Assembly: GCF_963675165.1 (NCBI RefSeq)
Contig: NC_087379.1
Coordinates: forward strand, 5,659,442 to 5,723,441
Origin: Halichondria panicea
Lineage: Eukaryota; Porifera; Demospongiae; Suberitida; Halichondriidae
Direction of reading: 5' to 3'
DNA: 64,000 nt
Shown here: positions 1 to 64,000 of the stretch, piece after piece
How positions within the stretch are numbered: the first letter of the stretch is position 1
How the letters are laid out: every line of letters begins with the position of its first letter
Program-made: the position numbers and the translations under genes
The notes under the pieces: model-generated
The model's input: the letters and a program-made list of their open reading frames with translations, nothing else
Database searches by the model: none
Told to the model about the DNA's origin: nothing

Positions 1-719
1 ACTGGACATCTTGGGTATTATTGAATAGCATAAATAGGACAAGAATTGATTTGAATATAATGTTCAATGGTTCAATCCTCCATTTTGTTTCCCAAAAGGG
101 CCAGGTCTTGTTTGGGTGATTGCTGATTATACTCTCTACTCTTCAACTTATAATACTTGAAAATGGCACACGACAAACTGATCGTTTCCTCTGAGTCGAT
201 TTATGATGCACTTCAGTGATAATTCTTCTCCTTGGATATTGAGCTTCTCACTTGCTGGCAAACAGGCTTTTAGGGATCCACCATTAATTTACCACAAGAC
301 AGGAAAAAGATGTAATCAGTACTTACAAATAACTGCCCAATCAAATTGTTCCATGCAGTCATGTGCACAAAACATTAAAGACCACACCTTTTGTGGTTTC
401 CATGTGTGCAATTTCCTAACCACAAGAATGAATATTTGACACAAGTTTAATTATTGTAGCTAAATTTTTGTTTATGATTAATATTCGTTAACCACAATTT
501 TAATCATGGACGATGAACAATATTCAATTTTTTCCCTGAATTTATTTCGTACAATGACCCGACGGCAAAGTTAAATTGCCGGAACAGGGCAAAATTATAA
601 TGAAATTCAGAAATACTAATATATGTATCATACAGTCGGGGAAATTAGACATGGAAACTATCGTCATCAATAAACATCTCTCCTAGATTCAAGCTGATCT
701 GATAAACTGTCCTAAATGT
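1..719. other. non-coding 3' flank of SSR3
   Basis: AT-rich sequence downstream of the SSR3 stop codon. Open frames here are short and show no family resemblance or exon-like splice flanks. I see no RNA gene or element with recognisable ends. Confidence 0.5.
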
Positions 720-2197
720 TCATACACCTGTTGAGAGGAGAGCACACAATCCACCAGCTCCTGCCGTGGCAACAACGTAGTTTCTGAGACAAAGAGTCAA
801 GGAGAACACACAAGCAGACAGCGCGTAGTTACACGAAGAATCATCCATACAAATACATACTGTAGGGATGGCTGGCTAACTGTAAACTATAAGGTCCACT
901 AGTAATTTAGTGCAATTAAGGTTTGAAAAGGCTTGTAATGCTAGCTACCAAGCATGTAGCTAGTAAGTTCACACGCAGCTCAGCCTAGAGCTTACATTAT
1001 ATTCAACACTACACGGCGGAGTTGTGCTAGGCCAAACACCAGCATCCACCATTAGTACATACAGAAACAGCTAGAAAGTGAGAGTACACCACAACAATGG
1101 GGCCAAAGCAAGGCTGTGTGTGTGTGTTTAGACTACAGGTGAATTGTCCCCCAGAAACACAGGGTAGTCACAACAACAGTGTGGGAGGATACACGACAGG
1201 TGCAAACTGCCTGAGGAAGTAGAACAGTCCCAGGACGAGGAGCAGGTAGAGAGTGTTGTTGTAGAATATGGAGAAAGTCGTGGCCTCACTGTCAGCTACC
1301 TCATTCTTCTTCCATGAGATCCTGCAAAGTACGAGAAAAGTCTAATATGAATGCATGCCATTATACGATAACAAATACACCCTGCAACTGCAATTCTAGA
1401 CTAAACATAAAGGCTAGGGAGATAATCCTTTTGTACAGATCAAAAATAGTGGAAATCGACACCATTGTTGCCATCTCAAGCATTGTGTACCTTAAGATAG
1501 GTACATGTAGAATCAGAGTGTATAGAGCACTACAAAAGTTAATCGCCAATTCACTTTATACTGTAGTTTTTTACCTCTCATCCTTCTCAGCTTTGGTGAG
1601 TTTCTTTCCACTTCCGGAGTTCATGTCGGCCGAGATCTCTTTCGAGATGGCAGCTTCACGCTTCATTGCAATCCTAGGAAATAAATATCAATGACAAAGT
1701 AAACTTAGTATCGTATGTCACACTTGTAACTAGTACGTCTTAGGAGCTGGGTACAACCTTACTTGTGCTTCATGTTGACTTTGGTCTTCTTGTAAGCATG
1801 GGCCAGGAGCATTGTGCTGATGATGGTGAAGGCAACGAACACTATTCCGTAAGTGATGAGGTCCATCATCTGAACTCGCCAGTACAACCCTGCATGGAAA
1901 GAGCACCTACATACATCACATATTGAAACAAAGCTTACAATACTTGTAAATTTTTACATTGTGTTTGAATAATTATAGCAATTAGGTATGCGTTTATTTT
2001 TGACACATCGTATGGGCAATTGTAAGCTAGTATCCCTGCTCACATAGTGGTAGGGCTGACACAATGAAGGCATTTCCATAGAAGAGAGCAGAAGCAGTGC
2101 CTGAGACTTGTCTGCTGCTCTCCAGCAGTAATCTCTCTTCCTCCTTGGTCATCTTGCCACCACCGGTGGAGCCATTCTTCTGAGTTTTTCCAGGCAT
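720..2197 (-). CDS. SSR3: Translocon-associated protein subunit gamma (TRAP-gamma/SSR3)
   Basis: Reading the minus strand, five exons join in phase: 2197-2044, 1889-1763, 1673-1575, 1321-1193 and 783-720. They encode about 190 residues, close to the roughly 185 of vertebrate SSR3. All introns are GT-AG. The start MPGKTQKNG leads a hydrophilic N-terminus, followed by family-typical stretches: [19 protein letters not shown] (first membrane segment), a cytosolic loop with KREAAISKE, then [14 protein letters not shown] and [13 protein letters not shown], and the C-terminal [15 protein letters not shown]. The protein is known as an ER membrane subunit of the TRAP complex next to Sec61, with several membrane spans. 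It lies head-to-tail with LSG1; only about 240 bp separate the LSG1 stop from this ATG. It appears intact and single copy in the window. Confidence 0.93.
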
Positions 2198-2435
2198 GTT
2201 CGATCCTGATCTGAGCAGTAAAGGAGCTAGGTTTATGGTTGTAGTACGGTGCTAAAAGACTTCCCTTTTGTGTTAGGAACAACGTGGTTCAACACTTGTC
2301 ATGTGAAAATTGGCTTTGTGCACATGATACAAATTATATTGGTCACCTTGAATTGGAATGGAGGTTGACAAAAAAGAAGATTTAATTATCCATAACTATT
2401 TACACAACACACATAAACACAATACATTATTATTG

Positions 2436-5400
2436 TTAGTATACTATAGTTCTTCTTGTCTTTTCTTTCTTGTTCCGATTATTATGCTTCCTCCAAGGCT
2501 TTCCCTCAGAGTCAGTGAGTGGGCCTGGTCCCTGTCGAACTACACTTTTCGTGATGACACGAACTTGAGCCTGCATAACAAACATTTTGAGAACATTAAA
2601 ACTTAGCCACTAGTATCCCTTGATTTTACACAGCCTCCAACATTACATGTTATACGCATCAATAGTTATTAAAATCATGCATGGGAGCTTACTTGTCTGA
2701 AATATTCCTTGTCGAATTCACTCTTTGTTCGTGGTACCTGCAAAAGACATTAATATATCAGTAAGGCAGTCTCACAGTACACATCAGCACCTACGAACCT
2801 TGTCTGTACCAGCGGCTTCTTGTGTCACAGGCCCAACGGAGTCATCATCATCACACTGAGACGACTCGACAGAGGTGAACTGGTTGAACAGGGCAAGGTC
2901 GACACCAGGGGGAGGGTGAGAGTAGAGGAGACGGCCGTTCACATAGTCCTTTAGAATGTACCTGGCACTTCTGGGGCCGTCCGGTTGACCGTGGCTCGTC
3001 ATAAACCCTCTGACATCTGCAGAGGAAAATAATACAATATGGAATGCTACATAATATACAGTAGACTCTCGTTAATCCAGTCACCCTTGGGACCATGCAG
3101 CTTGGCCGGAATAGCGAGGTGGCTGTAGCTCAGGAAATAGCCGCGGCTTAAAAACGACCTTACCTCGAATCAAATGACTACTTTTGCGGTTCTTGTCTCG
3201 AGGATAATGTAGGATAATGAATCATTCTGTTCTCTATTTAAGTGTAATCCAATTTTATTTGCTAAACCACACCCAAAACGTCATATCCGGCCGTAAATAT
3301 ACGTATAAAATTACATTGAAAACCTTGTTTGGGACAGCCAGCACTGGCCGGTAAACGGAATAGCGAGTGGCCGTACTTCAGGGTGAGTTTTGTGCAGTAA
3401 ACATATAGCTAGCATTCCGTGCCAAGCCAAATGGCCGGTATATCGAGGTGGCCGTACTTCAGAGAGCCAGAATAGCGAGAGTCTACTGTAATTATGATGC
3501 AACGATCAAAAAGTACCCGGCTATTTGGCATCTAAAGAAACACTTAAAACTCCGAGTATGTATTCCCTAAGAGCTACACTAATGAGACGTAACGCTGTAA
3601 AATTAATGGTTTACAGAGTATACATTTATAGTGACATAATAATTATTATACTTACAGCCATAAGCTCCACATAGCTCCTCAGCATAAGGTGGTCGATCGG
3701 GATCCTCTCCTTCCTGGGGGTGTGGTAGTCTGATTCCGTAGGTCTCCTCGAGGATAGGCCGTGGGATTCGTGAGGCCACAAGGGACACTGGGGGAATATG
3801 GTCCCTCATCTGGTCTATGGGTAGGATCCCGCTCACAACCATCTCCGCTTTGGAGGTTACAAAGGTGGGGAAGACGAGGCCAGGACAATCACACAGGAGG
3901 AGGTTCTCGCTCAGGAACAGGGTCTTAAGTAAGGTGTGTAAGTGTTATGTGTAGTATTGGGTCATAGATGCTCATGTAAAAAAAACTGATAGTGTATCAA
4001 AAAGGATATACCGTATATCTTCTAATTTATCGGACACTTCTAATTACCCCGGACACCCTTTTGGGCTTTGAGTAGCTAGTTTTAGATAGCTAGTGCAACT
4101 ATTCAGTCGCACACTGTTCTATTAAACTTAGCTAGCTCGCATGCAGCTGCTTGCTTGTTCTAGACACTTCCATGCTCTATAAAAATCTGTTCCAATTATA
4201 CCCAGACAATTTCCAAAATAATTAAATTTTGCTGTCCGATAAATTAGAAGATATACGGTAAACACACCACATTGAGTTCACTACAATAACTCACCTGAAA
4301 GTGTTTCGTCCTCCCAGGAGTGGCAGACACTGGGACCTTCTTGCACTGAATGAGGGCATTGATGGTGGAGCTCTTTCCAACATTGGGGTACCCCACCTGT
4401 AGACAATGGAATTATAATTATAGCTTAATATAGACTAGCTTTTATTGTTACTTGAAACCTGTAATTTAAGTACTGCCAAAGAAATTAAACAACCGTGGGT
4501 GCTGATGCCTCAGTGGAGGTGCCAAAGCTGCATCATAAAGCTAATACCGTATAGCGCGAAATTTTTGAGGCACTTCTAAAAGCATTTCGTTGCACAATGT
4601 TCGTGGGATGACTGCTTACCGGAAGCCACGCCTTAATCTTTGTACGTTATAGAAGATAATTCTAATTAAAAAACAATTTTTGTGGACTTAATTTTCATGT
4701 AGGATTGCTAACGAAAACAGCGTGCTATACGGTAATACACATAAATTATATATGATGAACATTTTTGGTTTGCTGCATGCAGGCAGAATCCAGAATCACA
4801 GGGAAACTCAAAGAGTCGGAATCATCGACCATGATTGTTGTTAAAAACTATCGATGCAAAAAGTCCAAGTCTAAAATGAATGGCTGCATCAGCAGAGCCT
4901 TGCAGCTCTCTTCTCACTCTTACAGCTACCAATAGCTAGCGTTTTAGTACAGAGCTAACTACTAAGTAGAGTAGCAACACTCCAGGGACAATTTTTTCTA
5001 TGCACTCTTCTGAAAACGAAAACCTGACTAGAAGCCTATAGAAACTCTTACTTGCACTTCATTGATCCTTGAGCAGCTGTAACGGTCTACACGACAGACA
5101 TACACCTGCACATGCGCACCGAGGCATAATAATTATACTATGCATAGAGCAAAAAAGAATTGGGACAGCAATTTGCTGTCCTTTTGAGCAACTGAAATTG
5201 TCCAAAAAGGAGAGTTCGTAACGATACGAAGATCTACAGTGTTAATACAACGGTCTATCTACAATCACACTTAGTAATAATTATAGGTAACTAACTATAT
5301 CTACATCAACAGTCTACTAACACTCAGTCTCTGAATCAGGACCACTCTCAAAGTGAACGTCTAGATCTTCGAAATCAACATTGTGACAAACATCCTTTTC

Positions 5401-8400
5401 GTAAACCTCTTCAATATACTTTCTTACATTGCAATCTTCCTCACGCTGACGATACTGATATCTCTTTGCTGCTACTATGAAAGCCACAACACCTGCGACT
5501 GAAATAACAATGTTCACCAGGAAATAAACCAGTCCAGCTCGAGGGGAGTCCCACCAGAAACGAAACGGTAAAAGAATTCCAAGAACACCAATCAACTGAA
5601 AAAGTCCTTTAATAGCAAAAAAAATTCCAATGAGAAATCCTTTCATAGAGTGAGGGCTTTGAGCACAGATGAATTCAAACACTCCACCATAGATAAATAC
5701 ATAGGCCACAGCAACAAGGACTTGCTGAATAATGAGAATGAAGGGGCAGAGATGAAGGGTAATATCAACAAGAGTTCCATTATTAGTTGTATAGTTAAAA
5801 TCATAATAAAACTGAGGACCAAACACTGAGCCAGTATTATGGCTGTTAGCGAGAAGGTGACCAATGGTGTCGATAAACAGTGAGCAAAACAGACTAACAG
5901 AGATCAGACAAAGACCAATTCCAATTCGTCTCAAAATACCAGGGAGATACTTGTGGAACAGAGGATAAATAAACTTGAGAAAAATGGGGACAAAAAGAAG
6001 AAGGAACACAGGATACAGAGTGCTACCATTAGTGAACATGGAGTAAACAACGGTGCTAAAACTAATATCATATATCCTAATTAAGCCATTCTCTGCCTCC
6101 ATGTGATTCCTCAGTATATCAAGAAAAGGTGATGCAGCAATATCAGCCGTAAAGAATGGTCCAATTGATAGTAAAATGACAACAATTCCAAAAAACGATT
6201 TCACATTCTCCACTTGCTCGGTAGTGAATGGTCCTCCATACTTGTCCTTGCCTAGATCCAGTCCAGTGGGTATGTCATCCTCCCAGAATGTAAAGGCACT
6301 GCGTTGAATAGGAATCTTGTTTCTTCTTGCAAAGTCGACAACTCTTGCAACCTCTTTGTAAGGATTACCAATGCCAGTGTCAATAACAAACCACCTGCGC
6401 TTAGCAACACAGAAAGTTACTGGTACACAAACTAGCACAACTAACAGGACAAGTCCATATATAGAAAAGCTTAGGAAACCAGTGGCAATAGCTGAACTCC
6501 ATACCAGTTTCCCAAAACATATTCCAATATAGAGTGTGAAGAGAAACCAATGAATGAAAAGAAAGCTGTCTCTAGAAGGAGAATCAGTTAATTGGTCAAC
6601 TCCAAACTGAATAACGTTGGCTAAAAATCCAGCAAATGCAATCCATAAGGATAAAAAATAAATAAATCCAAGAACACCATCAATTACTCCAAGCGAAATG
6701 GCTAAAGACCAGTACAGAGGGTCTACGCTTCTAGTTAACATAATTGGTCCAATAACAGCGTTCACAATACCACCGACAACAATAAAAGTCGTGACTCCAC
6801 ACCACATGGTGCACATACTACATCTCACAACTTTATATCTGCCATACCGAACATCTGCTAAGTATCCGGCTAGAGGATAGAAGAGGAGCCAGATAGCAAA
6901 CACAGCATACACACCACAAGCTAATACTGTATTTTCTGTTAGGCCGAATAAATTCATTACATTGATCATAACTTCAGGATTCAAAAAACCACCATAGATG
7001 AAAGACATTAATGCAGTCCAAAAGAGAATCATTAATCCAGCCTTTGACTTGATTAGCACACTTTCCTTGTTGCCATATTTCCCGTGATTACTTATCACGA
7101 GTGGTGTGGCTTCAGTGGCATCTCTGCTGGCATCTGGTGCAGGAGTTTCATGAAGGGAAGCTTGCTCTATAGTTCCTTGCTCAAAACTTGCCATTGGTCT
7201 TACATGTACGTGAGTGTAGCTACTTGACTAAGTAAAGAAATGCTCACTACATTATGCAGAGTTACACCCATTATAAAAGCAACAATACAATATTAGCCAT
7301 AGCTAATCAGAGAAATCATGAATTCATACGTATGAGTATAGAACTACGGAGGCAACTTTAAACAATGTTAATTACTACTACTACAACGGTTTGCGAGTAT
7401 CACCACCATCTCATTCATGTATGCCTTGACATGGCTACCCCAACAGGAGCTCAACTGTGTCTCCATTATTATTCTATTATATCAAGAGTATGCTTATGAA
7501 AGCAACTACGTAGTTTCCTTAATGGGACCCGCCACTACTGTGGACTCCTTTTGGTAACACCCAACTTATGGGTATTTTCTTAGTTTTGGGAGTATTGCCT
7601 ATTTCTATTCCTTGGAGCTGAATGAGGGCCACCAACACTTACGTGCCGTACTCCCCCAAACCTAATCGCAGTCACGTGACAGAGATGAATGTGTACGTGA
7701 CATCTGCTTAGACAGTACTACTGAGGAGGAAATCTTTCGCTACCTGAAGAATTAAGAGCTGAAATAAACGTTCACCCCTTTCCCTACTTACTTTAGACGA
7801 CTATAGTCGGCATGGCTACCGATAATGTTCAAAAATCATTGTGCATGCCGTGTTGGAGCTATGCGCACGCTGCAGGTACCAGCACATGCGCATTGAGCTG
7901 CTCTTTCACATAGTATTCCTAATATTTTGCTTCGAGGTACAGTTCGATCAAAATCGTCGAAAGAAAAGTGACCGTTTGACAATATCTTCGTAGTGTAACC
8001 TCAGGGAGGTTCTAGGGAAGCTAGACAGTGAGAATATCGATGCCTACGGCCTTGAAGAGTGGGAGGACAGTGACTGGGATCATAGCTAGGTAGGAAGCTT
8101 CCTTTCAAAAGGTCAAGCTAAAAAGAAAGCTGAGCCTGAGAATCCTGAGGACGCATTTGAGGTGGACCATATGTTCTTGGACCTGGTGTAAGTAAGTATC
8201 ATGAGCGACCACTGAACTTGTAAACCTGTGTGTAGGTGAAGAAAATATTTCCCGGGAAAAGGGCGTCTGCTGATAGGACCTCACAGACAAGTTTCTCCTG
8301 ATTGAGCCATGTCACCGTGAGAACATTCTAAATACCTATATCATGTGTTCAGTCACTTCGTAACATCATATAATATTGTTTGTGTTTGTGTGCATAATTG

Positions 8401-11234
8401 TGAATTATTGCTAACAAATGTTAATTGCGAGGTGGTTGGTTGCTAGACAACGATGATGAATCCTTGCGCTGCAACAGGTCCGGTTCTACCTGTGGAACTT
8501 TGTTTAAATACATAGTTTTATGAGTTAAGGATTTTTTAAGCACTTTTAATTAAAGCAAGGAAAGCGGTAGCGGTTAACCGTTTTTAGAACTAAAAAATAA
8601 GTAAATTTTTACACACAAAACAGATTAAAAAATGTGGGCGGGGCTGTGTATTAACTGATTCAGCAATAATTGAAGGTTCCAGTCCTTAATTTGTTACGCA
8701 GTAGCAATACGGTATCAAGATTGATTTACATGCATGCACATAGAAAAAACATCCTGCAATCACTTTTGTACACCAGTATATTTATAGCAGGACATAATAA
8801 TCCAGCCACCCACCATTCCCACTGTAGTGAGCCCCCCGTCTTGTACTGGACTGACAGACAGCAGTAGTTCAACCAACTCCTCTCCAGTTAACAGTCGAGT
8901 GTCTCCTTCTCTGTCATCATCATCACTCACTACGTGGGAACAAAACACTAAATTAGTCAGCGTACAGTGACTGATAAAGTCCTCCAGCGAGGCTATACCT
9001 CGAGAGGTACGTAAAAAATGTATTTTTGTATCCCTAGTGTATGACATAATTATATATGTAACCAGTGGCTTATTAAGTGGACATAGCTAGGGATACATAT
9101 ATATATATTATGTTTACTTTTTGAATCAGAATGGTTTTCCTCTTCAATCGCAGGTTTAGTACTTTTGACTAAAAGCTTCTTGTCATTAGTTTCAATTTCA
9201 TCAAGTGCTGGCTCTACTGCAAAGTTAGTGTCTTGGGTTTCGATTGTTGTAGTCTTTACATCATCAACGGTATCAGTATCTATGGTGTCATTGACAGTGA
9301 TTGTCTGGTCATCCATTGCACATTCATCAGAGGAGGTGGAGTCATGGCGACTAGATGACTCGGAGTCAGGTTCTGATCCTGATTCCAGCATGGGACTCAG
9401 ACTTGGTGAATTCAACAGCTCGAGTTGTTGCAGCCGCTCAGTTTCCATGGTAGCAGACCAGAATGCTACAGTAAGGGACGGACAGTCTTCAGTGAAGTAC
9501 TTGAGCCATTCTTGCCTGCATTATAGATAACGAGCATTAGGTAATAATTATATACCGTATAGAGCACATTGAGGGTATAAGTGTTCGTGGTTTTCGCTGA
9601 TTAAGCATGTATCGCTAACACATTAATTATTTTTATAACCACACATTTAATACTGCAGCTATTCCTCAAAAATTAAATCCGAGAAAACATTTGTAACGGT
9701 TATTCCGCGAAAGTTGTGATACCAATCAGTCAAAATGATATTATTGTTAATTCTCACCGTTGCTTGAGTGTTAATAGGTCGGACTTGCTGATGAGCACTA
9801 CATTCACTTTCTCAGACTTTATTTCCTTCACATACTTCTCCTGGAGAAATGGTACAAAACAATAAGAGATCACAAAACAACTTGTTGAGCTTACCAAATC
9901 TTCACATCGGAAGAGAAGAGGATTTCGTGCATCAACGATCTGCACCACCACATCACTGAGCAAAATACAGCACTCAATCATGTGACAATCCACATCTACC
10001 GTAACACCAAAGGAGGTACGACACGAGTACCTCTATTAGGCTTGGTCACATGTGACTAATCGAGGTACTCGTGTCGGACCTCCTCTGACATAACACTCCA
10101 TCTATCCTAAACGTAATACAAGCATTATAATTATTATTGAATTACCATAATTTTGACGTAACTTTCAGCACTGAACACGCAATAGCTAAACACACTCTAT
10201 CTCGATCATTCTCACCTTCTCTCGATGACCCTCCACAGTTGTCTCCAGAACTCGAGGTTCCTCTCAAATGGAGTGAGGACCAACTTCTCGTTCTCCTCCA
10301 GTACCACGAGGCCCCTCCTCCACTCCAGGAATGAGTCCCTCTCCAACTGGTCCAGCTCTTTTCCTGTTGTCGTGGAGTCCCAGTGAGGCCTGGAGGGGAA
10401 CAAAAACAGAACTTAGTGGCACAACGTGTTACTCTATTCTCTCATTCAAAGGTAGCTAGCAACACCCCATCCCACATTAGGTCTTTTGATAAGTTATAAT
10501 AATGGGCCAAAAACAAGTCTCTCTGTTTATTGCTATAGATTGTGTGTTCGAGGCATAATTATTGTGTGTTCTGATACTATACCTTACCTTCTGGGGATGC
10601 ATAGGAACTCTTGATGATCTTTCTGAGCTTGCTCGATCTCTGCATACTCTGATGCACTGGGCAGACCCGTGTAAACACTAAAGTCCACCACCCGTATATT
10701 CAGCTTCTCTGCAATGACAAAGAATGAGACACAAACCTCCAAACTATATAAACTACTAAGATCGAGTGTAGGCATTAAAATCATTGTGTAGTTTTGCTAA
10801 ATACAAAAATTATGTGCTCTGCACAGCGTACCTGCTGTGAATTCAGTTCCTGCCAGTTTAGCGGTGTTGAGGAACTCGTCCAACCTACTCTCCTCAGTCA
10901 CAGAGCGGAGGTTCAGGCGACCCCACTCGTACCCATCCTCCAACTCACTGCTATGCAACTACAGGGAATTGAATACTCTTTGGTAAGCTAGCTATGTGCG
11001 TCAGACAGAATAGACATTGGTTTGATGATGATAATTGATACATTCTAGCTGGTATTAAAAGTGTAGATATATCTACTATATGCAGTTAGCTATCTCTTGG
11101 ACTTGATATCATAGACAAAGTCTCACCCAACTGTCTGCTTGTGCTTTTCCAGCACCTCTTCTCCTTCTGTTTTTGTCCTTGATGATGGCCTTCCCCAGAC
11201 CAGTCTTCCCACCTTTCTTTCCAGGTTGGCTCAT
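2436..11234 (-). CDS. LSG1: Large subunit GTPase 1 (LSG1), apparently intact 13-exon copy
   Basis: Thirteen GT-AG exons join in frame on the minus strand: 11234-11127, 10958-10832, 10708-10588, 10389-10216, 9955-9895, 9840-9758, 9515-9118, 8929-8814, 4396-4295, 3923-3656, 3016-2799, 2737-2693 and 2570-2436. The product is about 651 aa (human is 658). Its order is that of a circularly permuted YRG/YlqF-type GTPase: VVQIVDARNPLLFRCEDL, then G4 (LISKSD, about residues 214-219), an acidic insert in exon 7, G1 (GYPNVGKSS, about 398-406) and G3 (DCPG, 442-445). The tail includes GKPWRKHNNRNKKEK. LSG1 is known to release NMD3 from the cytosolic pre-60S ribosomal subunit. Intron 8 (about 4.4 kb) holds a whole POT transporter gene on the same strand. 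The exon 11 donor (GTTCG) is atypical but is also present in the second copy. This is the only LSG1 copy here without visible damage. Confidence 0.93.
3057..3490. mobile_element. pogo/Tigger-like MITE, copy 1
   Basis: Inverted ends TACAGTAGACTCTCG...GAGAGTCTACTGTA flank about 430 bp with no coding capacity, in LSG1 intron 10. Subterminal motifs such as GGCCGGAATAGCGAGGTGGCCGT repeat in both orientations; the flanking TA fits Tc1/pogo-type insertion. Close copies lie at 50415-50837 and 62820-63226. Class assignment rests only on the CAGTAGACTCTCGTTAATCC-type end. Confidence 0.8.
4009..4260. mobile_element. MITE with TACCGTATATCTTC ends
   Basis: About 250 bp in LSG1 intron 9. The left end, TACCGTATATCTTCTAATTT, is the reverse complement of the right end. 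It sits at a TA dinucleotide and has no ORF. A degraded relative is visible around 26090-26482. Confidence 0.8.
4545..4734. mobile_element. MITE with TACCGTATAGC ends
   Basis: About 190 bp bounded by TACCGTATAGCGCG and its inverted counterpart CGTGCTATACGGTA, in LSG1 intron 8. It shares end sequence with copies at 11462, 26494, 50228 and 63344. Non-coding. Confidence 0.7.
4735..5316. other. spacer downstream of POT-1, duplicated elsewhere
   Basis: Non-coding intron-8 sequence. Roughly 4790-5100 reappears, diverged, at about 28440-28810 next to another set of decayed LSG1 exons. It therefore belongs to the duplicated module rather than to a mobile element. No ORF of interest. Confidence 0.6.
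5317..7194 (-). CDS. POT/PTR-family (SLC15-like) transporter, POT-1
   Basis: An uninterrupted 625-residue membrane protein. A hydrophilic N-terminus (about 1-50, with an EATPLV dileucine-like motif) precedes roughly a dozen hydrophobic segments. POT-family marks include PLAGYLADVRYGRYK (107-121), IQFGVDQL (195-202), a long cytosolic stretch with FTFWEDD and KYGGPFTTEQVENV (about 298-335), and EFICAQSPHSMKG (507-519). POT members move di/tripeptides, nitrate or other solutes, mostly with protons; the substrate here cannot be read. The usual ExxER motif of helix 1 is absent: that segment reads LFWTALMSFIYGGFLNPE. The gene is intronless, nested in LSG1 intron 8 on the same strand, and has at least five long paralogues in the window. 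It could belong to a sponge-type POT subfamily distinct from PEPT1/2. Confidence 0.85.
   Translation of the reverse strand: MASFEQGTIEQASLHETPAPDASRDATEATPLVISNHGKYGNKESVLIKSKAGLMILFWTALMSFIYGGFLNPEVMINVMNLFGLTENTVLACGVYAVFAIWLLFYPLAGYLADVRYGRYKVVRCSMCTMWCGVTTFIVVGGIVNAVIGPIMLTRSVDPLYWSLAISLGVIDGVLGFIYFLSLWIAFAGFLANVIQFGVDQLTDSPSRDSFLFIHWFLFTLYIGICFGKLVWSSAIATGFLSFSIYGLVLLVVLVCVPVTFCVAKRRWFVIDTGIGNPYKEVARVVDFARRNKIPIQRSAFTFWEDDIPTGLDLGKDKYGGPFTTEQVENVKSFFGIVVILLSIGPFFTADIAASPFLDILRNHMEAENGLIRIYDISFSTVVYSMFTNGSTLYPVFLLLFVPIFLKFIYPLFHKYLPGILRRIGIGLCLISVSLFCSLFIDTIGHLLANSHNTGSVFGPQFYYDFNYTTNNGTLVDITLHLCPFILIIQQVLVAVAYVFIYGGVFEFICAQSPHSMKGFLIGIFFAIKGLFQLIGVLGILLPFRFWWDSPRAGLVYFLVNIVISVAGVVAFIVAAKRYQYRQREEDCNVRKYIEEVYEKDVCHNVDFEDLDVHFESGPDSETEC
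7252..7275 (-). promoter_or_regulatory. conserved upstream motif of POT genes
   Basis: ATGCAGAGTTACACCCATT lies about 60-80 bp before the POT-1 ATG. Matches occur about 58708-58726 (POT-6), 42693-42712 (POT-5, with a small insert) and split by transposons at 31776/37223 (POT-4). Conservation may reflect recent duplication rather than function. Confidence 0.35.
8003..8187 (+). other. possible gene fragment, unrecognised
   Basis: Two short open stretches, REVLGKLDSENIDAYGLEEW (from 8003, stop at 8087) and KGQAKKKAEPENPEDAFEVD (from 8108, followed by a GTAAGT donor-like site), have an acidic exon-like composition. They lie in LSG1 intron 8, opposite strand. I do not recognise a family. They could be remnants of a transposon gene or chance. 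Confidence 0.2.
10011..10084. repeat. 74-bp hairpin in LSG1 intron 4
   Basis: Left arm 10011-10033 (AGGAGGTACGACACGAGTAC...) pairs with right arm 10062-10084 with one mismatch, around a loop that itself contains GTCACATGTGAC. Probably a miniature foldback element. Confidence 0.75.
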
Positions 11235-11461
11235 GTCTCTCAAGAAATACTGTACATGTACGTGTTTGTTTTGCTGAGTTGACTACACGAGGGTGAAGCA
11301 ACGCCCATGCGCAGCCACACCCTTCTTTGCCTAGAAGAGAAGCGTCTGGAATCGAGGCTAGCCATCATTCGCTCTTATTTGGTAACACAAGGATGCACTT
11401 ACTCTAACATACACTCCTGGTAACACCCAAAGCATATTGATTAATTTATATACTCCATAAC

Positions 11462-11759
11462 TACCGTATAGCGGGTATATTTCGAGGGTACGGGTATAAA
11501 TTTTCGCGGAAATGCCTTTAGAAAGGTTTTTGCAGATAATTATAATTATAATGTTCGTAGAATAGTGCCTTTTTGCTGCATGCATGCATGCATGCAATAT
11601 TAAATTTGCGGTTCATGCCTAATCCGCGAAAACCACGAACATTTATACCCTTAAAATATACCCGCTATACGGTATCATGCAATATTAAATTTGCGGTTCA
11701 TGCCTAATCCGCGAAAACCACAAACATTTATACCCTTAAAATATACCCGCTATACGGTA
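11462..11759. mobile_element. TACCGTATAGCGGG MITE with duplicated right end
   Basis: 11462-11674 is bounded by TACCGTATAGCGGGTATAT and its inverse. The right 80 bp or so is then repeated head-to-tail at 11678-11759, ending again in CCCGCTATACGGTA. It lies upstream of the LSG1 start codon. Confidence 0.8.
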
Positions 11760-11799
11760 TTATGCCATCCATGTTCCATGTTCATGACTGCATGTGTTA

Positions 11800-12150
11800 T
11801 CACTTCACACCGATAATCTTCTAATAACACAATGTTGCAATAATGGCAAAAGACAAAAGACAGAACTGATTCTAGAGATGTACACAGCGCACATGTACTA
11901 ACAATGAACTCTAATAAGTTGAGCAATGGCTACTTTGAGAGAGTTCAGCAGTAGTTTCTTGACTGATAGTCTAGAGAGAACAAGAGTGGGACTAGCATAG
12001 TATCTCGTATCCTATAGCAAATATAGCCTGTGGTTGTTCGTTGACGAAGTTGAGAGGAATGGCAGGATGGTAGGGAGGAGCCCTGTCCTCCCTACAAGGA
12101 GGGAGAAAGAGAACAGATATAGAGCATAATACTGCATGTAACAGTAATAC
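11800..12150 (-). pseudogene. EMC1: EMC1 last-exon fragments
   Basis: The stretch resembles 51140-51780, the 3' end of the EMC1 copy. It shares the block with ACAATGAACTC, the reverse-strand tail region with TTCAGCAGTAGTTTCTTGACTG, and the exon around 12040-12100 whose minus-strand reading includes GxPPYHPxIP. The exons are fused and shortened, so it cannot code. Its position just upstream of LSG1, where PTCD1 would be expected, implies a deletion after a larger block was duplicated. Confidence 0.7.
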
Positions 12151-12170
12151 AATGGACAAATTCATGCACC

Positions 12171-12295
12171 GTGATCGCCAATTGCATTGCTAAGCTCCTT
12201 GGATCCTTGCACTGAATGAGGAGATTGATGGTGGAGCTCTTATGTGATCGCCGATTGCATTGCTAAGCTCCTTGGATTCTTGCACTGAATGAGCA
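12171..12295 (-). pseudogene. LSG1: two tandem scraps of LSG1 exon 9
   Basis: A 72-bp spaced direct repeat (GTGATCGCC.ATTGCATTGC... at 12171 and 12243) carries each time the sequence CTTGCACTGAATGAG. That is the reverse strand of the exon 9 segment LIQCK; only the first copy continues into ATTGATGGTGGAGCTCTT. No coding potential remains. Confidence 0.65.
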
Positions 12296-12470
12296 GTGGC
12301 GTGTACAATGGGGGGCTTTGGGGGCTTGAGCACCCCCCTGTCCTCCCAGACAACCATGAAACTAATCGTATCACTCAGTAGCCTCGATTCAAGGCCGCTT
12401 TAGAAGCGGCCTGGTATAATACCTTGTATGCGCATGCGCTTACATTACCCCAAAAAGGGGGTAATCCGTG

Positions 12471-14630
12471 TATTTTTTTTTTTTTTTTTTTTTTTCTTTA
12501 TAATGTTTGATGCAGAGGAAGCATACAGGATATGACAAGGTAGCTAAATGAAGCTAATAATGAAGTCAGTCCATAACCAAAAAGTAAAGGTGCAGGTGCA
12601 GGTATACTTAAGTGAAAAAAAGAAAAAAGGAAAAAAAATTTTAACTTATTGCTATAATTTTGACAGGGATAATTTAAAAGCAGATGGGCTAGGGCTACTG
12701 ATAACATTTAGGGGAAGGGAATTCCAAATGGGGATTACGCTTACAAAAAAGGAATGTCTATGGGCTAGGGTTTTAACATATGGTTTAAAAATAATTTGAT
12801 TATGAGGGTGACGGGGGGAAGGGCGAGGATGGAGGGTGAAAACATTGGGAGATATTATAGATAAATTATTAAGTATATTAAAGCAGACTTTCAGTTTTTG
12901 GTTTTTCCTTCGAGATGACAGAGGTTTCCAGTTTAAGGAGGCAAGCAGGTCAGGGTATTCTGCCCTCCACTGCTTCGTTACAATTTTCCCTGCAAATTTT
13001 TGGACGCTTTCCAGTTTTTTTATATCTGTGTGGTGATGAGGGTCCCAGACTGCACCGCAATAGTCTAACTTAGGCAGAACAGCCGTGCGGTAGATCTGGT
13101 TCCTGATCTGAGGTGGTGATTTATGGAACTTGCGATGGATGAAGCCAAGATGTTGTTTGGCCTTCTTGCAGGTGTTGTGTATGTGACATGCCCATTTTAG
13201 ATCATTATTGATAGTAACACCAAGGTACTTTACAGTATCACATGGGGAGATCCTATGGTTGTTTATATCTATATTCATTGGGATAGTGCGTGTAGAGCGA
13301 GTTATTGTAAGCAGTTTGGTCTTGGAGTGGTTTGCTGTGAGGCCGTGAGATTGCATCCAGGAGTTTATTTCATTGACGTCTCCCTGTAGGTCCTGAGTTT
13401 CAATTGTCGAGTTTATGGGCTTGTAGAGAAGGATATCGTCTGCGTATAGAATGAGTTTGGCATTGGTGGACAGGTTGATGTTAGCAATTGAGTTCATGAA
13501 AATGTTGAATAATAGCGGTCCTAAGATTGACCCTTGTGGGACACCTGAGGTCACTGCAACAGGGTCTGACATAGTTCCCTCCAGGACTACCCTTTGCTCT
13601 CTGTTGGTAAGATAGTCTTTTATCCAATGCAGTAGGTTGCCACAAATGCCTACGACTTGGAGAGAGGATATGATCTGTGGGTGGGGTACTGAGTCAAATG
13701 CTTTCTTGACGTCAAAGAACACAGTTGCCACTTGGTGATCATTTTCTAGAAGTTTGTGCCAGCCGTTAGTGACAGATAGGAGGGCTTCTTGAGTTGAGGA
13801 TTTTGGTCTGAAGCCAAACTGGCAGTTTGACAGGAGCTTGTTTGAGTATAAGAACTTTGAGATTCTCTTGTGTACAATCCTTTCCAGAGCTTTTGAGATT
13901 AATGATAGGAGAGATATCGGTCGGTAGTTGCTAGGAGAAGTTGGATCCCCATCCTTCGGAATAGGAGTAACATTGGAGACTTTCCACAGGTCAGGGACTC
14001 TGCTTTGCTTGAGCGATCTATTGAATATCTTGGTGATTGTTGGGGAAATGGCAGTAGCAGTCCCTCGGATCATCTGGCTAGAAATGCCATCCGGACCGGA
14101 GGCAGTATTTGGTTTGCAAGAAGATAAGAGATGGTGGACTTCCTCTTGGGTGCACTCAATGTCACTGAGTGAGCAGTTAGGTGTTGACATTTCCTCAGGA
14201 GTACTGCAGGATGCAGTTGGTGAGGTAAAGAATGAGGCAAATGCACTGTTCCAGCATGTCAGCTTTTTCGAGCGAGGTTGTTGCTGTAGAATTATTGTTT
14301 TTCAGTTCAGCTGGTGTCCTGTTTTTTGACGGAGAGAGTTTGTTGTATGCTGACCAGAAATCTCTCGGGGAATTCAGTTTTCCTGCTAGGCACTTAAAGA
14401 ATTTGGATTTTGCAGATCTCAGGGCAGCCAACGTTTTGTTCCGAGCACTGGTGTACTTGGACCATGCTAGCTCTGATTTGAGTAGCTTAGCTTGTTTGAA
14501 GAGTTTGAGTTTTCTTTTAACAGCATTCATGAGGTTGTTTGTAAGATAAGGTAGACGATGCCTGTGTTTGATGGTTTTGGATGGGATTGTTTTATTTGTG
14601 GATACTGTCAGTAAAATAAACACGTATACT
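12471..14630 (-). mobile_element. 5'-truncated non-LTR retrotransposon (LINE) with reverse transcriptase
   Basis: On the minus strand, 14190-12652 encodes a reverse transcriptase of about 500 aa. Visible motifs are VTPIPKDGDPTSPSNYRPIS, FGFRPKSST, FFDVKKAFDSVPH, SGVPQGSILGPLLFNIF and the catalytic YADD in LILYADDILLY. An upstream open stretch (14623-14195) is the linker before the RT domain and is in another frame, so at least one frameshift separates them. No endonuclease domain is present: the copy is 5' truncated at about 14630. A T-run at 12471-12495 is the poly(A) tail. It inserted between the left end and the helicase remnant of the host transposon. Jockey/CR1-like by general appearance. 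Confidence 0.88.
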
Positions 14631-14686
14631 ATTTTGTATTCTAATTTTAGTGGTCCGTGTTACACACTTTACATATAGCAAAGATG

Positions 14687-15062
14687 ACTAGCTCGACTGA
14701 CACTGAGTTCTCTTCCGCTCTGGCTTATGCCCTTTCTTGTGTGAAGAGAAGTCATTTAGTTCTGAGGGATAAACAGCTTGACACTCTATGGATGCTGTAC
14801 GAAGGGAATGATGTTTTCCTGTGGGTTCCTACTGGATATGAAAGTCTATCTGCTACCAAACTTTGCCTTTTTTATTCGACAAGAAGCTGGATAGAATTAG
14901 TTCTCCTCCTAGTGAGCGTAGTATTGTCCCCTAGTGTCTCTAATGGTAGATCAAGTGACTAGTCTACATGATCGTGGTGTTCCTGCTGGTATACTCAGTG
15001 GAAACAACGGGGTCGATAAGAAGTCCAAGTGAGTGCTTCACCTACCCCCAGAATACTCATAA
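14687..15062 (+). pseudogene. RecQ-like helicase remnant
   Basis: The start MTSSTDTEF is followed by LRDKQLDTLWMLYEGNDVFLWVPTGYE, a RecQ/SF2 N-terminal signature. The Walker A that should read GxGKS is broken (GYESLSA). After a frameshift, SLMVDQVTSLHDRGVPAGIL matches motif Ia of RecQ helicases. Homology stops at about 15027, beside a GTGAGT donor-like site; no downstream helicase motifs are found. It is probably a captured or element-encoded helicase, truncated here. Confidence 0.7.
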
Positions 15063-17502
15063 GGCAGTGCCAGTCCTCTATACAAGGCTCTAACTGCTCC
15101 AATCGTCCATATGTTTTTTGCTACATCGCTGTCTTTCACAAGTCATCTGATCGCCACCTGACATAACAGTAAGTTCAATAGAATCTTTCAAGTATGAATG
15201 TTTCTCGATCATTATGTCTATCATGTCTGCGGCCTTTGCCTCATTCTTGTGTAGAACATCAAGGACTACAACCTCAGGTTTTTTGGCCATCTCTGTACTG
15301 TGGGGGTGCTTAATGTGACTGACAACACACCGTTTGTACCGCTGGAGGGGCTTGATGTACTCGCACAGTATTCGACCGACTAGAACGACCAAATTTTCTT
15401 GGATGCCCTCAATGTCGGCCTTTGTAGGAAGGAAGTGAGTTATTTTTAGGGAACCCAGGTTAGGGGGGAAAAGGTTGAGACTGGAGATGGTCCTTTGCCA
15501 ACAAACTGTACATTTGCACTAGCTCACCATGATGGTCACTATACGTATGTCTCTAACGCCCTTTGTTTTAGCAACGTTATCCCCCACGAACTTGAAACAT
15601 GCACCCTCATCAATCCAGGCATCGATAGGACGTTGGTACAGCTTGCTGATTTTCGTGACCAACTTCAACACGGCACAGTAACTGATAGTGACACTAAGAT
15701 GATTCAGCCTGGAGTATACCTGTGAGTAATTCAATGTAATCATAATTATATAAGAGGAGATGGATTGGAAACGGAGGTAGCATCGCGTTACATTAATTTT
15801 TAAATCTGTGTACGGTTGTGCAGCACTTGGGGAAACGATGTTTCTGGAATTAAGACCACTGCAATTAATGCATTCAAAGCCCCCCTAAAACAACATGCAT
15901 TCTCATGCCCTCTATAATGGTGAGCATCCTTTGGAAAAAATACGTTTTTCAAAATAGCTACAAAGAGTGTCATGCTCTGAGATCTTTATGAGTATGCTTC
16001 TAGCTAATGGTAATGCTTAATTATCAGTGTACTGCATGTGTCAATCCATACGTTCCTCAGGTGACAGTTGGGAGTATACTGCAGGCACTATCTAGTCTAG
16101 ATTTTACTAACGTTACAATCATACATACATTTTGTAGCCTCGATTAAACCCTGGCCTAACGTGGCAAGGTAACTTCCGTTTCCAATCCCTCTCTGTGATA
16201 TAATAATTATACCTGTATCTGAAAATACGTAGTGGACACACATCATACATGTACATGTACATGTACAAACCTTTTTGTTTACTCTACAGTTGAAGAGTAC
16301 GAGAGACAGAAACGACTGAATACCACACATTCTTGTGTTACGCTCTTTCAAGAGAATTGCTGTGGCCATACACATCCCAGGGTAGTGACTCTCTCTGCGT
16401 TTATGCAAGTTCCTATGATCTGAACGTCCTACGATCGTCTGGATAAGCCTAAATAGAATCGGACACTTTCGCTGTAGTTCAGACACAGCCTGTTTCCACG
16501 ATAACGCTTCCACATTGTCAATTGGAACCCGGTGAAATAGAGAGACAAACTCCCCAGAGTTACGACATAGAGTGGAACATTCGTCGTCAAGAATTTTCAC
16601 CACACCCTCTACCAATTGGTCCTTCAGTGAAGGGCAAGAAAATGCTGCCTTGGCAATAGACTGAATGTTGCCACTATTCAGTGCCTGGCGTAATTTCTGG
16701 AGACTTTCATCTACTTCCGCAGTCACTGTACTGGGTGAGCTCACTGTGATCTGTATATTGTTTAATTAATTAGTGTGATTTTGGTGTGTTTACAGTATCA
16801 GATCTGTTATCCTCACCATAACTGTTTCAGTCGAACCAGGCTTGGAAATATCTCTTGCAACACCTTCTGAACCTTTAAGTTAATGGCTATATATTAATTT
16901 ACGTTCATTTCGTTTGTAGGTGGTTTAACATACCGTCAACAGAAGAAAACTGCTCGAGATTGGTCAACTCTAACAGCGGTGGCTGACGAGGACAGTCTGT
17001 GTGCGCTATGAAAAAGAGATGATTCCTGTCATCTACATATATGATTTGTTGCAATCAACCTACGTTCCTCCCTGGTTGAGAAAGCAAGCCTTCTTCCAGG
17101 TGCTCCTACTGTCAGACGTTTTGCTAGAGGTCTAGCATGGACTGTGTGAGGTGATGCTTCAAGCCCACTGGTGTCTTTAGTTCTCTTCCTACCTGATACC
17201 ATAGGACTACAGATGGAAGCCTTATTTCGACCCTGCTCAAAACCACACTTAGCCATACTTCTAAAGGCTTTAAGTTTAGACTCCAGAGACTGGAATTTGT
17301 TTGTGCAAGCTCTACAAATGTATGAAGATAGCCCATCACACTCACTAACTGGCAGCTCTAGCAGTTTGCCAAGTCTGTCTGGAAGGCATCTTTGAACAGA
17401 CTCTTTGCTAAACAGAGCTGAGCAGCGAGTAGAAGTAACAATGTTGCACAATCTGCATATTCTGGTGGCTGCCATTGTCTTGAACATTCTACCACCAACC
17501 AC
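15000..17502 (-). pseudogene. ZAD-type zinc finger + DUF6589 transposon gene, damaged
   Basis: Exon 1 (17502-17064) encodes CRLC...YICRACTNKFQSLESKLKAFR, two CxxC pairs spaced like a ZAD zinc finger. An exon near 16937-17000 reads PRQPPLLELTNLEQF. The segment 16744-16097 contains a helical region with CPILFRLIQTI and ERNTRMCGIQSFLSLVLFNC, common to DUF6589 proteins. 15743-15519 contains WIDEGACFKFVGDNVAKTKGVRD, and 15392-15090 contains LVGRILCEYIKPL, VLDVLHKNEAKAADM and GGDQMTCERQR. A frameshift near 15095 precedes LEPCIEDWHCLMSIL. A P-like MITE lies between the last two large parts and the 16.1-16.7 kb exon. DUF6589 is presumed to be the transposase-like protein of the element; biochemical role unknown. 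Confidence 0.72.
15757..16200. mobile_element. decayed P-like MITE inside the 5.26-kb element
   Basis: GGATTGGAAACGG at about 15770 and its inverse CCGTTTCCAATCCCTCTCT at about 16176 match the subterminal ends of the P-like element at 32567-37222. The outermost bases have diverged. It interrupts the DUF6589 gene. Confidence 0.55.
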
Positions 17503-17648
17503 GCAGTCTTAAGTATTTTTCCTTTGTGTACTTTGTCCGATTTTATCACTTGTGTAATACTGATAAATATATAAATTATTTCGCGCATGCGTATACAAGG
17601 TATACCAGGCCGCTGTAAAGCGGACTTGAGTCGAGGCTAATCACTCAG

Positions 17649-18361
17649 TAGCTAGCTAGCTAACTGTGCAGCTCTATCTCATTGACACGATTACAAGTCA
17701 TGACCACGCCCAATTGAGCATGTGCAATCAGTATTGCCATTCCAATGTTGTTATGTAATGCTAATTGCATGCATAATAGATCCTCTGCACTATCCCAGTC
17801 ACCTCTTGCTCCACTGAGAGATACTGAGAAGCAATGACTAACACTAGAATGACTGGACATCCCCACATTGTGATTGACCAGTTTGCTAGGATGTACCCCA
17901 GAAGAATAGTGCATGGAGATCCTACAAGATGACTGACTCATAATTATGTCTTATTATCACGCTATGCATGCATTAGATCCCATTTGAGTGTATTTAGCAG
18001 GGAACTATGAGCTATAGTACCGGTACTATAGATTACTCTGGGCTACAAACTACAACATTATACATTATATTGTCATTTACAAGAAGATACACAGAAAAAT
18101 TATTGTAGCTAGATGCTTTGTCTAGTAACATAGTAACAGAACTAGAATGGAAGAGAGAAGCTCTAGAGGAGAATAGTAGGAGCCACTCTTTTCTTGGGCA
18201 GTGTGCTGTACTTTTTTGCTGCAAGGCTGCATGGGGGAGGAGCTGGATGTATGAAAGATACGCCGCAATAAATGCGGGGGCGTAAAATCGCGCGCGCTAT
18301 GCGTGCGGCTCCATTTTTTTTCTGTACTTTTGAGCACCCTCCTGCTTCAATCTCTAGAAAC
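17649..18361. other. intergenic, no gene seen
   Basis: Follows the right target duplication of the transposon. Short open frames on the minus strand near 17660-17941 and 18033-18402 show no family features. Nothing recognisable. Confidence 0.4.
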
Positions 18362-18362
18362 G

Positions 18363-18425
18363 CCCCTGATGAGGGCATTGATGGTGGAGCTCTTGCCAAC
18401 ATTGGGGTACCCCACCTGTAGACAA
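18363..18425 (-). pseudogene. LSG1: LSG1 exon 9 fragment with 3' splice site
   Basis: The reverse strand keeps CTACAGGTGGGGTACCCC and the segment encoding [15 protein letters not shown], then breaks off. It marks the start of another LSG1+POT module. Confidence 0.85.
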
Positions 18426-18802
18426 TGGAATAGTATTTTAGTTATTGTTGCTATACTAAAACTACCTTGTCTAAAATTGTTTCACTACAATATTGTCCCA
18501 TGGGAGAAGTCATACAAAAGGTCACAACTATTGGTGTTAGTTTGACCTTCATAAAGTTGTCATAACTTTGTCATATTTCACTGAAATTCAAAGTTTCATA
18601 TACCATTGGATTCCTTGTTAAAAAGCGCTTCTATTGATATGCTGTAGAGCTGGTAAGCTCCAACCAGCTAAGAGATAACATTTTCCATGCAGAAGTCCCA
18701 GGAATACTTGTCCACCACATAAAGCATAAATGAAGCCATAATTGACCACATAACTTCTGGGGCTGAACACAATGCAAATAGATTATTTCAACAAATTTAC
18801 CA

Positions 18803-19560
18803 GATCTTCAAATTCCGATTGTGATTAACATCCTTCTCATAAACTTCTTCAATGTATCTTCTTACATTGCAATCTCTTCATCAAGTTGACAATACTCTTC
18901 GCTGCTATACTATGAAAACTACAACACCTGCAACTGAAATAAGAATGTTCACCAGGAAATAAACCAGTCCAACATAACAGGATCCTTGCCAGAAACTAAA
19001 CGGTATAAAACACGAAATACCCGGCAAAGAAAACTCTAACGAGAAATCCTTTCATAGAGTGAGGGCTTAATTTGAGCACAGATGTAATCAAACATTCCAC
19101 CATAGATAAACTGGCAACAGCAATAATTAAGGGCTTGCTGAATGAATTAAGGGCCTATAATAAGATGAAGGGATTACTTATTGTATTCCTGTCCAGCGGT
19201 GACTATGTCTGCCAGAGTACAACTCCAATGAAGTCATGCAGTGAGGCATTTTCCACATGGTGCTTCATCAACAAGAATTCTATTAAGAGTTCTAAGGAGC
19301 AAACACAGAAGTGGCATTATGACCACTAGGGAGAATGTGACCAATCATGTTGACAAAAAGTGAGCAAAACAGACAACAAAAACCAATTCCGATTCGCCTC
19401 AGAATACCAGCTATAATTATATATATAATTATAGGGAAGCACTTTTGGAATAGGATGAATAAACTTGAGGAACAAAAACAACAAGGTACAAAGTGTAGAA
19501 TGTCTTCTGAATCACTAAAAGTCTCCGCTTTCAGTGTACTAAGAAAAGGTGCTGCATATA
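18803..19560 (-). pseudogene. decayed POT transporter (C-terminal half)
   Basis: Minus-strand reading gives broken pieces of POT: EDL near the tail, the FLVNILISVAG segment, the SMKGF region, ILRRIGIGF, and AAPFL near 19545. Several deletions and frame changes are present. It covers about the last 250 residues; the N-terminal half is missing. Confidence 0.85.
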
Positions 19561-19706
19561 CCTCGCTGGGCATGCGCAACTGACACATAATTATAGCTAA
19601 TTCAAGTTCTCACTCAAATACAAACAAACTTGACTACCTTACCTAACTATCTGCATAATAGTTCTATATCACAGTACATGTGTACATCACTGCACACATA
19701 CAGTCG

Positions 19707-21524
19707 TTATTGGGTCTCCGAGTCAGAATCATACTCAAAGTGAACATCTAGATCTTCAAATTCACGGTTGTGATGATACTGATATCTCTTTGCTGCTACT
19801 ATGAAAACCACAACACCTGCGACTGAAATAAGAATGTTCACCAGGAAATAAACCAGTCCAACAAAAGGGGAGCCATGCCAGATACTAAAAGGTAGAAGAA
19901 TTCCAAGAACACCGATCAATTGAAATAGTCCTTTAATGGCAAAGAAAATTCCAATCAGAAATCCTTTCATAGAGTGGGGGCTTTGAATACAGATAAATTC
20001 AAATACTCCACCATAGATAAAGACATAGGCCACAGCAACAAGGACTTGCTGAATAATGAGAATGTAAGGGCTGAGATTAAGGGAGGGAGCACCAATAAAA
20101 TAAAAAACAAAAGAGTTATTATTATCAACTACAAAATGTCCATGATCAAACATTGAAATAGTAGCATTATAGTGGCTAGGGAGGTGACCAAACATCTCAA
20201 CAAATAGTGAGCAAAACAGACTAACAGTGACAAGACAAAGACCAATTCCAATTCGCCTCAGAATACCAGGGGAAAACTTTTGAAACAGAGGATGAATAAA
20301 CTTGAGAAAAATAGGAACAAAAACAACAAGAAAGACGGGATACAGAGTGCCACCATTAGTGAACATAGAGTCCACTATGTAATTGCTGCCTGAAAAAGTA
20401 TTAAACAATAAAATGTTCTCAGCCTTCATGTGATCTTTAAGTATACTGAGAAAAGGTGCTGCAGCAATATCAGCCGTAAAAAATGGTCCTACTGAAAATA
20501 AAAGGATAAAGATTCCAAAAAATGATTTCACATTCTCCACCTGCTCGGTAGTGAATGGTCCTCCATACTTGTCCTTGCCTAGATCCAGTCCAGTGGGTAT
20601 GTCATCCTCCCAGAATGTGAAGGCACTGCGTTGAATAGGTATCTTGTTTCTTCTTGCAAAGTTGACAACTCCTGCAACCTCTTTGTAAGGATTACCAATG
20701 ACAATGCCAATAACAAACCACCTTCTCTTAGCAACACAGAAAGTTACAGGTATACAAATCAGCTCAACTAAGACGACAAGTCCAAATATAGAAAGGCTTA
20801 AGAAACCAGTGGCATTAGCTGCACTCCATACCAGTTTCCCAAAGCTTATTCCAACATAGAGTGTGAAGAGAAACCAATGAATGAAAAGAAAGCTGTCTCT
20901 AGAAGGAGATTCATTTAATTGGTCAACCCCAAACTGAATAACATTAGCTAAAAATCCAGCAAATGCAATCAAGAAGGAGATAATTAGAAAAAGTCCAAGT
21001 ATACCAATCACTACTACAAATGATAAAAATATGGAATCGAAGGAATCAATAGTTGTAGTAAACATAATTGGTAAAATAATGGCGTTCACAATACCACCGA
21101 TAAGAACAAAAGTCAAGAGTCCACACCACGTGGTACACACACCACACCTCACAACTTTATATCTGCCATATCGAACATCTGCCAAGTATCCAGCTAGAGG
21201 ATAGAAGAGAAGCCAGAAAGCAAATACAGCATATATGCAACTATCTATTATTTCACTGTTAAATACTGATGAGAATATACTAGGTTCTCCCATCAATAGG
21301 TAAGTCATTAAGAAGTAATTTTCAGGGTTCAGAAAACCACCATAGATGAAAGACATTAAGGCAGTCCAAAACAAAATCATTATTGCAGCTTTTGACTTGA
21401 ACAGCACACTTTTATTTTTGACGTGATTACTTGTCACGAGTGGTGTGGCTTCAGTGGTGGCATCTGGTGCAGGAGTTTCATGAAGGGAAGCTTGCTCTAT
21501 AGTTCCTTGTTCACAACTAGCCAT
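19707..21524 (-). CDS. POT/PTR-family transporter, POT-2
   Basis: The reading frame opens at 21620, but the start homologous to its paralogues (MASCEQGTIEQ) is at 21524, giving about 605 aa. All POT marks are intact: PLAGYLADVRYGRYK, FGVDQL, FTFWEDD, KYGGPFTTEQVENV and EFICIQSPHSMKG. It has its own loops: YLLMGEPSIFSSVFNSE after helix 1, and a long NATISMFDHG... loop with N-glycosylation sequons. The C-terminal tail is shorter than in POT-1, lacking the CNVRKYIEE segment. Intronless. Upstream, the usual LSG1 exon 8 remnant is not evident. Confidence 0.83.
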   Translation of the reverse strand: MASCEQGTIEQASLHETPAPDATTEATPLVTSNHVKNKSVLFKSKAAIMILFWTALMSFIYGGFLNPENYFLMTYLLMGEPSIFSSVFNSEIIDSCIYAVFAFWLLFYPLAGYLADVRYGRYKVVRCGVCTTWCGLLTFVLIGGIVNAIILPIMFTTTIDSFDSIFLSFVVVIGILGLFLIISFLIAFAGFLANVIQFGVDQLNESPSRDSFLFIHWFLFTLYVGISFGKLVWSAANATGFLSLSIFGLVVLVELICIPVTFCVAKRRWFVIGIVIGNPYKEVAGVVNFARRNKIPIQRSAFTFWEDDIPTGLDLGKDKYGGPFTTEQVENVKSFFGIFILLFSVGPFFTADIAAAPFLSILKDHMKAENILLFNTFSGSNYIVDSMFTNGGTLYPVFLVVFVPIFLKFIHPLFQKFSPGILRRIGIGLCLVTVSLFCSLFVEMFGHLPSHYNATISMFDHGHFVVDNNNSFVFYFIGAPSLNLSPYILIIQQVLVAVAYVFIYGGVFEFICIQSPHSMKGFLIGIFFAIKGLFQLIGVLGILLPFSIWHGSPFVGLVYFLVNILISVAGVVVFIVAAKRYQYHHNREFEDLDVHFEYDSDSETQ

Positions 21525-22018
21525 TGGTACATGGTCTTCTTTAATACAGTTCCTAAACAATAGTCCAAACTTTGACCTTTGAATTTTATTCCTCAAAGAT
21601 GGCTTCCTGTGCATGATCAATTATCAAGCTCTGTATCAAGCTCATCAAGCTCATGAAAGCTCTGCTTCTTCTGGCTCTTGTCTAGTCATCCCATGGTGGA
21701 TACCTATAACTACTCAGTGTTTGACAAGTTTTATGAAGAACGGTGGGGCTGATGACATCTGGTATTGAATGGAATGGAGTTTTTAGGATCGACCGAATCA
21801 AACTGTACTGATAAAATAATATTCCATCATCTTATATCAGTCATGCCTTCAGACTGCACTGTGCAGATCAATTTTTTTCGTCTCTAAAAAAAGGAAATTT
21901 TTTAAGATATAAGCCTACTCGTTACTATTTAGTTTTGACTTTACCATAGATCTGCAATTTTCAACTATAACTAGCCTATCCTTTTTCAACTACTGTCGAT
22001 GAAGTTAAAGCAGCCTAT
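21525..22018. other. 5' flank of POT-2
   Basis: Contains the in-frame upstream extension to 21620, probably not translated. Otherwise AT-rich and featureless up to the TAG...CTA element. Confidence 0.4.
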
Positions 22019-22200
22019 TAGCCTCGACTCCAGGCCGCTCTCAAAGGAGAAAAACAGCCTGGTATACACTGTCTGTGCATACGTCAATCGCCCCAAGAAT
22101 CTTGGTCAGTATACTGTATGTTTTACAATTATCCACCCACGCGCAAACAATGGATATCAGGCCCTCTTTTCACTAAAGAGCCTGGGATCGAGGCTATATA
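22019..22200. mobile_element. 182-bp non-autonomous TAG...CTA element
   Basis: Left TAGCCTCGACTCCAGGCC and right GGGATCGAGGCTA are inverted, with the terminal CCAGGCC...GCCTGG hairpin of the family. Flanks GCAGCCTAT (22010-22018) and GCAGTCTAT (22201-22209) form a 9-bp repeat with one mismatch if four extra bases are counted in the element. Confidence 0.65.
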
Positions 22201-22209
22201 GCAGTCTAT

Positions 22210-22690
22210 GAAAGAATCTAGTTCGCTCAACAGCTCATTTTTGTGTCCCCACCAACACACACACACACCGATCATTCTACCCCCCTGCTGCGTTCTGCCG
22301 CATGAATGGGGTAACATTCCCATACAGGGTTTCAAAGACAGTGGGGGTGCCCTGGGATTTCCCTTTCAGCCCAAGAGTCCCCCCTCTATATAGAAATTTG
22401 GGAATTCATATCAAAATATGTTATTATCCAAGAAACATAGCTTTGATTCCTTGCTAACTCTGCTGTGATAGTGTCAGTGCATGACCTATATACCACTGCA
22501 GATGCCATTCTCAAGGGATTTATTGATTTTTCTCCCTTTAAAAGAATTAGTTTAATGGTTTGAAGCACATAATCAACCTAAAATACACCTCAGAAAGTCC
22601 TCACGACTATTTCTGGGAGAGGACTCCTCATTTTTCTTGTATTAAACCCTATGGCACAGTTACACAATAATATTATAAATATTAAGCTTA
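22210..22690. other. intergenic, no gene seen
   Basis: No coding or repeat structure recognised between the small transposon and the LSG1 exon 9 remnant. Confidence 0.4.
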
Positions 22691-22795
22691 CTTGAAAGTG
22701 TTTGGAGTGGCAGACCGACCTCCTTGCACTGAATGAGGGCATTGAAGGTGGAGCTCTTGCCAACAACATTGAGGTACCCCACCAGTAGACAATGG
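22691..22795 (-). pseudogene. LSG1: LSG1 exon 9 pseudo-exon
   Basis: Reverse strand resembles the whole 102-bp exon 9 but with deletions and an insertion in the GKSS codons region; the 3' splice site is CTACTGGTGGGG instead of CTACAGGTGGGG. Not codable. Confidence 0.85.
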
Positions 22796-22958
22796 AATAG
22801 TATTTTAGACAATAATTATTGTTGACTACCTTGCTATCACTACTGAAGTTGTCTCAAGGGAGGAGTAATTTAAAAGGTCACTACTAAATTATAACAATCG
22901 TATTTCAACAACAATAATTTATTCACTAAACCTAAATATCTCGCTACTACACATGCAG

Positions 22959-24828
22959 TCATTGGGTCTCTGAGTCAGAATCGCTAAAGTGAACATCTAG
23001 ATCTTCAAATTCCCGATTGTGATTAACATCCTTCTCGTAAATTTCTTCAATGTACTTTCTTACATTACAAAGTTCATCACGTTGCCGATACTGATACCTC
23101 TTCGCTGCTATTATGAAAACCACAACACCTGCGACTGAAATAAAAATGTTCACCAGGAAATAAACCAGTCCAGCTTTAGGGGAGGTCTGCCAGAAACTAA
23201 ACGGTAAAAGAACTCCAAGAACACCAATCAACTGAAAAAGTCCTTTAATAGCAAACAAAATTCCAATGAGAAATCCTTTCATAGAGTGAGGGCTTTGAGC
23301 ACAGATGAATTCAAACACTCCACCATAGATAAATACGTAGGCCACAGCAACAAGGACTTGCTGAATAATGAGAATGAAGGGGCTGAGATGAAGTGTTGGA
23401 GCCGTTTCGTTATTAGTTGTATAGTTAAAAGGATCAAACATTGAGCTAGCATTATGGCCACTAGGGAGAAGGTGACCAATGGTGTCGACAAACAGTGAGC
23501 AAAATAGACTAACAGTGATAAGACAAAGATCAATTCCAATTCGCCTCAGAATACCAGGGAGATATTTTTGAAACAGAGGATGAATAAACTTGAGAAAAAT
23601 AGGAATAAAAACAACGAGAAAGAGGGGATACAGATTGCAACCATTAGCAAAGATAGAGTAAAAAATGATTTGCACCAAAATAATAGGTGTATATAAGGAA
23701 TCATATTCCAGCTCCATGTGATTCCTCAGTATCCTTAGAAACGGGGCTGCAGCAATATCAACCATAAAGAATGGCCCAAGTGAAAGTAAAATGATAACAA
23801 TTCCAAAAAATGATTTCACATTCTCCACTTGCTCAGTAGTAAACAGTCCTCCATACTTATCTTTGCCTAGATCCAGTCCAGTGGGTATGTCATCCTCCCA
23901 GAATGTAAAGGCACTGCGTTGAATAGGAATCTTGTTTTTTCTTGCAAAATCGACAACTCTTGCAACCTCTTTGTAAGGGTTGCCAATGCCAGTGTTGATA
24001 ACAAACCACCTGCGCTTAGCAACACAGAATGTTACTGATATACAAAATAGCTCAACTAACAAAACGAGTCCAAAGATAGAAAGGCTTAAGAAACCAGTGA
24101 CTATAGCTGAGCTCCATACCAGTTTTCCAAAGCTTATTCCAATATACAGTGTGAAAAGAAACCAGTGAACGAAAAGAAAGCTGTCTCTAGAAGGAGAATC
24201 ATTTAATTGGTCAACCCCAAACTGAATAACATTGGCTAAAAATGCAGCAAATGAAATCCACAAGGAGATAAGAAGAAAAAATGCTAGTCCACCATCCATT
24301 GCATATAGTGAAATGGCTAAAGGCCCTCCGTAAGAATCATATGGATCTTTATTACTTAACATAATTGGTAGAATAATAGCATTCACAATACCACCGATAA
24401 CAACCACAGTCAAGAGTCCACACCACGCAGTACATACACTACATTTCACAACTTTATATCTGCCGTATCGAACATCTGCCAAGTATCCGGCTAGAAGATA
24501 GAAGAGAAGCCAGAAAGCAAATACAGCATATATGCAACTCCCTATTATTATTTCGTCGGTTGCAAGACCGAATGGGGTGTAACCGATAAAGAATATGTAA
24601 ACTTCAGGGTTCAGAAAAATACCATAGATCAAAGACATTAATACTGTCCATGCAACACAGAATCATTATTGGAGCCTTTGACTTGATTAGTACACTTTTC
24701 TTGTTGCCATATTTTCTGCGATTACTTGTCACGGGTGGTGTAGCTTCAGTGGTATCTCTGCTGGCATCGAGTGCAGGAGTTTCATGAAGGGAAGCTTGCT
24801 CTATAGTTCTTTGCTCACAACTAGCCAT
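22959..24828 (-). pseudogene. POT transporter POT-3, frameshifted in helix 1
   Basis: The N-terminus (24828 inward, MASCEQRTIEQASLHETPA) and the main body (24638-22959, from MSLIYGIFLNPE) are in different frames. Around 24645 the paralogues read MILFWTALMS; here the DNA carries about four extra bases, so the frame shifts within helix 1. The remaining 559 codons are open and keep PLAGYLADV-like (LLAGYLADV), KYGGLFTTEQVENV and EFICAQSPHSMKG. An internal start at 24638 could give a protein lacking the N-terminal tail and part of helix 1. More likely a recent pseudogene. Confidence 0.8.
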
Positions 24829-25721
24829 TGATCTTACAATAAGTACATAGCTACCTAAAGAAATGCCCAGTCTCCCAAAACAAACAATATAGCTCTTGTT
24901 TATCTAATCAGTAGATCAATTTAATTGTGTAATTATTATTATAGAGGAGCCCACAACGCGACAAACATGCACGCAGAAAAACACCATCACTTTTATTGAA
25001 GGCGAGCGAAGCTTCACTCGCATAGATTGATGTACGTAGATCCATTAACTTCCTTGAGTGAGGTATAAATCGTAAGTTTTGTTTGAATCAATCGAGCGAC
25101 GTACGACACATACGTACGACACATACATACAAACATCGCACAAACATACATACACTAGACTTGTTCCCACACTTTTGTGTTTCCCCTGGCCAATCCTAGC
25201 AATTTTTCACATTGCAAATGTTTTCTATATAGTCAGATTCCCTTTCTTTTTCAGTACAGAAGCATATTTACGTATCATGACATGCATAAGTGGAACGTCA
25301 CTCAGGAAGCAGTACAGAAGTTCCAGAAGAGAAGACAGGAATATTATTGCTGTATAATAATTATTGAATTTGTGAGTCAAGCAGTAATTAAAATGGCTGT
25401 CATTTAGTAAATCTACTGTATTTCAAGAGCATGGAGGCCTATTTGCCTATGATATCTAGCCAGTGCATATAATTTATAGTATATACCTGAGAATGGGATC
25501 AAGAGAGCTGAGCTCACTCACAGTTTCTCAGCCACGCCTATAGCTATTATTGCTGAGTCATTAAAGATGGTGAAGTTTTCTAGGTAAGAAGTAGAGCCTG
25601 AGAGGTCATCTGCCTCGAGAAAATCTGAAGAACTGCTTTTTAATAGGTTGTTCGTTTGGAAACACTATATTAAGAATGTCCTGGAGATGGCTGTACTTGG
25701 AGCAAATGCTGGGCAATAAAC
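24829..25721. other. intergenic; simple-sequence stretches
   Basis: Contains ACGTACGACACAT-type repeats near 25100-25140. The final part (about 25640-25720, ending GGGCAATAAA) reads like the 3' end of a retroposon running into the ACTT tract. No protein-coding gene recognised. Confidence 0.4.
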
Positions 25722-25748
25722 TTACTTACTTACTTACTTACTTATTTA
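25722..25748. repeat. ACTT tetranucleotide microsatellite
   Basis: Six uninterrupted ACTT units directly after GCAATAAA. This could be the tail of a non-LTR retroposon or an independent microsatellite. Confidence 0.8.
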
Positions 25749-25753
25749 CCTAG

Positions 25754-26005
25754 TAAACATTGAAATAGTAGCATTATATATCTGCTATGGAGGTAACCAA
25801 ACATCTCAACAAACAGCGAGCATAACAGTGAGGACCAATTCCAATTCGCCTCAGAATACCAGGGAAGTACTTTTGAAACAGAGGATGAATAAACTTGAGG
25901 AAAAAAAACAACAAGAAAGACGGGGTACAGAGTCCCACCATTAGGGTGAAAAATGCTGCTTATAATAATCACTATATATAATCAGGTGGCCAAACAGAAG
26001 TCTTC
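25754..26005 (-). pseudogene. POT transporter fragment
   Basis: About 190 bp similar to the middle-to-C-terminal part of POT-2 (NGGTLYPVFL, ILRRI, LFVEMFG), with deletions. A further scrap with AGGTGGCCAAACAG resembles the POT-4 loop. Frames are broken. Confidence 0.8.
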
Positions 26006-26089
26006 TTATGCAAATCACTTTACTAAAAACGTTGAGCAACATACATACGATACATACATGATATAAAATTATAGCAAACATGCAAAAAT

Positions 26090-26482
26090 ACCGTACATGT
26101 TCGAACAGCAAAAAATAAAAATTGTCCGGGAACATATAGAGCATGAGCAGTGTTCAGAATAGTTAGTAAACATGCAGCTGCATGCGGCTAATAGAACAGT
26201 GTGTAACTGAATAGTTGCACAAGCTATCTAATCCTTAAAATATCTATCTGCAGCACTCAGTCTCTTACTGGCCGGCTATAAAAAGCTACATTGCTCATTT
26301 TTTCTTACTAAACGTGCCTTAATGGAACTGTGTTGGCTGTATTCAGTGAGGTGTAGGTTAGTGTGGTTCAACTTTTAAATATTGTCCAGATATTTATATA
26401 TAGGAGTGTCCGTTGTATTAGAACAACGAAAATTGCCTAAAAGAGTGTCCGGTGTAATTAGAAGTGTCCGAAGATATACGGT
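26090..26482. mobile_element. degraded MITE related to 4009-4260
   Basis: The right part, AGTGTCCGAAGATATACGGTA, and internal GTGTCCGGTGTAATTAG match the 4009-4260 family. The left end is poor. Confidence 0.5.
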
Positions 26483-26493
26483 ACATGCATACA

Positions 26494-26710
26494 TACCGTA
26501 TAGCAGGTATCGAGGGTATAAACTTCGCGGAATGCATGACCGTTAGAAAAGTTTTTGCAGATTTAATTTTTGCAGAATTAGCAGCCTTTCTGCAGCATGC
26601 ATGCATGAGACATTACATTCGTGGGACTGGGTATATAAACGTTCGCAGTAGATGCTTAATCAGCGAAAACCACAAACATTTATATCCTCGAAAATACCAG
26701 CTATACGGTA
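26494..26710. mobile_element. TACCGTATAGC MITE
   Basis: Bounded by TACCGTATAGCAGGTATCG and its inverse ending CAGCTATACGGTA. Internal AACCACAAACATTTATA is shared with the 11462-11759 copy. Non-coding. Confidence 0.8.
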
Positions 26711-26821
26711 CATACAAACATAAATCGAAAAATGTATGTACATGTAAGTCGCTATAGTGTGTATATAGGGCTCGCTTTGCTTTTCCAATCGGCAGGCAAG
26801 TACATAATTATACATATACAC

Positions 26822-26860
26822 AACAATAGCAGGACATAATAATCCAGCCACCCACCCCAC
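26822..26860 (-). pseudogene. LSG1: LSG1 exon 8/intron junction scrap
   Basis: AGCAGGACATAATAATCCAG and CCACCCACC are the sequence found just downstream of exon 8 in the intact gene (8787-8816). The exon itself is gone. The following about 180 bp is duplicated near 37430-37600. Confidence 0.7.
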
Positions 26861-27125
26861 TTTTGTATGCATCAAACAAAAGCAACTTTGCGAGTGTTAA
26901 TGGGTTGAAACGCAAAAACCTGCACCAAGCTTTGTATATTAAGCTGAAACACTAATTGTAACAAAGTCAAGGAGATTCCACCCACAAGCACTCCGCCAAG
27001 GGTATACCTGTCAATATGGTTGATTCTATTCCTCACCAATGGTAAGGCGTCATGCAGGTATTCTGCTACGTAACGATTATGACATGCTCCTAGGTTAGGT
27101 GTTTTAGTGAGCTCACTATTAGTCC

Positions 27126-27229
27126 TACAGCCATAAGCTACACACAGCTTCTCCGGTTTATTTCCTGGTGAACATTGTGATCTCAGTCGCAGGTGTTGTG
27201 GTGTTCATAGTAGCAGCAAAGAGGTATAC
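27126..27229. pseudogene. chimeric junction: LSG1 exon 10 scrap joined to an inverted POT fragment
   Basis: 27126-27152 (ACAGCCATAAGCTACACACAG) is the 3' border of LSG1 exon 10 on the minus strand. It is followed at about 27155-27229 by POT sequence on the PLUS strand, reading FLVNIVISVAGVVVFIVAAK and then RY. This is the only POT piece in the window in inverted orientation. Confidence 0.8.
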
Positions 27230-27395
27230 CAATAGTAGAAAGTGAAAACTAAATAAATGTGTGCGTGCATGGGGCATGTGATGCATAGATAAGGGTATAC
27301 ATTTTAACTATATTATACTAATGAACATGATGCAAAAGATATAGAAAGTAGACACATTGAATCCACATAGTTTCAGGTTCAGCTCACACAAGTCA

Positions 27396-27492
27396 CCTGA
27401 AAGTGTTTAGTCTCCATGGAGTGGCAACCTTCTTGCACTGAATGAGGGCATTGATGGTGGAGCTCTTGCCAACATTGGGGTACCATGCACCT
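27396..27492 (-). pseudogene. LSG1: LSG1 exon 9 pseudo-exon
   Basis: Nearly full exon 9 on the reverse strand, with the 5' splice site region ACTTTCAGGTGA kept. The middle (VPVSATPG) is shortened and the GTACCATGCACC change damages the acceptor side. Confidence 0.85.
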
Positions 27493-27646
27493 GTAACAAT
27501 GGAACTAGAGCACTGAAGTGCTTGCTAATTAACCCCTGGCTGTTTTACGTCTCACAACCGGCGCCAAGCAGGTAATAATACGGTGAAAGCTATGAGAAGG
27601 CTTTGAAAACGGTAGTGGTGCATGGTCAGACATACACTAGAATCAT
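27493..27646. other. short spacer
   Basis: Remnant of LSG1 intron sequence; nothing else seen. Confidence 0.35.
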
Positions 27647-27777
27647 ACACTGTAAAAAATGATTGAAAAAAAGTGCGGTGGACACACTAAAACCGTCGCA
27701 TATAGCACGCTTTTTTGAAAAAGTGTGCTATATGCGACGGTTTTAGTGTGCTCACCGCACTTTTTTTTTTACAGTGT
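27647..27777. mobile_element. 131-bp near-perfect foldback
   Basis: ACACTGTAAAAAA...AAGTGCGGTG pairs with its inverse at the right end (CACCGCACTT...TTACAGTGT). The inner arms GTGTGCTATATGCGACGGTTTT also pair. Typical of foldback MITEs; would form a very stable hairpin. Confidence 0.88.
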
Positions 27778-28440
27778 AGGATCACAGCAGAAAGAAGTTA
27801 ACAAATAAGGCACCTGAAATGCACTCTGAGAGTCCTAGACCGTTATTTGGATCACAGCAGCTAGAGCAGGCCTGAAGTGTTAAAAAGTAGGACACCATGC
27901 AAGCTGACATGCAGCTAGTGGGGATCAGCAAAGAAACCTGGAGTCCTTTCCCATGAAAATAAATAATTACGTATCCACGTGGCTGTAATAGTGCCTCGAA
28001 TAAATTACAAACAGACAGACAAACAAACAAACAAACCAACGGACTACTATATATACCCGTGACTGTCCACGCACTCCTCGGGTAACCAACAGACAGACTA
28101 CTATACCCCTGACCGCCCACGTGCTTCATATTAGATCTGCATAGTGGTAGGTGGCCGCAAAGTTTCTGAATGATAGCATGCCTGCATGGCATTACAAGTA
28201 TATCTGCACCACTCCTGGCAGTGCTATACACTTTGTATAATTATGCTTTAAAAATTGTGGATTGGGCTAGCCTCAGGCCAATTTTTCTCCAGAACAACTG
28301 GGGTAGTGTAATGAGGCTATATAAGGATTGAATGTGCCATGCAGTACAGCCTGTGGTGACAGGTGGTATTGTGGTCATATGGAACCTGTCTTCAATGTGA
28401 CCACAAAGCCAATATTGCTAATACGAACATGTACACACAG
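27778..28440. other. intergenic with repeat scraps
   Basis: Includes a repeat with CTACTATACCC-type motifs and CCTCGGGTAAC (about 28030-28130) that recurs near 55535-55615. A mini TAG...CTA element lies at 28268-28319. The hairpin-like ATTGTGGTCATATGGAACC block (28365-28410) recurs near 29565 and 38495. No gene recognised. Confidence 0.45.
28268..28319. mobile_element. 52-bp mini TAG...CTA element
   Basis: TAGCCTCAGGCC at the left and ATGAGGCTA at the right are inverted. A diverged counterpart is at 38387-38448 in the neighbouring module. The flanking repeat is weak (GGATTG shared). Confidence 0.5.
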
Positions 28441-28890
28441 ATATCATTATGTTCTTATGGTAATCACAGGGAAACTCAAAAAGTGGACTAAAAGCTAACA
28501 TTAATGGCTGCTGCATCAGTAAAAAGCTTACAGCTCTTTTTCTCACTGTTGCAGCTACGTATATACCAATAGCTATAGTGTTCTTGTGCAAAGCTAACTA
28601 CTAAGAACACTCCATAGACAAGTTTTGTTACGCACTCTTCTGCAATAACATTTATAGGCATAACTCGAGAACAAAGTATTCTTTTGCAAATCCACGAATT
28701 AAAATCCAAGAAAACATGACAGAAGCCTATAGAAACTCTTATACTTTATATTTGCACTTTATTGATCCTTGAGTAGCTGTTACAGTAGCAGTCTACATGC
28801 ACATGCAGCAGACACACACACAGGCACAAAGGAAAACATGCAAACACACTACCGTATACCGTATCCACATTCCTATGTTATGAATGTATA
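28440..28890. other. copy of LSG1 intron 8 sequence flanking POT-1
   Basis: 28440-28810 is homologous to 4790-5100 (for example AATCACAGGGAAACTCAAA, AAGCTAACTACTAAG). It shows that the duplicated unit included non-coding intron DNA. No gene. Confidence 0.65.
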
Positions 28891-28910
28891 CATTATTTTA
28901 ATGATGTGCT

Positions 28911-29118
28911 TACAGCCATAAGCTCCACATAGCTCCTCAGCATATAAGGTGGTCGATCAGGGTCCTCTCCTTCCTGGGGGTGTGGTATAGTCTGATTCGA
29001 TAGGTAGCCTCGAGGACAAGCCGTGGGATCCGTGAGGCCACAAGGGACACTGGGGGAATGTGATCTCTCATTTGGGTAAGAGTCATTTTGGAGGTTACAA
29101 AGGTGGGGGAGAGGACAC
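28911..29118 (-). pseudogene. LSG1: LSG1 exon 10 pseudo-exon
   Basis: Reverse strand retains TTACAAAGGTGGGG, the RPPY.EELCGAYG-coding part and the HIPPVSL region with several indels. Coding frame lost. Confidence 0.85.
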
Positions 29119-29297
29119 ACGTGGGGGAAACCTCTCACTCATTAAGGGGTCGAATTTGATTATGTGTGTGTATACGTGTGGAGTAGGGAGTATATTATAG
29201 GGGATGGTAATTAATATACACAATAGAATGTAAAAGGATAAAACACAAAAAGCACAACCGTACACATAATTAATTCATAATTTCACTCAGCTCACCT

Positions 29298-29408
29298 AAA
29301 AGTGTTTCGTCCTCCCTCGGAGTGGCATGCAGACATTGGGACCTTCTTGCACTGAATGAGGGCATTGATGGTGGAGCTCTTTCCAACATTGGGGAACCCC
29401 ACGGCCTG
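29298..29408 (-). pseudogene. LSG1: LSG1 exon 9 pseudo-exon
   Basis: Full-length exon 9 look-alike on the reverse strand (AAAGTGTTTCGTCCTCCC... to ACATTGGGGAACCCCACGG) with small insertions. The Y of GYPNVGKSS is changed and the frame is disrupted. Confidence 0.85.
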
Positions 29409-29410
29409 TA

Positions 29411-29868
29411 TAGACAATACATTTTAGATGTGCAGAGTGCACGTCAAAATGACAGTATATAGCGGTTAATTATCGGTCCAAGAAATTCCTGGACTTCTAA
29501 CATGAGTTTCACATAGGACCTTGACTCTGTGACCAGACTATCTCCCCTAAGGAGGCCTCCAGACTAGGTGGCATTGTGGTCCTAATTATAGAACCTGGCC
29601 ATCAGGCTTCAATGTGACCACAATGCCAACAATTCCCACACATGGTAGAACCCAATGAAAGCATGCAATTATTAAGTACATACCAAAGTACTTTCACTAG
29701 AATCACTACTGAATGTTTGCCTTAAGGTAGAGGGTAAATCACTACTATACTATAGACACAACATAAATATACGTTATACACGTAATACAAACTAACGCAA
29801 CTATACATATAATTCATTTATAACTATTTGCATAATGTTATTTTCACTACACTTGATATACATGCATT
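29411..29868. other. spacer between LSG1 pseudo-exon and POT-4
   Basis: Non-coding. Carries the GGCATTGTGGTCC...GACCACAATGCC hairpin block (about 29569-29630) also found near 28365 and 38490. Confidence 0.45.
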
Positions 29869-31738
29869 CATTGGGTCTCTGAGTCAGAATCACTCTCAAA
29901 GTGAACATCTAAATCTTCGAAGTCACGATTATGACTCACATCTTTCTCGTAAAAATCTTCAATGTATTTTCTTACATTACAAAGTTCATCACGTTGTCGA
30001 TATACTGATACCTCTTTGCTGCTACTACAAAAACCACAACACCTGCGACTGAGATTACAATGTTCACCAGGAAATAAACCAGTCCAGCTCGAGGGGAGTC
30101 TTGCCAGATACTAAACGGTAGAAGAATTCCAAGATTCCCAATCAACTGAAATAGTCCTTTAATGGCAAAAAAAATTCCAATGAGAAATCCTTTCATAGAG
30201 TGAGGGCTTTGAGCACAGATGAATTCAAACACTCCACCATAGATAAATACATAGGCCACAGCAACAAGGACTTGCTGAAAAATGAGAAAGTATGGGGAGA
30301 CATGAAGGGAGGGAGCACCAACAAAAAGTAATCTATTATAATCTTGTATAACATGTCCAGGAGCAAACACTGAAGTAGCATTGCGGCCGTTAGGGAGAAA
30401 GTGACCAATTGTATCAACAAACAGTGAACAAAACAGACTGACAGTGACAAGACAAAGACCAATTCCAATTCGCCTCAGAATACCAGGGAAATATTTTTGA
30501 AACAGAGGATGAACAAACTTGAGAAAAATAGGAACAAAAAGAATAATAAAGACGGGGTATAGAGTGCCACCATTAGTAAATATAGAGTCAACAATGTTGT
30601 TTACACTAATATCAGGTGGCCAAATGTAAGTCTCTGCTTTCATGTGATATTTCAGTATGCTGAGAAATGGCGCTGCAGCAATATCAACCGTAAAGAATGG
30701 TCCAATTGAAAATAAAAGGACAACGATTCCAAAAAATGATTTCACATTCTCCACCTGCTCAGTAATGAATGGTCCTCCATACTTGTCCTTCCCTAGATCC
30801 AGTCCAGTGGGTATGTCATCCTCCCAGAATGTAAAGGCACTGCGTTGAATAGGAATCTTGTTTCTTCTTGCAAAGCCAACAACTCTTGCAACCTCTTTGT
30901 AAGGGTTACCAATGCCAGTGTCAATAACAAACCACCTGCGCTTAGCAACACAGAAAGTTACTGGTACACAAATAAGCTCAACTAATAGGACAAGTCCCAA
31001 TAAGGAAAGGCTTACGTAAAGAGTTGCATTAGCTGCACTCCATACCAGTTTTCCAAAGCTTATTCCAATATAGAGTGTGAAGAGAAACCAATGAGTGAAA
31101 AGAAAGCTGTCTCTAGAAGGAGACTCATTTAATTGGTCAACCCCAAACTGAAGAACGTTGGCTAAAAATGCAGCAAATGCAATCAACAAAGAGATAAGAA
31201 GAAAAAGTGCAAGTGCACAATTCACCACTAAAAGCAAAATAAATACTAGAGCATAGTAATGAGGGTAAAAAATAAAAATTGGCACAATAATGGCGTTGAC
31301 AACGACACCGAGAATAACCACTGTCAAAAGTCCACACCACATGGTACACACACCACATCTCACAACTTTATATCTGCCATATCGAACATCTGCCAAGTAT
31401 CCGGCTAGAGGATAAAAGAGAAGCCAGAAAGCAAATACAGCATATATGCAACCATCTACCATCTCACTGGTAAATACTTGGGAGAAAAATATAGGTGTTT
31501 TCATCAATAGGTTAGTGAATAAGAAATAATTGTCAGGGTTCAGAAAGGCACCATATATGAAAGACATTAAGGCAGTCCAAAAGAGAATCATTATTGCAGC
31601 CTTTGACTTGATTAGCACACTTTTTTTGCCATGTTTCCTGTGATTATTTGTCACAAGTGGTGTGGCTTCAGTGGCATCTCTGCTGGCATCTGGTGCAGGA
31701 GTTTCTTGCTCTATAGTTCCTTGCTCAAAAGTAGCCAT
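29868..31738 (-). CDS. POT/PTR-family transporter POT-4, C-terminal tail frameshifted
   Basis: Open from 31738 to 29972 (588 aa, start MATFEQGTIEQ) with every POT mark: PLAGYLADVRYGRYK, FGVDQL, FTFWEDD, KYGGPFITEQVENV and EFICAQSPHSMKG. After AAKRYQY a 2-bp insertion (TA/AT near 30003) shifts the frame, and the protein ends IDNVMNFVM. The ancestral acidic tail (ELCNVRKYIE..., ending SDSETQ) remains readable in another frame to about 29869. The transmembrane core is complete, so it may still function without the tail. Its 5' flank is interrupted at 31785 by two nested transposons that push the upstream DNA 5.4 kb away. Confidence 0.8.
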
Positions 31739-31784
31739 TGGTTTTTAATGTATACTACATAAAACAAATACCCAAAGTTACACC

Positions 31785-32558
31785 TAGCCTCGTTCCCAGG
31801 CCTTACTTTTTCTTGCTGTTGTCACTGTTCATCCATAAATCACAAGAAAGACATAGTGAGGCAGCAAAGAAAGAAATGGGCGTACAGTTAAGAAAAGTAA
31901 GGCCTGGTTTGGGAAATCGCGTGATCCACAAGGATTTTTATGAACGTGGGCGATATGTAGCCCACAATCATGACGTAAGGTATTCTCCCACGCATTCAGA
32001 GTTAATAAAACTGTACTGAGACAACCACCGGCACCCAAGCTGTGCTGCAAGTCAGATCAGAGAACCAGCGTGGCCAGCTCTGGTGGCAGTAGCTACCTGC
32101 TATATGATAATGATGACTAAGCTATTCTTGATCTATACTAGCATGTAGAAAGACACAAGAAAAGGTAATAGTCTGATAGAATCTAAACACACAATCTAGA
32201 CTAGTAGATCATCTAGCTAAGCCTAAGGTATATAGCTAGCTATAGTGCTTGCAAACTTCCAGTTCCAAGTCCATGTCCAGCTTGCTGCAGGCAAAGTTTT
32301 ATTAGTCATAGATATCTGCGTGGGCAGTCCAACATCTCTAGCTCAGCATGCCCACGCTCATTTTCACCCTTCTACCACCCTTCTACCCTCACGCGACTTC
32401 CCGATACAGGCTCTCCTTTTTCCTAACTCTACGTCTATTTCTTTCTTTATTCCTCCAATTAATACCGTATTTTATCTCATTGAACGATTAAGACAGTATT
32501 TTATCTTATTGAACGATTGTGATAAAGAACAGAAAAAGGAGAGCCTGTGTAGAGGCTA
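31785..32558. mobile_element. 774-bp non-autonomous TAG...CTA element, 9-bp duplication
   Basis: TAGCCTCGTTCCCAGGCC begins the element and GCCTGTGTAGAGGCTA ends it. Each end also has an internal inverted partner (AAGGCCTGGTTTGGGAAATCG near 31901; CGCGACTTCCCGATACAGGC near 32393), making terminal hairpins. Exact 9-bp flanks AGTTACACC lie at 31776-31784 and 32559-32567. No transposase gene. It lies about 46 bp upstream of the POT-4 ATG. Confidence 0.88.
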
Positions 32559-32653
32559 AGTTACACCATAGATAAACGAGATAGAGGGATTGGAAACGAC
32601 AAAACTCCTCGAATACTATCCGCGTTTCGCTGCGGTTTAATCGAGGCTTATGT

Positions 32654-33715
32654 TTGATTATGGCTGAGGCTCAGGCTAGGACAAAGACACCTTCAAACAA
32701 ACCATCTATGAAGAAGCCATCGAACAAGAAAATAGAAGACGAGTTGGAAATTGTGTTGAATGCTATTGGATGTGTGTTAAAGACGGAAGAAGAAATTGAT
32801 GTTAAAGTAGAAAGTAAAAGATCTATACAACAAGTTGTGGAATTGTCACAGTCAGCTGAAAAGAAGGCCATACTTCAAACATTTTGTCTGGAACTAGTAG
32901 CTGTGATAAACAAAACACTGAAGCACTTTGGGAGAGTCAGAGAACACACAGCAAAAGAGCGAGCTCAAACATTATTCTTCACGTCATCACAGCAGGAACT
33001 ACCTGGTGTATGGAAACATGGTTGTGCCCAGCTAGGAATATCAGTTGTCAGTGTACATCAACAGCAGTCAGTAAATCGAGTTTTGTTCGAAAAAGTTTTG
33101 GCTAGGAGTCTAAGTCACTGTGAAGATAATTCAAGTAAGCTTACCCGTAAACGAGAAGATCTTTCATGTGACGAATGTAATGCTGTTAGATATGCAGCCG
33201 GCTATACAACAAAAAAGCTATTAGAAGTGTATAAAAAAGTTAATTCATGTACTGCTGCTAACTTTGTTGAATGTCTCTCTCAAATGAAAATGGTGGGTCA
33301 TCGACATGGAAGTATTGAAGACTGCTCTTTTTACGACTTTTCAATGGAATGGATGGCAAACATTGACAGAGGTGGACTGTTCTACGTAGATGACAAAAGT
33401 TTTATGCTGTTTAAAGCTATTGAAATAAAAACACAAGAATTGCTCCCACAGCACTTACGAACACAACAAACGAGCAGTAAGGAGTTGATTGCTGAAGTAG
33501 TAGCCGATGATGATGTACAATTTTGGTGGTCTATGATATCCATTGACATTGATTTAGAGATTGAACAATCACAATTGCTGGAGGAGATAATTGAAAAGTG
33601 GATAACTATGAGAGGTTTTTCAATGGTGTCTTCTTGGCTTGAGCAGTACAAGCTAGCCAAGCAAAAGAATGTCAAAAGATCAAAAAGTCTCAGAAAAGAT
33701 CTCAGTACTGACTAG
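32654..33715 (+). CDS. accessory ORF of the P-like transposon, unknown function
   Basis: An intact 353-aa frame starting just inside the left end. The N-terminus is lysine-rich and hydrophilic (KTPSNKPSMKKPSNKK), followed by a helical region and a CDECNAVRYAAGYTTKKLLE stretch. The AxxYxAGYxxKKL pattern is often seen in C-terminal parts of P/THAP9-type transposases (established from general knowledge, not searched here). I infer it may be a separated domain that works with the convergent transposase. It has no clear catalytic residues and I do not recognise the whole protein. Confidence 0.7.
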   Translation: MIMAEAQARTKTPSNKPSMKKPSNKKIEDELEIVLNAIGCVLKTEEEIDVKVESKRSIQQVVELSQSAEKKAILQTFCLELVAVINKTLKHFGRVREHTAKERAQTLFFTSSQQELPGVWKHGCAQLGISVVSVHQQQSVNRVLFEKVLARSLSHCEDNSSKLTRKREDLSCDECNAVRYAAGYTTKKLLEVYKKVNSCTAANFVECLSQMKMVGHRHGSIEDCSFYDFSMEWMANIDRGGLFYVDDKSFMLFKAIEIKTQELLPQHLRTQQTSSKELIAEVVADDDVQFWWSMISIDIDLEIEQSQLLEEIIEKWITMRGFSMVSSWLEQYKLAKQKNVKRSKSLRKDLSTD

Positions 33716-33886
33716 CTGTAGCTGTGTACATGTATTAATACTTTGGTGCAATATTATGTTTCTCTCGTTTTAGGGATATTACTTATCTAATTACAAGTAT
33801 GTATTGAAGTTACGATAGTAATTAATACAGTCATGGAATTATAGAGTTAAAAACAACATGAAACACAATAATACATACAACACACC

Positions 33887-36649
33887 CTACTTATGTCTAG
33901 GTCTCTTCTTAAGGGGAGTGTCATCAACTACTTCCTCTTCATTAAATAGCCTTCTCTTTTTAGACGAATTTCCCCTTACTGGTAGCATGGAAAGACTGCC
34001 TTGAACTCGAATTGATTGGGAAGATTGCAAGCAAGATTGTAGAGTAGGGTTAGTACAAAATCCTCCTCTACTACGCAACTGTCCAAAATAGTTTTCTAAT
34101 GGATCTTGAGAGAAACATTCGCTGAGTAAGTATCGACCAGACACACATGGTAGACTAAACAAGTATCGAATGACAGCCACAAATGATTTCACTGCAAAAA
34201 TAGATATGCACATACCTATACATGTATGTATATGCTATATGTAATTACCAGTAATCCTTAATCCTTCCCTAGTTGCCCTGCTCAGAAGCATTGTTGGTTT
34301 TTCTGCCTTCGGTACATCAGTTCTTGTTTCCACACTATCCTCCCATTCTTTGAGGTATCCTAGGAAATCTTTTTCCAACCACTGCAATAGAAGTGTGTGT
34401 ACAGTGTGTTATAAATGGTATGTTGCCATTTTAATCTTACATTTAGGCGTGCATCGTCAGCATCTTCATATGGCTTCAAGTTGTGTTTTCTCCGTTTTAA
34501 GTATACTTTTGGGTGACGTACATTAAGACAGTCGAACAACTTATCCATCATGCGCACGAATCTTTGCGTTTCAAATGTGTCCACAGACCCTTGCATACAC
34601 AATCCTTCAGCGACTGATTCACTTAATACCTGTGCATAACGATGTATTAATTTAATAACAAGGCATTTCCTTACCTCGGCTGCAAGGCTCACTTTCATTC
34701 TTGAATACGAATTTAGATCAACATGTTCTTTCGAAAGTTTTTTAAGAAGAAATAGTCCCTCTGACCTCTTTCCCATTGATACTTTGCCATTGTAGAGGGA
34801 GCGCAAATGATCCCAGCTAATATGTTTGCCATTGATCTGTGAACAGATTCATAATTTGAAAGAGCAAACAACCACATGATTTATACTCACCCACAGTTTT
34901 CTTGTCCATCCATGCCCAAAGGAATGTGACCAACAATTACGCGTTGTTTTAATAAGGTGAGGGATGTCTGAAAAGAAGTGAATGTATCGTTCTTCAGTAG
35001 TATATGGATTTTTAACTCGGTGACAAACATCATCCTTACTAACAGAGTGTATATTAAATAGCTTTCGATTTGTTGAAGCGCCATCTCCGGTTACTGCTAT
35101 TACTTTAAAACCAAGTCTCTCTAATCGTTCTATTGCCTCCCAGACCATGAAAAATAGCGATGATCCTGTTACTTCAGCTGTAGCAAAATGAGCATACGGA
35201 AAATGCAATCCAGTAAAAACACCTCTTACCATAAGGCAAAGCAAATGTGTTGCAACGCTATTATCGGAAATGTTGCTCTCGCTTAGTTGATTTTCTACAT
35301 CACTCAAATGAACGAAACCAATCACATTATGATGATGCTTATCATAGACCAAACTCTCTCGCAACTTCATTTCATCTATTAAAATTACAATGAACTTTTT
35401 CCACTCCAATAGTCCATGTTTACTAGCTTCTTCCAGCAACATTTTATCAACTTCGGATTGGAAACCACACTTAACTTTGAATACATGAGAATAATCTCTA
35501 AGTGTTCTTTCTGATGGTAGTCTTATAAAGCCAGAAGAACGCAAGGAATGATAAGCAGCTGAGGAGAGATACTTTAGATTTAAACACCACCTTATCATTG
35601 TGGGATGCCACCTCATTTGTGCAGCGTTCATCACTGTTGCTGCTTTCAGTTGTTGATCCCAGAAGAGCCTTTTAAAAGAACCTTCAGGATAAGCTTTCAA
35701 AATTGAATCACTTCTTTGTACCATTATACCACGTAGCTCTTGATGTAGAGGCTCATCTACACTAACTCCTTTTGAATCAGATGATTCCTGTATTTTAGTT
35801 TTTAACCGTTTCACTTCAATCTCCATAAATTTACAACGACTTCGTAGACTTTTTAGCTTCTCTGTTCTTTGAGGAGTCTTTAAATACCGATCGTTAGTAT
35901 GCATGCTTGCATCCTAATTTGCACTTGAATATCGGCTATGCAACGAACGTAAAGTACATCTGTACTTAGAGCAATTAATACATTTTTCACCATTCACTAA
36001 CAGTTCGCAATTAATTGTTCGTACAGTTTTTGAGTACGTTTGCTTGCCATTTGCAACAGGGAATCCACTGTCTAACTGAGCTTTTATTTCTCCATTAGGA
36101 CTCAATAATTTTCCTTTGCGTGACACAATCATACCCACAAAATGCGGATCAGGGTTACCAGTACACACAGTACTTGATTGAATTACATCCAAAAGCTGTC
36201 TGAAACTCGAAAAACTTATTAGCGTAAATGGAATTGATGACAGTACTTTGGTATTTCCTGCGTCAACTTTGTGACCGTGAACAAACAATTCCCAAGATAA
36301 ATCAACATTTACTAACAATGTATGTGTTATAACCAGAGGTTGACTTGAAGTAGAAGCTTCAGATGATATCTTACAGAGTTTGATTGCTGTTATTGGCCTT
36401 TCAGGTGATGTTTGATTACTCCATGTCATATCAAGGGTAGGCACTACGCGATCATGAAAATCTTCCAGAGTATTAACCTCAACATTTTGTTCTTTATTAG
36501 ATGTCGATGGAACAGCGGATATGCTTTCCTGTAGCAAGTTATTGACATTATCATTGTGTTTTTATACTTATATACTTGCAACATACTTTCTTTTTCTGTT
36601 TTTCACTTTCCCAATTTTTGGCTTGGTAGAATCTCAACTTTCGCGGCAT
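33887..36649 (-). CDS. P-element/THAP9-like transposase with one in-frame stop
   Basis: Starts MPRKLRFYQAKNW (exon 36649-36587), then exon 36528 onward. Domains seen: an N-terminal region with CELLVNGEKCINCSKYRC (possible zinc-binding cysteines), a coiled-coil (KLKSLRSRCKFMEIEVKRLK), and the RNase H-like core with LIDEMKLRESLVYDK, VTGDGASTNRKLF and DIPHLIKTTRNCW. NGKHISWDHL follows after an intron (34891/34836), and the C-terminal SQDPLENYFGQLRSRGG is a hallmark of the P/THAP9 superfamily. Further introns lie between 34.68 and 34.21 kb. A single TAG at 35914-35916 interrupts an otherwise continuous frame just before the coiled coil. Either this copy is one nonsense mutation from intact, or the stop is bypassed or spliced out. 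No canonical THAP motif was recognised at the N-terminus. Confidence 0.8.
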
Positions 36650-37222
36650 TTTACTTCTCTGATTTTCTAAGAAACGGATTATAACAAAACACAGTCATTC
36701 TCATTCAACAAATCCACAGCTTTTAAATTGCCCAATATCATAGTAATAACTATTGGAGCACTTTAATAATAGGTACGGAAACATTACACACTTTTTATAC
36801 AAAAAGTAACTGACACAGGCAAGTACATTTCTTACTATAATTGGCTAACACAATATTCTTGTTCATTCAAGTGTAAATTAGTGCCAGATATATTTTCAGC
36901 CCATTTTACAAACTACTTTATAAGTTATAGGAACAGAAACATGAAATTTACTGAAAAAACTGCTGTTACTCACCTATACTTGCAAAAATTTTACAGCTGC
37001 ACTATACCAACTTTATGACAGTGTATGCCACGTGGGTGAACACATTTTACCACTGTAAACGTCACTGATGAGACTTCCTAGCTTTGGTTAAACGATTTTT
37101 CACATAGCACAAAGCTATTTCGAGGGCGAAACGCGGTTGTTATTTGGGGGTGTTACGTCACATAAGCAAATTGTGTAGCATCACGTGATCCGTTTCCAAT
37201 CCCTCTCTCTCTTTTATCTATG

Positions 37223-37743
37223 GTTACACCCATTAATTTGTCTTCATACAATTACCACCCACTAGACCAGAGTTACACCCATTCTAAAGCACTTCTAAAG
37301 TATAGCAGCCCTTGTTTATCTACATGTAACTGTTAATAGATACTAATAAGTACGCAAGTACATAATTATACATACACACCAATAGCAGGACATAATAATC
37401 CAGCCACCCACCATGATTCAGTAAATTTTGCAAGTGCTAATGGTTGGAAAAAACAAGATCACAAAAACCTACACCAAGCTTTGTATTAAGCTGAAACACA
37501 CTTTTTTAATCGAACGGATACCAAAGTTAAGGAGATTCCACCCACAAGCACTCCGCCAAAAGTACACCTGTCAATACGGTTGATTCCATTCCTTACTGAT
37601 AATAAGGTGTCATGCAGGGTACTCTGACAGTATTGTGATAGCACTGAAATCTATAGGCATATACCTATTAGAGCTACGTTAATGATTACGACGTATTCCT
37701 ACGTAGGTTATGTGTTTTAGTGAGCACATTATTATTCCACTTA
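37223..37743. other. displaced POT-4 upstream flank and LSG1 intron remnants
   Basis: Begins with the continuation of the interrupted GTTACACCCATT motif, followed by a second CAGAGTTACACCCATTC (about 37263). The LSG1 exon-8-junction scrap AGCAGGACATAATAATCCAG is at 37385-37415. The stretch 37430-37600 matches 26875-27050. No coding gene. Confidence 0.6.
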
Positions 37744-37925
37744 CAGCCATTATAGCTCATGCAGCATGATGGATCAGGGTCCTCCTCTTCCTAGGGGTGT
37801 GGTAGTCTGATTCCGTAGGTCTCCTCGAGGACAAGCCGTGAGATTCTTGAGGCCACGAGGGACACTGAGGGAATGTGGTCCCTCATGCATCTGGTCTATG
37901 GTAGGATCCAATTTAGAGGTGGGGG
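37744..37925 (-). pseudogene. LSG1: LSG1 exon 10 pseudo-exon
   Basis: Reverse strand similar to exon 10 (GGTGTGGTAGTCTGATTCCG, GGTCTCCTCGAGGA) but with deletions, including loss of the start region with the G3 DCPG. Not codable. Confidence 0.8.
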
Positions 37926-38154
37926 AGCGATGGGCTACATGATCGAGGATTGAGCCTCTCACTCAAGTAGAAAACGTGAACTAAATGAGTGTGTGCGTGG
38001 AGTAAGGGATGGTAATATATATATACAGGGTACAGTGTAGTTATACATTCGAACAATGAACAGCTAGGATATAAGAGGATATAATTTATTTCTAAACAAA
38101 GAAAGTACACAAATTGAATTCACATAGTTTCAGGTTCAGCTTACACAAGTCACT

Positions 38155-38240
38155 TGAAAGTGTTTACTCCTTCCTGGACTATAGGACCTTCGTGCACTCA
38201 TTGATAGTGGAGCTCTTGGGATACTCTCACCTGTATAGAC
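38155..38240 (-). pseudogene. LSG1: LSG1 exon 9 pseudo-exon
   Basis: Keeps ACTTGAAAGTGTTTACTCC and ATTGATAGTGGAGCTCTTGG on the reverse strand; the P-loop codons are deleted. The flanking 38107-38150 matches 27356-27400. Confidence 0.75.
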
Positions 38241-38773
38241 AATGAAGGACATTTTAGATCTTCCGCACAGTGGTGGGTGGCCGCAAAGTTTCTGAGTTAC
38301 AGTATACTGTATGGCATAATTATAGCAGGCCACTACTGAAAGTGCTATAAGTAATTATCCTGTGGCTTTATATCTAGCTGTGCTTTTAGTCTCATTCCCA
38401 AGCCAATTTTCTTTAGAGAAGAGAAAAACCGGTTTAGTGATGAGGCTATAGAGGATTGGATATGATTTGGAGTGCCACAGCAACTATTGAGCCTGCATTG
38501 TGGTCATATGGAACCTGTGGCCACCAGGCTTCAATGTGACCACAACACCCACAACACCAATAATTCCCACCAATGCAAGTACAGTACATATATTTGTTGC
38601 ATTTTGAGTGGGCAGATCAAAGGAAACACTGTGCCAATATCTGCCATATGGCACAGGTCAAGCCTTGAACTGTGCCACTATCTAGATACTGGCACAGTAT
38701 GGCTGAAGTTACCTAAAGCCCACCCTCCACCCAGTAACCCTCCACCCAGTAACCTGAAACGGTCCCTTTTATA
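38241..38773. other. spacer with hairpin block and mini element
   Basis: Contains the mini element TAGTCTCATTCCC...GATGAGGCTA (38387-38448) and the CATTGTGGTCATATGGAACC...GTGACCACAA block. No gene seen. Confidence 0.45.
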
Positions 38774-38780
38774 GTATAAC

Positions 38781-40320
38781 CATAGATAGGAGAGGAAGGG
38801 GATTGTGAACGAGATCACGTGCGCTATAGATCATACATGAGAGCTGAGGTCTATCCGCGTTAGACCGCGAATTGACTAATTTTGAGCGGGCTAAAGACTT
38901 TTCAGAGTTTTACTCGGTTCTAAAGGTAAGAAACGACTATGTAAGAGCTTTAATGTCAGTAGTAATCTATACTAACAATATTTTGAGCGTTTTAAGTAAT
39001 AAGATATACCTGTTGAGCTACAAGTTAGCTATGACTCACCATTTACCTGTTTTTAGCACTGTTTGGGGAGAATCTAGTTTCTGATACACTTTTAGAAGCT
39101 AGTAAGCATATTGGCTGTTTCCTTGACTTGAGCTTTAACAGGATAGCCCCTTTTTTTGATATGTAAGCTTTTTGTTGTTCTCCAGTGTTGTGAAATAAGT
39201 CGAATGGGGTGCCTTCTTTGTGTGGGGTGTCCTGATCTGACTGTTCACAATTGAAAGTTTTAGTGTGAATTTTCTGATTCTTTTAGCTTTACTCTATGAG
39301 AATAGCTATTACATAGTAGCTGTACTAACTCGAAAGAAGAATTTTTTCTCAATGAAAAAGTGTGAAAATGTCATGTTGCTCTTTTCCCACACAGGTGTGA
39401 TTGTAAACAATGGGCATGGGAAGTCAGAAATTGCGTTTTTTTCAGCAAAAGAAAAGCAAGAAGCAGCAGACATCCCCCGTCTGCTCTCATCAGCCTTTAC
39501 CTGAGTCGACCAGCAACTCTTGAATCTCTCCACTTCTTGGTTGCCAAGTCAGTGTTGAACTAATTGCCGTCAAGAACGTGCTCACCATTGTCAAGCTGCC
39601 AAGAGTTGATGTCATCGTCACCTCGTGTGTTCAGTGCCAGCTCATTTGGAATTTGTCAGTACGTTCTGAATATACCCTTACACCCCCTCTCTCTTCATCA
39701 CTCCAGTTCTTTCAACCTAAGTTACCAGCGTGCTGTGCTATTTTGATTGAGATACATCGATTCCCTGAACTTTTGTGATGAAAATCCTGGCCTTAAATGT
39801 TTAATTAGATTTGTGAAAGCATTACTCTTCTACACTTATTATATAGTTGATCAGGTAAGTTCTGTCAAAAAATTGTTCACGAACCGTTACCCAAACGCAG
39901 AAGACCGGACTCTGACAACACATTCTGACTCATATCGTTCATAATGTACGTGTATCTTTACAATGTCATGGCTTGTCTGCAGTTCATAATAATGTTATAT
40001 AGATGATGAGTTGTCATGGATATTTTATATTGTATAATTGTAGAGCATGGACACATTTCCAGAGTAGAAAGAACCTACAAAAAAAAGAATTTCAAAACTA
40101 AAAGCTTGCATATACACATAGCTCAGAGTCCCTACTTCCTTGATACGTCTTCACTAGCAGGAGGGCCCACAGAGGAGGCTGCAACCATACCCAGCAACAC
40201 AGATCTATATACTTCCTGTCTACTTCCGGCCATTCTGCTAATGCTTCCGTCTAACACGGACAGTCCATGAAATTGAGTTCACGTGATCTCGTTCACAATC
40301 CCCTTCCTCTACTATCTATG
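38781..40320. mobile_element. 1.54-kb P-like non-autonomous element
   Basis: Ends CATAGATAGGAGAGGAAGGG and, inverted, CATAGATAGTAGAGGAAGGG extend through GATTGTGAACGAGATCACGTG (about 40 bp). GTATAAC flanks at 38774-38780 and 40321-40327 are a 7-bp duplication. The subterminal TATCCGCGTTAGACCGCG parallels TATCCGCGTTTCGCTGCG of the 4.66-kb element. Internal open frames are short and unrecognised; no transposase. Confidence 0.88.
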
Positions 40321-40487
40321 GTATAACACTGTTAAACAGATTCAGTGGTAGGCAGAAAACGTTTTTCATGCGTATGGTGCATTCCACAGCCACCACAAGT
40401 AGTTGAAACTAGTTGTCCTATAAAAGGAGTGATGTGTACACGGAAAGGAATGCACAAGGAATGCAACAAATCAGTTGTTACACAGCT

Positions 40488-40596
40488 CACGAGTGCCACA
40501 TGGGATATATTGGCTCAGTAGTGCTTTTGCCCTCGAGGCCTGCGGCCCTCGGGCCTAAGTCACTACTGAGCCAATATATCCCATGTGGCACTCGTG
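40488..40596. mobile_element. 109-bp perfect foldback
   Basis: Arms 40488-40523 (CACGAGTGCCACATGGGATA...) and 40561-40596 are exact reverse complements over 36 bp. The GC-rich loop contains GCCCTCGAGGCC and GGCCCTCGGGCC. It lies downstream (3') of POT-5. Confidence 0.92.
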
Positions 40597-40765
40597 CATG
40601 TGTCACAACTATAACATATACCACCAAAAGTATTTTCGCTATACTAAATTTTCCTGAGTGGATTAATTACTACTACTATAGACAATTCTCCACTTAAATA
40701 TATACATTACACGTATAACAAACCAACGCAAGTTTAGAACTATTCGCATAAGAGTATGTTATTAT

Positions 40766-42643
40766 CTACGCATGGGTCTCTGAGTCAGAATCACTCTCAA
40801 AGTGAATATCTAGATCTTCAAATTCACGATTGTGACGAACATCCTTTTCGTAAACTTCTTCAATATATTTTCTTACATTACAAAGCTCATCACGTTGTCG
40901 ATACTGATATCTCTTTGCTGCTACTATGAAAACCACAACACCTGCGACTGAAATCACAATGTTCACCAGGAAATAAACCAGTCCAGCTTTAGGGGAGGTC
41001 TGCCAGAAACTAAACGGTAAAAGAATTCCAATAACACCAATCAACTGAAAAAGTCCTTTAATGGCAAAGAAAATTCCAATGAGAAATCCTTTCATAGAGT
41101 GAGGGCTTTGAGCACAGATGAATTCAAACACTCCACCATAGATAAATACATAGGCCACAGCAACAAGGACTTGCTGAATAATGAGAATGAAGGGGCTGAG
41201 ATGAAGGGAGGGAGGAGCAACAAAATAACCATAATCATTATTAAAATATACAGGAGCAAACACTGAAGTAGCATTCTGGCCACCAGGAAGACAGTGACCA
41301 ATTGTGTCAACAAAAAGTGAACAAAACAGACTAACAGTGACAAGACAAAGACCAATTCCAATTCGCCTCAGAATACCAGGGAAGTATTTTTGAAACAGAG
41401 GATGAAGAAATTTGAGAAAAATAGGAACAAAAAGAATAATAAAGGTGGGGTACAGAGTGCCACCATTAATGAACATAGAGTAAACAATGTTGCTTAAACT
41501 AAAACTATCAAGCCAAATGTTCTCTGCCTGCATGTGATCTTTAAGTATACTGAGAAAAGGTGCTGCAGCAATATCAGCCGTAAAAAATGGTCCAATTGAA
41601 AATAAAAGGACAACGATTCCAAAAAATGATTTCACATTCTCCACCTGCTCGGTAGTGAATGGTCCTCCATACTTGTCCTTGCCTAGATCCAGTCCAGTGG
41701 GTATGTCATCCTCCCAGAATGTAAAGGCACTGCGTTGAATAGGAATCTTGTTTCTTCTTGCAAAGCTGACAACTCTTGCAACCTCTTTGTAAGGGTTACC
41801 AACGCCAGTGTCAATAACAAACCACCTGCGCTTAGCAACACAGAAAGTTACTGGTATACAAATAAGCTCAACTAATAGGACGAGCCCAAATAAGGAAAGG
41901 CTTAAGTAATTCGAGGCATTAGCTGTACTCCATACCAGTTTTCCAAAGCTTATTCCAATATACAGCGCAAAGATAAACCAATGAATGAAAAGAAAGCTGT
42001 CTCTAGAAGGAGACTCATTTAATTGGTCAACCCCAAACTGAAGAACGTTGGCTAAAAATGCAGCAAATGCAATCAACAAGCAGGAAAGTAGAAAAAATCC
42101 AAGTACACAATTCATCACTAGTATCGAAATATTTAGAGCCAGGAATGTAGAGGAACTCTGACCTATAGATCTATTCCTAATTGGTACAATGATGGCGTTC
42201 ACAATACCACCGATAACAACCACTGTCAAGAGTCCACACCACATGGTGCACACACCACATCTCACAACTTTATATCTGCCATATCGAATATCTGCACAGT
42301 ATCCGGCTAGAGGATAGAAAATGAGCCCGAAAGCAAACACAGCATATATGCCACTATCTATCATCTCACTGTTAAATACTGGGACTACTCTCGTCAATAG
42401 GTAAGTGAATAAGAAATAATTTTCCGGGTTCAGAAAACCACCATAGATCAACGACATTAAGGCAGTCCAAAAGAGAATCATTATTGCAGCCTTTGACTTG
42501 ATCAGCACACTTTTCTTCTTGCCATATTTCCCGTGATTACTTGTCACGAGTGGTGTGGTTTCAGTGGCATCTCTGCTGGCATCTGGTGCAGGAGTTTCAT
42601 GAAGGGAAGCTTGCTCTATAGTTCCTTGCTCACAACTAGCCAT
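40766..42643 (-). CDS. POT/PTR-family transporter, POT-5
   Basis: An intact 625-aa frame, start MASCEQGTIEQ, intronless. It keeps PLAGYCADIRYGRYK (a variant of PLAGYLADV), FGVDQL, FTFWEDD, KYGGPFTTEQVENV, ILRRIGIGL and EFICAQSPHSMKG, and the acidic tail CNVRKYIEEVYEKDV...ESDSDSE. The loop after helix 1 (YFLFTYLLTRVVPVFNSE) and the luminal/extracellular loop with GQNATSVFAPVYF differ from its paralogues. Most similar by eye to POT-4 and POT-6. Flanked by LSG1 pseudo-exons 9 and 8, so it also arose nested in an LSG1 intron. Confidence 0.87.
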   Translation of the reverse strand: MASCEQGTIEQASLHETPAPDASRDATETTPLVTSNHGKYGKKKSVLIKSKAAIMILFWTALMSLIYGGFLNPENYFLFTYLLTRVVPVFNSEMIDSGIYAVFAFGLIFYPLAGYCADIRYGRYKVVRCGVCTMWCGLLTVVVIGGIVNAIIVPIRNRSIGQSSSTFLALNISILVMNCVLGFFLLSCLLIAFAAFLANVLQFGVDQLNESPSRDSFLFIHWFIFALYIGISFGKLVWSTANASNYLSLSLFGLVLLVELICIPVTFCVAKRRWFVIDTGVGNPYKEVARVVSFARRNKIPIQRSAFTFWEDDIPTGLDLGKDKYGGPFTTEQVENVKSFFGIVVLLFSIGPFFTADIAAAPFLSILKDHMQAENIWLDSFSLSNIVYSMFINGGTLYPTFIILFVPIFLKFLHPLFQKYFPGILRRIGIGLCLVTVSLFCSLFVDTIGHCLPGGQNATSVFAPVYFNNDYGYFVAPPSLHLSPFILIIQQVLVAVAYVFIYGGVFEFICAQSPHSMKGFLIGIFFAIKGLFQLIGVIGILLPFSFWQTSPKAGLVYFLVNIVISVAGVVVFIVAAKRYQYRQRDELCNVRKYIEEVYEKDVRHNREFEDLDIHFESDSDSETHA

Positions 42644-43309
42644 TGGTCTTTAATGCATGTATACTACATAAAAGTACTGACTATACGTTATGCAGAGTCG
42701 GTTACACCCATTGGTTTTCACACAAGTACACAAATAAATGCCCACTAGACCAGAGTTACACCCATTTTAAAGTACATCCATTCTAAAGTACATGTAGCAG
42801 CCTTGCATGTTTATCTGTTTATCTGTTTATCAGAAGATCAATTAAATGAAGATACTAATAGAACGAAAGCACCCCGCGGGTGCTGATGCCTCGCCTCAGT
42901 GGATGTGTCAAATCTACATAATTATAACACTAGCCTCGAAAGTTTCACGACCAACATCCATCAGATAAACGGTGTTCTACAACAACACTTAATTCGAATC
43001 CAACAAAACCAGGTGATGTTTCAAGCTCACGCTCAGCACACAAGCATGCATATTGTTGACAAATCATAAATTACGTCAAAATCAGTAGTATACAGAGGAG
43101 GTACAACATGGGTTGATCTTTCTCATTAGGTCGATAATGAGTTACTCCCGTATTATATTTCTGTAGCATGACAGAATTTCACGCCCACATTTACCCATGT
43201 GACCTCCTGTCATAATTTATTGTGGAGGAATATGTGTGTGTACGGAGAAAGAAAGACTGAATATACGGAAGCATCACCACAACTTGCTCTCCTATAACTA
43301 AGTTGTGAC
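42644..43309. other. 5' flank of POT-5
   Basis: Contains the shared motif (GTTACACCCATT at about 42702 and CAGAGTTACACCCATTTT at about 42751). The rest is non-coding. CTAGCCTCGAAAG near 42932 looks like a lone end of the TAG...CTA family. Confidence 0.45.
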
Positions 43310-43930
43310 TAGTCTCGAATACCCGCCTCAACCTAAAAGCTTGAGTCTGGTCAAACTCACATTGTGGTTTGGTTCAAGTGTGTCCAGGAATTTCTTGGAC
43401 ATTTAATTGGCCACAAGTGGGTGTGGAACATGAATAAAATTATAGTCTACATGAATATCATTATAGCTAACCGCCACAGCAGCATGGATTGTTACTAGTA
43501 GAAAGAATTAGCCCCAGACATGCAGAAGGCGACGTAGGAAAATTCATGGAGAGAGTTGTAAGGATATGATACTAGAACTCTCCAGACTAGCAACAGGACC
43601 TTTGGAACACCTTGTCGAAATTAACAGCCTAAATGCTCATTTATGTGAATGTGACCGTCGACCATGGTTTCATGCCCCTCTAGCTCTGTGCAATGATGGC
43701 TTCAAGCTCAGTGTTTTTCTCGTAGGCTTTCAACTCCTAGCCTTAATTGATACACTGTCTGATATAGCCCTCTGTGTATGTTCTGTCCCTAACATGCGGT
43801 GGCTTGTGGCTTTATCACTATGCGCTTGTGGGCGTGTAGTCCACTTGACTTTGCTGACTGTGCAGAACAAAGTTCATATGTGAGTTTGACCAGACTCAAG
43901 CTTTTAGGTTGAGGCGGGTATTCGAGACTA
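43310..43930. mobile_element. 621-bp TAG...CTA element, 9-bp duplication
   Basis: TAGTCTCGAATACCCGCCTC... and its inverse ...GGCGGGTATTCGAGACTA pair over about 60 bp. Flanks AGTTGTGAC at 43301-43309 and 43931-43939 are exact (11 bp if the terminal T/A are counted outside). An internal 105-codon plus frame (43566-43883) is unrecognised. Confidence 0.85.
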
Positions 43931-43963
43931 AGTTGTGACTTAAGAAAATGAATAGCATGCATA

Positions 43964-44916
43964 TACCGTATAATCTGGTTAATAAGCGCACATCAACTAA
44001 TAGGCGCATACTGGTTAGCAGACCAAGAGCCTTGATAGAAGGCACATGGTTTCTGCACAGTTCTCTGCCCAACAACTGGTCTCCACACTTCTTTATAGAT
44101 GTTAAGTCTCTTTCACTATCGGTAGCTGTGTTACTGCTGTCATGCAGATATGACAATAGACCTCTTGCAGACAAACGATCGAGCTAGCTAATGGAGATTT
44201 GAAACGTCATAGGCGTGGTTAATTTCTATAACCCTTTCCCGTTCAGCCACACACAATCTCGACACAATCTGGAACAGTTCCATCACTTTAGTTTGCATCT
44301 GAGCCCAACCCACCAAATTAGCTTGATGTTATCTCCGCCCCCAATGAAGTTGCTATGGCTTGTAGAGATGGGCGTGGGTCAATGGCTGTGCACAAACTAA
44401 CCATCGATTTTATGCCTTGCTGCTGCCTCGATGGAAGTATGTGTAGCCTTTAAAAGCTGCACTCTGGTCAACTAAGCTGCTTAGCAAGCATGTAGACTAT
44501 TGTAGAGCTTGTGTCCACTTGTGAAGTGCCTGTGTACACAAATTAATGGCTTGCTGCTTCCTCTTCGAAAATATTCTATGGCTACCAAGATAGTCCAGAG
44601 GGTCTACCAATGGATACTACTCAGTCCTACATGCTGTATAGCTTGTTTTAAACTTCTTTTTTTTTTTTTAAGTGTCCTAATTGAACAGCTCAGCAGAACT
44701 TCAAAGGATAATGGCATTCATGATACTATCCAATCTGCCACAGAATCCAATATCATGCAATATTCACAAGTTGATAGCACGCTCCCTCCCAGATTGTTGT
44801 TGTAAAATTTACAACAATTTGACCGGTAAAGGGATAAGCGCACCTGGATAATAGGCGCATAGAGGTCTGCTCTTTTCCCTATAGGCGCATGTGCTTACTA
44901 ACCAGATTATACGGTA
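43964..44916. mobile_element. 953-bp element with TACCGTATAATCTGG ends
   Basis: TACCGTATAATCTGGTTAATAAGCGCAC at the left matches the inverse of GTGCTTACTAACCAGATTATACGGTA at the right. Several copies of a TAAGCGCA/ATAGGCGCAT unit lie near both ends. No transposase frame recognised. Confidence 0.82.
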
Positions 44917-45985
44917 GTCATAGTCCCAAGTAACAAACTGGTCAAAAACTTATACATGTAGTGTAAAGGTTTGTTGCGCTTCTACCATGTTTTGGTATAA
45001 GTATGTGATACTACATTGTACGTCACTCCTGAACCAAATTTAAGTGGATGCGTATATTTAGTAGTTAATTAGTTAATGAAAGCACCACGGGTGCTGATGC
45101 CTCGGTGGAGGTGTCAAAGCTACATTAGACGTCACTGTTGTACTGTTCACCGTGCAACAGTGACAGCTTGTGATTCTAAAGCTACATAACATAAATTAGC
45201 AATAGTTTTACACATTATATATCACGATAAACATTAATTTTTTGCATTAATTAATTTTGCTGCAATGCAGGCAGAGAAACTCAAAGAGTGCTTTTATACA
45301 CACATTATATGCAGAGCCGTAGATAGTCTAGGTTTACAGGGGTGGCAAAATACAGCTGAAATGAAAAACTGTTTTGATATAATTATATCCTCTAAGTATA
45401 GCAGTTCATGGCAACTTGTAACTTGCTGTGGCACCAACTTAGCTATTATTCATGAAGCAACTAAAAAGAGGTAGCTTGAGCTAATAAGGTGCTCCTGCTG
45501 CCCAGTGGCGTAGTAGAGCTCTGAATTGTACCTAAAAAAAAGGTAATCACACGGGAAGGAGGCAACACCCCCGCAAAATGTTTAACCGGAAACCACACCC
45601 AATAATTATCACGTAGAAGGCAGGTAATTGGCTAGTTGGGCGGAGTATCAGTTTTTGACATCAGGGGGGCTTAGAAAGGTCTGTATCGAATTTGCAATGT
45701 ATCATTGTTTATAAAGTCGCCATGATAGTCTTACCCATTGTTGTTTTATATGCATGTAACTGTAGTAGACACGGTTTTGTAGATATACATACCAGGTTTC
45801 GAATGCTCAATTGCAAAGGACAAACAAGACTGATTGCGTTTCCAACTATTACCAAATTGCTGCGCATGCTTTCCACTTTGTGAGTCGTTGTTTGCGATGT
45901 ATGCAAAGGAAAACTGGCAATTTGCAATTGAAAGAGTATCGAATTTGAAACTCGGTATCTGTACTAAATTTTAAGAATCAAATTC
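44917..45985. other. intergenic, no gene seen
   Basis: 45060-45125 (GAAAGCACCACGGGTGCTGATGCC) is shared with about 4495-4530 and 42865-42905, hence part of the duplicated module. Otherwise unremarkable. Confidence 0.4.
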
Positions 45986-45989
45986 CAAA

Positions 45990-46690
45990 CAATAGCAGGT
46001 CATAATAATTCAGCCACTCACCATGCATTCCCCCATTGTGGTGAGTGTATCTGACTGACAGACAGCAGTAGTTCAACCAGATATTCGTGGTTGAGCAATA
46101 TTAATTTTAGTTGCTAAAGGTGGTCAATGATCGCTGGTAATATTCGTACTCTGGGATTCAACCACGAAATATTTGCCCCCCCCCCCGAAATTAACCCGCT
46201 ATACGGTACAGAAAGCACTGCATGGTTACATGTAGTTAGTACAATACGTACAAAATGCTTTTGGTTTCATGCTGCTCTATATACGTTGCAAGATTTGTTT
46301 TCATCTACAGCCGCATATTCTCGATTCGGATTCCAGCAATGGCACTGGGACTTAAACAGTTCGTTTAGATGCTCGGTTTCCATAGTGACCCAAGCTTGCC
46401 TGCATGCATTGGATAATATTTTATCAATGTAGCATAAATACTGAGTCAAACATTCATTACAGAGTTTTAAAAAATGATGTAGGTGCGTTGAACAAATTGC
46501 GTAGAGTTAGAGGTACTTTTGATTTATGCTAGACGGTATAACAGTGTACATGCAGCTAGCTTGAACTTATTTACAACGCAAATTGGGAGCTTCCAGCACC
46601 TTTTCAGGCTTTTCTTCGATTTCTGTTTTTGCCCAGACTAGGCTTCCACCTCTCTCTCAGTCTCTTCCACACTGGCTCATGACCACAGAG
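45990..46690 (-). pseudogene. LSG1: LSG1 pseudogene exons 8, 7 and 1
   Basis: On the reverse strand: exon 8 (about 45998-46080; GTCTGTCAGTC and CAGTAGTTCAACC kept), part of exon 7 (about 46300-46420; CTCGGTTTCCATAGTGACCC), and exon 1 (about 46590-46675; starts MSQCGRD then a stop). Exons 2-6 are missing. It is the 5' portion of the module containing POT-5. Confidence 0.8.
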
Positions 46691-46808
46691 CTCAGCAAAC
46701 TGACAGAATGCTAGCTAGCTAGATCTACTTAGCCAGCTTTACAGGCTAAGCAGAGATACATGTATACAAACACTACACATGGGTGAAGGTAATGCCCATG
46801 TGCAGTCC

Positions 46809-46856
46809 TAGTCTCGCGAGCCATTAGTGATTTTGCAGGTATGGCCCACGAGACTA
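46809..46856. mobile_element. 48-bp miniature TAG...CTA element
   Basis: TAGTCTCGCGAGCC...GGCCCACGAGACTA inverted ends. Flanks GTGCAGTCC and TTGCAGTCT agree at seven of nine positions. Same ends as the 43310-43930 element. Confidence 0.6.
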
Positions 46857-46891
46857 TTGCAGTCTCTCTTTTACCCACGCAGCCACTTGGC

Positions 46892-47966
46892 CGGTGTCAT
46901 AAAATTTTAGGCCCCCCCATGAGATTGGGCCCCCCCGGGCCTAGAATTTTAACATTTTAGGCCCCCTCTTAAAATTTTAGGCCCCCCATTAACAACGCAA
47001 CAGCGGTAACATTATATGACAGTGCATTCTCAAAATACACCAATACAGTCTTCTATGGTCTTCACAGTCTATGCAGTGCCAGTTACTGAATGCAGCTCTC
47101 CTCACACACACACATTTCATGCATGTACAGTAGTATACCACTGGTCTCACAGCCATCAGATTCACACTGCACCATGTCATTCTATGAATCAGGCCTCATG
47201 CAGCACAAAGCACATAGGTGCCAACTGTCCCGAATTGGTCAGGACTGTCCAAGATTACCCTTGTCCCGAAAGGAAACTGCTATTGTGATTCCACCATGAT
47301 ACAACAGTTTCTCTTGACTTCTATCTGTGATTCCACATTACTTGAGAGCTCAGCCAGTGATGCTATTGGAGCATCCCCACAACAATTTACATCTTCTATG
47401 TATAGGAAAACATGGAGGAAGATATGAATTGTTGTCTTTGCACTGAAATTGTGTGTTTTATACTTTTTTGTCCTGAAATTTGGCTGAGAAAGTAAGCACG
47501 AAGTTGCAAATAATTATTATGGCGATAGCTATGCAACAACATCGATTGTCTTACAGGCAGATCCAACATTGCAGAGCTGCATCAAAGCATTTAACTCTTA
47601 TAGGTAAAGCATAAGTAACTTGAAAGGTAAATTTTCCTTCACTTTGAATTCCATGATAGAATAATAATGCAAACATTTTTGCTACTTTGATACAGAGTCT
47701 TTGCATGCAGTCTCTTTGATGCTTTGTCAACTAATAGAGCTAACCTTACCATATTATTATATCTCTTTGACTTCGTTCTATCTTGCAGAAAAGGATAGCA
47801 GAAGAGGGGGGCCTAATCTCACAGTGGGGGGCCTAGAATGTTAACAGTTTGGACCCCCTGGGGGGCCTAAACTGTTAACATTCTAGGCCCGGGGGCCCCA
47901 AAATTTTAAAATTCTAGGCCCGGGGGGGCCTAAACATGGGGGGGCCCAAAATTTTATGACACCGGC
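46892..47966. mobile_element. 1.07-kb element with G/C-tract inverted ends
   Basis: CCGGTGTCATAAAATTTTAG at the left is inverted at the right (AAAATTTTATGACACCGG). Both ends carry arrays of TTTTAGGCCCCCC-type units. I find no clear target duplication or transposase. The right end lies only 17 bp before the first possible PTCD1 ATG. Confidence 0.78.
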
Positions 47967-47982
47967 TACAAAAAAGTAGAAG

Positions 47983-50900
47983 ATGTTATTCCTTTGCTCG
48001 CTCCTTGTTAAAAATATTGGCAGCAGTCTTGAGGACATTATCACTTTGCAATAAACTCAGTAGCAAGTCATTCACTGCTGAAGACAGATCAACTGATCCA
48101 AACACATACAAAAGAGGAAGGAATGATGAGGATCGTGAAAATCATAAGTGGACCAAAAGCCCATACAAAATCAAGCAGCTCCGTTTTTCAAGACACATAG
48201 TTAACCTGGTGCACAAGGGGAAGGTTTCCGAGGCCGCTGAAGTGTTTGAGTCGATGAGAGGCAACAAAGTGAAGGCAGATGCCGTCGTATACAACTCTCT
48301 CATTGCAGGCTACGGGAGATCGGGGAACGTCGAGGCTAGCTTCAGAGTCTTCAACCAGGTAAGTAAATAGTATTTATAGATACGACATTGCATTTATAGC
48401 TGCTACTGTTTTACTGTTTGAATGAAAACTTTCTCTCATTCACAGATGAAGAAGCATGGACTAGTGCCGACTGACCACACCTACACCAGCATGTTGTCAG
48501 CCTGTGCAGAGGCCGGTACAAAGGCAAACGAAATCCTCACTAAGGTTGAGAGTGAAATAGAGAGAAGAGGAGTTCGTCTAAACACCATCGCAACCAACGC
48601 CCACATTAATGCATTGGCCTCGTGCCGGCAACAAGAACACGCCCTCAAGGCTTATCTGGACACGATAAAGACAGGCACCACACCAGACCTGCACACCTAT
48701 AGTAGTCTACTGCAGGCCAGCGCTAAGGACAGAGTGGAAGGTATGGTCATAGCACAAAGAGTGTGGGAGGAAATGATAGCCACTGGACATCAACTGGACC
48801 TGTACAATTTCAACCTCCTCCTACAGTGTTTGAGAGATGCTGGTTTAGAAGGCACTCGATCAAACGATTGTGAAGAGCTGATATGTGTACCTGCAGTTAA
48901 AATACCATCAGATTTGCAACGAAGTTCGACCGTTATTGCAGACTCTTCTTCTCAGGACGAAGTTCGTTTATCCTCACCGTCAATCAATGTCAAACAAACA
49001 GGAAGTTTTGAAGTGTTCCTTTCTAAGACTGAATCACTCACTGTAAGTCTTGGCTCAGTAGCAACTAAAGGAGTCAGTAGCAGCTCAATAAGATGGCTGG
49101 ATCGATTTGGAATTGAAATCCTGTTTGAAAGTTTGAAGACTTTGAATCTAAAGCCAGATATTCGAATGTTTCACCTTCTCCTACAATTAATGCTATCTCC
49201 AAATGACGTGCTGAGTCGATCACAGGAGTGTGGAGTGAAGCCTGATGCAAGGGCTCTGGTGGCGGCCATTCGAGTACAGGCGAAGCTGGGGAACATGACC
49301 GGAGCTAAGGTGAGTGGGTAACACAATGTGTGTAGATTGTGTTAGTTTTGTGCATGATGGTGATGGAAGCTTAATACATAAACTTGAGACGTCATTACAT
49401 CTACGTGTGTGTAGCAATTTTACTGCTCAATGTCCACAGGCTATTTTGAGCTACTCTCATTCCATGGGTGTGGACATGGGTCAGTTTGGCTACCAGGCTG
49501 TGGCCAACTCCTGTGTGAGACAAGAGGAAGGCCTAGAACTACTGGCAGAAATGAAGGTGACCCGCTATAGACTAATAGAGCTATCCAACAGCTTCACCCT
49601 AGGTTATCCTGTAGTTATGACACTTGGTAGCTATAATTATAGAGCTATCCATTACAGAGTTAGGTGGCTAATTATAACTATGCTGCTTTGCTATAATTAT
49701 TAGCTATAACATTGTTTTTGTTTTGGGTCTTTTGCAGGCCGTTGATTTGGTACCAAACGAGCATGTATTCGAGACACTGATTGGGAATGCAGCGAGAAGC
49801 AGGAACTTTGTATACCTCACCGCACTGATCAAGAAGATGAGGCACTTTGAGGTGTTGCCTAGATCGAAACACTGGACGCTGCCGCAAATCAGAAACCAAA
49901 GGTACACTGGGACAATGGTAGTGTGTACATATCACAGGGGAGAAGTGAATAGAAGCATGATACAATAATGCTTGTGAAGGCCCTTTTTCCTCGGGAGTTA
50001 TACAGGATTTTAATAGAGGGGGTAAATAATGCGCACTGAGTGTGTCGCCAGTTAGGGGGACCCAGGGGCATGCCCCCCTAGCTGGAAGTTAATTAGGTGA
50101 TCTCTGTGGGGTTTGGGGTTGCCTCAGTTAGTACCTGAATAATTGTAGGGGCGAGGGGGGTTTTGTGGACTTTTCTTTTTAGCAACGATAATGGTCAATT
50201 GTTTGCACCAATGCAATGTAAATTTAATACCGTATAGCGGGAAGTGCAAAATTTGGCGTTTTGAGGGCAGAGCAGTTAACGTGACTTTCACATGCAACAT
50301 TTTTGGGGTGTGTGGTTTCCTGGCATTGAACTATGATTATTACAATCACAAAACATTTCTTCTGAGGGGTCTTGAGCCAAATAGCAAAAAGTCGCACCCA
50401 CAAACATTTCCTACTACAGTAGACTCTCGTTAATCCGGCCACCCTTGGGACCATGCAGCTTGGCCGGAATAGCGAGGTGGCCGTACTTCAGATAATTAGC
50501 CTCGGCTTAAAAAAGACCTTACCTCGAATCTAATCACTGATTTGCAGTTCTTGTCTCGAGGATAATGAATCATTCTGCTCTCTATTTAAGTGTAATCCAA
50601 TTTTATTTACTAAACCACACCCAAAACATCATATCCGGCCGTAATACACATATAAAATTACATTGAAAACGTTATTTGGGACAGCCAGCACTGGCCGGTA
50701 AACGGAATAGCGAGTGGCCGTACTTCAGGGTGAGTTTTGTGCAGTAAACATAGAGGTAGCATTCCGTGCCAAACCAAATGGCCGGTATATCGAGGTGGCC
50801 GTACTTCAGAGAGCCGGAATAGCGAGAGTCTACTGTATACGGTATTTTAAAGAGATCTTGGGTATAGTTGTACATGTATAACATACGTATTCCCCATTCC

Positions 50901-51018
50901 CTGCATGCAGAGTGTGTACGTGTTGAGACAACTAAATGGGTTCAAAGGTTACTACAGTATCTGGAAGGAGATGATGGTCGGCTCCAAAGTAATGATGAAA
51001 CGTACTGATTATCATTAA
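47983..51018 (+). CDS. PTCD1: Pentatricopeptide-repeat protein 1, mitochondrial (PTCD1)-like, start uncertain
   Basis: Exons up to 48358, 48446-49309, 49440-49556, 49738-49901 and 50913-51018 join in phase (GT-AG; the last acceptor follows GCAGAG) into about 534 codons from 48005. PPR repeats are clear: SEAAEVFESMRGNKVKADAV, VYNSLIAGYGRSGNVEASF, VPTDHTYTSMLSACAEAG, TPDLHTYSSLLQASAK and LVPNEHVFETLIGNA. The ending LRQLNGFKGYYSIWKEMM matches the PTCD1 C-terminus. Human PTCD1 (about 700 aa) acts in mitochondrial RNA metabolism and the large ribosomal subunit. No ATG opens this frame: the ATG at 47983 is in another frame, and upstream lies a transposon end. Either a first exon is further away or the 5' end has been lost. 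Confidence 0.78.
50228..50844. mobile_element. nested MITEs: pogo/Tigger-like copy inside a TACCGTATAGCGGG MITE
   Basis: The outer element starts TACCGTATAGCGGGAAG (50228) and ends TATACGGTA (50844). The inner 50415-50837 has TACAGTAGACTCTCG...GAGAGTCTACTGTA ends. An uninterrupted outer relative lies inverted at 63344-63585. Located in the last PTCD1 intron. Confidence 0.85.
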
Positions 51019-52722
51019 ATGAACTCGTTATGTCTCATCATGTATTGTCAATTCAGTTTCATTCAAGCATATGTGTATCAATTTTGACATTGGAGCAAAG
51101 TTTGCCAATAATGAGCACAAATTAATGATATTATATAAATCGGTGGTGATCGAAGGACTGATTCTAGAGATGCATAACACACACACATGCATAACACACA
51201 CACAGCTGCACAACACTAACAATGAACTCCTAACAAGTTGAGCACTGGCTACTTCCAGAGAGATTTTAGCATTTTCTTGGCTGATAGTCTTGAGAGAACG
51301 AGAGTGGCTACGAACATGCCCACCACCACTGCACTGATGAGAGTGTAGTCAAAGTCCTCGGCTAGGAGATCAAATTGATTGGACGGAGTCACTCGAGTGT
51401 AGTAGAGATCTGTACAGTGTGGGTGTGGGTGTGGGGAGGTTAGGTGAAAGTATAAGTTTCACTATTATATTATATACGTAAGAGTACTGAACGTTTTATT
51501 GCAGTGTATAACAGTAGGATATTGTTTTGCTATACAATTATAGCATAGTGCTTGTCTAAGCAGTTTTCTGTAACAGTGTTTCGCTCACCAAGTCCACAGA
51601 CAAACAGTAGACAGGTGGACTCAAGCCCACTGGGTGTAGCGTAAATTTCTCGTATCCTCGCAACGGTGCGGTTGTAGTTGACGAAGCTAAGAGGGTTGAA
51701 TGGAATCTCGGGATGGTAGGGAGGAGTCCCGTCCTCCCTGCATGGAGGGAGAATAAGAATAGATAATAGAGCGCATACTGTAACTAGAAGCCTACAGAAG
51801 CTCTTAGTTACACTGTTAAGCAGTTACACCCACACAATGCACCATGTAACACCACCGAGGCATAATTAAAGGCTTCACACACAGAGTCAACCAGCAAGTC
51901 ACTCACTTCATTTGGTCAGTGATCTCCAGTTCTCTGCGATGGTTCAGTAGAGACTTGGGCATGATCACCACTCGACCAGACGCAAGACCAACTGCAGAGG
52001 AGGGAGAGAAGCACCAGTTATTAGCACTAGATAACACTTAGCAACAGAAAGCTTTATGCACTCTTTCAGCAAATGCTCCACAAAAAGCTTTGCATGATGA
52101 TAATGCATTAGTTTTGTGCATGTATTGTACAGCTATGTTAGTATTATAACTATACAGACACGGCATGTACATGTAGTACTGACAGTACAGTGTACTAAAG
52201 TCTATACGGGATTAGGTAGGTACTCACAAATAACTCCCTTGTAAGTGATTCCCCTGAGAGTTTGTGTGGTTGTGAGGGTGGTAATGGTGGTGGGAAGAGT
52301 GTAGGCCTGTGACATGACAGCGGGAGTGGGGGGAGGGGCCAGCGACGACCAAACAGTGCTATAGGGAAGAGAAATTGTAGTCAACACATTGATAGCACTT
52401 CACAAATAAGTCGGTGCATACTGCTATGAGTGACGAACATGCAGCATCATGTGACGTACTGTGATTGGTTGGTGTGTATTTCGTAGAGCTCTAGAACCAC
52501 TAATTCATGGCGACGCTGCTTGCTGTTGAAGAACTCATACTGTAAGAGGAGGCAACAAAGATAACTATAGAATGCAGCTAACAATGAATGTAATAACAAT
52601 ACTACACTGTAAAATATGCATACTAAAGTCTTGTATTGAGTTTGACCTTCATAAATGTTGTCATAACTCGGTCATACTTCGCTGAAATTTAAAGTTCACC
52701 TATCTATAATTATGCTTTAGAG

Positions 52723-53337
52723 TAGCCTCGATTCCAGGCCAATCTTCCTCAAAGAGAAGGCCTGGTATCAACTGTTTGCGCATGCGCTATCTATTACCCA
52801 GAAACTGGGTAATTTGGATAACATCGTATAATGATGTAATAACATAACAGTAAAACAATGACGTCACAACGAACAGAAGTGGATTGAAGAAAGTAGATAG
52901 AAGTTCGATTGTGAAGGTTTTTAGCCTATCTGATAGCATTTCTAATAGCTAGCCTTAGCCTGTTATGTTAACAAAAGACTCACAGCCTGCAACAGTGTGG
53001 ATGACAATCGTCTGAACAGAGTGAAGGCTGACAATAGCCTATACGGACAGGCCACGCCCATCTGCTACTAACCTTGGTGAAAGTCTACATGTAGAATCTA
53101 TCAGAAAGAAATAGCTGCTGTAACCAAACGTACTACAGCTCTGTCTCTAGCTAGCTAGCTATGTAGCTCTGTGTATGACTTTAATATTATGAATTTGTAT
53201 TCTTTGTCTGTACACTTATTCAGGATATTTTTTCTGGTAAAATTTATGAAACTTTACGGGGAAATTGTCCAATAATTTTGCGCATGCGCTAGCAGTCAGT
53301 AGCAGGCCTCCTTGTTGAGGCCTTGTGAAGGAGGCTA
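52723..53337. mobile_element. 615-bp TAG...CTA element, 9-bp duplication
   Basis: TAGCCTCGATTCCAGGCC at the left; ...GGCCTTGTGAAGGAGGCTA at the right; both with a GCGCATGCGC box as in the 5.26-kb element. Exact GCTTTAGAG flanks at 52714-52722 and 53338-53346. No transposase frame. Inserted in an EMC1 intron. Confidence 0.9.
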
Positions 53338-53643
53338 GCTTTAGAGCTGATAAGCGAGTGAAAATGAAAAACATTTGAAGCACCTGTTGCAAAGATAACA
53401 GAAACGGTACAAAAAGATAACTCACAACAACCCAGTTCTCGGAGTGAGCCATGTGCACCGGGGCCCCAGGGCATTCTTGTGAGAGGTGTGGTAGATGATG
53501 GCCCCAGTGATACTGTCTATCAGGTACACTGTCACTAGAGGTTTGGTCCAGTCTGTGGACTCTGTGACCACACCCACCAGATTAGGGTTGAGATACTTGT
53601 ACTGTACGTTGCTGACGTGCTCTGCAGAACAGCGACGTTACAT

Positions 53644-53681
53644 CATAGATAATAGAGCACAGAAATTCTCTATTATCTATG
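53644..53681. mobile_element. 38-bp miniature P-like insertion
   Basis: CATAGATAATAGAG and its exact inverse CTCTATTATCTATG (14 bp) surround ten bases. GTTACAT flanks at 53637-53643 and 53682-53688. Ends and duplication length match the P-like family here. Confidence 0.85.
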
Positions 53682-54500
53682 GTTACATGTATACTTGTAT
53701 ATACACACACAGCTAATGAGAAATACGTACATAGTACAGGTGTGTAGACAATGAACAGTTTTCGTATATACTTTTCGTACACCATACAATGTAGGCATAC
53801 TGTACCAATACTTAATGTGCATGCAAAGAATTGCCAGAACCAAAAATAAAAAATGTTAAGTATTGTAAAAACTAGAACCACAGACACACATACAAACCAG
53901 CTCACCATACGCCTTCTTTCCCATCACAGCTGCTATCTGCTCATTCAGAAATAAATTCAATCAATCACACACTCTGCAAGTTTTTTACTTACCTTTCCGT
54001 TTGCTGTGGTAACTAAGATAAGCTTGCGAGCGATCTCTGACAAGTGAGGTCCGTCATATTGTAGTAAGCTGGCTACCTCCTTGTTCAGGTTCATCAGAAA
54101 CTTCTTCAGCGACACAGGGGGGAGGGGGGGAGAGGGGTAATTACTAAGGTAAGGGCCACACACACACCTACAGTAACACCACCCCCTCACATTGGCAAGA
54201 GCCACAAGCACACACACGCCTACACCACCCCCTCACCTTGGAAAGGGTGAATTGAACCTGCGATCTGAGGGTGGCCACTTTGAGAGGGTTGACTTTAGAT
54301 TTGGTCATCTCTACAAAGCTCTCGATCTTCTCTGACTGGCCAGCTGGTAAGTCTAACATCTCCACAGCAACTGCGGCTCCCAGGGCATCTTCCGAGCCCA
54401 CATTACACCATCTGAAGAAGCACACACTCATCACCAATCACATACTCATCAATAGAGGACGGGGGCGTAGCCAGGATTTTAGGGAAGATATATACATGTA

Positions 54501-54772
54501 TACTGTATTTAATTGATTAAACGCCTGGGCGTTTATTTCCTAGCATCAATCTTAAGTCGTAGGAGTGGTGTTTCTCCTTCTATGTCCTCTCTGCCATCAT
54601 AAATAGTATCTATGCTGCCATTGTTTCAGCTGGTTCCACATGCTAATTCAGCTCAACCCACAGTGCCACACCCCATACATGGGCGATTATTTAAGAGGGA
54701 CGTTTATTGACAAAGACAGCTTTTATTATGGACGTTTAAACGAGATGGGCGTTTAACCAAGTAAATATGGTA
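54501..54772. mobile_element. 272-bp MITE with TACTGTATTTAATTG ends
   Basis: TACTGTATTTAATTGATTAA and its near-inverse TTAACCAAGTAAATATGGTA, each next to GGCGTTTA units. Bounded by TA. Non-coding. Confidence 0.72.
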
Positions 54773-55687
54773 GATGAAAGAGGGCGTGAAGCGCCGGATT
54801 TTTAGCCGCACAGTGCCGAAATTTTGTTGACTAGAAACTATGCATGTCTCTTATTAATGACGTCATAATTAACTTATGCCAAGCTGGCTTCAAATCGCTA
54901 GCATTTTATAGGTCCCGGGGGTCCCAAAATAAGGGGGGGCCTATAATCGCTTCTACACCAGTAAAGGATCACTTCAGGTGCAAATAATTATGTAGATATA
55001 CCTCGAAAAAAGTCGCGTGTAGCCAATGTGTGAGTTTAAGCTTCTTGTCCTAAACTTAAGGCATTCTAATTCCAGCGAAAAAGAGAAGTCTAAAGATGTT
55101 GCCTCTACATGTCTTAGCTTTTATACAACAACGAAGCTTTAACTCGAAATCTGCCACAATTAAAACTAATAACTTGTTGTGTGAAGGCTATCCATGCTGT
55201 AAACGCAGTGCTATGGCATCCGGGTAAGTAGACTCACATGTCACACACAGACAAACAAACAAACCAAAGTACTACCAGAAGCCCATAAATATGAGAAGGA
55301 GCGGCTGACTACGGGGATCACATTTCGTAAGTGGCTACGACCGCATTTCTATAATACAATGTAATTTATGAAGAGTCACTAAGTGGTTGAATCCCTACAT
55401 GTCTTATATGCAATACAGGGCTGTGGTTCGCAAGCACTTAGTCGCTTCCATAAAAGGAAACCAGCAATTACGAAACATGATCCCCGAATGTACGTTGAAG
55501 ACAGCCGCTCCTTCTCATATTTATGGGCTCCTGGTACTACTATACTCGTGGCCGCCCATGCACACCTCGGGTAACAAACAAACCAAACGACTACTATACC
55601 CGCTGGCCGCAGGTAATGAATTTATGCCATTGACTTTACATATAGCCTCAACATTACATGTTATGTATTAAAATTATGGGAGCTTAC
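54773..55687. other. repeat-rich gap between EMC1 copy and second LSG1
   Basis: Holds an inverted-repeat element (55268-55541; AGTACTACCAGAAGCCCATA against its inverse) and CTCGGGTAACAAAC-type repeat scraps as near 28030. LSG1 intron 12 homology starts at about 55633. No gene. Confidence 0.55.
55268..55541. mobile_element. 274-bp inverted-repeat element
   Basis: The left arm with CATAAATATGAGAAGGAGCG pairs with the right arm (CGCTCCTTCTCATATTTATG) over about 43 bp with few mismatches. No coding content recognised. Confidence 0.72.
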
Positions 55688-56802
55688 TTGTCTGAAATAT
55701 TCCTTGTCGAATTCACTCTTTGTTGGTAGTACCTGCAAAAGACATTAAGATATCAGTAAGGCAGTCTCACAGTACACATCAGTATCTGCGAACCTTGTCT
55801 GTACCAGCTGCTTCTTGCGTCACAGGCCCAATGGAGTCGTCATCATCACACTGAGATGACTCGACAGAGGTGAATTGGTTGAACAGGGCGAGGTCGACAC
55901 CAGGGGGAGGGCGAGAGTAGAGGAGACGGCCGTTCACATAGTCCTTCAGAATGTACCTGGCACTCCTGGGGCCGTCCGGTTGACCGTGGCTCGTCATAAA
56001 CCCTCTCACATCTGCAGAGGAAACAAATATAATATAAATGCTACATAATACATAGAAAGTACACAACACTTCCCTATCTGGCATATCCAAAAAGACCATT
56101 TAAGTATGAATTCCCTAAGAGCTACACTAATGAGACGAAACACTTTAAAATGGTTTACAAATTGTACATTTATAGTGACATACTTACAGCCATAAGCTCC
56201 ACACAGCTCCTCAGCATAAGGTGGTCGATCAGGGTCCTCTCCTTCCTGGGGGTGTGGTAGTCTGATTCCATAGGTCTCCTCGAGGATAGGCCGTGGGATC
56301 TGTGAGGCCACGAGGGATACTGGGGGAATGTGGTCCCAAAGGTGGGAAAGACGAGGCCAGGACAGCCACACAGGAGGAGGTTCTCAATCAGGAAGAGGGT
56401 CTTAAGTGAGTGTGTGTGTTGTGTGAAGTGTTGGGTAATGTACAGCATAGATGATCATGTGTGATACAAAAAGACAGAAAATATATACACACATTGAACT
56501 ATAATAGCTCCACCTGAAAGTGTTTTGTCCTCCCTGGAGTGGCAGACACTGGGACCTTCTTGCACTGAATGAGGGCATTGATGGTGGAGCTCTTGCCGAC
56601 ATTGGGGTACCCCACCTGTAGACAATGGAATTAGAGTATCTAGACAATTGCCTTTATTGTTGGTGCTTATGTACATACCCAAAATTGGAGCAATTATATT
56701 ATCCAATGTCCTAAAGCAAAAAGTTTATCATCAATACAAACATACAGTGGATAGCAATCGATATAATAATTACACAAAAAATGGCTTAGACAGCTTAAAC
56801 TA

Positions 56803-58653
56803 TTAACACTCAGTCTCTGTATCAGGACCACTCTGAAAGTGAACGTCCAAATCTTCAAAATCAACATTGTGACGAACATCCTTCTCGTAAACTTCTTCAA
56901 TATATTTTCTTACATTACAAAGTTCATGATACCTCTTTGCTGCCACTATGAAAGCCACAACACCTGCGACTGAGATCACAATGTTCACCAGGAAATAAAC
57001 CAGTCCAGCTTTAGGGGAGGTCTGCCAGAAACTAAACGGTAAAAGAATTCCAAGAACACCAATCAACTGAAAAAGTCCTTTAATGGCAAAAAAAATTCCG
57101 ATGAGAAATCCTTTCATAGAGTGAGGGCTTTGAGCACAGATGAATTCAAACACTCCACCATAGATAAATACATAGGCCACAGCAACAAGGACTTGCTGAA
57201 TAAAGAGAAAGTAAGGGCTGAGATGAAGGGTTTGATCAAATACAAATCGGCCACGTTCATAGATAATCTTGACAGGAGCAAACACTGAAGTAGCATTCTG
57301 GCCACCAGGAAGACAGTGACCAATTGTATCAACAAAAAGTGAGCAAAACAGACTAACAGTGATAAGACAAAGACCAATTCCAATTCGCCTCAGAATACCA
57401 GGGAAGCACTTTTGTAACAGAGGATGAATAAACTTGAGAAAAATGGGAACAAAAACAACGAGAAACACAGGGTAAAGAGTGGTACCATTAGCGAATATGG
57501 AGTAAAAATTAGCCTCCGTCTCTGTATCCATGTGATCTTTCAGTATATTAAGAAAGGGTTCTGCAGCAATATCGGCCATAAAAAATAGTCCTAGTGCAAG
57601 AAAAATAAAAACAATTCCAAAAAATGATTTCACATTCTCCACCTGCTCAGTAGTGAATGGTCCTCCATACTTGTCCTTGCCTAGATCCAGTCCAGTGGGT
57701 ATGTCATCCTCCCAGAATGTAAAGGCACTGCGTTGAATAGGAATCTTGTTTCTTCTTGCAAAGCCGACAACTCGTGCAACCTCTTTGTAAGGGTTACCAA
57801 TGCCAGTGTCAGTAACAAACCACCTACGCTTAGCAACACAGAAAGTTACTGGTACACAAATCAGCTCAACTAACAGGATAAGTCCAAATATAAAAAGGCT
57901 TAAGAAACCAGTAGCACTAACTGCACTCCATATCAGTTTTCCAAAGCTTATTCCAATATAGAGTGTGAAGAGAAACCAGTGAATGAAGAGAAAGCTGTCT
58001 TTAGAAGGAGAATCATTTAATTGGTCAACCCCAAACTGAATAACATTGGCTAAAAATCCAGCAAATGCAATCCATAAGAGTATAAAAAAAAGAAGTCCAA
58101 GAGCACCATTCACTACTCCCACTGAAATGATGAAATTGGGGTAAGGTAAATGTATCAAAATTGGTACCATAATAGCATTTACAATGACACCGATAACAGC
58201 CACAGTCAAGAGTCCACACCACATGGTACACACACTACATCTCACAACTTTATATCTTCCATATCGAACATCTGCCAAGTATCCAGCTAGAGGATAGAAG
58301 AGGAGCCCGAAAGCAAATACAGCATATATACAACTACCTGTCACCCCATTGGTGAGATAGCTAACTTTTAATGGTGACGTTACAGTAATAATGTTATAAT
58401 TTCTCAAGAGGAAATCGAGTAAGAAATAGTTTTCAGGAATCAGAAAGGTGCCGTACACAATAGACATTAAAGCAGTCCAAATAAAGATCATTACTGCAGC
58501 CTTTGACTTGATCAGCACACTTTTTTTCTTGCCATATTTCTTGTGATTACTTGTCACGAGTGGTATGGCTTCAGCGGCATCTCTGCTGGCATCTGGTGCA
58601 GGAGTTTCATGAAGGGAAGATTGCTCTATAGTTCCTTGCTCAAAAGTAGCCAT
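56803..58653 (-). CDS. POT/PTR-family transporter, POT-6
   Basis: An intact 616-aa intronless frame, start MATFEQGTIEQSS. POT marks PLAGYLADVRYGRYK, FGVDQL, FTFWEDD, KYGGPFTTEQVENV and EFICAQSPHSMKG are present. It has the longest loop after helix 1 (NYNIITVTSPLKVSYLTNG) and a shortened loop before helix 8 (DTETEANFYS). In the tail, a few codons after AAKRY are missing relative to POT-1 (no QYRQR), but CNVRKYIEEVYEKDV and the acidic end remain. The tail resembles POT-1 (NVDFEDLDVHF), whereas the loop near 450 resembles POT-5 (GQNATSVFAPV). That mosaic pattern suggests conversion between copies. Confidence 0.87.
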   Translation of the reverse strand: MATFEQGTIEQSSLHETPAPDASRDAAEAIPLVTSNHKKYGKKKSVLIKSKAAVMIFIWTALMSIVYGTFLIPENYFLLDFLLRNYNIITVTSPLKVSYLTNGVTGSCIYAVFAFGLLFYPLAGYLADVRYGRYKVVRCSVCTMWCGLLTVAVIGVIVNAIMVPILIHLPYPNFIISVGVVNGALGLLFFILLWIAFAGFLANVIQFGVDQLNDSPSKDSFLFIHWFLFTLYIGISFGKLIWSAVSATGFLSLFIFGLILLVELICVPVTFCVAKRRWFVTDTGIGNPYKEVARVVGFARRNKIPIQRSAFTFWEDDIPTGLDLGKDKYGGPFTTEQVENVKSFFGIVFIFLALGLFFMADIAAEPFLNILKDHMDTETEANFYSIFANGTTLYPVFLVVFVPIFLKFIHPLLQKCFPGILRRIGIGLCLITVSLFCSLFVDTIGHCLPGGQNATSVFAPVKIIYERGRFVFDQTLHLSPYFLFIQQVLVAVAYVFIYGGVFEFICAQSPHSMKGFLIGIFFAIKGLFQLIGVLGILLPFSFWQTSPKAGLVYFLVNIVISVAGVVAFIVAAKRYHELCNVRKYIEEVYEKDVRHNVDFEDLDVHFQSGPDTETEC

Positions 58654-58759
58654 TAATGTCTTACATGTACATGCAGTGAGTGACTAATAAAGAAATGCTC
58701 ACTAAATGATGCAGAGTTACACCCATTTTAAAAGCAATTCAGATCAATACAGCATTTAA

Positions 58760-59586
58760 GAGCATGATGAATTTAATTATGATCTGTGACATCATAATTA
58801 CTACCTGTTTTACTTCCGTAGTAAAAATGTGCTGAGCTGGCATGCTGTTTACTATGAAGTCAATGTAAAATCATTGCGTTTTTGCAGCCTCTGCATTCTG
58901 CAATATAAGCGCTGTTATTCTAAATAAAGGAAGTTTGTGAAATATTGAAATAAGAGCTACACAATGGTTTTTGTCCCAGAGAGTGATTGTCAACTGTCAG
59001 TGAGCTCGCTAGCCTTGAAGATACCTACTACATACACAGTAAGTGCAGTATAGAGCAGCAGTAGTAGATCTAGAAGACAAACTACTGCTCAAGGGTGATG
59101 GAACGCAACAACTACATTGTAGGCATCTGCAGAATTAGGCAGATGTGGTGTTCCATCATGTCCATCTTGAGCATTTATAGTTTGCAGATCTAAGAGGCAA
59201 CTAATGCTCAAGGATGATGGAACAACACATCTATTCTGCAGATACCTACCGTGTAGCAGTGGTGGTCCACCATCCTTGAGCAGTAGTTTACCTTCTAGAT
59301 CTACTACTGCTGCTCTATACTGCACTTACTGTGTATATAGTAGGTATCTTCAAGGCTAGCGAGCTCACTGACAGTTGACAATCACTCTCTGGGACAAAAA
59401 CCATTGTGTAGCTCTTATTTCAATATTTCATAAACTTCCTTTATTTAGAATAACAGCGATTATATTGCAAAAACGCAATGATTGACTTCATAGTAAACAG
59501 CATGCCAGCTCAGCACATTTTTACTACGGAAGTAAAACAGGTAGTAATTATGATGTCACAGACCCTAATTAAATTCCTCATGCTCA
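58760..59586. mobile_element. 827-bp foldback (near-complete palindrome)
   Basis: Arms run from GAGCATGATGAATTTAATTA inward and from the inverse ending near CTCATGCTC outward. Matching blocks include CTACCTGTTTTACTTCCGTA, TGAGCTGGCATGCTGTTTAC and GTAGATCTAGAAG. The pairing continues to within about 100 bp of the centre (about 59173), where further short inverted copies of GCTCAAGG.TGATGG occur. No ORF of note. Confidence 0.9.
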
Positions 59587-59779
59587 CGAGCATGCTGACT
59601 ATAAAAGGGCGTGCCGTGGGCAGCTCAGACCGGAAGCAACCAAAAAATGACAAAATGGCAACAATGAATATTCTTGAGTCTTGCAAAAAGACGCCCTTGA
59701 CAGTTATAATGCACATTCTTTACATTTTTACATTCTTCTTTTGATATGCCTTCTTCCGCTCTCTCACGAGATAGTAGAC

Positions 59780-60533
59780 TAGACTAGCAAGCCACTCCCT
59801 TTTCTCTGATTGGACGGGGGCGGGAGAAAAGGGACTGGTGACTCTGGGACACATTTTGTGTCTCTACCAGAATTTGGGTAGAGATTATTCATTGATTTTT
59901 CCACGTGATCCAAAAATTGCGTGAGGTTAAGTAGAATTGCGTAGCCTGCAAAAGTGATCGCGGGCTTCTTAGCTACAGTTTAAGAATGGATGCTAGTGCT
60001 AGAAAAGAGAAGATGATGGAGTAATAACATCATCAGGCATTCAGCTAGGATATAGTCATCTAAGACACCAGCAGAGATTAGCTTGTTTTAGTTTTACGTG
60101 ATGAGAACTGGCAGCCGAAAGTCATTGGTTGCCTAAAGCTTTTAATAACCTGTACAATACAAGACAGATAATGGCAGAGGGCAGCAGTTGAATTGAGAGT
60201 AGTCAGACTTGTACAAGCTGTCTTAAATCGCTGCCACTCCTCGGTTCAAAGAAGGACTGCCAAGATTTCTACGTTCATCAGCTGTTCCATGCTAATCCAC
60301 AAGTTGTGGCACAACAGACACTGGTACAAGGATCTATAAAATCAAAAGGCTGGCTAGATAGATCTGTATACTTGTGTCTTTAGCTTTTGACGCATCAGAA
60401 TAAATTGGATAATTTGCACGTGACATTAATATTTAATAGCATTCCTGATTTACACAAGCTGTAGCCCAGAGTCACCAGTCCCTTTTCTCCCGCCCCCGTC
60501 CAATCAGAGAAAAGGGAGTGGCTTGCGAGTCTA
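59780..60533. mobile_element. 754-bp TAG...CTA element, 9-bp duplication
   Basis: TAGACTAGCAAGCCACTCCC at the left and the inverse of GGGAGTGGCTTGCGAGTCTA at the right pair over about 75 bp, including CTGATTGGACGGGGGCGGGA. Exact ATAGTAGAC flanks at 59771-59779 and 60534-60542. The interior has no transposase frame. Confidence 0.9.
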
Positions 60534-62819
60534 ATAGTAGACACAACAAAAATGGCTGTCAAAAGTTTATTTCAAGAAGCATGAAGAAGTCTGTTCTCAA
60601 CCTCCTACTGGGGGTTCCACAGGAGCTAAAGTTCGAGACTGAAGATACCAAGCAAGTCTTTGTAGGTTTAATTGACAGTGCTAAGCGTTGTCTTGCTGCC
60701 AGACATTCATTGGCCCAGCATGAGGATCTGACAAACTGATGCTGATGTGGACATAAATAACTCAAGTAAGTAGTCCATAGGTCTATAGTAAAGTTAGTAG
60801 TCTAGTATAAAGTAATGTGACTTCATCAACCTGCGAACGCTTTTTCGCTTTTTAACATTTGCATTTCATTTTACGGATAAAGTAGTACGAACAGGAGAGT
60901 TGAAAGTCTGTAGGGAAGGACCTTTGTATAATATCTATTTGCAGTTTGTTCGTTCATATATACAGTCATTATGCCTCAGTTGGGCATGCGCAAGATATAT
61001 GGTAGTGTGTCTGTGTGTGTGTAGATCGACTGTTACAGCTGCTCGATGATAATGAAGAGTTTCTGTATAATTATTGTAGGCTGCTAATCATAATTATTAA
61101 TTTTCTTGAATTCCAATTAGTTGGGTTTGCAAAATAATGCTTATGATTATGTTTGCTTACTTTGAAAGCTAGTACAACTTGTGTGTAACAAAATAGGGGA
61201 ACAACGAGAGAATAAAGTAAAATAAAAAGAATTATGCATTATCCGCCATGGCCGATGAATCCATCTAAAATGTAAATTATATGTACAGTGTTCATTAATA
61301 ATGGTACTGCATGTAGCTTCATTGCCTACACCGAGACACCGAGGCATCATCACCCTTTCAGTAACATTCATTTTTTTCTCAGGTCGCGTTGAAGACGCTT
61401 TGAAGGACTGCGACTGCCTTTGCTTGTTGACAGTCTCCCTGGGTACACCATCAACCTATGTAGAAAATGTAAGTATTAAGTATTACTTATCAGTGTATCT
61501 AGCAATTATCCTATTATATCCCTAGCTCTTTGCTGGGGAGAGGAGAGCCTCACTGTCTGGTGGCATGCACTCCACTTGCCCTATTAAAATGGTAGTAAAG
61601 AGTGATATAGATGTACTGATATTCATATAAATTCTTTTTCAGAATCGAACTTTCGATGAATTTCCACAATGGCATATTTTCAATGCCGTCTATTATGCAA
61701 GAAAGCAAGCTTCCTAACTCTTCCACAACGTTCCCTGGACTGTAGCTGACCTGGAGCTGAAAAGATTCCTTTATTGTGCATAGCCTTTTGCTGTATCTAT
61801 TCATAAAGTATTTTGTCAGCCATTATGATAATCATTTATTTTTTTGTTTTTTGTTTCTGCTTCTGGTAAAAAAGAAAAACTACCAAGAATGTATTTCCTT
61901 TCCCTTTGTGTATATTTTTGAGTGTTCACAGTGTGTAGCGAATGGGTTCTGAGCGCTTTTGCGCAAGAGAAAAAAAGAGCTCGTTACTAAGGCTTGAATG
62001 GAAATTTTGGGGTCAAAGGTCGCGCCCACGGCAGCTCTTTTTATACTCAAAACTCGCTCCGAGTTCCGGAAGTTGCTAATCCGGTAATTAAAGCCAACAT
62101 GCTCGTTTAAATGAAAAGGCCTATTAGAGTTGTTCACGCTCAATGTACCTTACTTTAAATTAACATTTATTAGAACCTTATTAACACCTTACGTTATGTA
62201 ATATTTACTACTACCTTAACCATGATTTGATGTTGATGTTGATATCATACTCTTCTCTCATGGTTAGTGCTCCACTTCCTCCCTTTGTTGTTGTGCGAGC
62301 CTCTGGGGCCCTGCTCCACGTATTTAAGGTTTTGTTTACCTTTTTTGCCTCACTTCACTTTAACTTCACTTTAAGTTCGTTTTACTCTCATTTTACCCTG
62401 TATTGTCAGTTGATGTTTTGCTCCTCGATCTAAGAATTTGGTTAAGCTACACTGTGAAGTCAATTTGTCTATAACTAGTTGTTGTTACTTATAGCTAGGA
62501 GCCTGTCTCTAGCTACTTTGTCTAGCCTGTCTAGAATCCCTCTACACCAAGATAAGAGCTCAACAAGAGTAGAGAGGCAATTTTAAACAATGTTAATTAC
62601 TATTTATGTTTTCTGCTGATTTGGCTCATTACACCTCGGGCATGCGCAAGCAAGGTATACGATAGTGTGTTTGTGGACTGCTCTCTAGGCTTCTAGCCAT
62701 GTTTTCTTGGATTTGCAAAATAATTGTTGCTTCTCGAGTTATGCATTGTTTTGCTTACTTGGAATGCCATTGCAGCCTTTTTAGAAGAGTGCGTATTAGC
62801 AAGTTAGTAGCTTTATGTA
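60534..62819. other. LSG1-B intron 8, possible plus-strand gene fragments
   Basis: 60581-60739 (+) is open and exon-like: MKKSVLNLLLGVPQELKFET, then IDSAKRCLAARHSLAQHE. 61380-61468 (+) reads GRVEDALKDCDCLCLLTVSL and is bordered by AG and GT-like sites (CTCAGGTCGCG; AAAATGTAAG). I recognise neither. They may belong to one small unidentified gene or be chance. The rest looks non-coding. Confidence 0.25.
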
Positions 62820-63226
62820 TATAGTAGACTCTCGTTAATCCTGTCACCCTTGGGACAGTGCAGCTTGGCCAGAATAGCGAGGTGACTGTATTCAGGAAAT
62901 AGCCGCGGCTTAAAACCGACCTTACCTCGAATCTAATAACTAATTTTGCAGTTCTTGTCTCGAGGATAATGAAGGAAAACGAATCATTATGCTCTCTATT
63001 TAAGTGTATCCAATTTTATCTGCCAAACCACACCTAAAACGTCATATTCGGCCGTAATAAACGTATAAAATTACATCGAAAACCTAGTTTGGGGCAGCCA
63101 GCACTGGCCAGTATACGGAAGAGCGAGTGGCCGTACTTCAGGGTGACTTTTGTGCAATCTATGCCAAACCAACTGACTGGTATATCGAGGTGGCCGTACT
63201 TCAGAGAGCCGAAAGAGTCTACTGTA
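62820..63226. mobile_element. pogo/Tigger-like MITE, copy 3
   Basis: TATAGTAGACTCTCGTTAAT...AGAGTCTACTGTA; same interior as 3057-3490 and 50415-50837 with scattered small deletions. Confidence 0.8.
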
Positions 63227-63343
63227 TAGCTTTGACACATCCACAGAATCCATTAGCACAAATGCCATTCGCAAAAGTTTTTCACCCATAAAACACTGTT
63301 ACGTAGTTAGGAATACGTGTAACCACGCGTGTATTAAGATTGA

Positions 63344-63585
63344 TACCGTATAGCGGAAATGTTTGTGGGTGTAAATTCTCACTATTTGGCTCCAGAGCCC
63401 TCAGCAGAAATGTTGTGTGGCTCTAACATTCGCATTTTAATGCCAAGAAACCACACCCACCAATAGCTTTGAATGTGAAATACCGGTGCGTGGGAATTCA
63501 TTCCAGTTTTAATTTTCACATTAACTGCTCTGCCCTCGACAAATGTAAAATTTTGCACCTCACGAAAAGTTCCCGCTATACAGTA
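63344..63585. mobile_element. TACCGTATAGCGG MITE
   Basis: Bounded by TACCGTATAGCGGAAAT and CCCGCTATACAGTA. The interior (ACTGCTCTGCCCTCGACAAA and so on) is the reverse complement of the outer element at 50228-50844. Lies next to exon 8 of LSG1-B. Confidence 0.8.
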
Positions 63586-64000
63586 TACATACATACAGAA
63601 ATTGCAATCACTTTTATCACACAAGTATAGCGGAACATAATAATCCAGCCACCCACCATTCCCACTGTAGTGAGCCCCCCGTCTTGTACTGGACTGACAG
63701 ACAGCAGTAATTCAACCAACTCCTCTCCAGTTAACAGTCTAGTGTCTCCTTCTTCATCGTCATCACTCACTACATGGAAAAAAAACTAATGTAACCATGC
63801 AGCTTACAGTGATAATGAATGTATCTCTAGAGTACATGCAAAATGCATTTTTGGGTCCCTAGCTCCACTCAATAAGCAACTGGTTATGTACAAAATGTAT
63901 GACATAATTTATAAGTATTTATATATAAGTTCCTTTTTGAATCAGAATGGTCTTGATCTTCAACTGAAGGTCTAACACTTTCAACTGGAGGCTTCTTAGC

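Follow-up and report, generated by a model that had tools for sequence, protein, structure and literature searches.

The stretch of DNA analyzed here, referred to as the window, is 64 kb long and holds near its left end the gene LSG1-1 (Table 1). LSG1 is a ribosome-assembly gene and is essential. LSG1-1 is the only LSG1 in the genome for which all 13 exons were found; it matches a known LSG1 over almost its entire length and has the GTPase motifs, which identifies it as a member of this family, and its best match in the PDB is 6lsr_1, "Large subunit GTPase 1 homolog" (E 2.2e-184, query positions 12-249 and 275-554 of 557). Intron 8 of LSG1-1 is host to POT-1, and intron 8 of a second copy, LSG1-2, is host to POT-6. 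Mapping in both copies confirmed the preliminary description, which had placed the two POTs between LSG1 exons 8 and 9 on the same strand, and judged from the sequence each would qualify as a nested gene, i.e. a whole gene within one intron. Exons 7 to 1 of LSG1-2 run past the window up to C3:5725350, and its exon 13 was not found. A further copy, LSG1-3, is broken; both LSG1-2 and LSG1-3 have an exon-9 remnant 0.8 kb 5' of exon 1. The window also holds transposon ORFs and palindromic repeats.

Table 1. Features of the LSG1-nested POT array within the window
Feature	Position	Strand	Remarks
LSG1-1	2439..11234	-	13 exons, exon 1 (11127-11234) to exon 13 (2439-2570)
LSG1-1 exon 9	4295..4396	-	3' neighbour of POT-1; carries 10-residue protein motif
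LSG1-1 intron 8	4397-8813	-	host of POT-1
POT-1	5317..7194	-	intact intronless ORF, 625 aa, same strand as LSG1-1
LSG1-1 exon 8	8814..8933	-	5' neighbour of POT-1
Exon-9 remnant	12198..12241	-	1 kb 5' of LSG1-1 exon 1
Exon-9 remnant	18364..18453	-	adjoins POT fragment 2a
POT fragment 2a	18806..19567	-	3' half
POT-2	19707..21524	-	open ORF, 605 aa
Exon-9 remnant	22679..22847	-	3' of POT-3
POT-3	22959..24828	-	frame broken near N-terminus
POT fragment	25755..25944	-	middle of ORF
5' end of LSG1 intron 8	26796..26870	-	module junction; at most last ~19 bases of exon 8, weak
Junction filler X	26871..27100	-	77% to 37.4-kb copy
Weak exon-10 remnant	27102..27206	-	64%, E 0.001; short inverted POT-like stretch overlaps
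Exon-9 remnant	27347..27509	-	module with no POT found
Exon-10 remnant, POT-4 module	28879..29075	-	lower-stringency match extends to 29244
Exon-9 remnant	29257..29424	-	3' of POT-4
POT-4	29972..31738	-	open 588 aa, frameshifted tail
5' end of LSG1 intron 8, POT-4 module	37315..37414	-	stops within 3 bases of exon 8 donor
Junction filler X	37415..37640	-	~226 bp, between intron-8 donor and exon-10 flank
Exon-10 remnant, POT-5 module	37640..37909	-	
Weak exon-9 remnant, POT-5 module	38134..38262	-	65% DNA, E 9e-5
POT-5	40766..42643	-	intact ORF, 625 aa
Exon-8 remnant	45992..46079	-	5' of POT-5; ~60 exon bases
LSG1-2 exons 12, 11, 10	55688..56400	-	55-bp deletion in exon 10
LSG1-2 exon 9	56514..56615	-	4 synonymous, 0 non-synonymous changes
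POT-6	56803..58653	-	intact ORF, 616 aa, in LSG1-2 intron 8
LSG1-2 exon 8 (63657-63773) and end of exon 7	63657..63997	-	

These features belong to a larger array. Genome-wide mapping in the organism's own assembly (131 Mb, 39 contigs) places it on C3, within an 8.48-Mb contig, where it extends over approximately 200 kb; the window is its left third only, and the rightmost mapped feature lies at C3:5,855,742, approximately 132 kb past the window end. The array contains 31 POT places (copies and fragments, counted after hand merging of split POT rows and leaving out three inverted POT-like stretches of 43 codons each at C3:5686564, 5751790 and 5780294), 19 exon-9 places, 12 exon-10 places of which three are weak, and nine places with exon 8 or the intron-8 donor. 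A chance-like plus-strand exon-7 row was also left out of the counting. Nearly all parts of the array lie on a single strand.

All six ORFs in the window match Pfam PTR2 (PF00854) at 39.3-64.6 bits, above the gathering cut-off of 27 bits. POT transporters carry the proton-coupling motif ExxER in TM1. This motif occurs in none of the 12 open POT ORFs, and the encoded proteins are therefore POT relatives for which proton-coupled peptide transport should not be assumed. Among proteins with solved structures, the best matches to the array POT, whose ORFs lack that motif, belong to the SLC15A3/SLC15A4 (PHT) branch and are distant (SLC15A4, E 1.4e-14; SLC15A3, E 1.2e-9). The POT alignment gave 139 pattern matches in a viral contig collection and 32 in a prokaryotic one, none of them confirmed, which has no bearing on other animals.

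Exon-9 remnants are found in the window at approximately 12.2, 18.4, 22.7, 27.4, 29.3 and 38.2 kb, and exon-10 remnants at approximately 27.2 (weak), 29.0 and 37.8 kb. The preliminary list of complete and frameshifted transporters holds, with POT-1, POT-2, POT-5 and POT-6 open to a normal-looking tail and POT-4 frameshifted in its tail. The accompanying statement that decayed exons 9 and 10 lie on the right-hand (3') side of the other POTs is correct in that remnants border most of them, but on the minus strand the 3' side is the left-hand side, and POT-2 lacks an exon 9 belonging to it, fragment 2a intervening before the one at 18.4 kb. Exon 9 is likewise not directly beside the POT copies of modules M8, M24, M27 and M28, a point that speaks against the explanation proposed below. 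The spacing between POT stop and exon 9 is about equal in POT-3 and POT-6 (~180-190 bp). Exon-8 remnants had been reported at three sites, of which the one at POT-5 stands; at POT-4 the match represents the 5' end of intron 8, with transposon ORFs in the sequence between it and the POT, and the site at the 25.8-kb fragment offers little exon sequence (Table 1).

The module had been proposed to consist of LSG1 exons plus a nested POT and to have been duplicated at least seven times. Joint duplication is borne out and the duplications number more than seven, but the usual unit is intron-8 donor-POT-exon 9-exon 10, and no more than three LSG1 5' halves were found, all in the array. Between donor and exon-10 flank lies filler X, of which three modules have the greater part and three further places shorter pieces; 92 bp of its 37.4-kb copy match two places on C1 at 87-88%, and the filler ORF has no match in Pfam. 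Self-alignment gave 601 blocks, among them 17 in which each of the two copies includes POT sequence as well as an LSG1 exon (76-99% identity, collinear). Of the 66 blocks that reach 300 bp and 90% identity, 60 are in direct orientation. Several modules with a common junction that includes foreign filler DNA, together with these collinear blocks, identify the array as tandem segmental duplication of a POT nested in intron 8.

It is highly improbable that the POTs instead arrived independently, by retroposition or transposition, in introns of an already duplicated LSG1 and became associated with its exons secondarily. Such an origin would fit the single-exon structure of the POTs, the single open frames (468-677 aa) seen in many distant POTs outside the array, and the deep disagreement between the histories of POT and exon 9; however, the matching distance from POT stop to exon 9 in POT-3 and POT-6, the location of POT-1 and POT-6 in one and the same intron, and the blocks crossing POT and exon all argue against it, and exchange inside the POT explains the chimeric module described below. 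A Helitron-like or similar mobile element that captured LSG1 exons with the POT and carries the module is scarcely credible. The tandem layout on nearly one strand speaks against it, as does the confinement of exon 9: all 17 rows from a genome search with exon-9 DNA fall inside the array on one strand (one row being 17 bases, E 6.9) and none outside it, and LSG1 exons have 0 matches at eight off-array POT loci (5.37-Mb, C2, C5). This is despite an opposite-orientation POT copy 290 kb from the array (C3:5375001), one inverted POT fragment within it (5774052-5774859), the three short inverted POT-like stretches, and the transposon ORFs and palindromic repeats of the window. As controls, LSG1 DNA gave 0 matches in the reversed window from 11.3 to 64 kb and 0 in the reversed 204-kb array.

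Agreement between POT and exon-9 trees, on which the preliminary proposal had hinged, was found among recent blocks and not at depth. The nearest neighbour by POT is also the nearest by exon 9 in 7 of 14 modules, whereas the distances across all 14 are not significantly correlated (Mantel r=0.18, P=0.13; r=-0.06, P=0.53 with one module per recent block), and the POT tree does not join POT-1 and POT-6 as sisters, even though each lies within an LSG1 copy. The histories disagree at depth because the POT ORFs recombine; for the non-sisterhood and the uncorrelated distances this explanation draws on recombination seen directly in one module only. In that module, M26, the exon-9 flank is 94-100% like M7 in six of seven windows and 77% in the seventh, the POT body is 87-100% like M8, and the switch lies near C3:5841450-5841600. 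A Sawyer-type runs test for conversion, computed with no correction for relatedness of copies, gave 78866, which 0 of 300 permutations reached (permuted mean 51813). Both the chimeric module and the runs test favour recombination via the POT ORFs over separate origins. Direct modules, common junctions and truncated flanking genes are features of NAHR-type tandem arrays, and exchange in homologous stretches is represented by this one chimeric case in one assembly.

An array lengthened by the assembly itself, in which haplotypes or collapsed and expanded repeats were strung together, is very unlikely overall. Blocks of 97.5-99.5% identity are present (5757804-5767371 with 5783238-5792848; 5817463-5829110 with 5848860-5860566; 5703368-5706335 with 5822108 and 5853542), and such identity is within the allelic range of highly heterozygous animals. 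However, divergence among most copies is 10-20% at POT and as much as 39% at exon 9, far past allelic difference, the junctions lie inside the 8.48-Mb contig of a 39-contig assembly, and the 204 kb of array sequence contain no N runs. An artefact is unlikely for copies that are 75-94% identical but may account for some of the 97-99% blocks.

There remains the question of function, as 19 of the 31 POT places are broken or fragmentary, three of the 12 open ORFs (at least 588 aa) have altered tails, and pairwise dN/dS is relaxed (0.42-0.58). These values could suggest a functionally dead array in which the ORFs are relics too recent to have decayed. This is very improbable, since the 12 ORFs stay open despite 3-18% DNA difference (ten compared) and pN/pS, computed like the runs test with relatedness uncorrected, is 0.34 [0.26-0.47] in cytosolic and 0.38 [0.31-0.46] in TM segments. 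The open ORFs include M15 and M20, which are intact and were overlooked by the ORF motif screen. Outward-facing loops reach 1.04 [0.91-1.23] and the loop between TM9 and TM10 reaches 1.53 [1.09-2.36], with loops and TM segments assigned by hydropathy and SLC15A4 alignment and with several short-segment bootstrap intervals undefined, as some samples had no synonymous change. The POTs are under selection, and their outward loops are near neutrality.

Decay of the host copies, as first described, applies to the module exons and not to LSG1-2. Compared with LSG1-1 without exons 7, 8 and 12, LSG1-2 has 32.5 synonymous and 7.5 non-synonymous changes, where 54.5 non-synonymous would be expected if neutral; with these exons included the values are 43.5, 35.5 and 73.6, in which exon 8 changes are overstated by alignment without a one-codon gap. 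Exon 8 itself differs by three substitutions and one missing codon. Exon 7 alone, which is a linker of low conservation when aligned to human LSG1, has 21.5 non-synonymous and 5.5 synonymous changes and thus no constraint. The non-synonymous deficit of the copy as a whole rules out LSG1-2 as a plain neutral pseudogene. Amino-acid changes being far below the neutral expectation, LSG1-2 was maintained and broke late, i.e. purifying selection acted on it before breakage.

The whole is very probably best explained by a POT in intron 8 from which a unit was formed by an illegitimate junction, amplified by unequal recombination, reshuffled and selected. A single-exon POT-family (SLC15-like) gene is situated in LSG1 intron 8 on the same strand, and an illegitimate event of end-joining type, with filler, may have fused the intron that follows exon 10 with the beginning of intron 8, creating the unit intron-8 donor-POT-exon 9-exon 10. 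Such units would have been amplified head to tail by unequal homologous recombination, and bigger blocks, including at least two further LSG1 5' parts with their upstream exon-9 remnant, were probably duplicated too, with the ~200-kb array of 31 POT places as the outcome. The POT ORFs serve as exchange substrate, and POT and host-exon histories were therefore reshuffled. Selection holds roughly twelve POT ORFs open and a single LSG1 gene intact, while module exons decay and LSG1-2 was maintained for much of its life and broke later. The anatomy, the common junction, the collinear blocks, one chimeric module, and selection on the POT ORFs and on LSG1-2 are demonstrated; we infer the order of these events and that the first junction arose by end joining, as well as the POTs' own promoters and their substrates.

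The LSG1-nested POT array is a large, unusual instance of a known process. In human RCCX (STK19-C4-CYP21-TNX), NAHR drives copy number (1-3 segments) and gene exchange, and the ends of the tandem module likewise cut neighbouring genes, leaving truncated STK19B and TNXA at the junction (PMC8362596). Unlike RCCX, the present array has 31 POT places, several visible layers of block duplication and a retained gene that is itself nested in an intron of the gene being cut; the available part of the RCCX account describes no gene nested in the intron of a cut gene (PMC8362596). F8A/int22h, in intron 22 of human factor VIII, is similar in having an intronless nested gene with extra copies outside the host that act as recombination substrate, but as far as the accessible text goes it has three copies, with the extras ~500 kb away and the nested gene antisense to F8 (PMC3211038), whereas the POT copies form a tandem series in the orientation of the host and bring host exons with them. 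Whole genes in single introns, including same-strand ones, are common in animals, and the portion of that survey available counts such genes and describes none as an array expanded with host exons (PMC8527503). A limited literature search turned up no earlier account of POT genes within LSG1 introns, which is not proof of absence.

The array exemplifies a nested gene that grew into a large family owing to where it sits in a host intron, with the host gene LSG1 surviving as one complete copy at the array edge. Leftover host exons were copied along with the POT and therefore act as labels recording array growth. They are unselected markers adjoining a selected gene, and many modules pair a near-neutral clock (exon 9/10) with a selected gene (POT), so that a single locus shows stepwise how tandem copies arise, are shuffled and disappear. 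Although unlikely in its entirety, a joint reading would be that residence within an essential gene's intron turned the POT into a repertoire that amplifies and diversifies: copies would stay exchangeable thanks to conversion through their conserved cytosolic segments, outward-facing loops would diversify as in recognition or symbiont-facing families, and some copies may still be included in LSG1 transcripts by way of the LSG1 splice sites around them.

LSG1-1, the complete LSG1 gene, and a further copy, LSG1-2, each hold a single-exon POT-family ORF (POT-1 and POT-6, respectively) within intron 8 on the same strand, and exon maps of both copies bear out the nested arrangement put forward in the preliminary description. 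LSG1 aligns with 6lsr_1, 'Large subunit GTPase 1 homolog', presumably the human protein, over query 12-249 and 275-554 of 557. The interval between the two LSG1 copies of the window contains POT-2, POT-3, POT-4 and POT-5, together with two fragments of POT and remnants of LSG1 exons 9 and 10. All six window ORFs pass the Pfam PTR2 cut-off of 27 (39.3-64.6 bits); among proteins of solved structure, SLC15A4 and SLC15A3 are nearest. The predicted POT membership rests on Pfam; ExxER, a motif of POT transporters, is missing in 12 of 12 open ORFs, so peptide/proton transport is not claimed for them. LSG1 DNA gave 0 matches against reversed sequence in both the window and the array tests, and the exon remnants, taken as a set, are therefore not due to chance. 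Single remnants vary in strength, the weakest being those at 38.2 kb (exon 9) and 27.2 kb (exon 10).

The genome (131,455,214 bases, 39 contigs) contains at least 84 matches to POT-6, counts for large families being lower bounds. Among the matches listed, the close ones in 5.66-5.85 Mb of C3 (contig NC_087379.1) are nearly all 63-100% identical, and those remaining beyond the smaller groups in the table are 28-43% identical. No match to LSG1 exons was found in the eight off-array POT loci examined, and the 5.37-Mb POT copy groups among array copies in the POT tree. Exon-9 DNA gave 17 rows, one of them of 17 bases (E 6.9), all within C3:5663687-5841265 on the minus strand. LSG1 protein gave 58 rows, with only short matches outside C3, on C7, C2 and C13, which are read as related GTPases. 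The mapped stretch (C3:5659442-5863499; 204,058 bp, without gaps or conflicts among overlapping loci) holds, after hand merging of mapped rows, 31 POT, 19 exon-9, 12 exon-10 and 9 exon-8 or intron-8-donor places. All counted features but one, an inverted POT fragment (5774052-5774859), lie on the minus strand. Three exon-10 places (C3:5686543, 5751769 and 5780273; 64%, E 0.001) are weak remnants of one module family and overlap three short inverted POT-like stretches, left out of the counts, which are possibly a captured, inverted POT piece.

Features of the window, the array and related loci (positions without contig are window positions; C3 position = window position + 5659441)
Feature	Position	Strand	Remarks
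SSR3-like gene	800-2200	minus	adjoins LSG1-1 exon 13; taken from its translation to be SSR3 (TRAP gamma)-like
LSG1-1	11234 to 2439	minus	13 exons, ends inspected by eye
LSG1-1 intron 8	8813 to 4397	minus	
LSG1-2 exons 8 to 12	63.8-55.7 kb	minus	
~430-bp dispersed repeat	3057-3490, 50415-50837, 62818-63226		82-91% alike
Reverse transcriptase ORF, LINE-like	12652-14301		RVT_1 E 3.9e-45; between LSG1-1 and POT fragment 2a
~5.4-kb stretch	31765-37221		between POT-4 and its intron-8 donor; broken TNP-type transposase ORFs (RNase H N, GBD, C domains)
Pentatricopeptide-repeat gene	47960-49703	plus	between POT-5 and POT-6; presumably PTCD1-like
Same gene and neighbourhood	C3:5825182-5827613, C3:5856616-5859047		~94%
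Palindrome, 826 bp	58760-59585		86% self-complementary; directly 5' of POT-6
Shorter palindromes	27642-27782, 40473-40610, 47829-47921		
Inverted POT-like stretches	27123-27251, C3:5751790-5751918, C3:5780294-5780422		43 codons, 63% identity, E 1e-7
Direct block, 9.7 kb	C3:5757804-5767371 with 5783238-5792848		97.5%
Direct block, 11.7 kb	C3:5817463-5829110 with 5848860-5860566		98.8%
Smaller POT group	C3:5.37 Mb (5371336-5376729)		66-76% identity to POT-6
Smaller POT group	C5:2.23-2.27 Mb (2228188-2268487)		49-77% identity to POT-6
Smaller POT group	C2:1.64-1.65 Mb (1643403-1652139)		55-59% identity to POT-6
POT match	C4:3.35 Mb		65% identity to POT-6
Junction filler, 92 bp	C1:5326599-5326690 (locus L047), C1:5410612-5410703 (locus L048)		87-88%; 84 kb apart

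Within the 204-kb array, 60 of 66 self-matches (>=300 bp, >=90% identity) are in direct orientation, and pieces of window 27.0-31.7 kb recur at 5751.7-5763.8 and 5780.2-5789.3 kb of C3 (91-97%). The joint duplication of POT and LSG1 exons that had been proposed is seen in a lower-stringency self-alignment, where 17 of 601 blocks (76-99% identity) contain, in each of their two copies, an LSG1 exon as well as a POT stretch, the other 584 falling short of this at the set thresholds. One and the same junction is present in the modules at 26.8 kb and 37.4 kb: the intron after exon 10 is followed by ~226 bp of filler and then the start of intron 8. This filler is found over most of its length at three array places (100, 94 and 77%); a fourth place has a short piece of it, and further small pieces lie near 5751 and 5780 kb of C3; a junction that formed once and was then copied would fit best. 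Near the filler match in L047, an ORF carries a zinc-protease-like HEFGHVLGLDHE motif. An exon-9 remnant lies 0.8-1.0 kb upstream of exon 1 in each of the three LSG1 5' halves of the array (LSG1-1, LSG1-2 and LSG1-3), so a module was probably upstream before LSG1 duplicated.

Agreement between POT and exon-9 trees, the check suggested for joint duplication, was only partial. Among the 14 modules having both parts, nearest neighbours are the same in seven (M3, M4, M15, M16, M20, M21 and M22) but differ in the other seven, and the Mantel test gave r=0.18 (P=0.13), r=0.24 (P=0.12) without the two LSG1 genes, and r=-0.06 (P=0.53) with one module per recent block. Older POT-exon pairings have thus not been retained, which counts against the simplest passenger model. 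Their loss is accounted for by two results: a chimeric module, M26, and an excess of shared third-position variant runs, which among the 12 open ORFs exceed 300 of 300 permutations. The exon-9 flank of M26 is M7-like (94-100% in six of seven hundred-base windows, 77% in the seventh) and its POT body is M8-like (87-100%), with the changeover near C3:5841450-5841600, within the POT 3' end. The ML tree does not place POT-1 and POT-6 as sisters; six nodes with support <75 make the deep POT order unsure.

The host copies had been described as decayed, and exons 9 and 10 of the modules are indeed mostly truncated or out of frame, but LSG1-2 was long kept by selection. LSG1-2 comprises exons 1-12, with a 55-bp deletion in exon 10 and an exon-7 donor GT reading GG; its exon 13 was not found in the array mapping. 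LSG1-3 comprises exons 1-8 and is broken in exons 2 and 7. Exons 1-6 of the three copies differ by 1.0-1.3% and introns 1-5 by 6-14%. Over exons 1-6, 9 and 11, together with those parts of exon 10 that could be aligned (exons 7, 8 and 12 excluded), LSG1-1 and LSG1-2 differ by 32.5 synonymous and 7.5 non-synonymous changes, where an LSG1-2 neutral since duplication would give 54.5 non-synonymous (Poisson P 5e-15). This deficit indicates that selection maintained LSG1-2 through much of its history and that the copy broke afterwards. Including exons 7, 8 and 12 weakens the signal without abolishing it (43.5 synonymous, 35.5 non-synonymous, 73.6 expected, P 4e-7); exon 7 by itself, a linker that is little conserved, gives no sign of constraint (5.5 synonymous, 21.5 non-synonymous). 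Conversion may also play a part, although it lowers both classes of change. The most similar LSG1 pair switches between introns 2, 5 and 6 (C3:5670150-5668955 and counterparts), a sign of patchy gene conversion among them; in the intron preceding exon 3, for example, the difference is 2.6% for copies 1 and 3 and 18.7% for copies 1 and 2. The ~430-bp repeat is present in LSG1-1 intron 10 and absent from the matching place in LSG1-2, so it probably inserted after the two separated.

Pairwise dN/dS among window POTs is 0.42-0.58, and synonymous divergence per 30-codon block ranges from 0.05 to 0.57. With hand-assigned segments of the 12 open ORFs, pN/pS is 0.34 (interval 0.26-0.47) in cytosolic segments, 0.38 (0.31-0.46) in TM segments, 1.04 (0.91-1.23) in outward loops and up to 1.53 (1.09-2.36) in the TM9-10 loop. 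Constraint on the POTs is relaxed in their outward parts, with possible diversification in one outward loop, which is not proof of positive selection. Along the ORF, pN and pS are correlated (r=0.67), as expected from conversion centred on conserved POT parts.

The process resembles that of the RCCX module (PMC8362596) and of the F8A/int22h repeats (PMC3211038), whereas the LSG1-POT array differs from both in its nested same-strand position, copy number and layered blocks. The structure noted in the preliminary description is thus real and coherent: the array is tandem and reflects a known kind of process, striking yet understandable.
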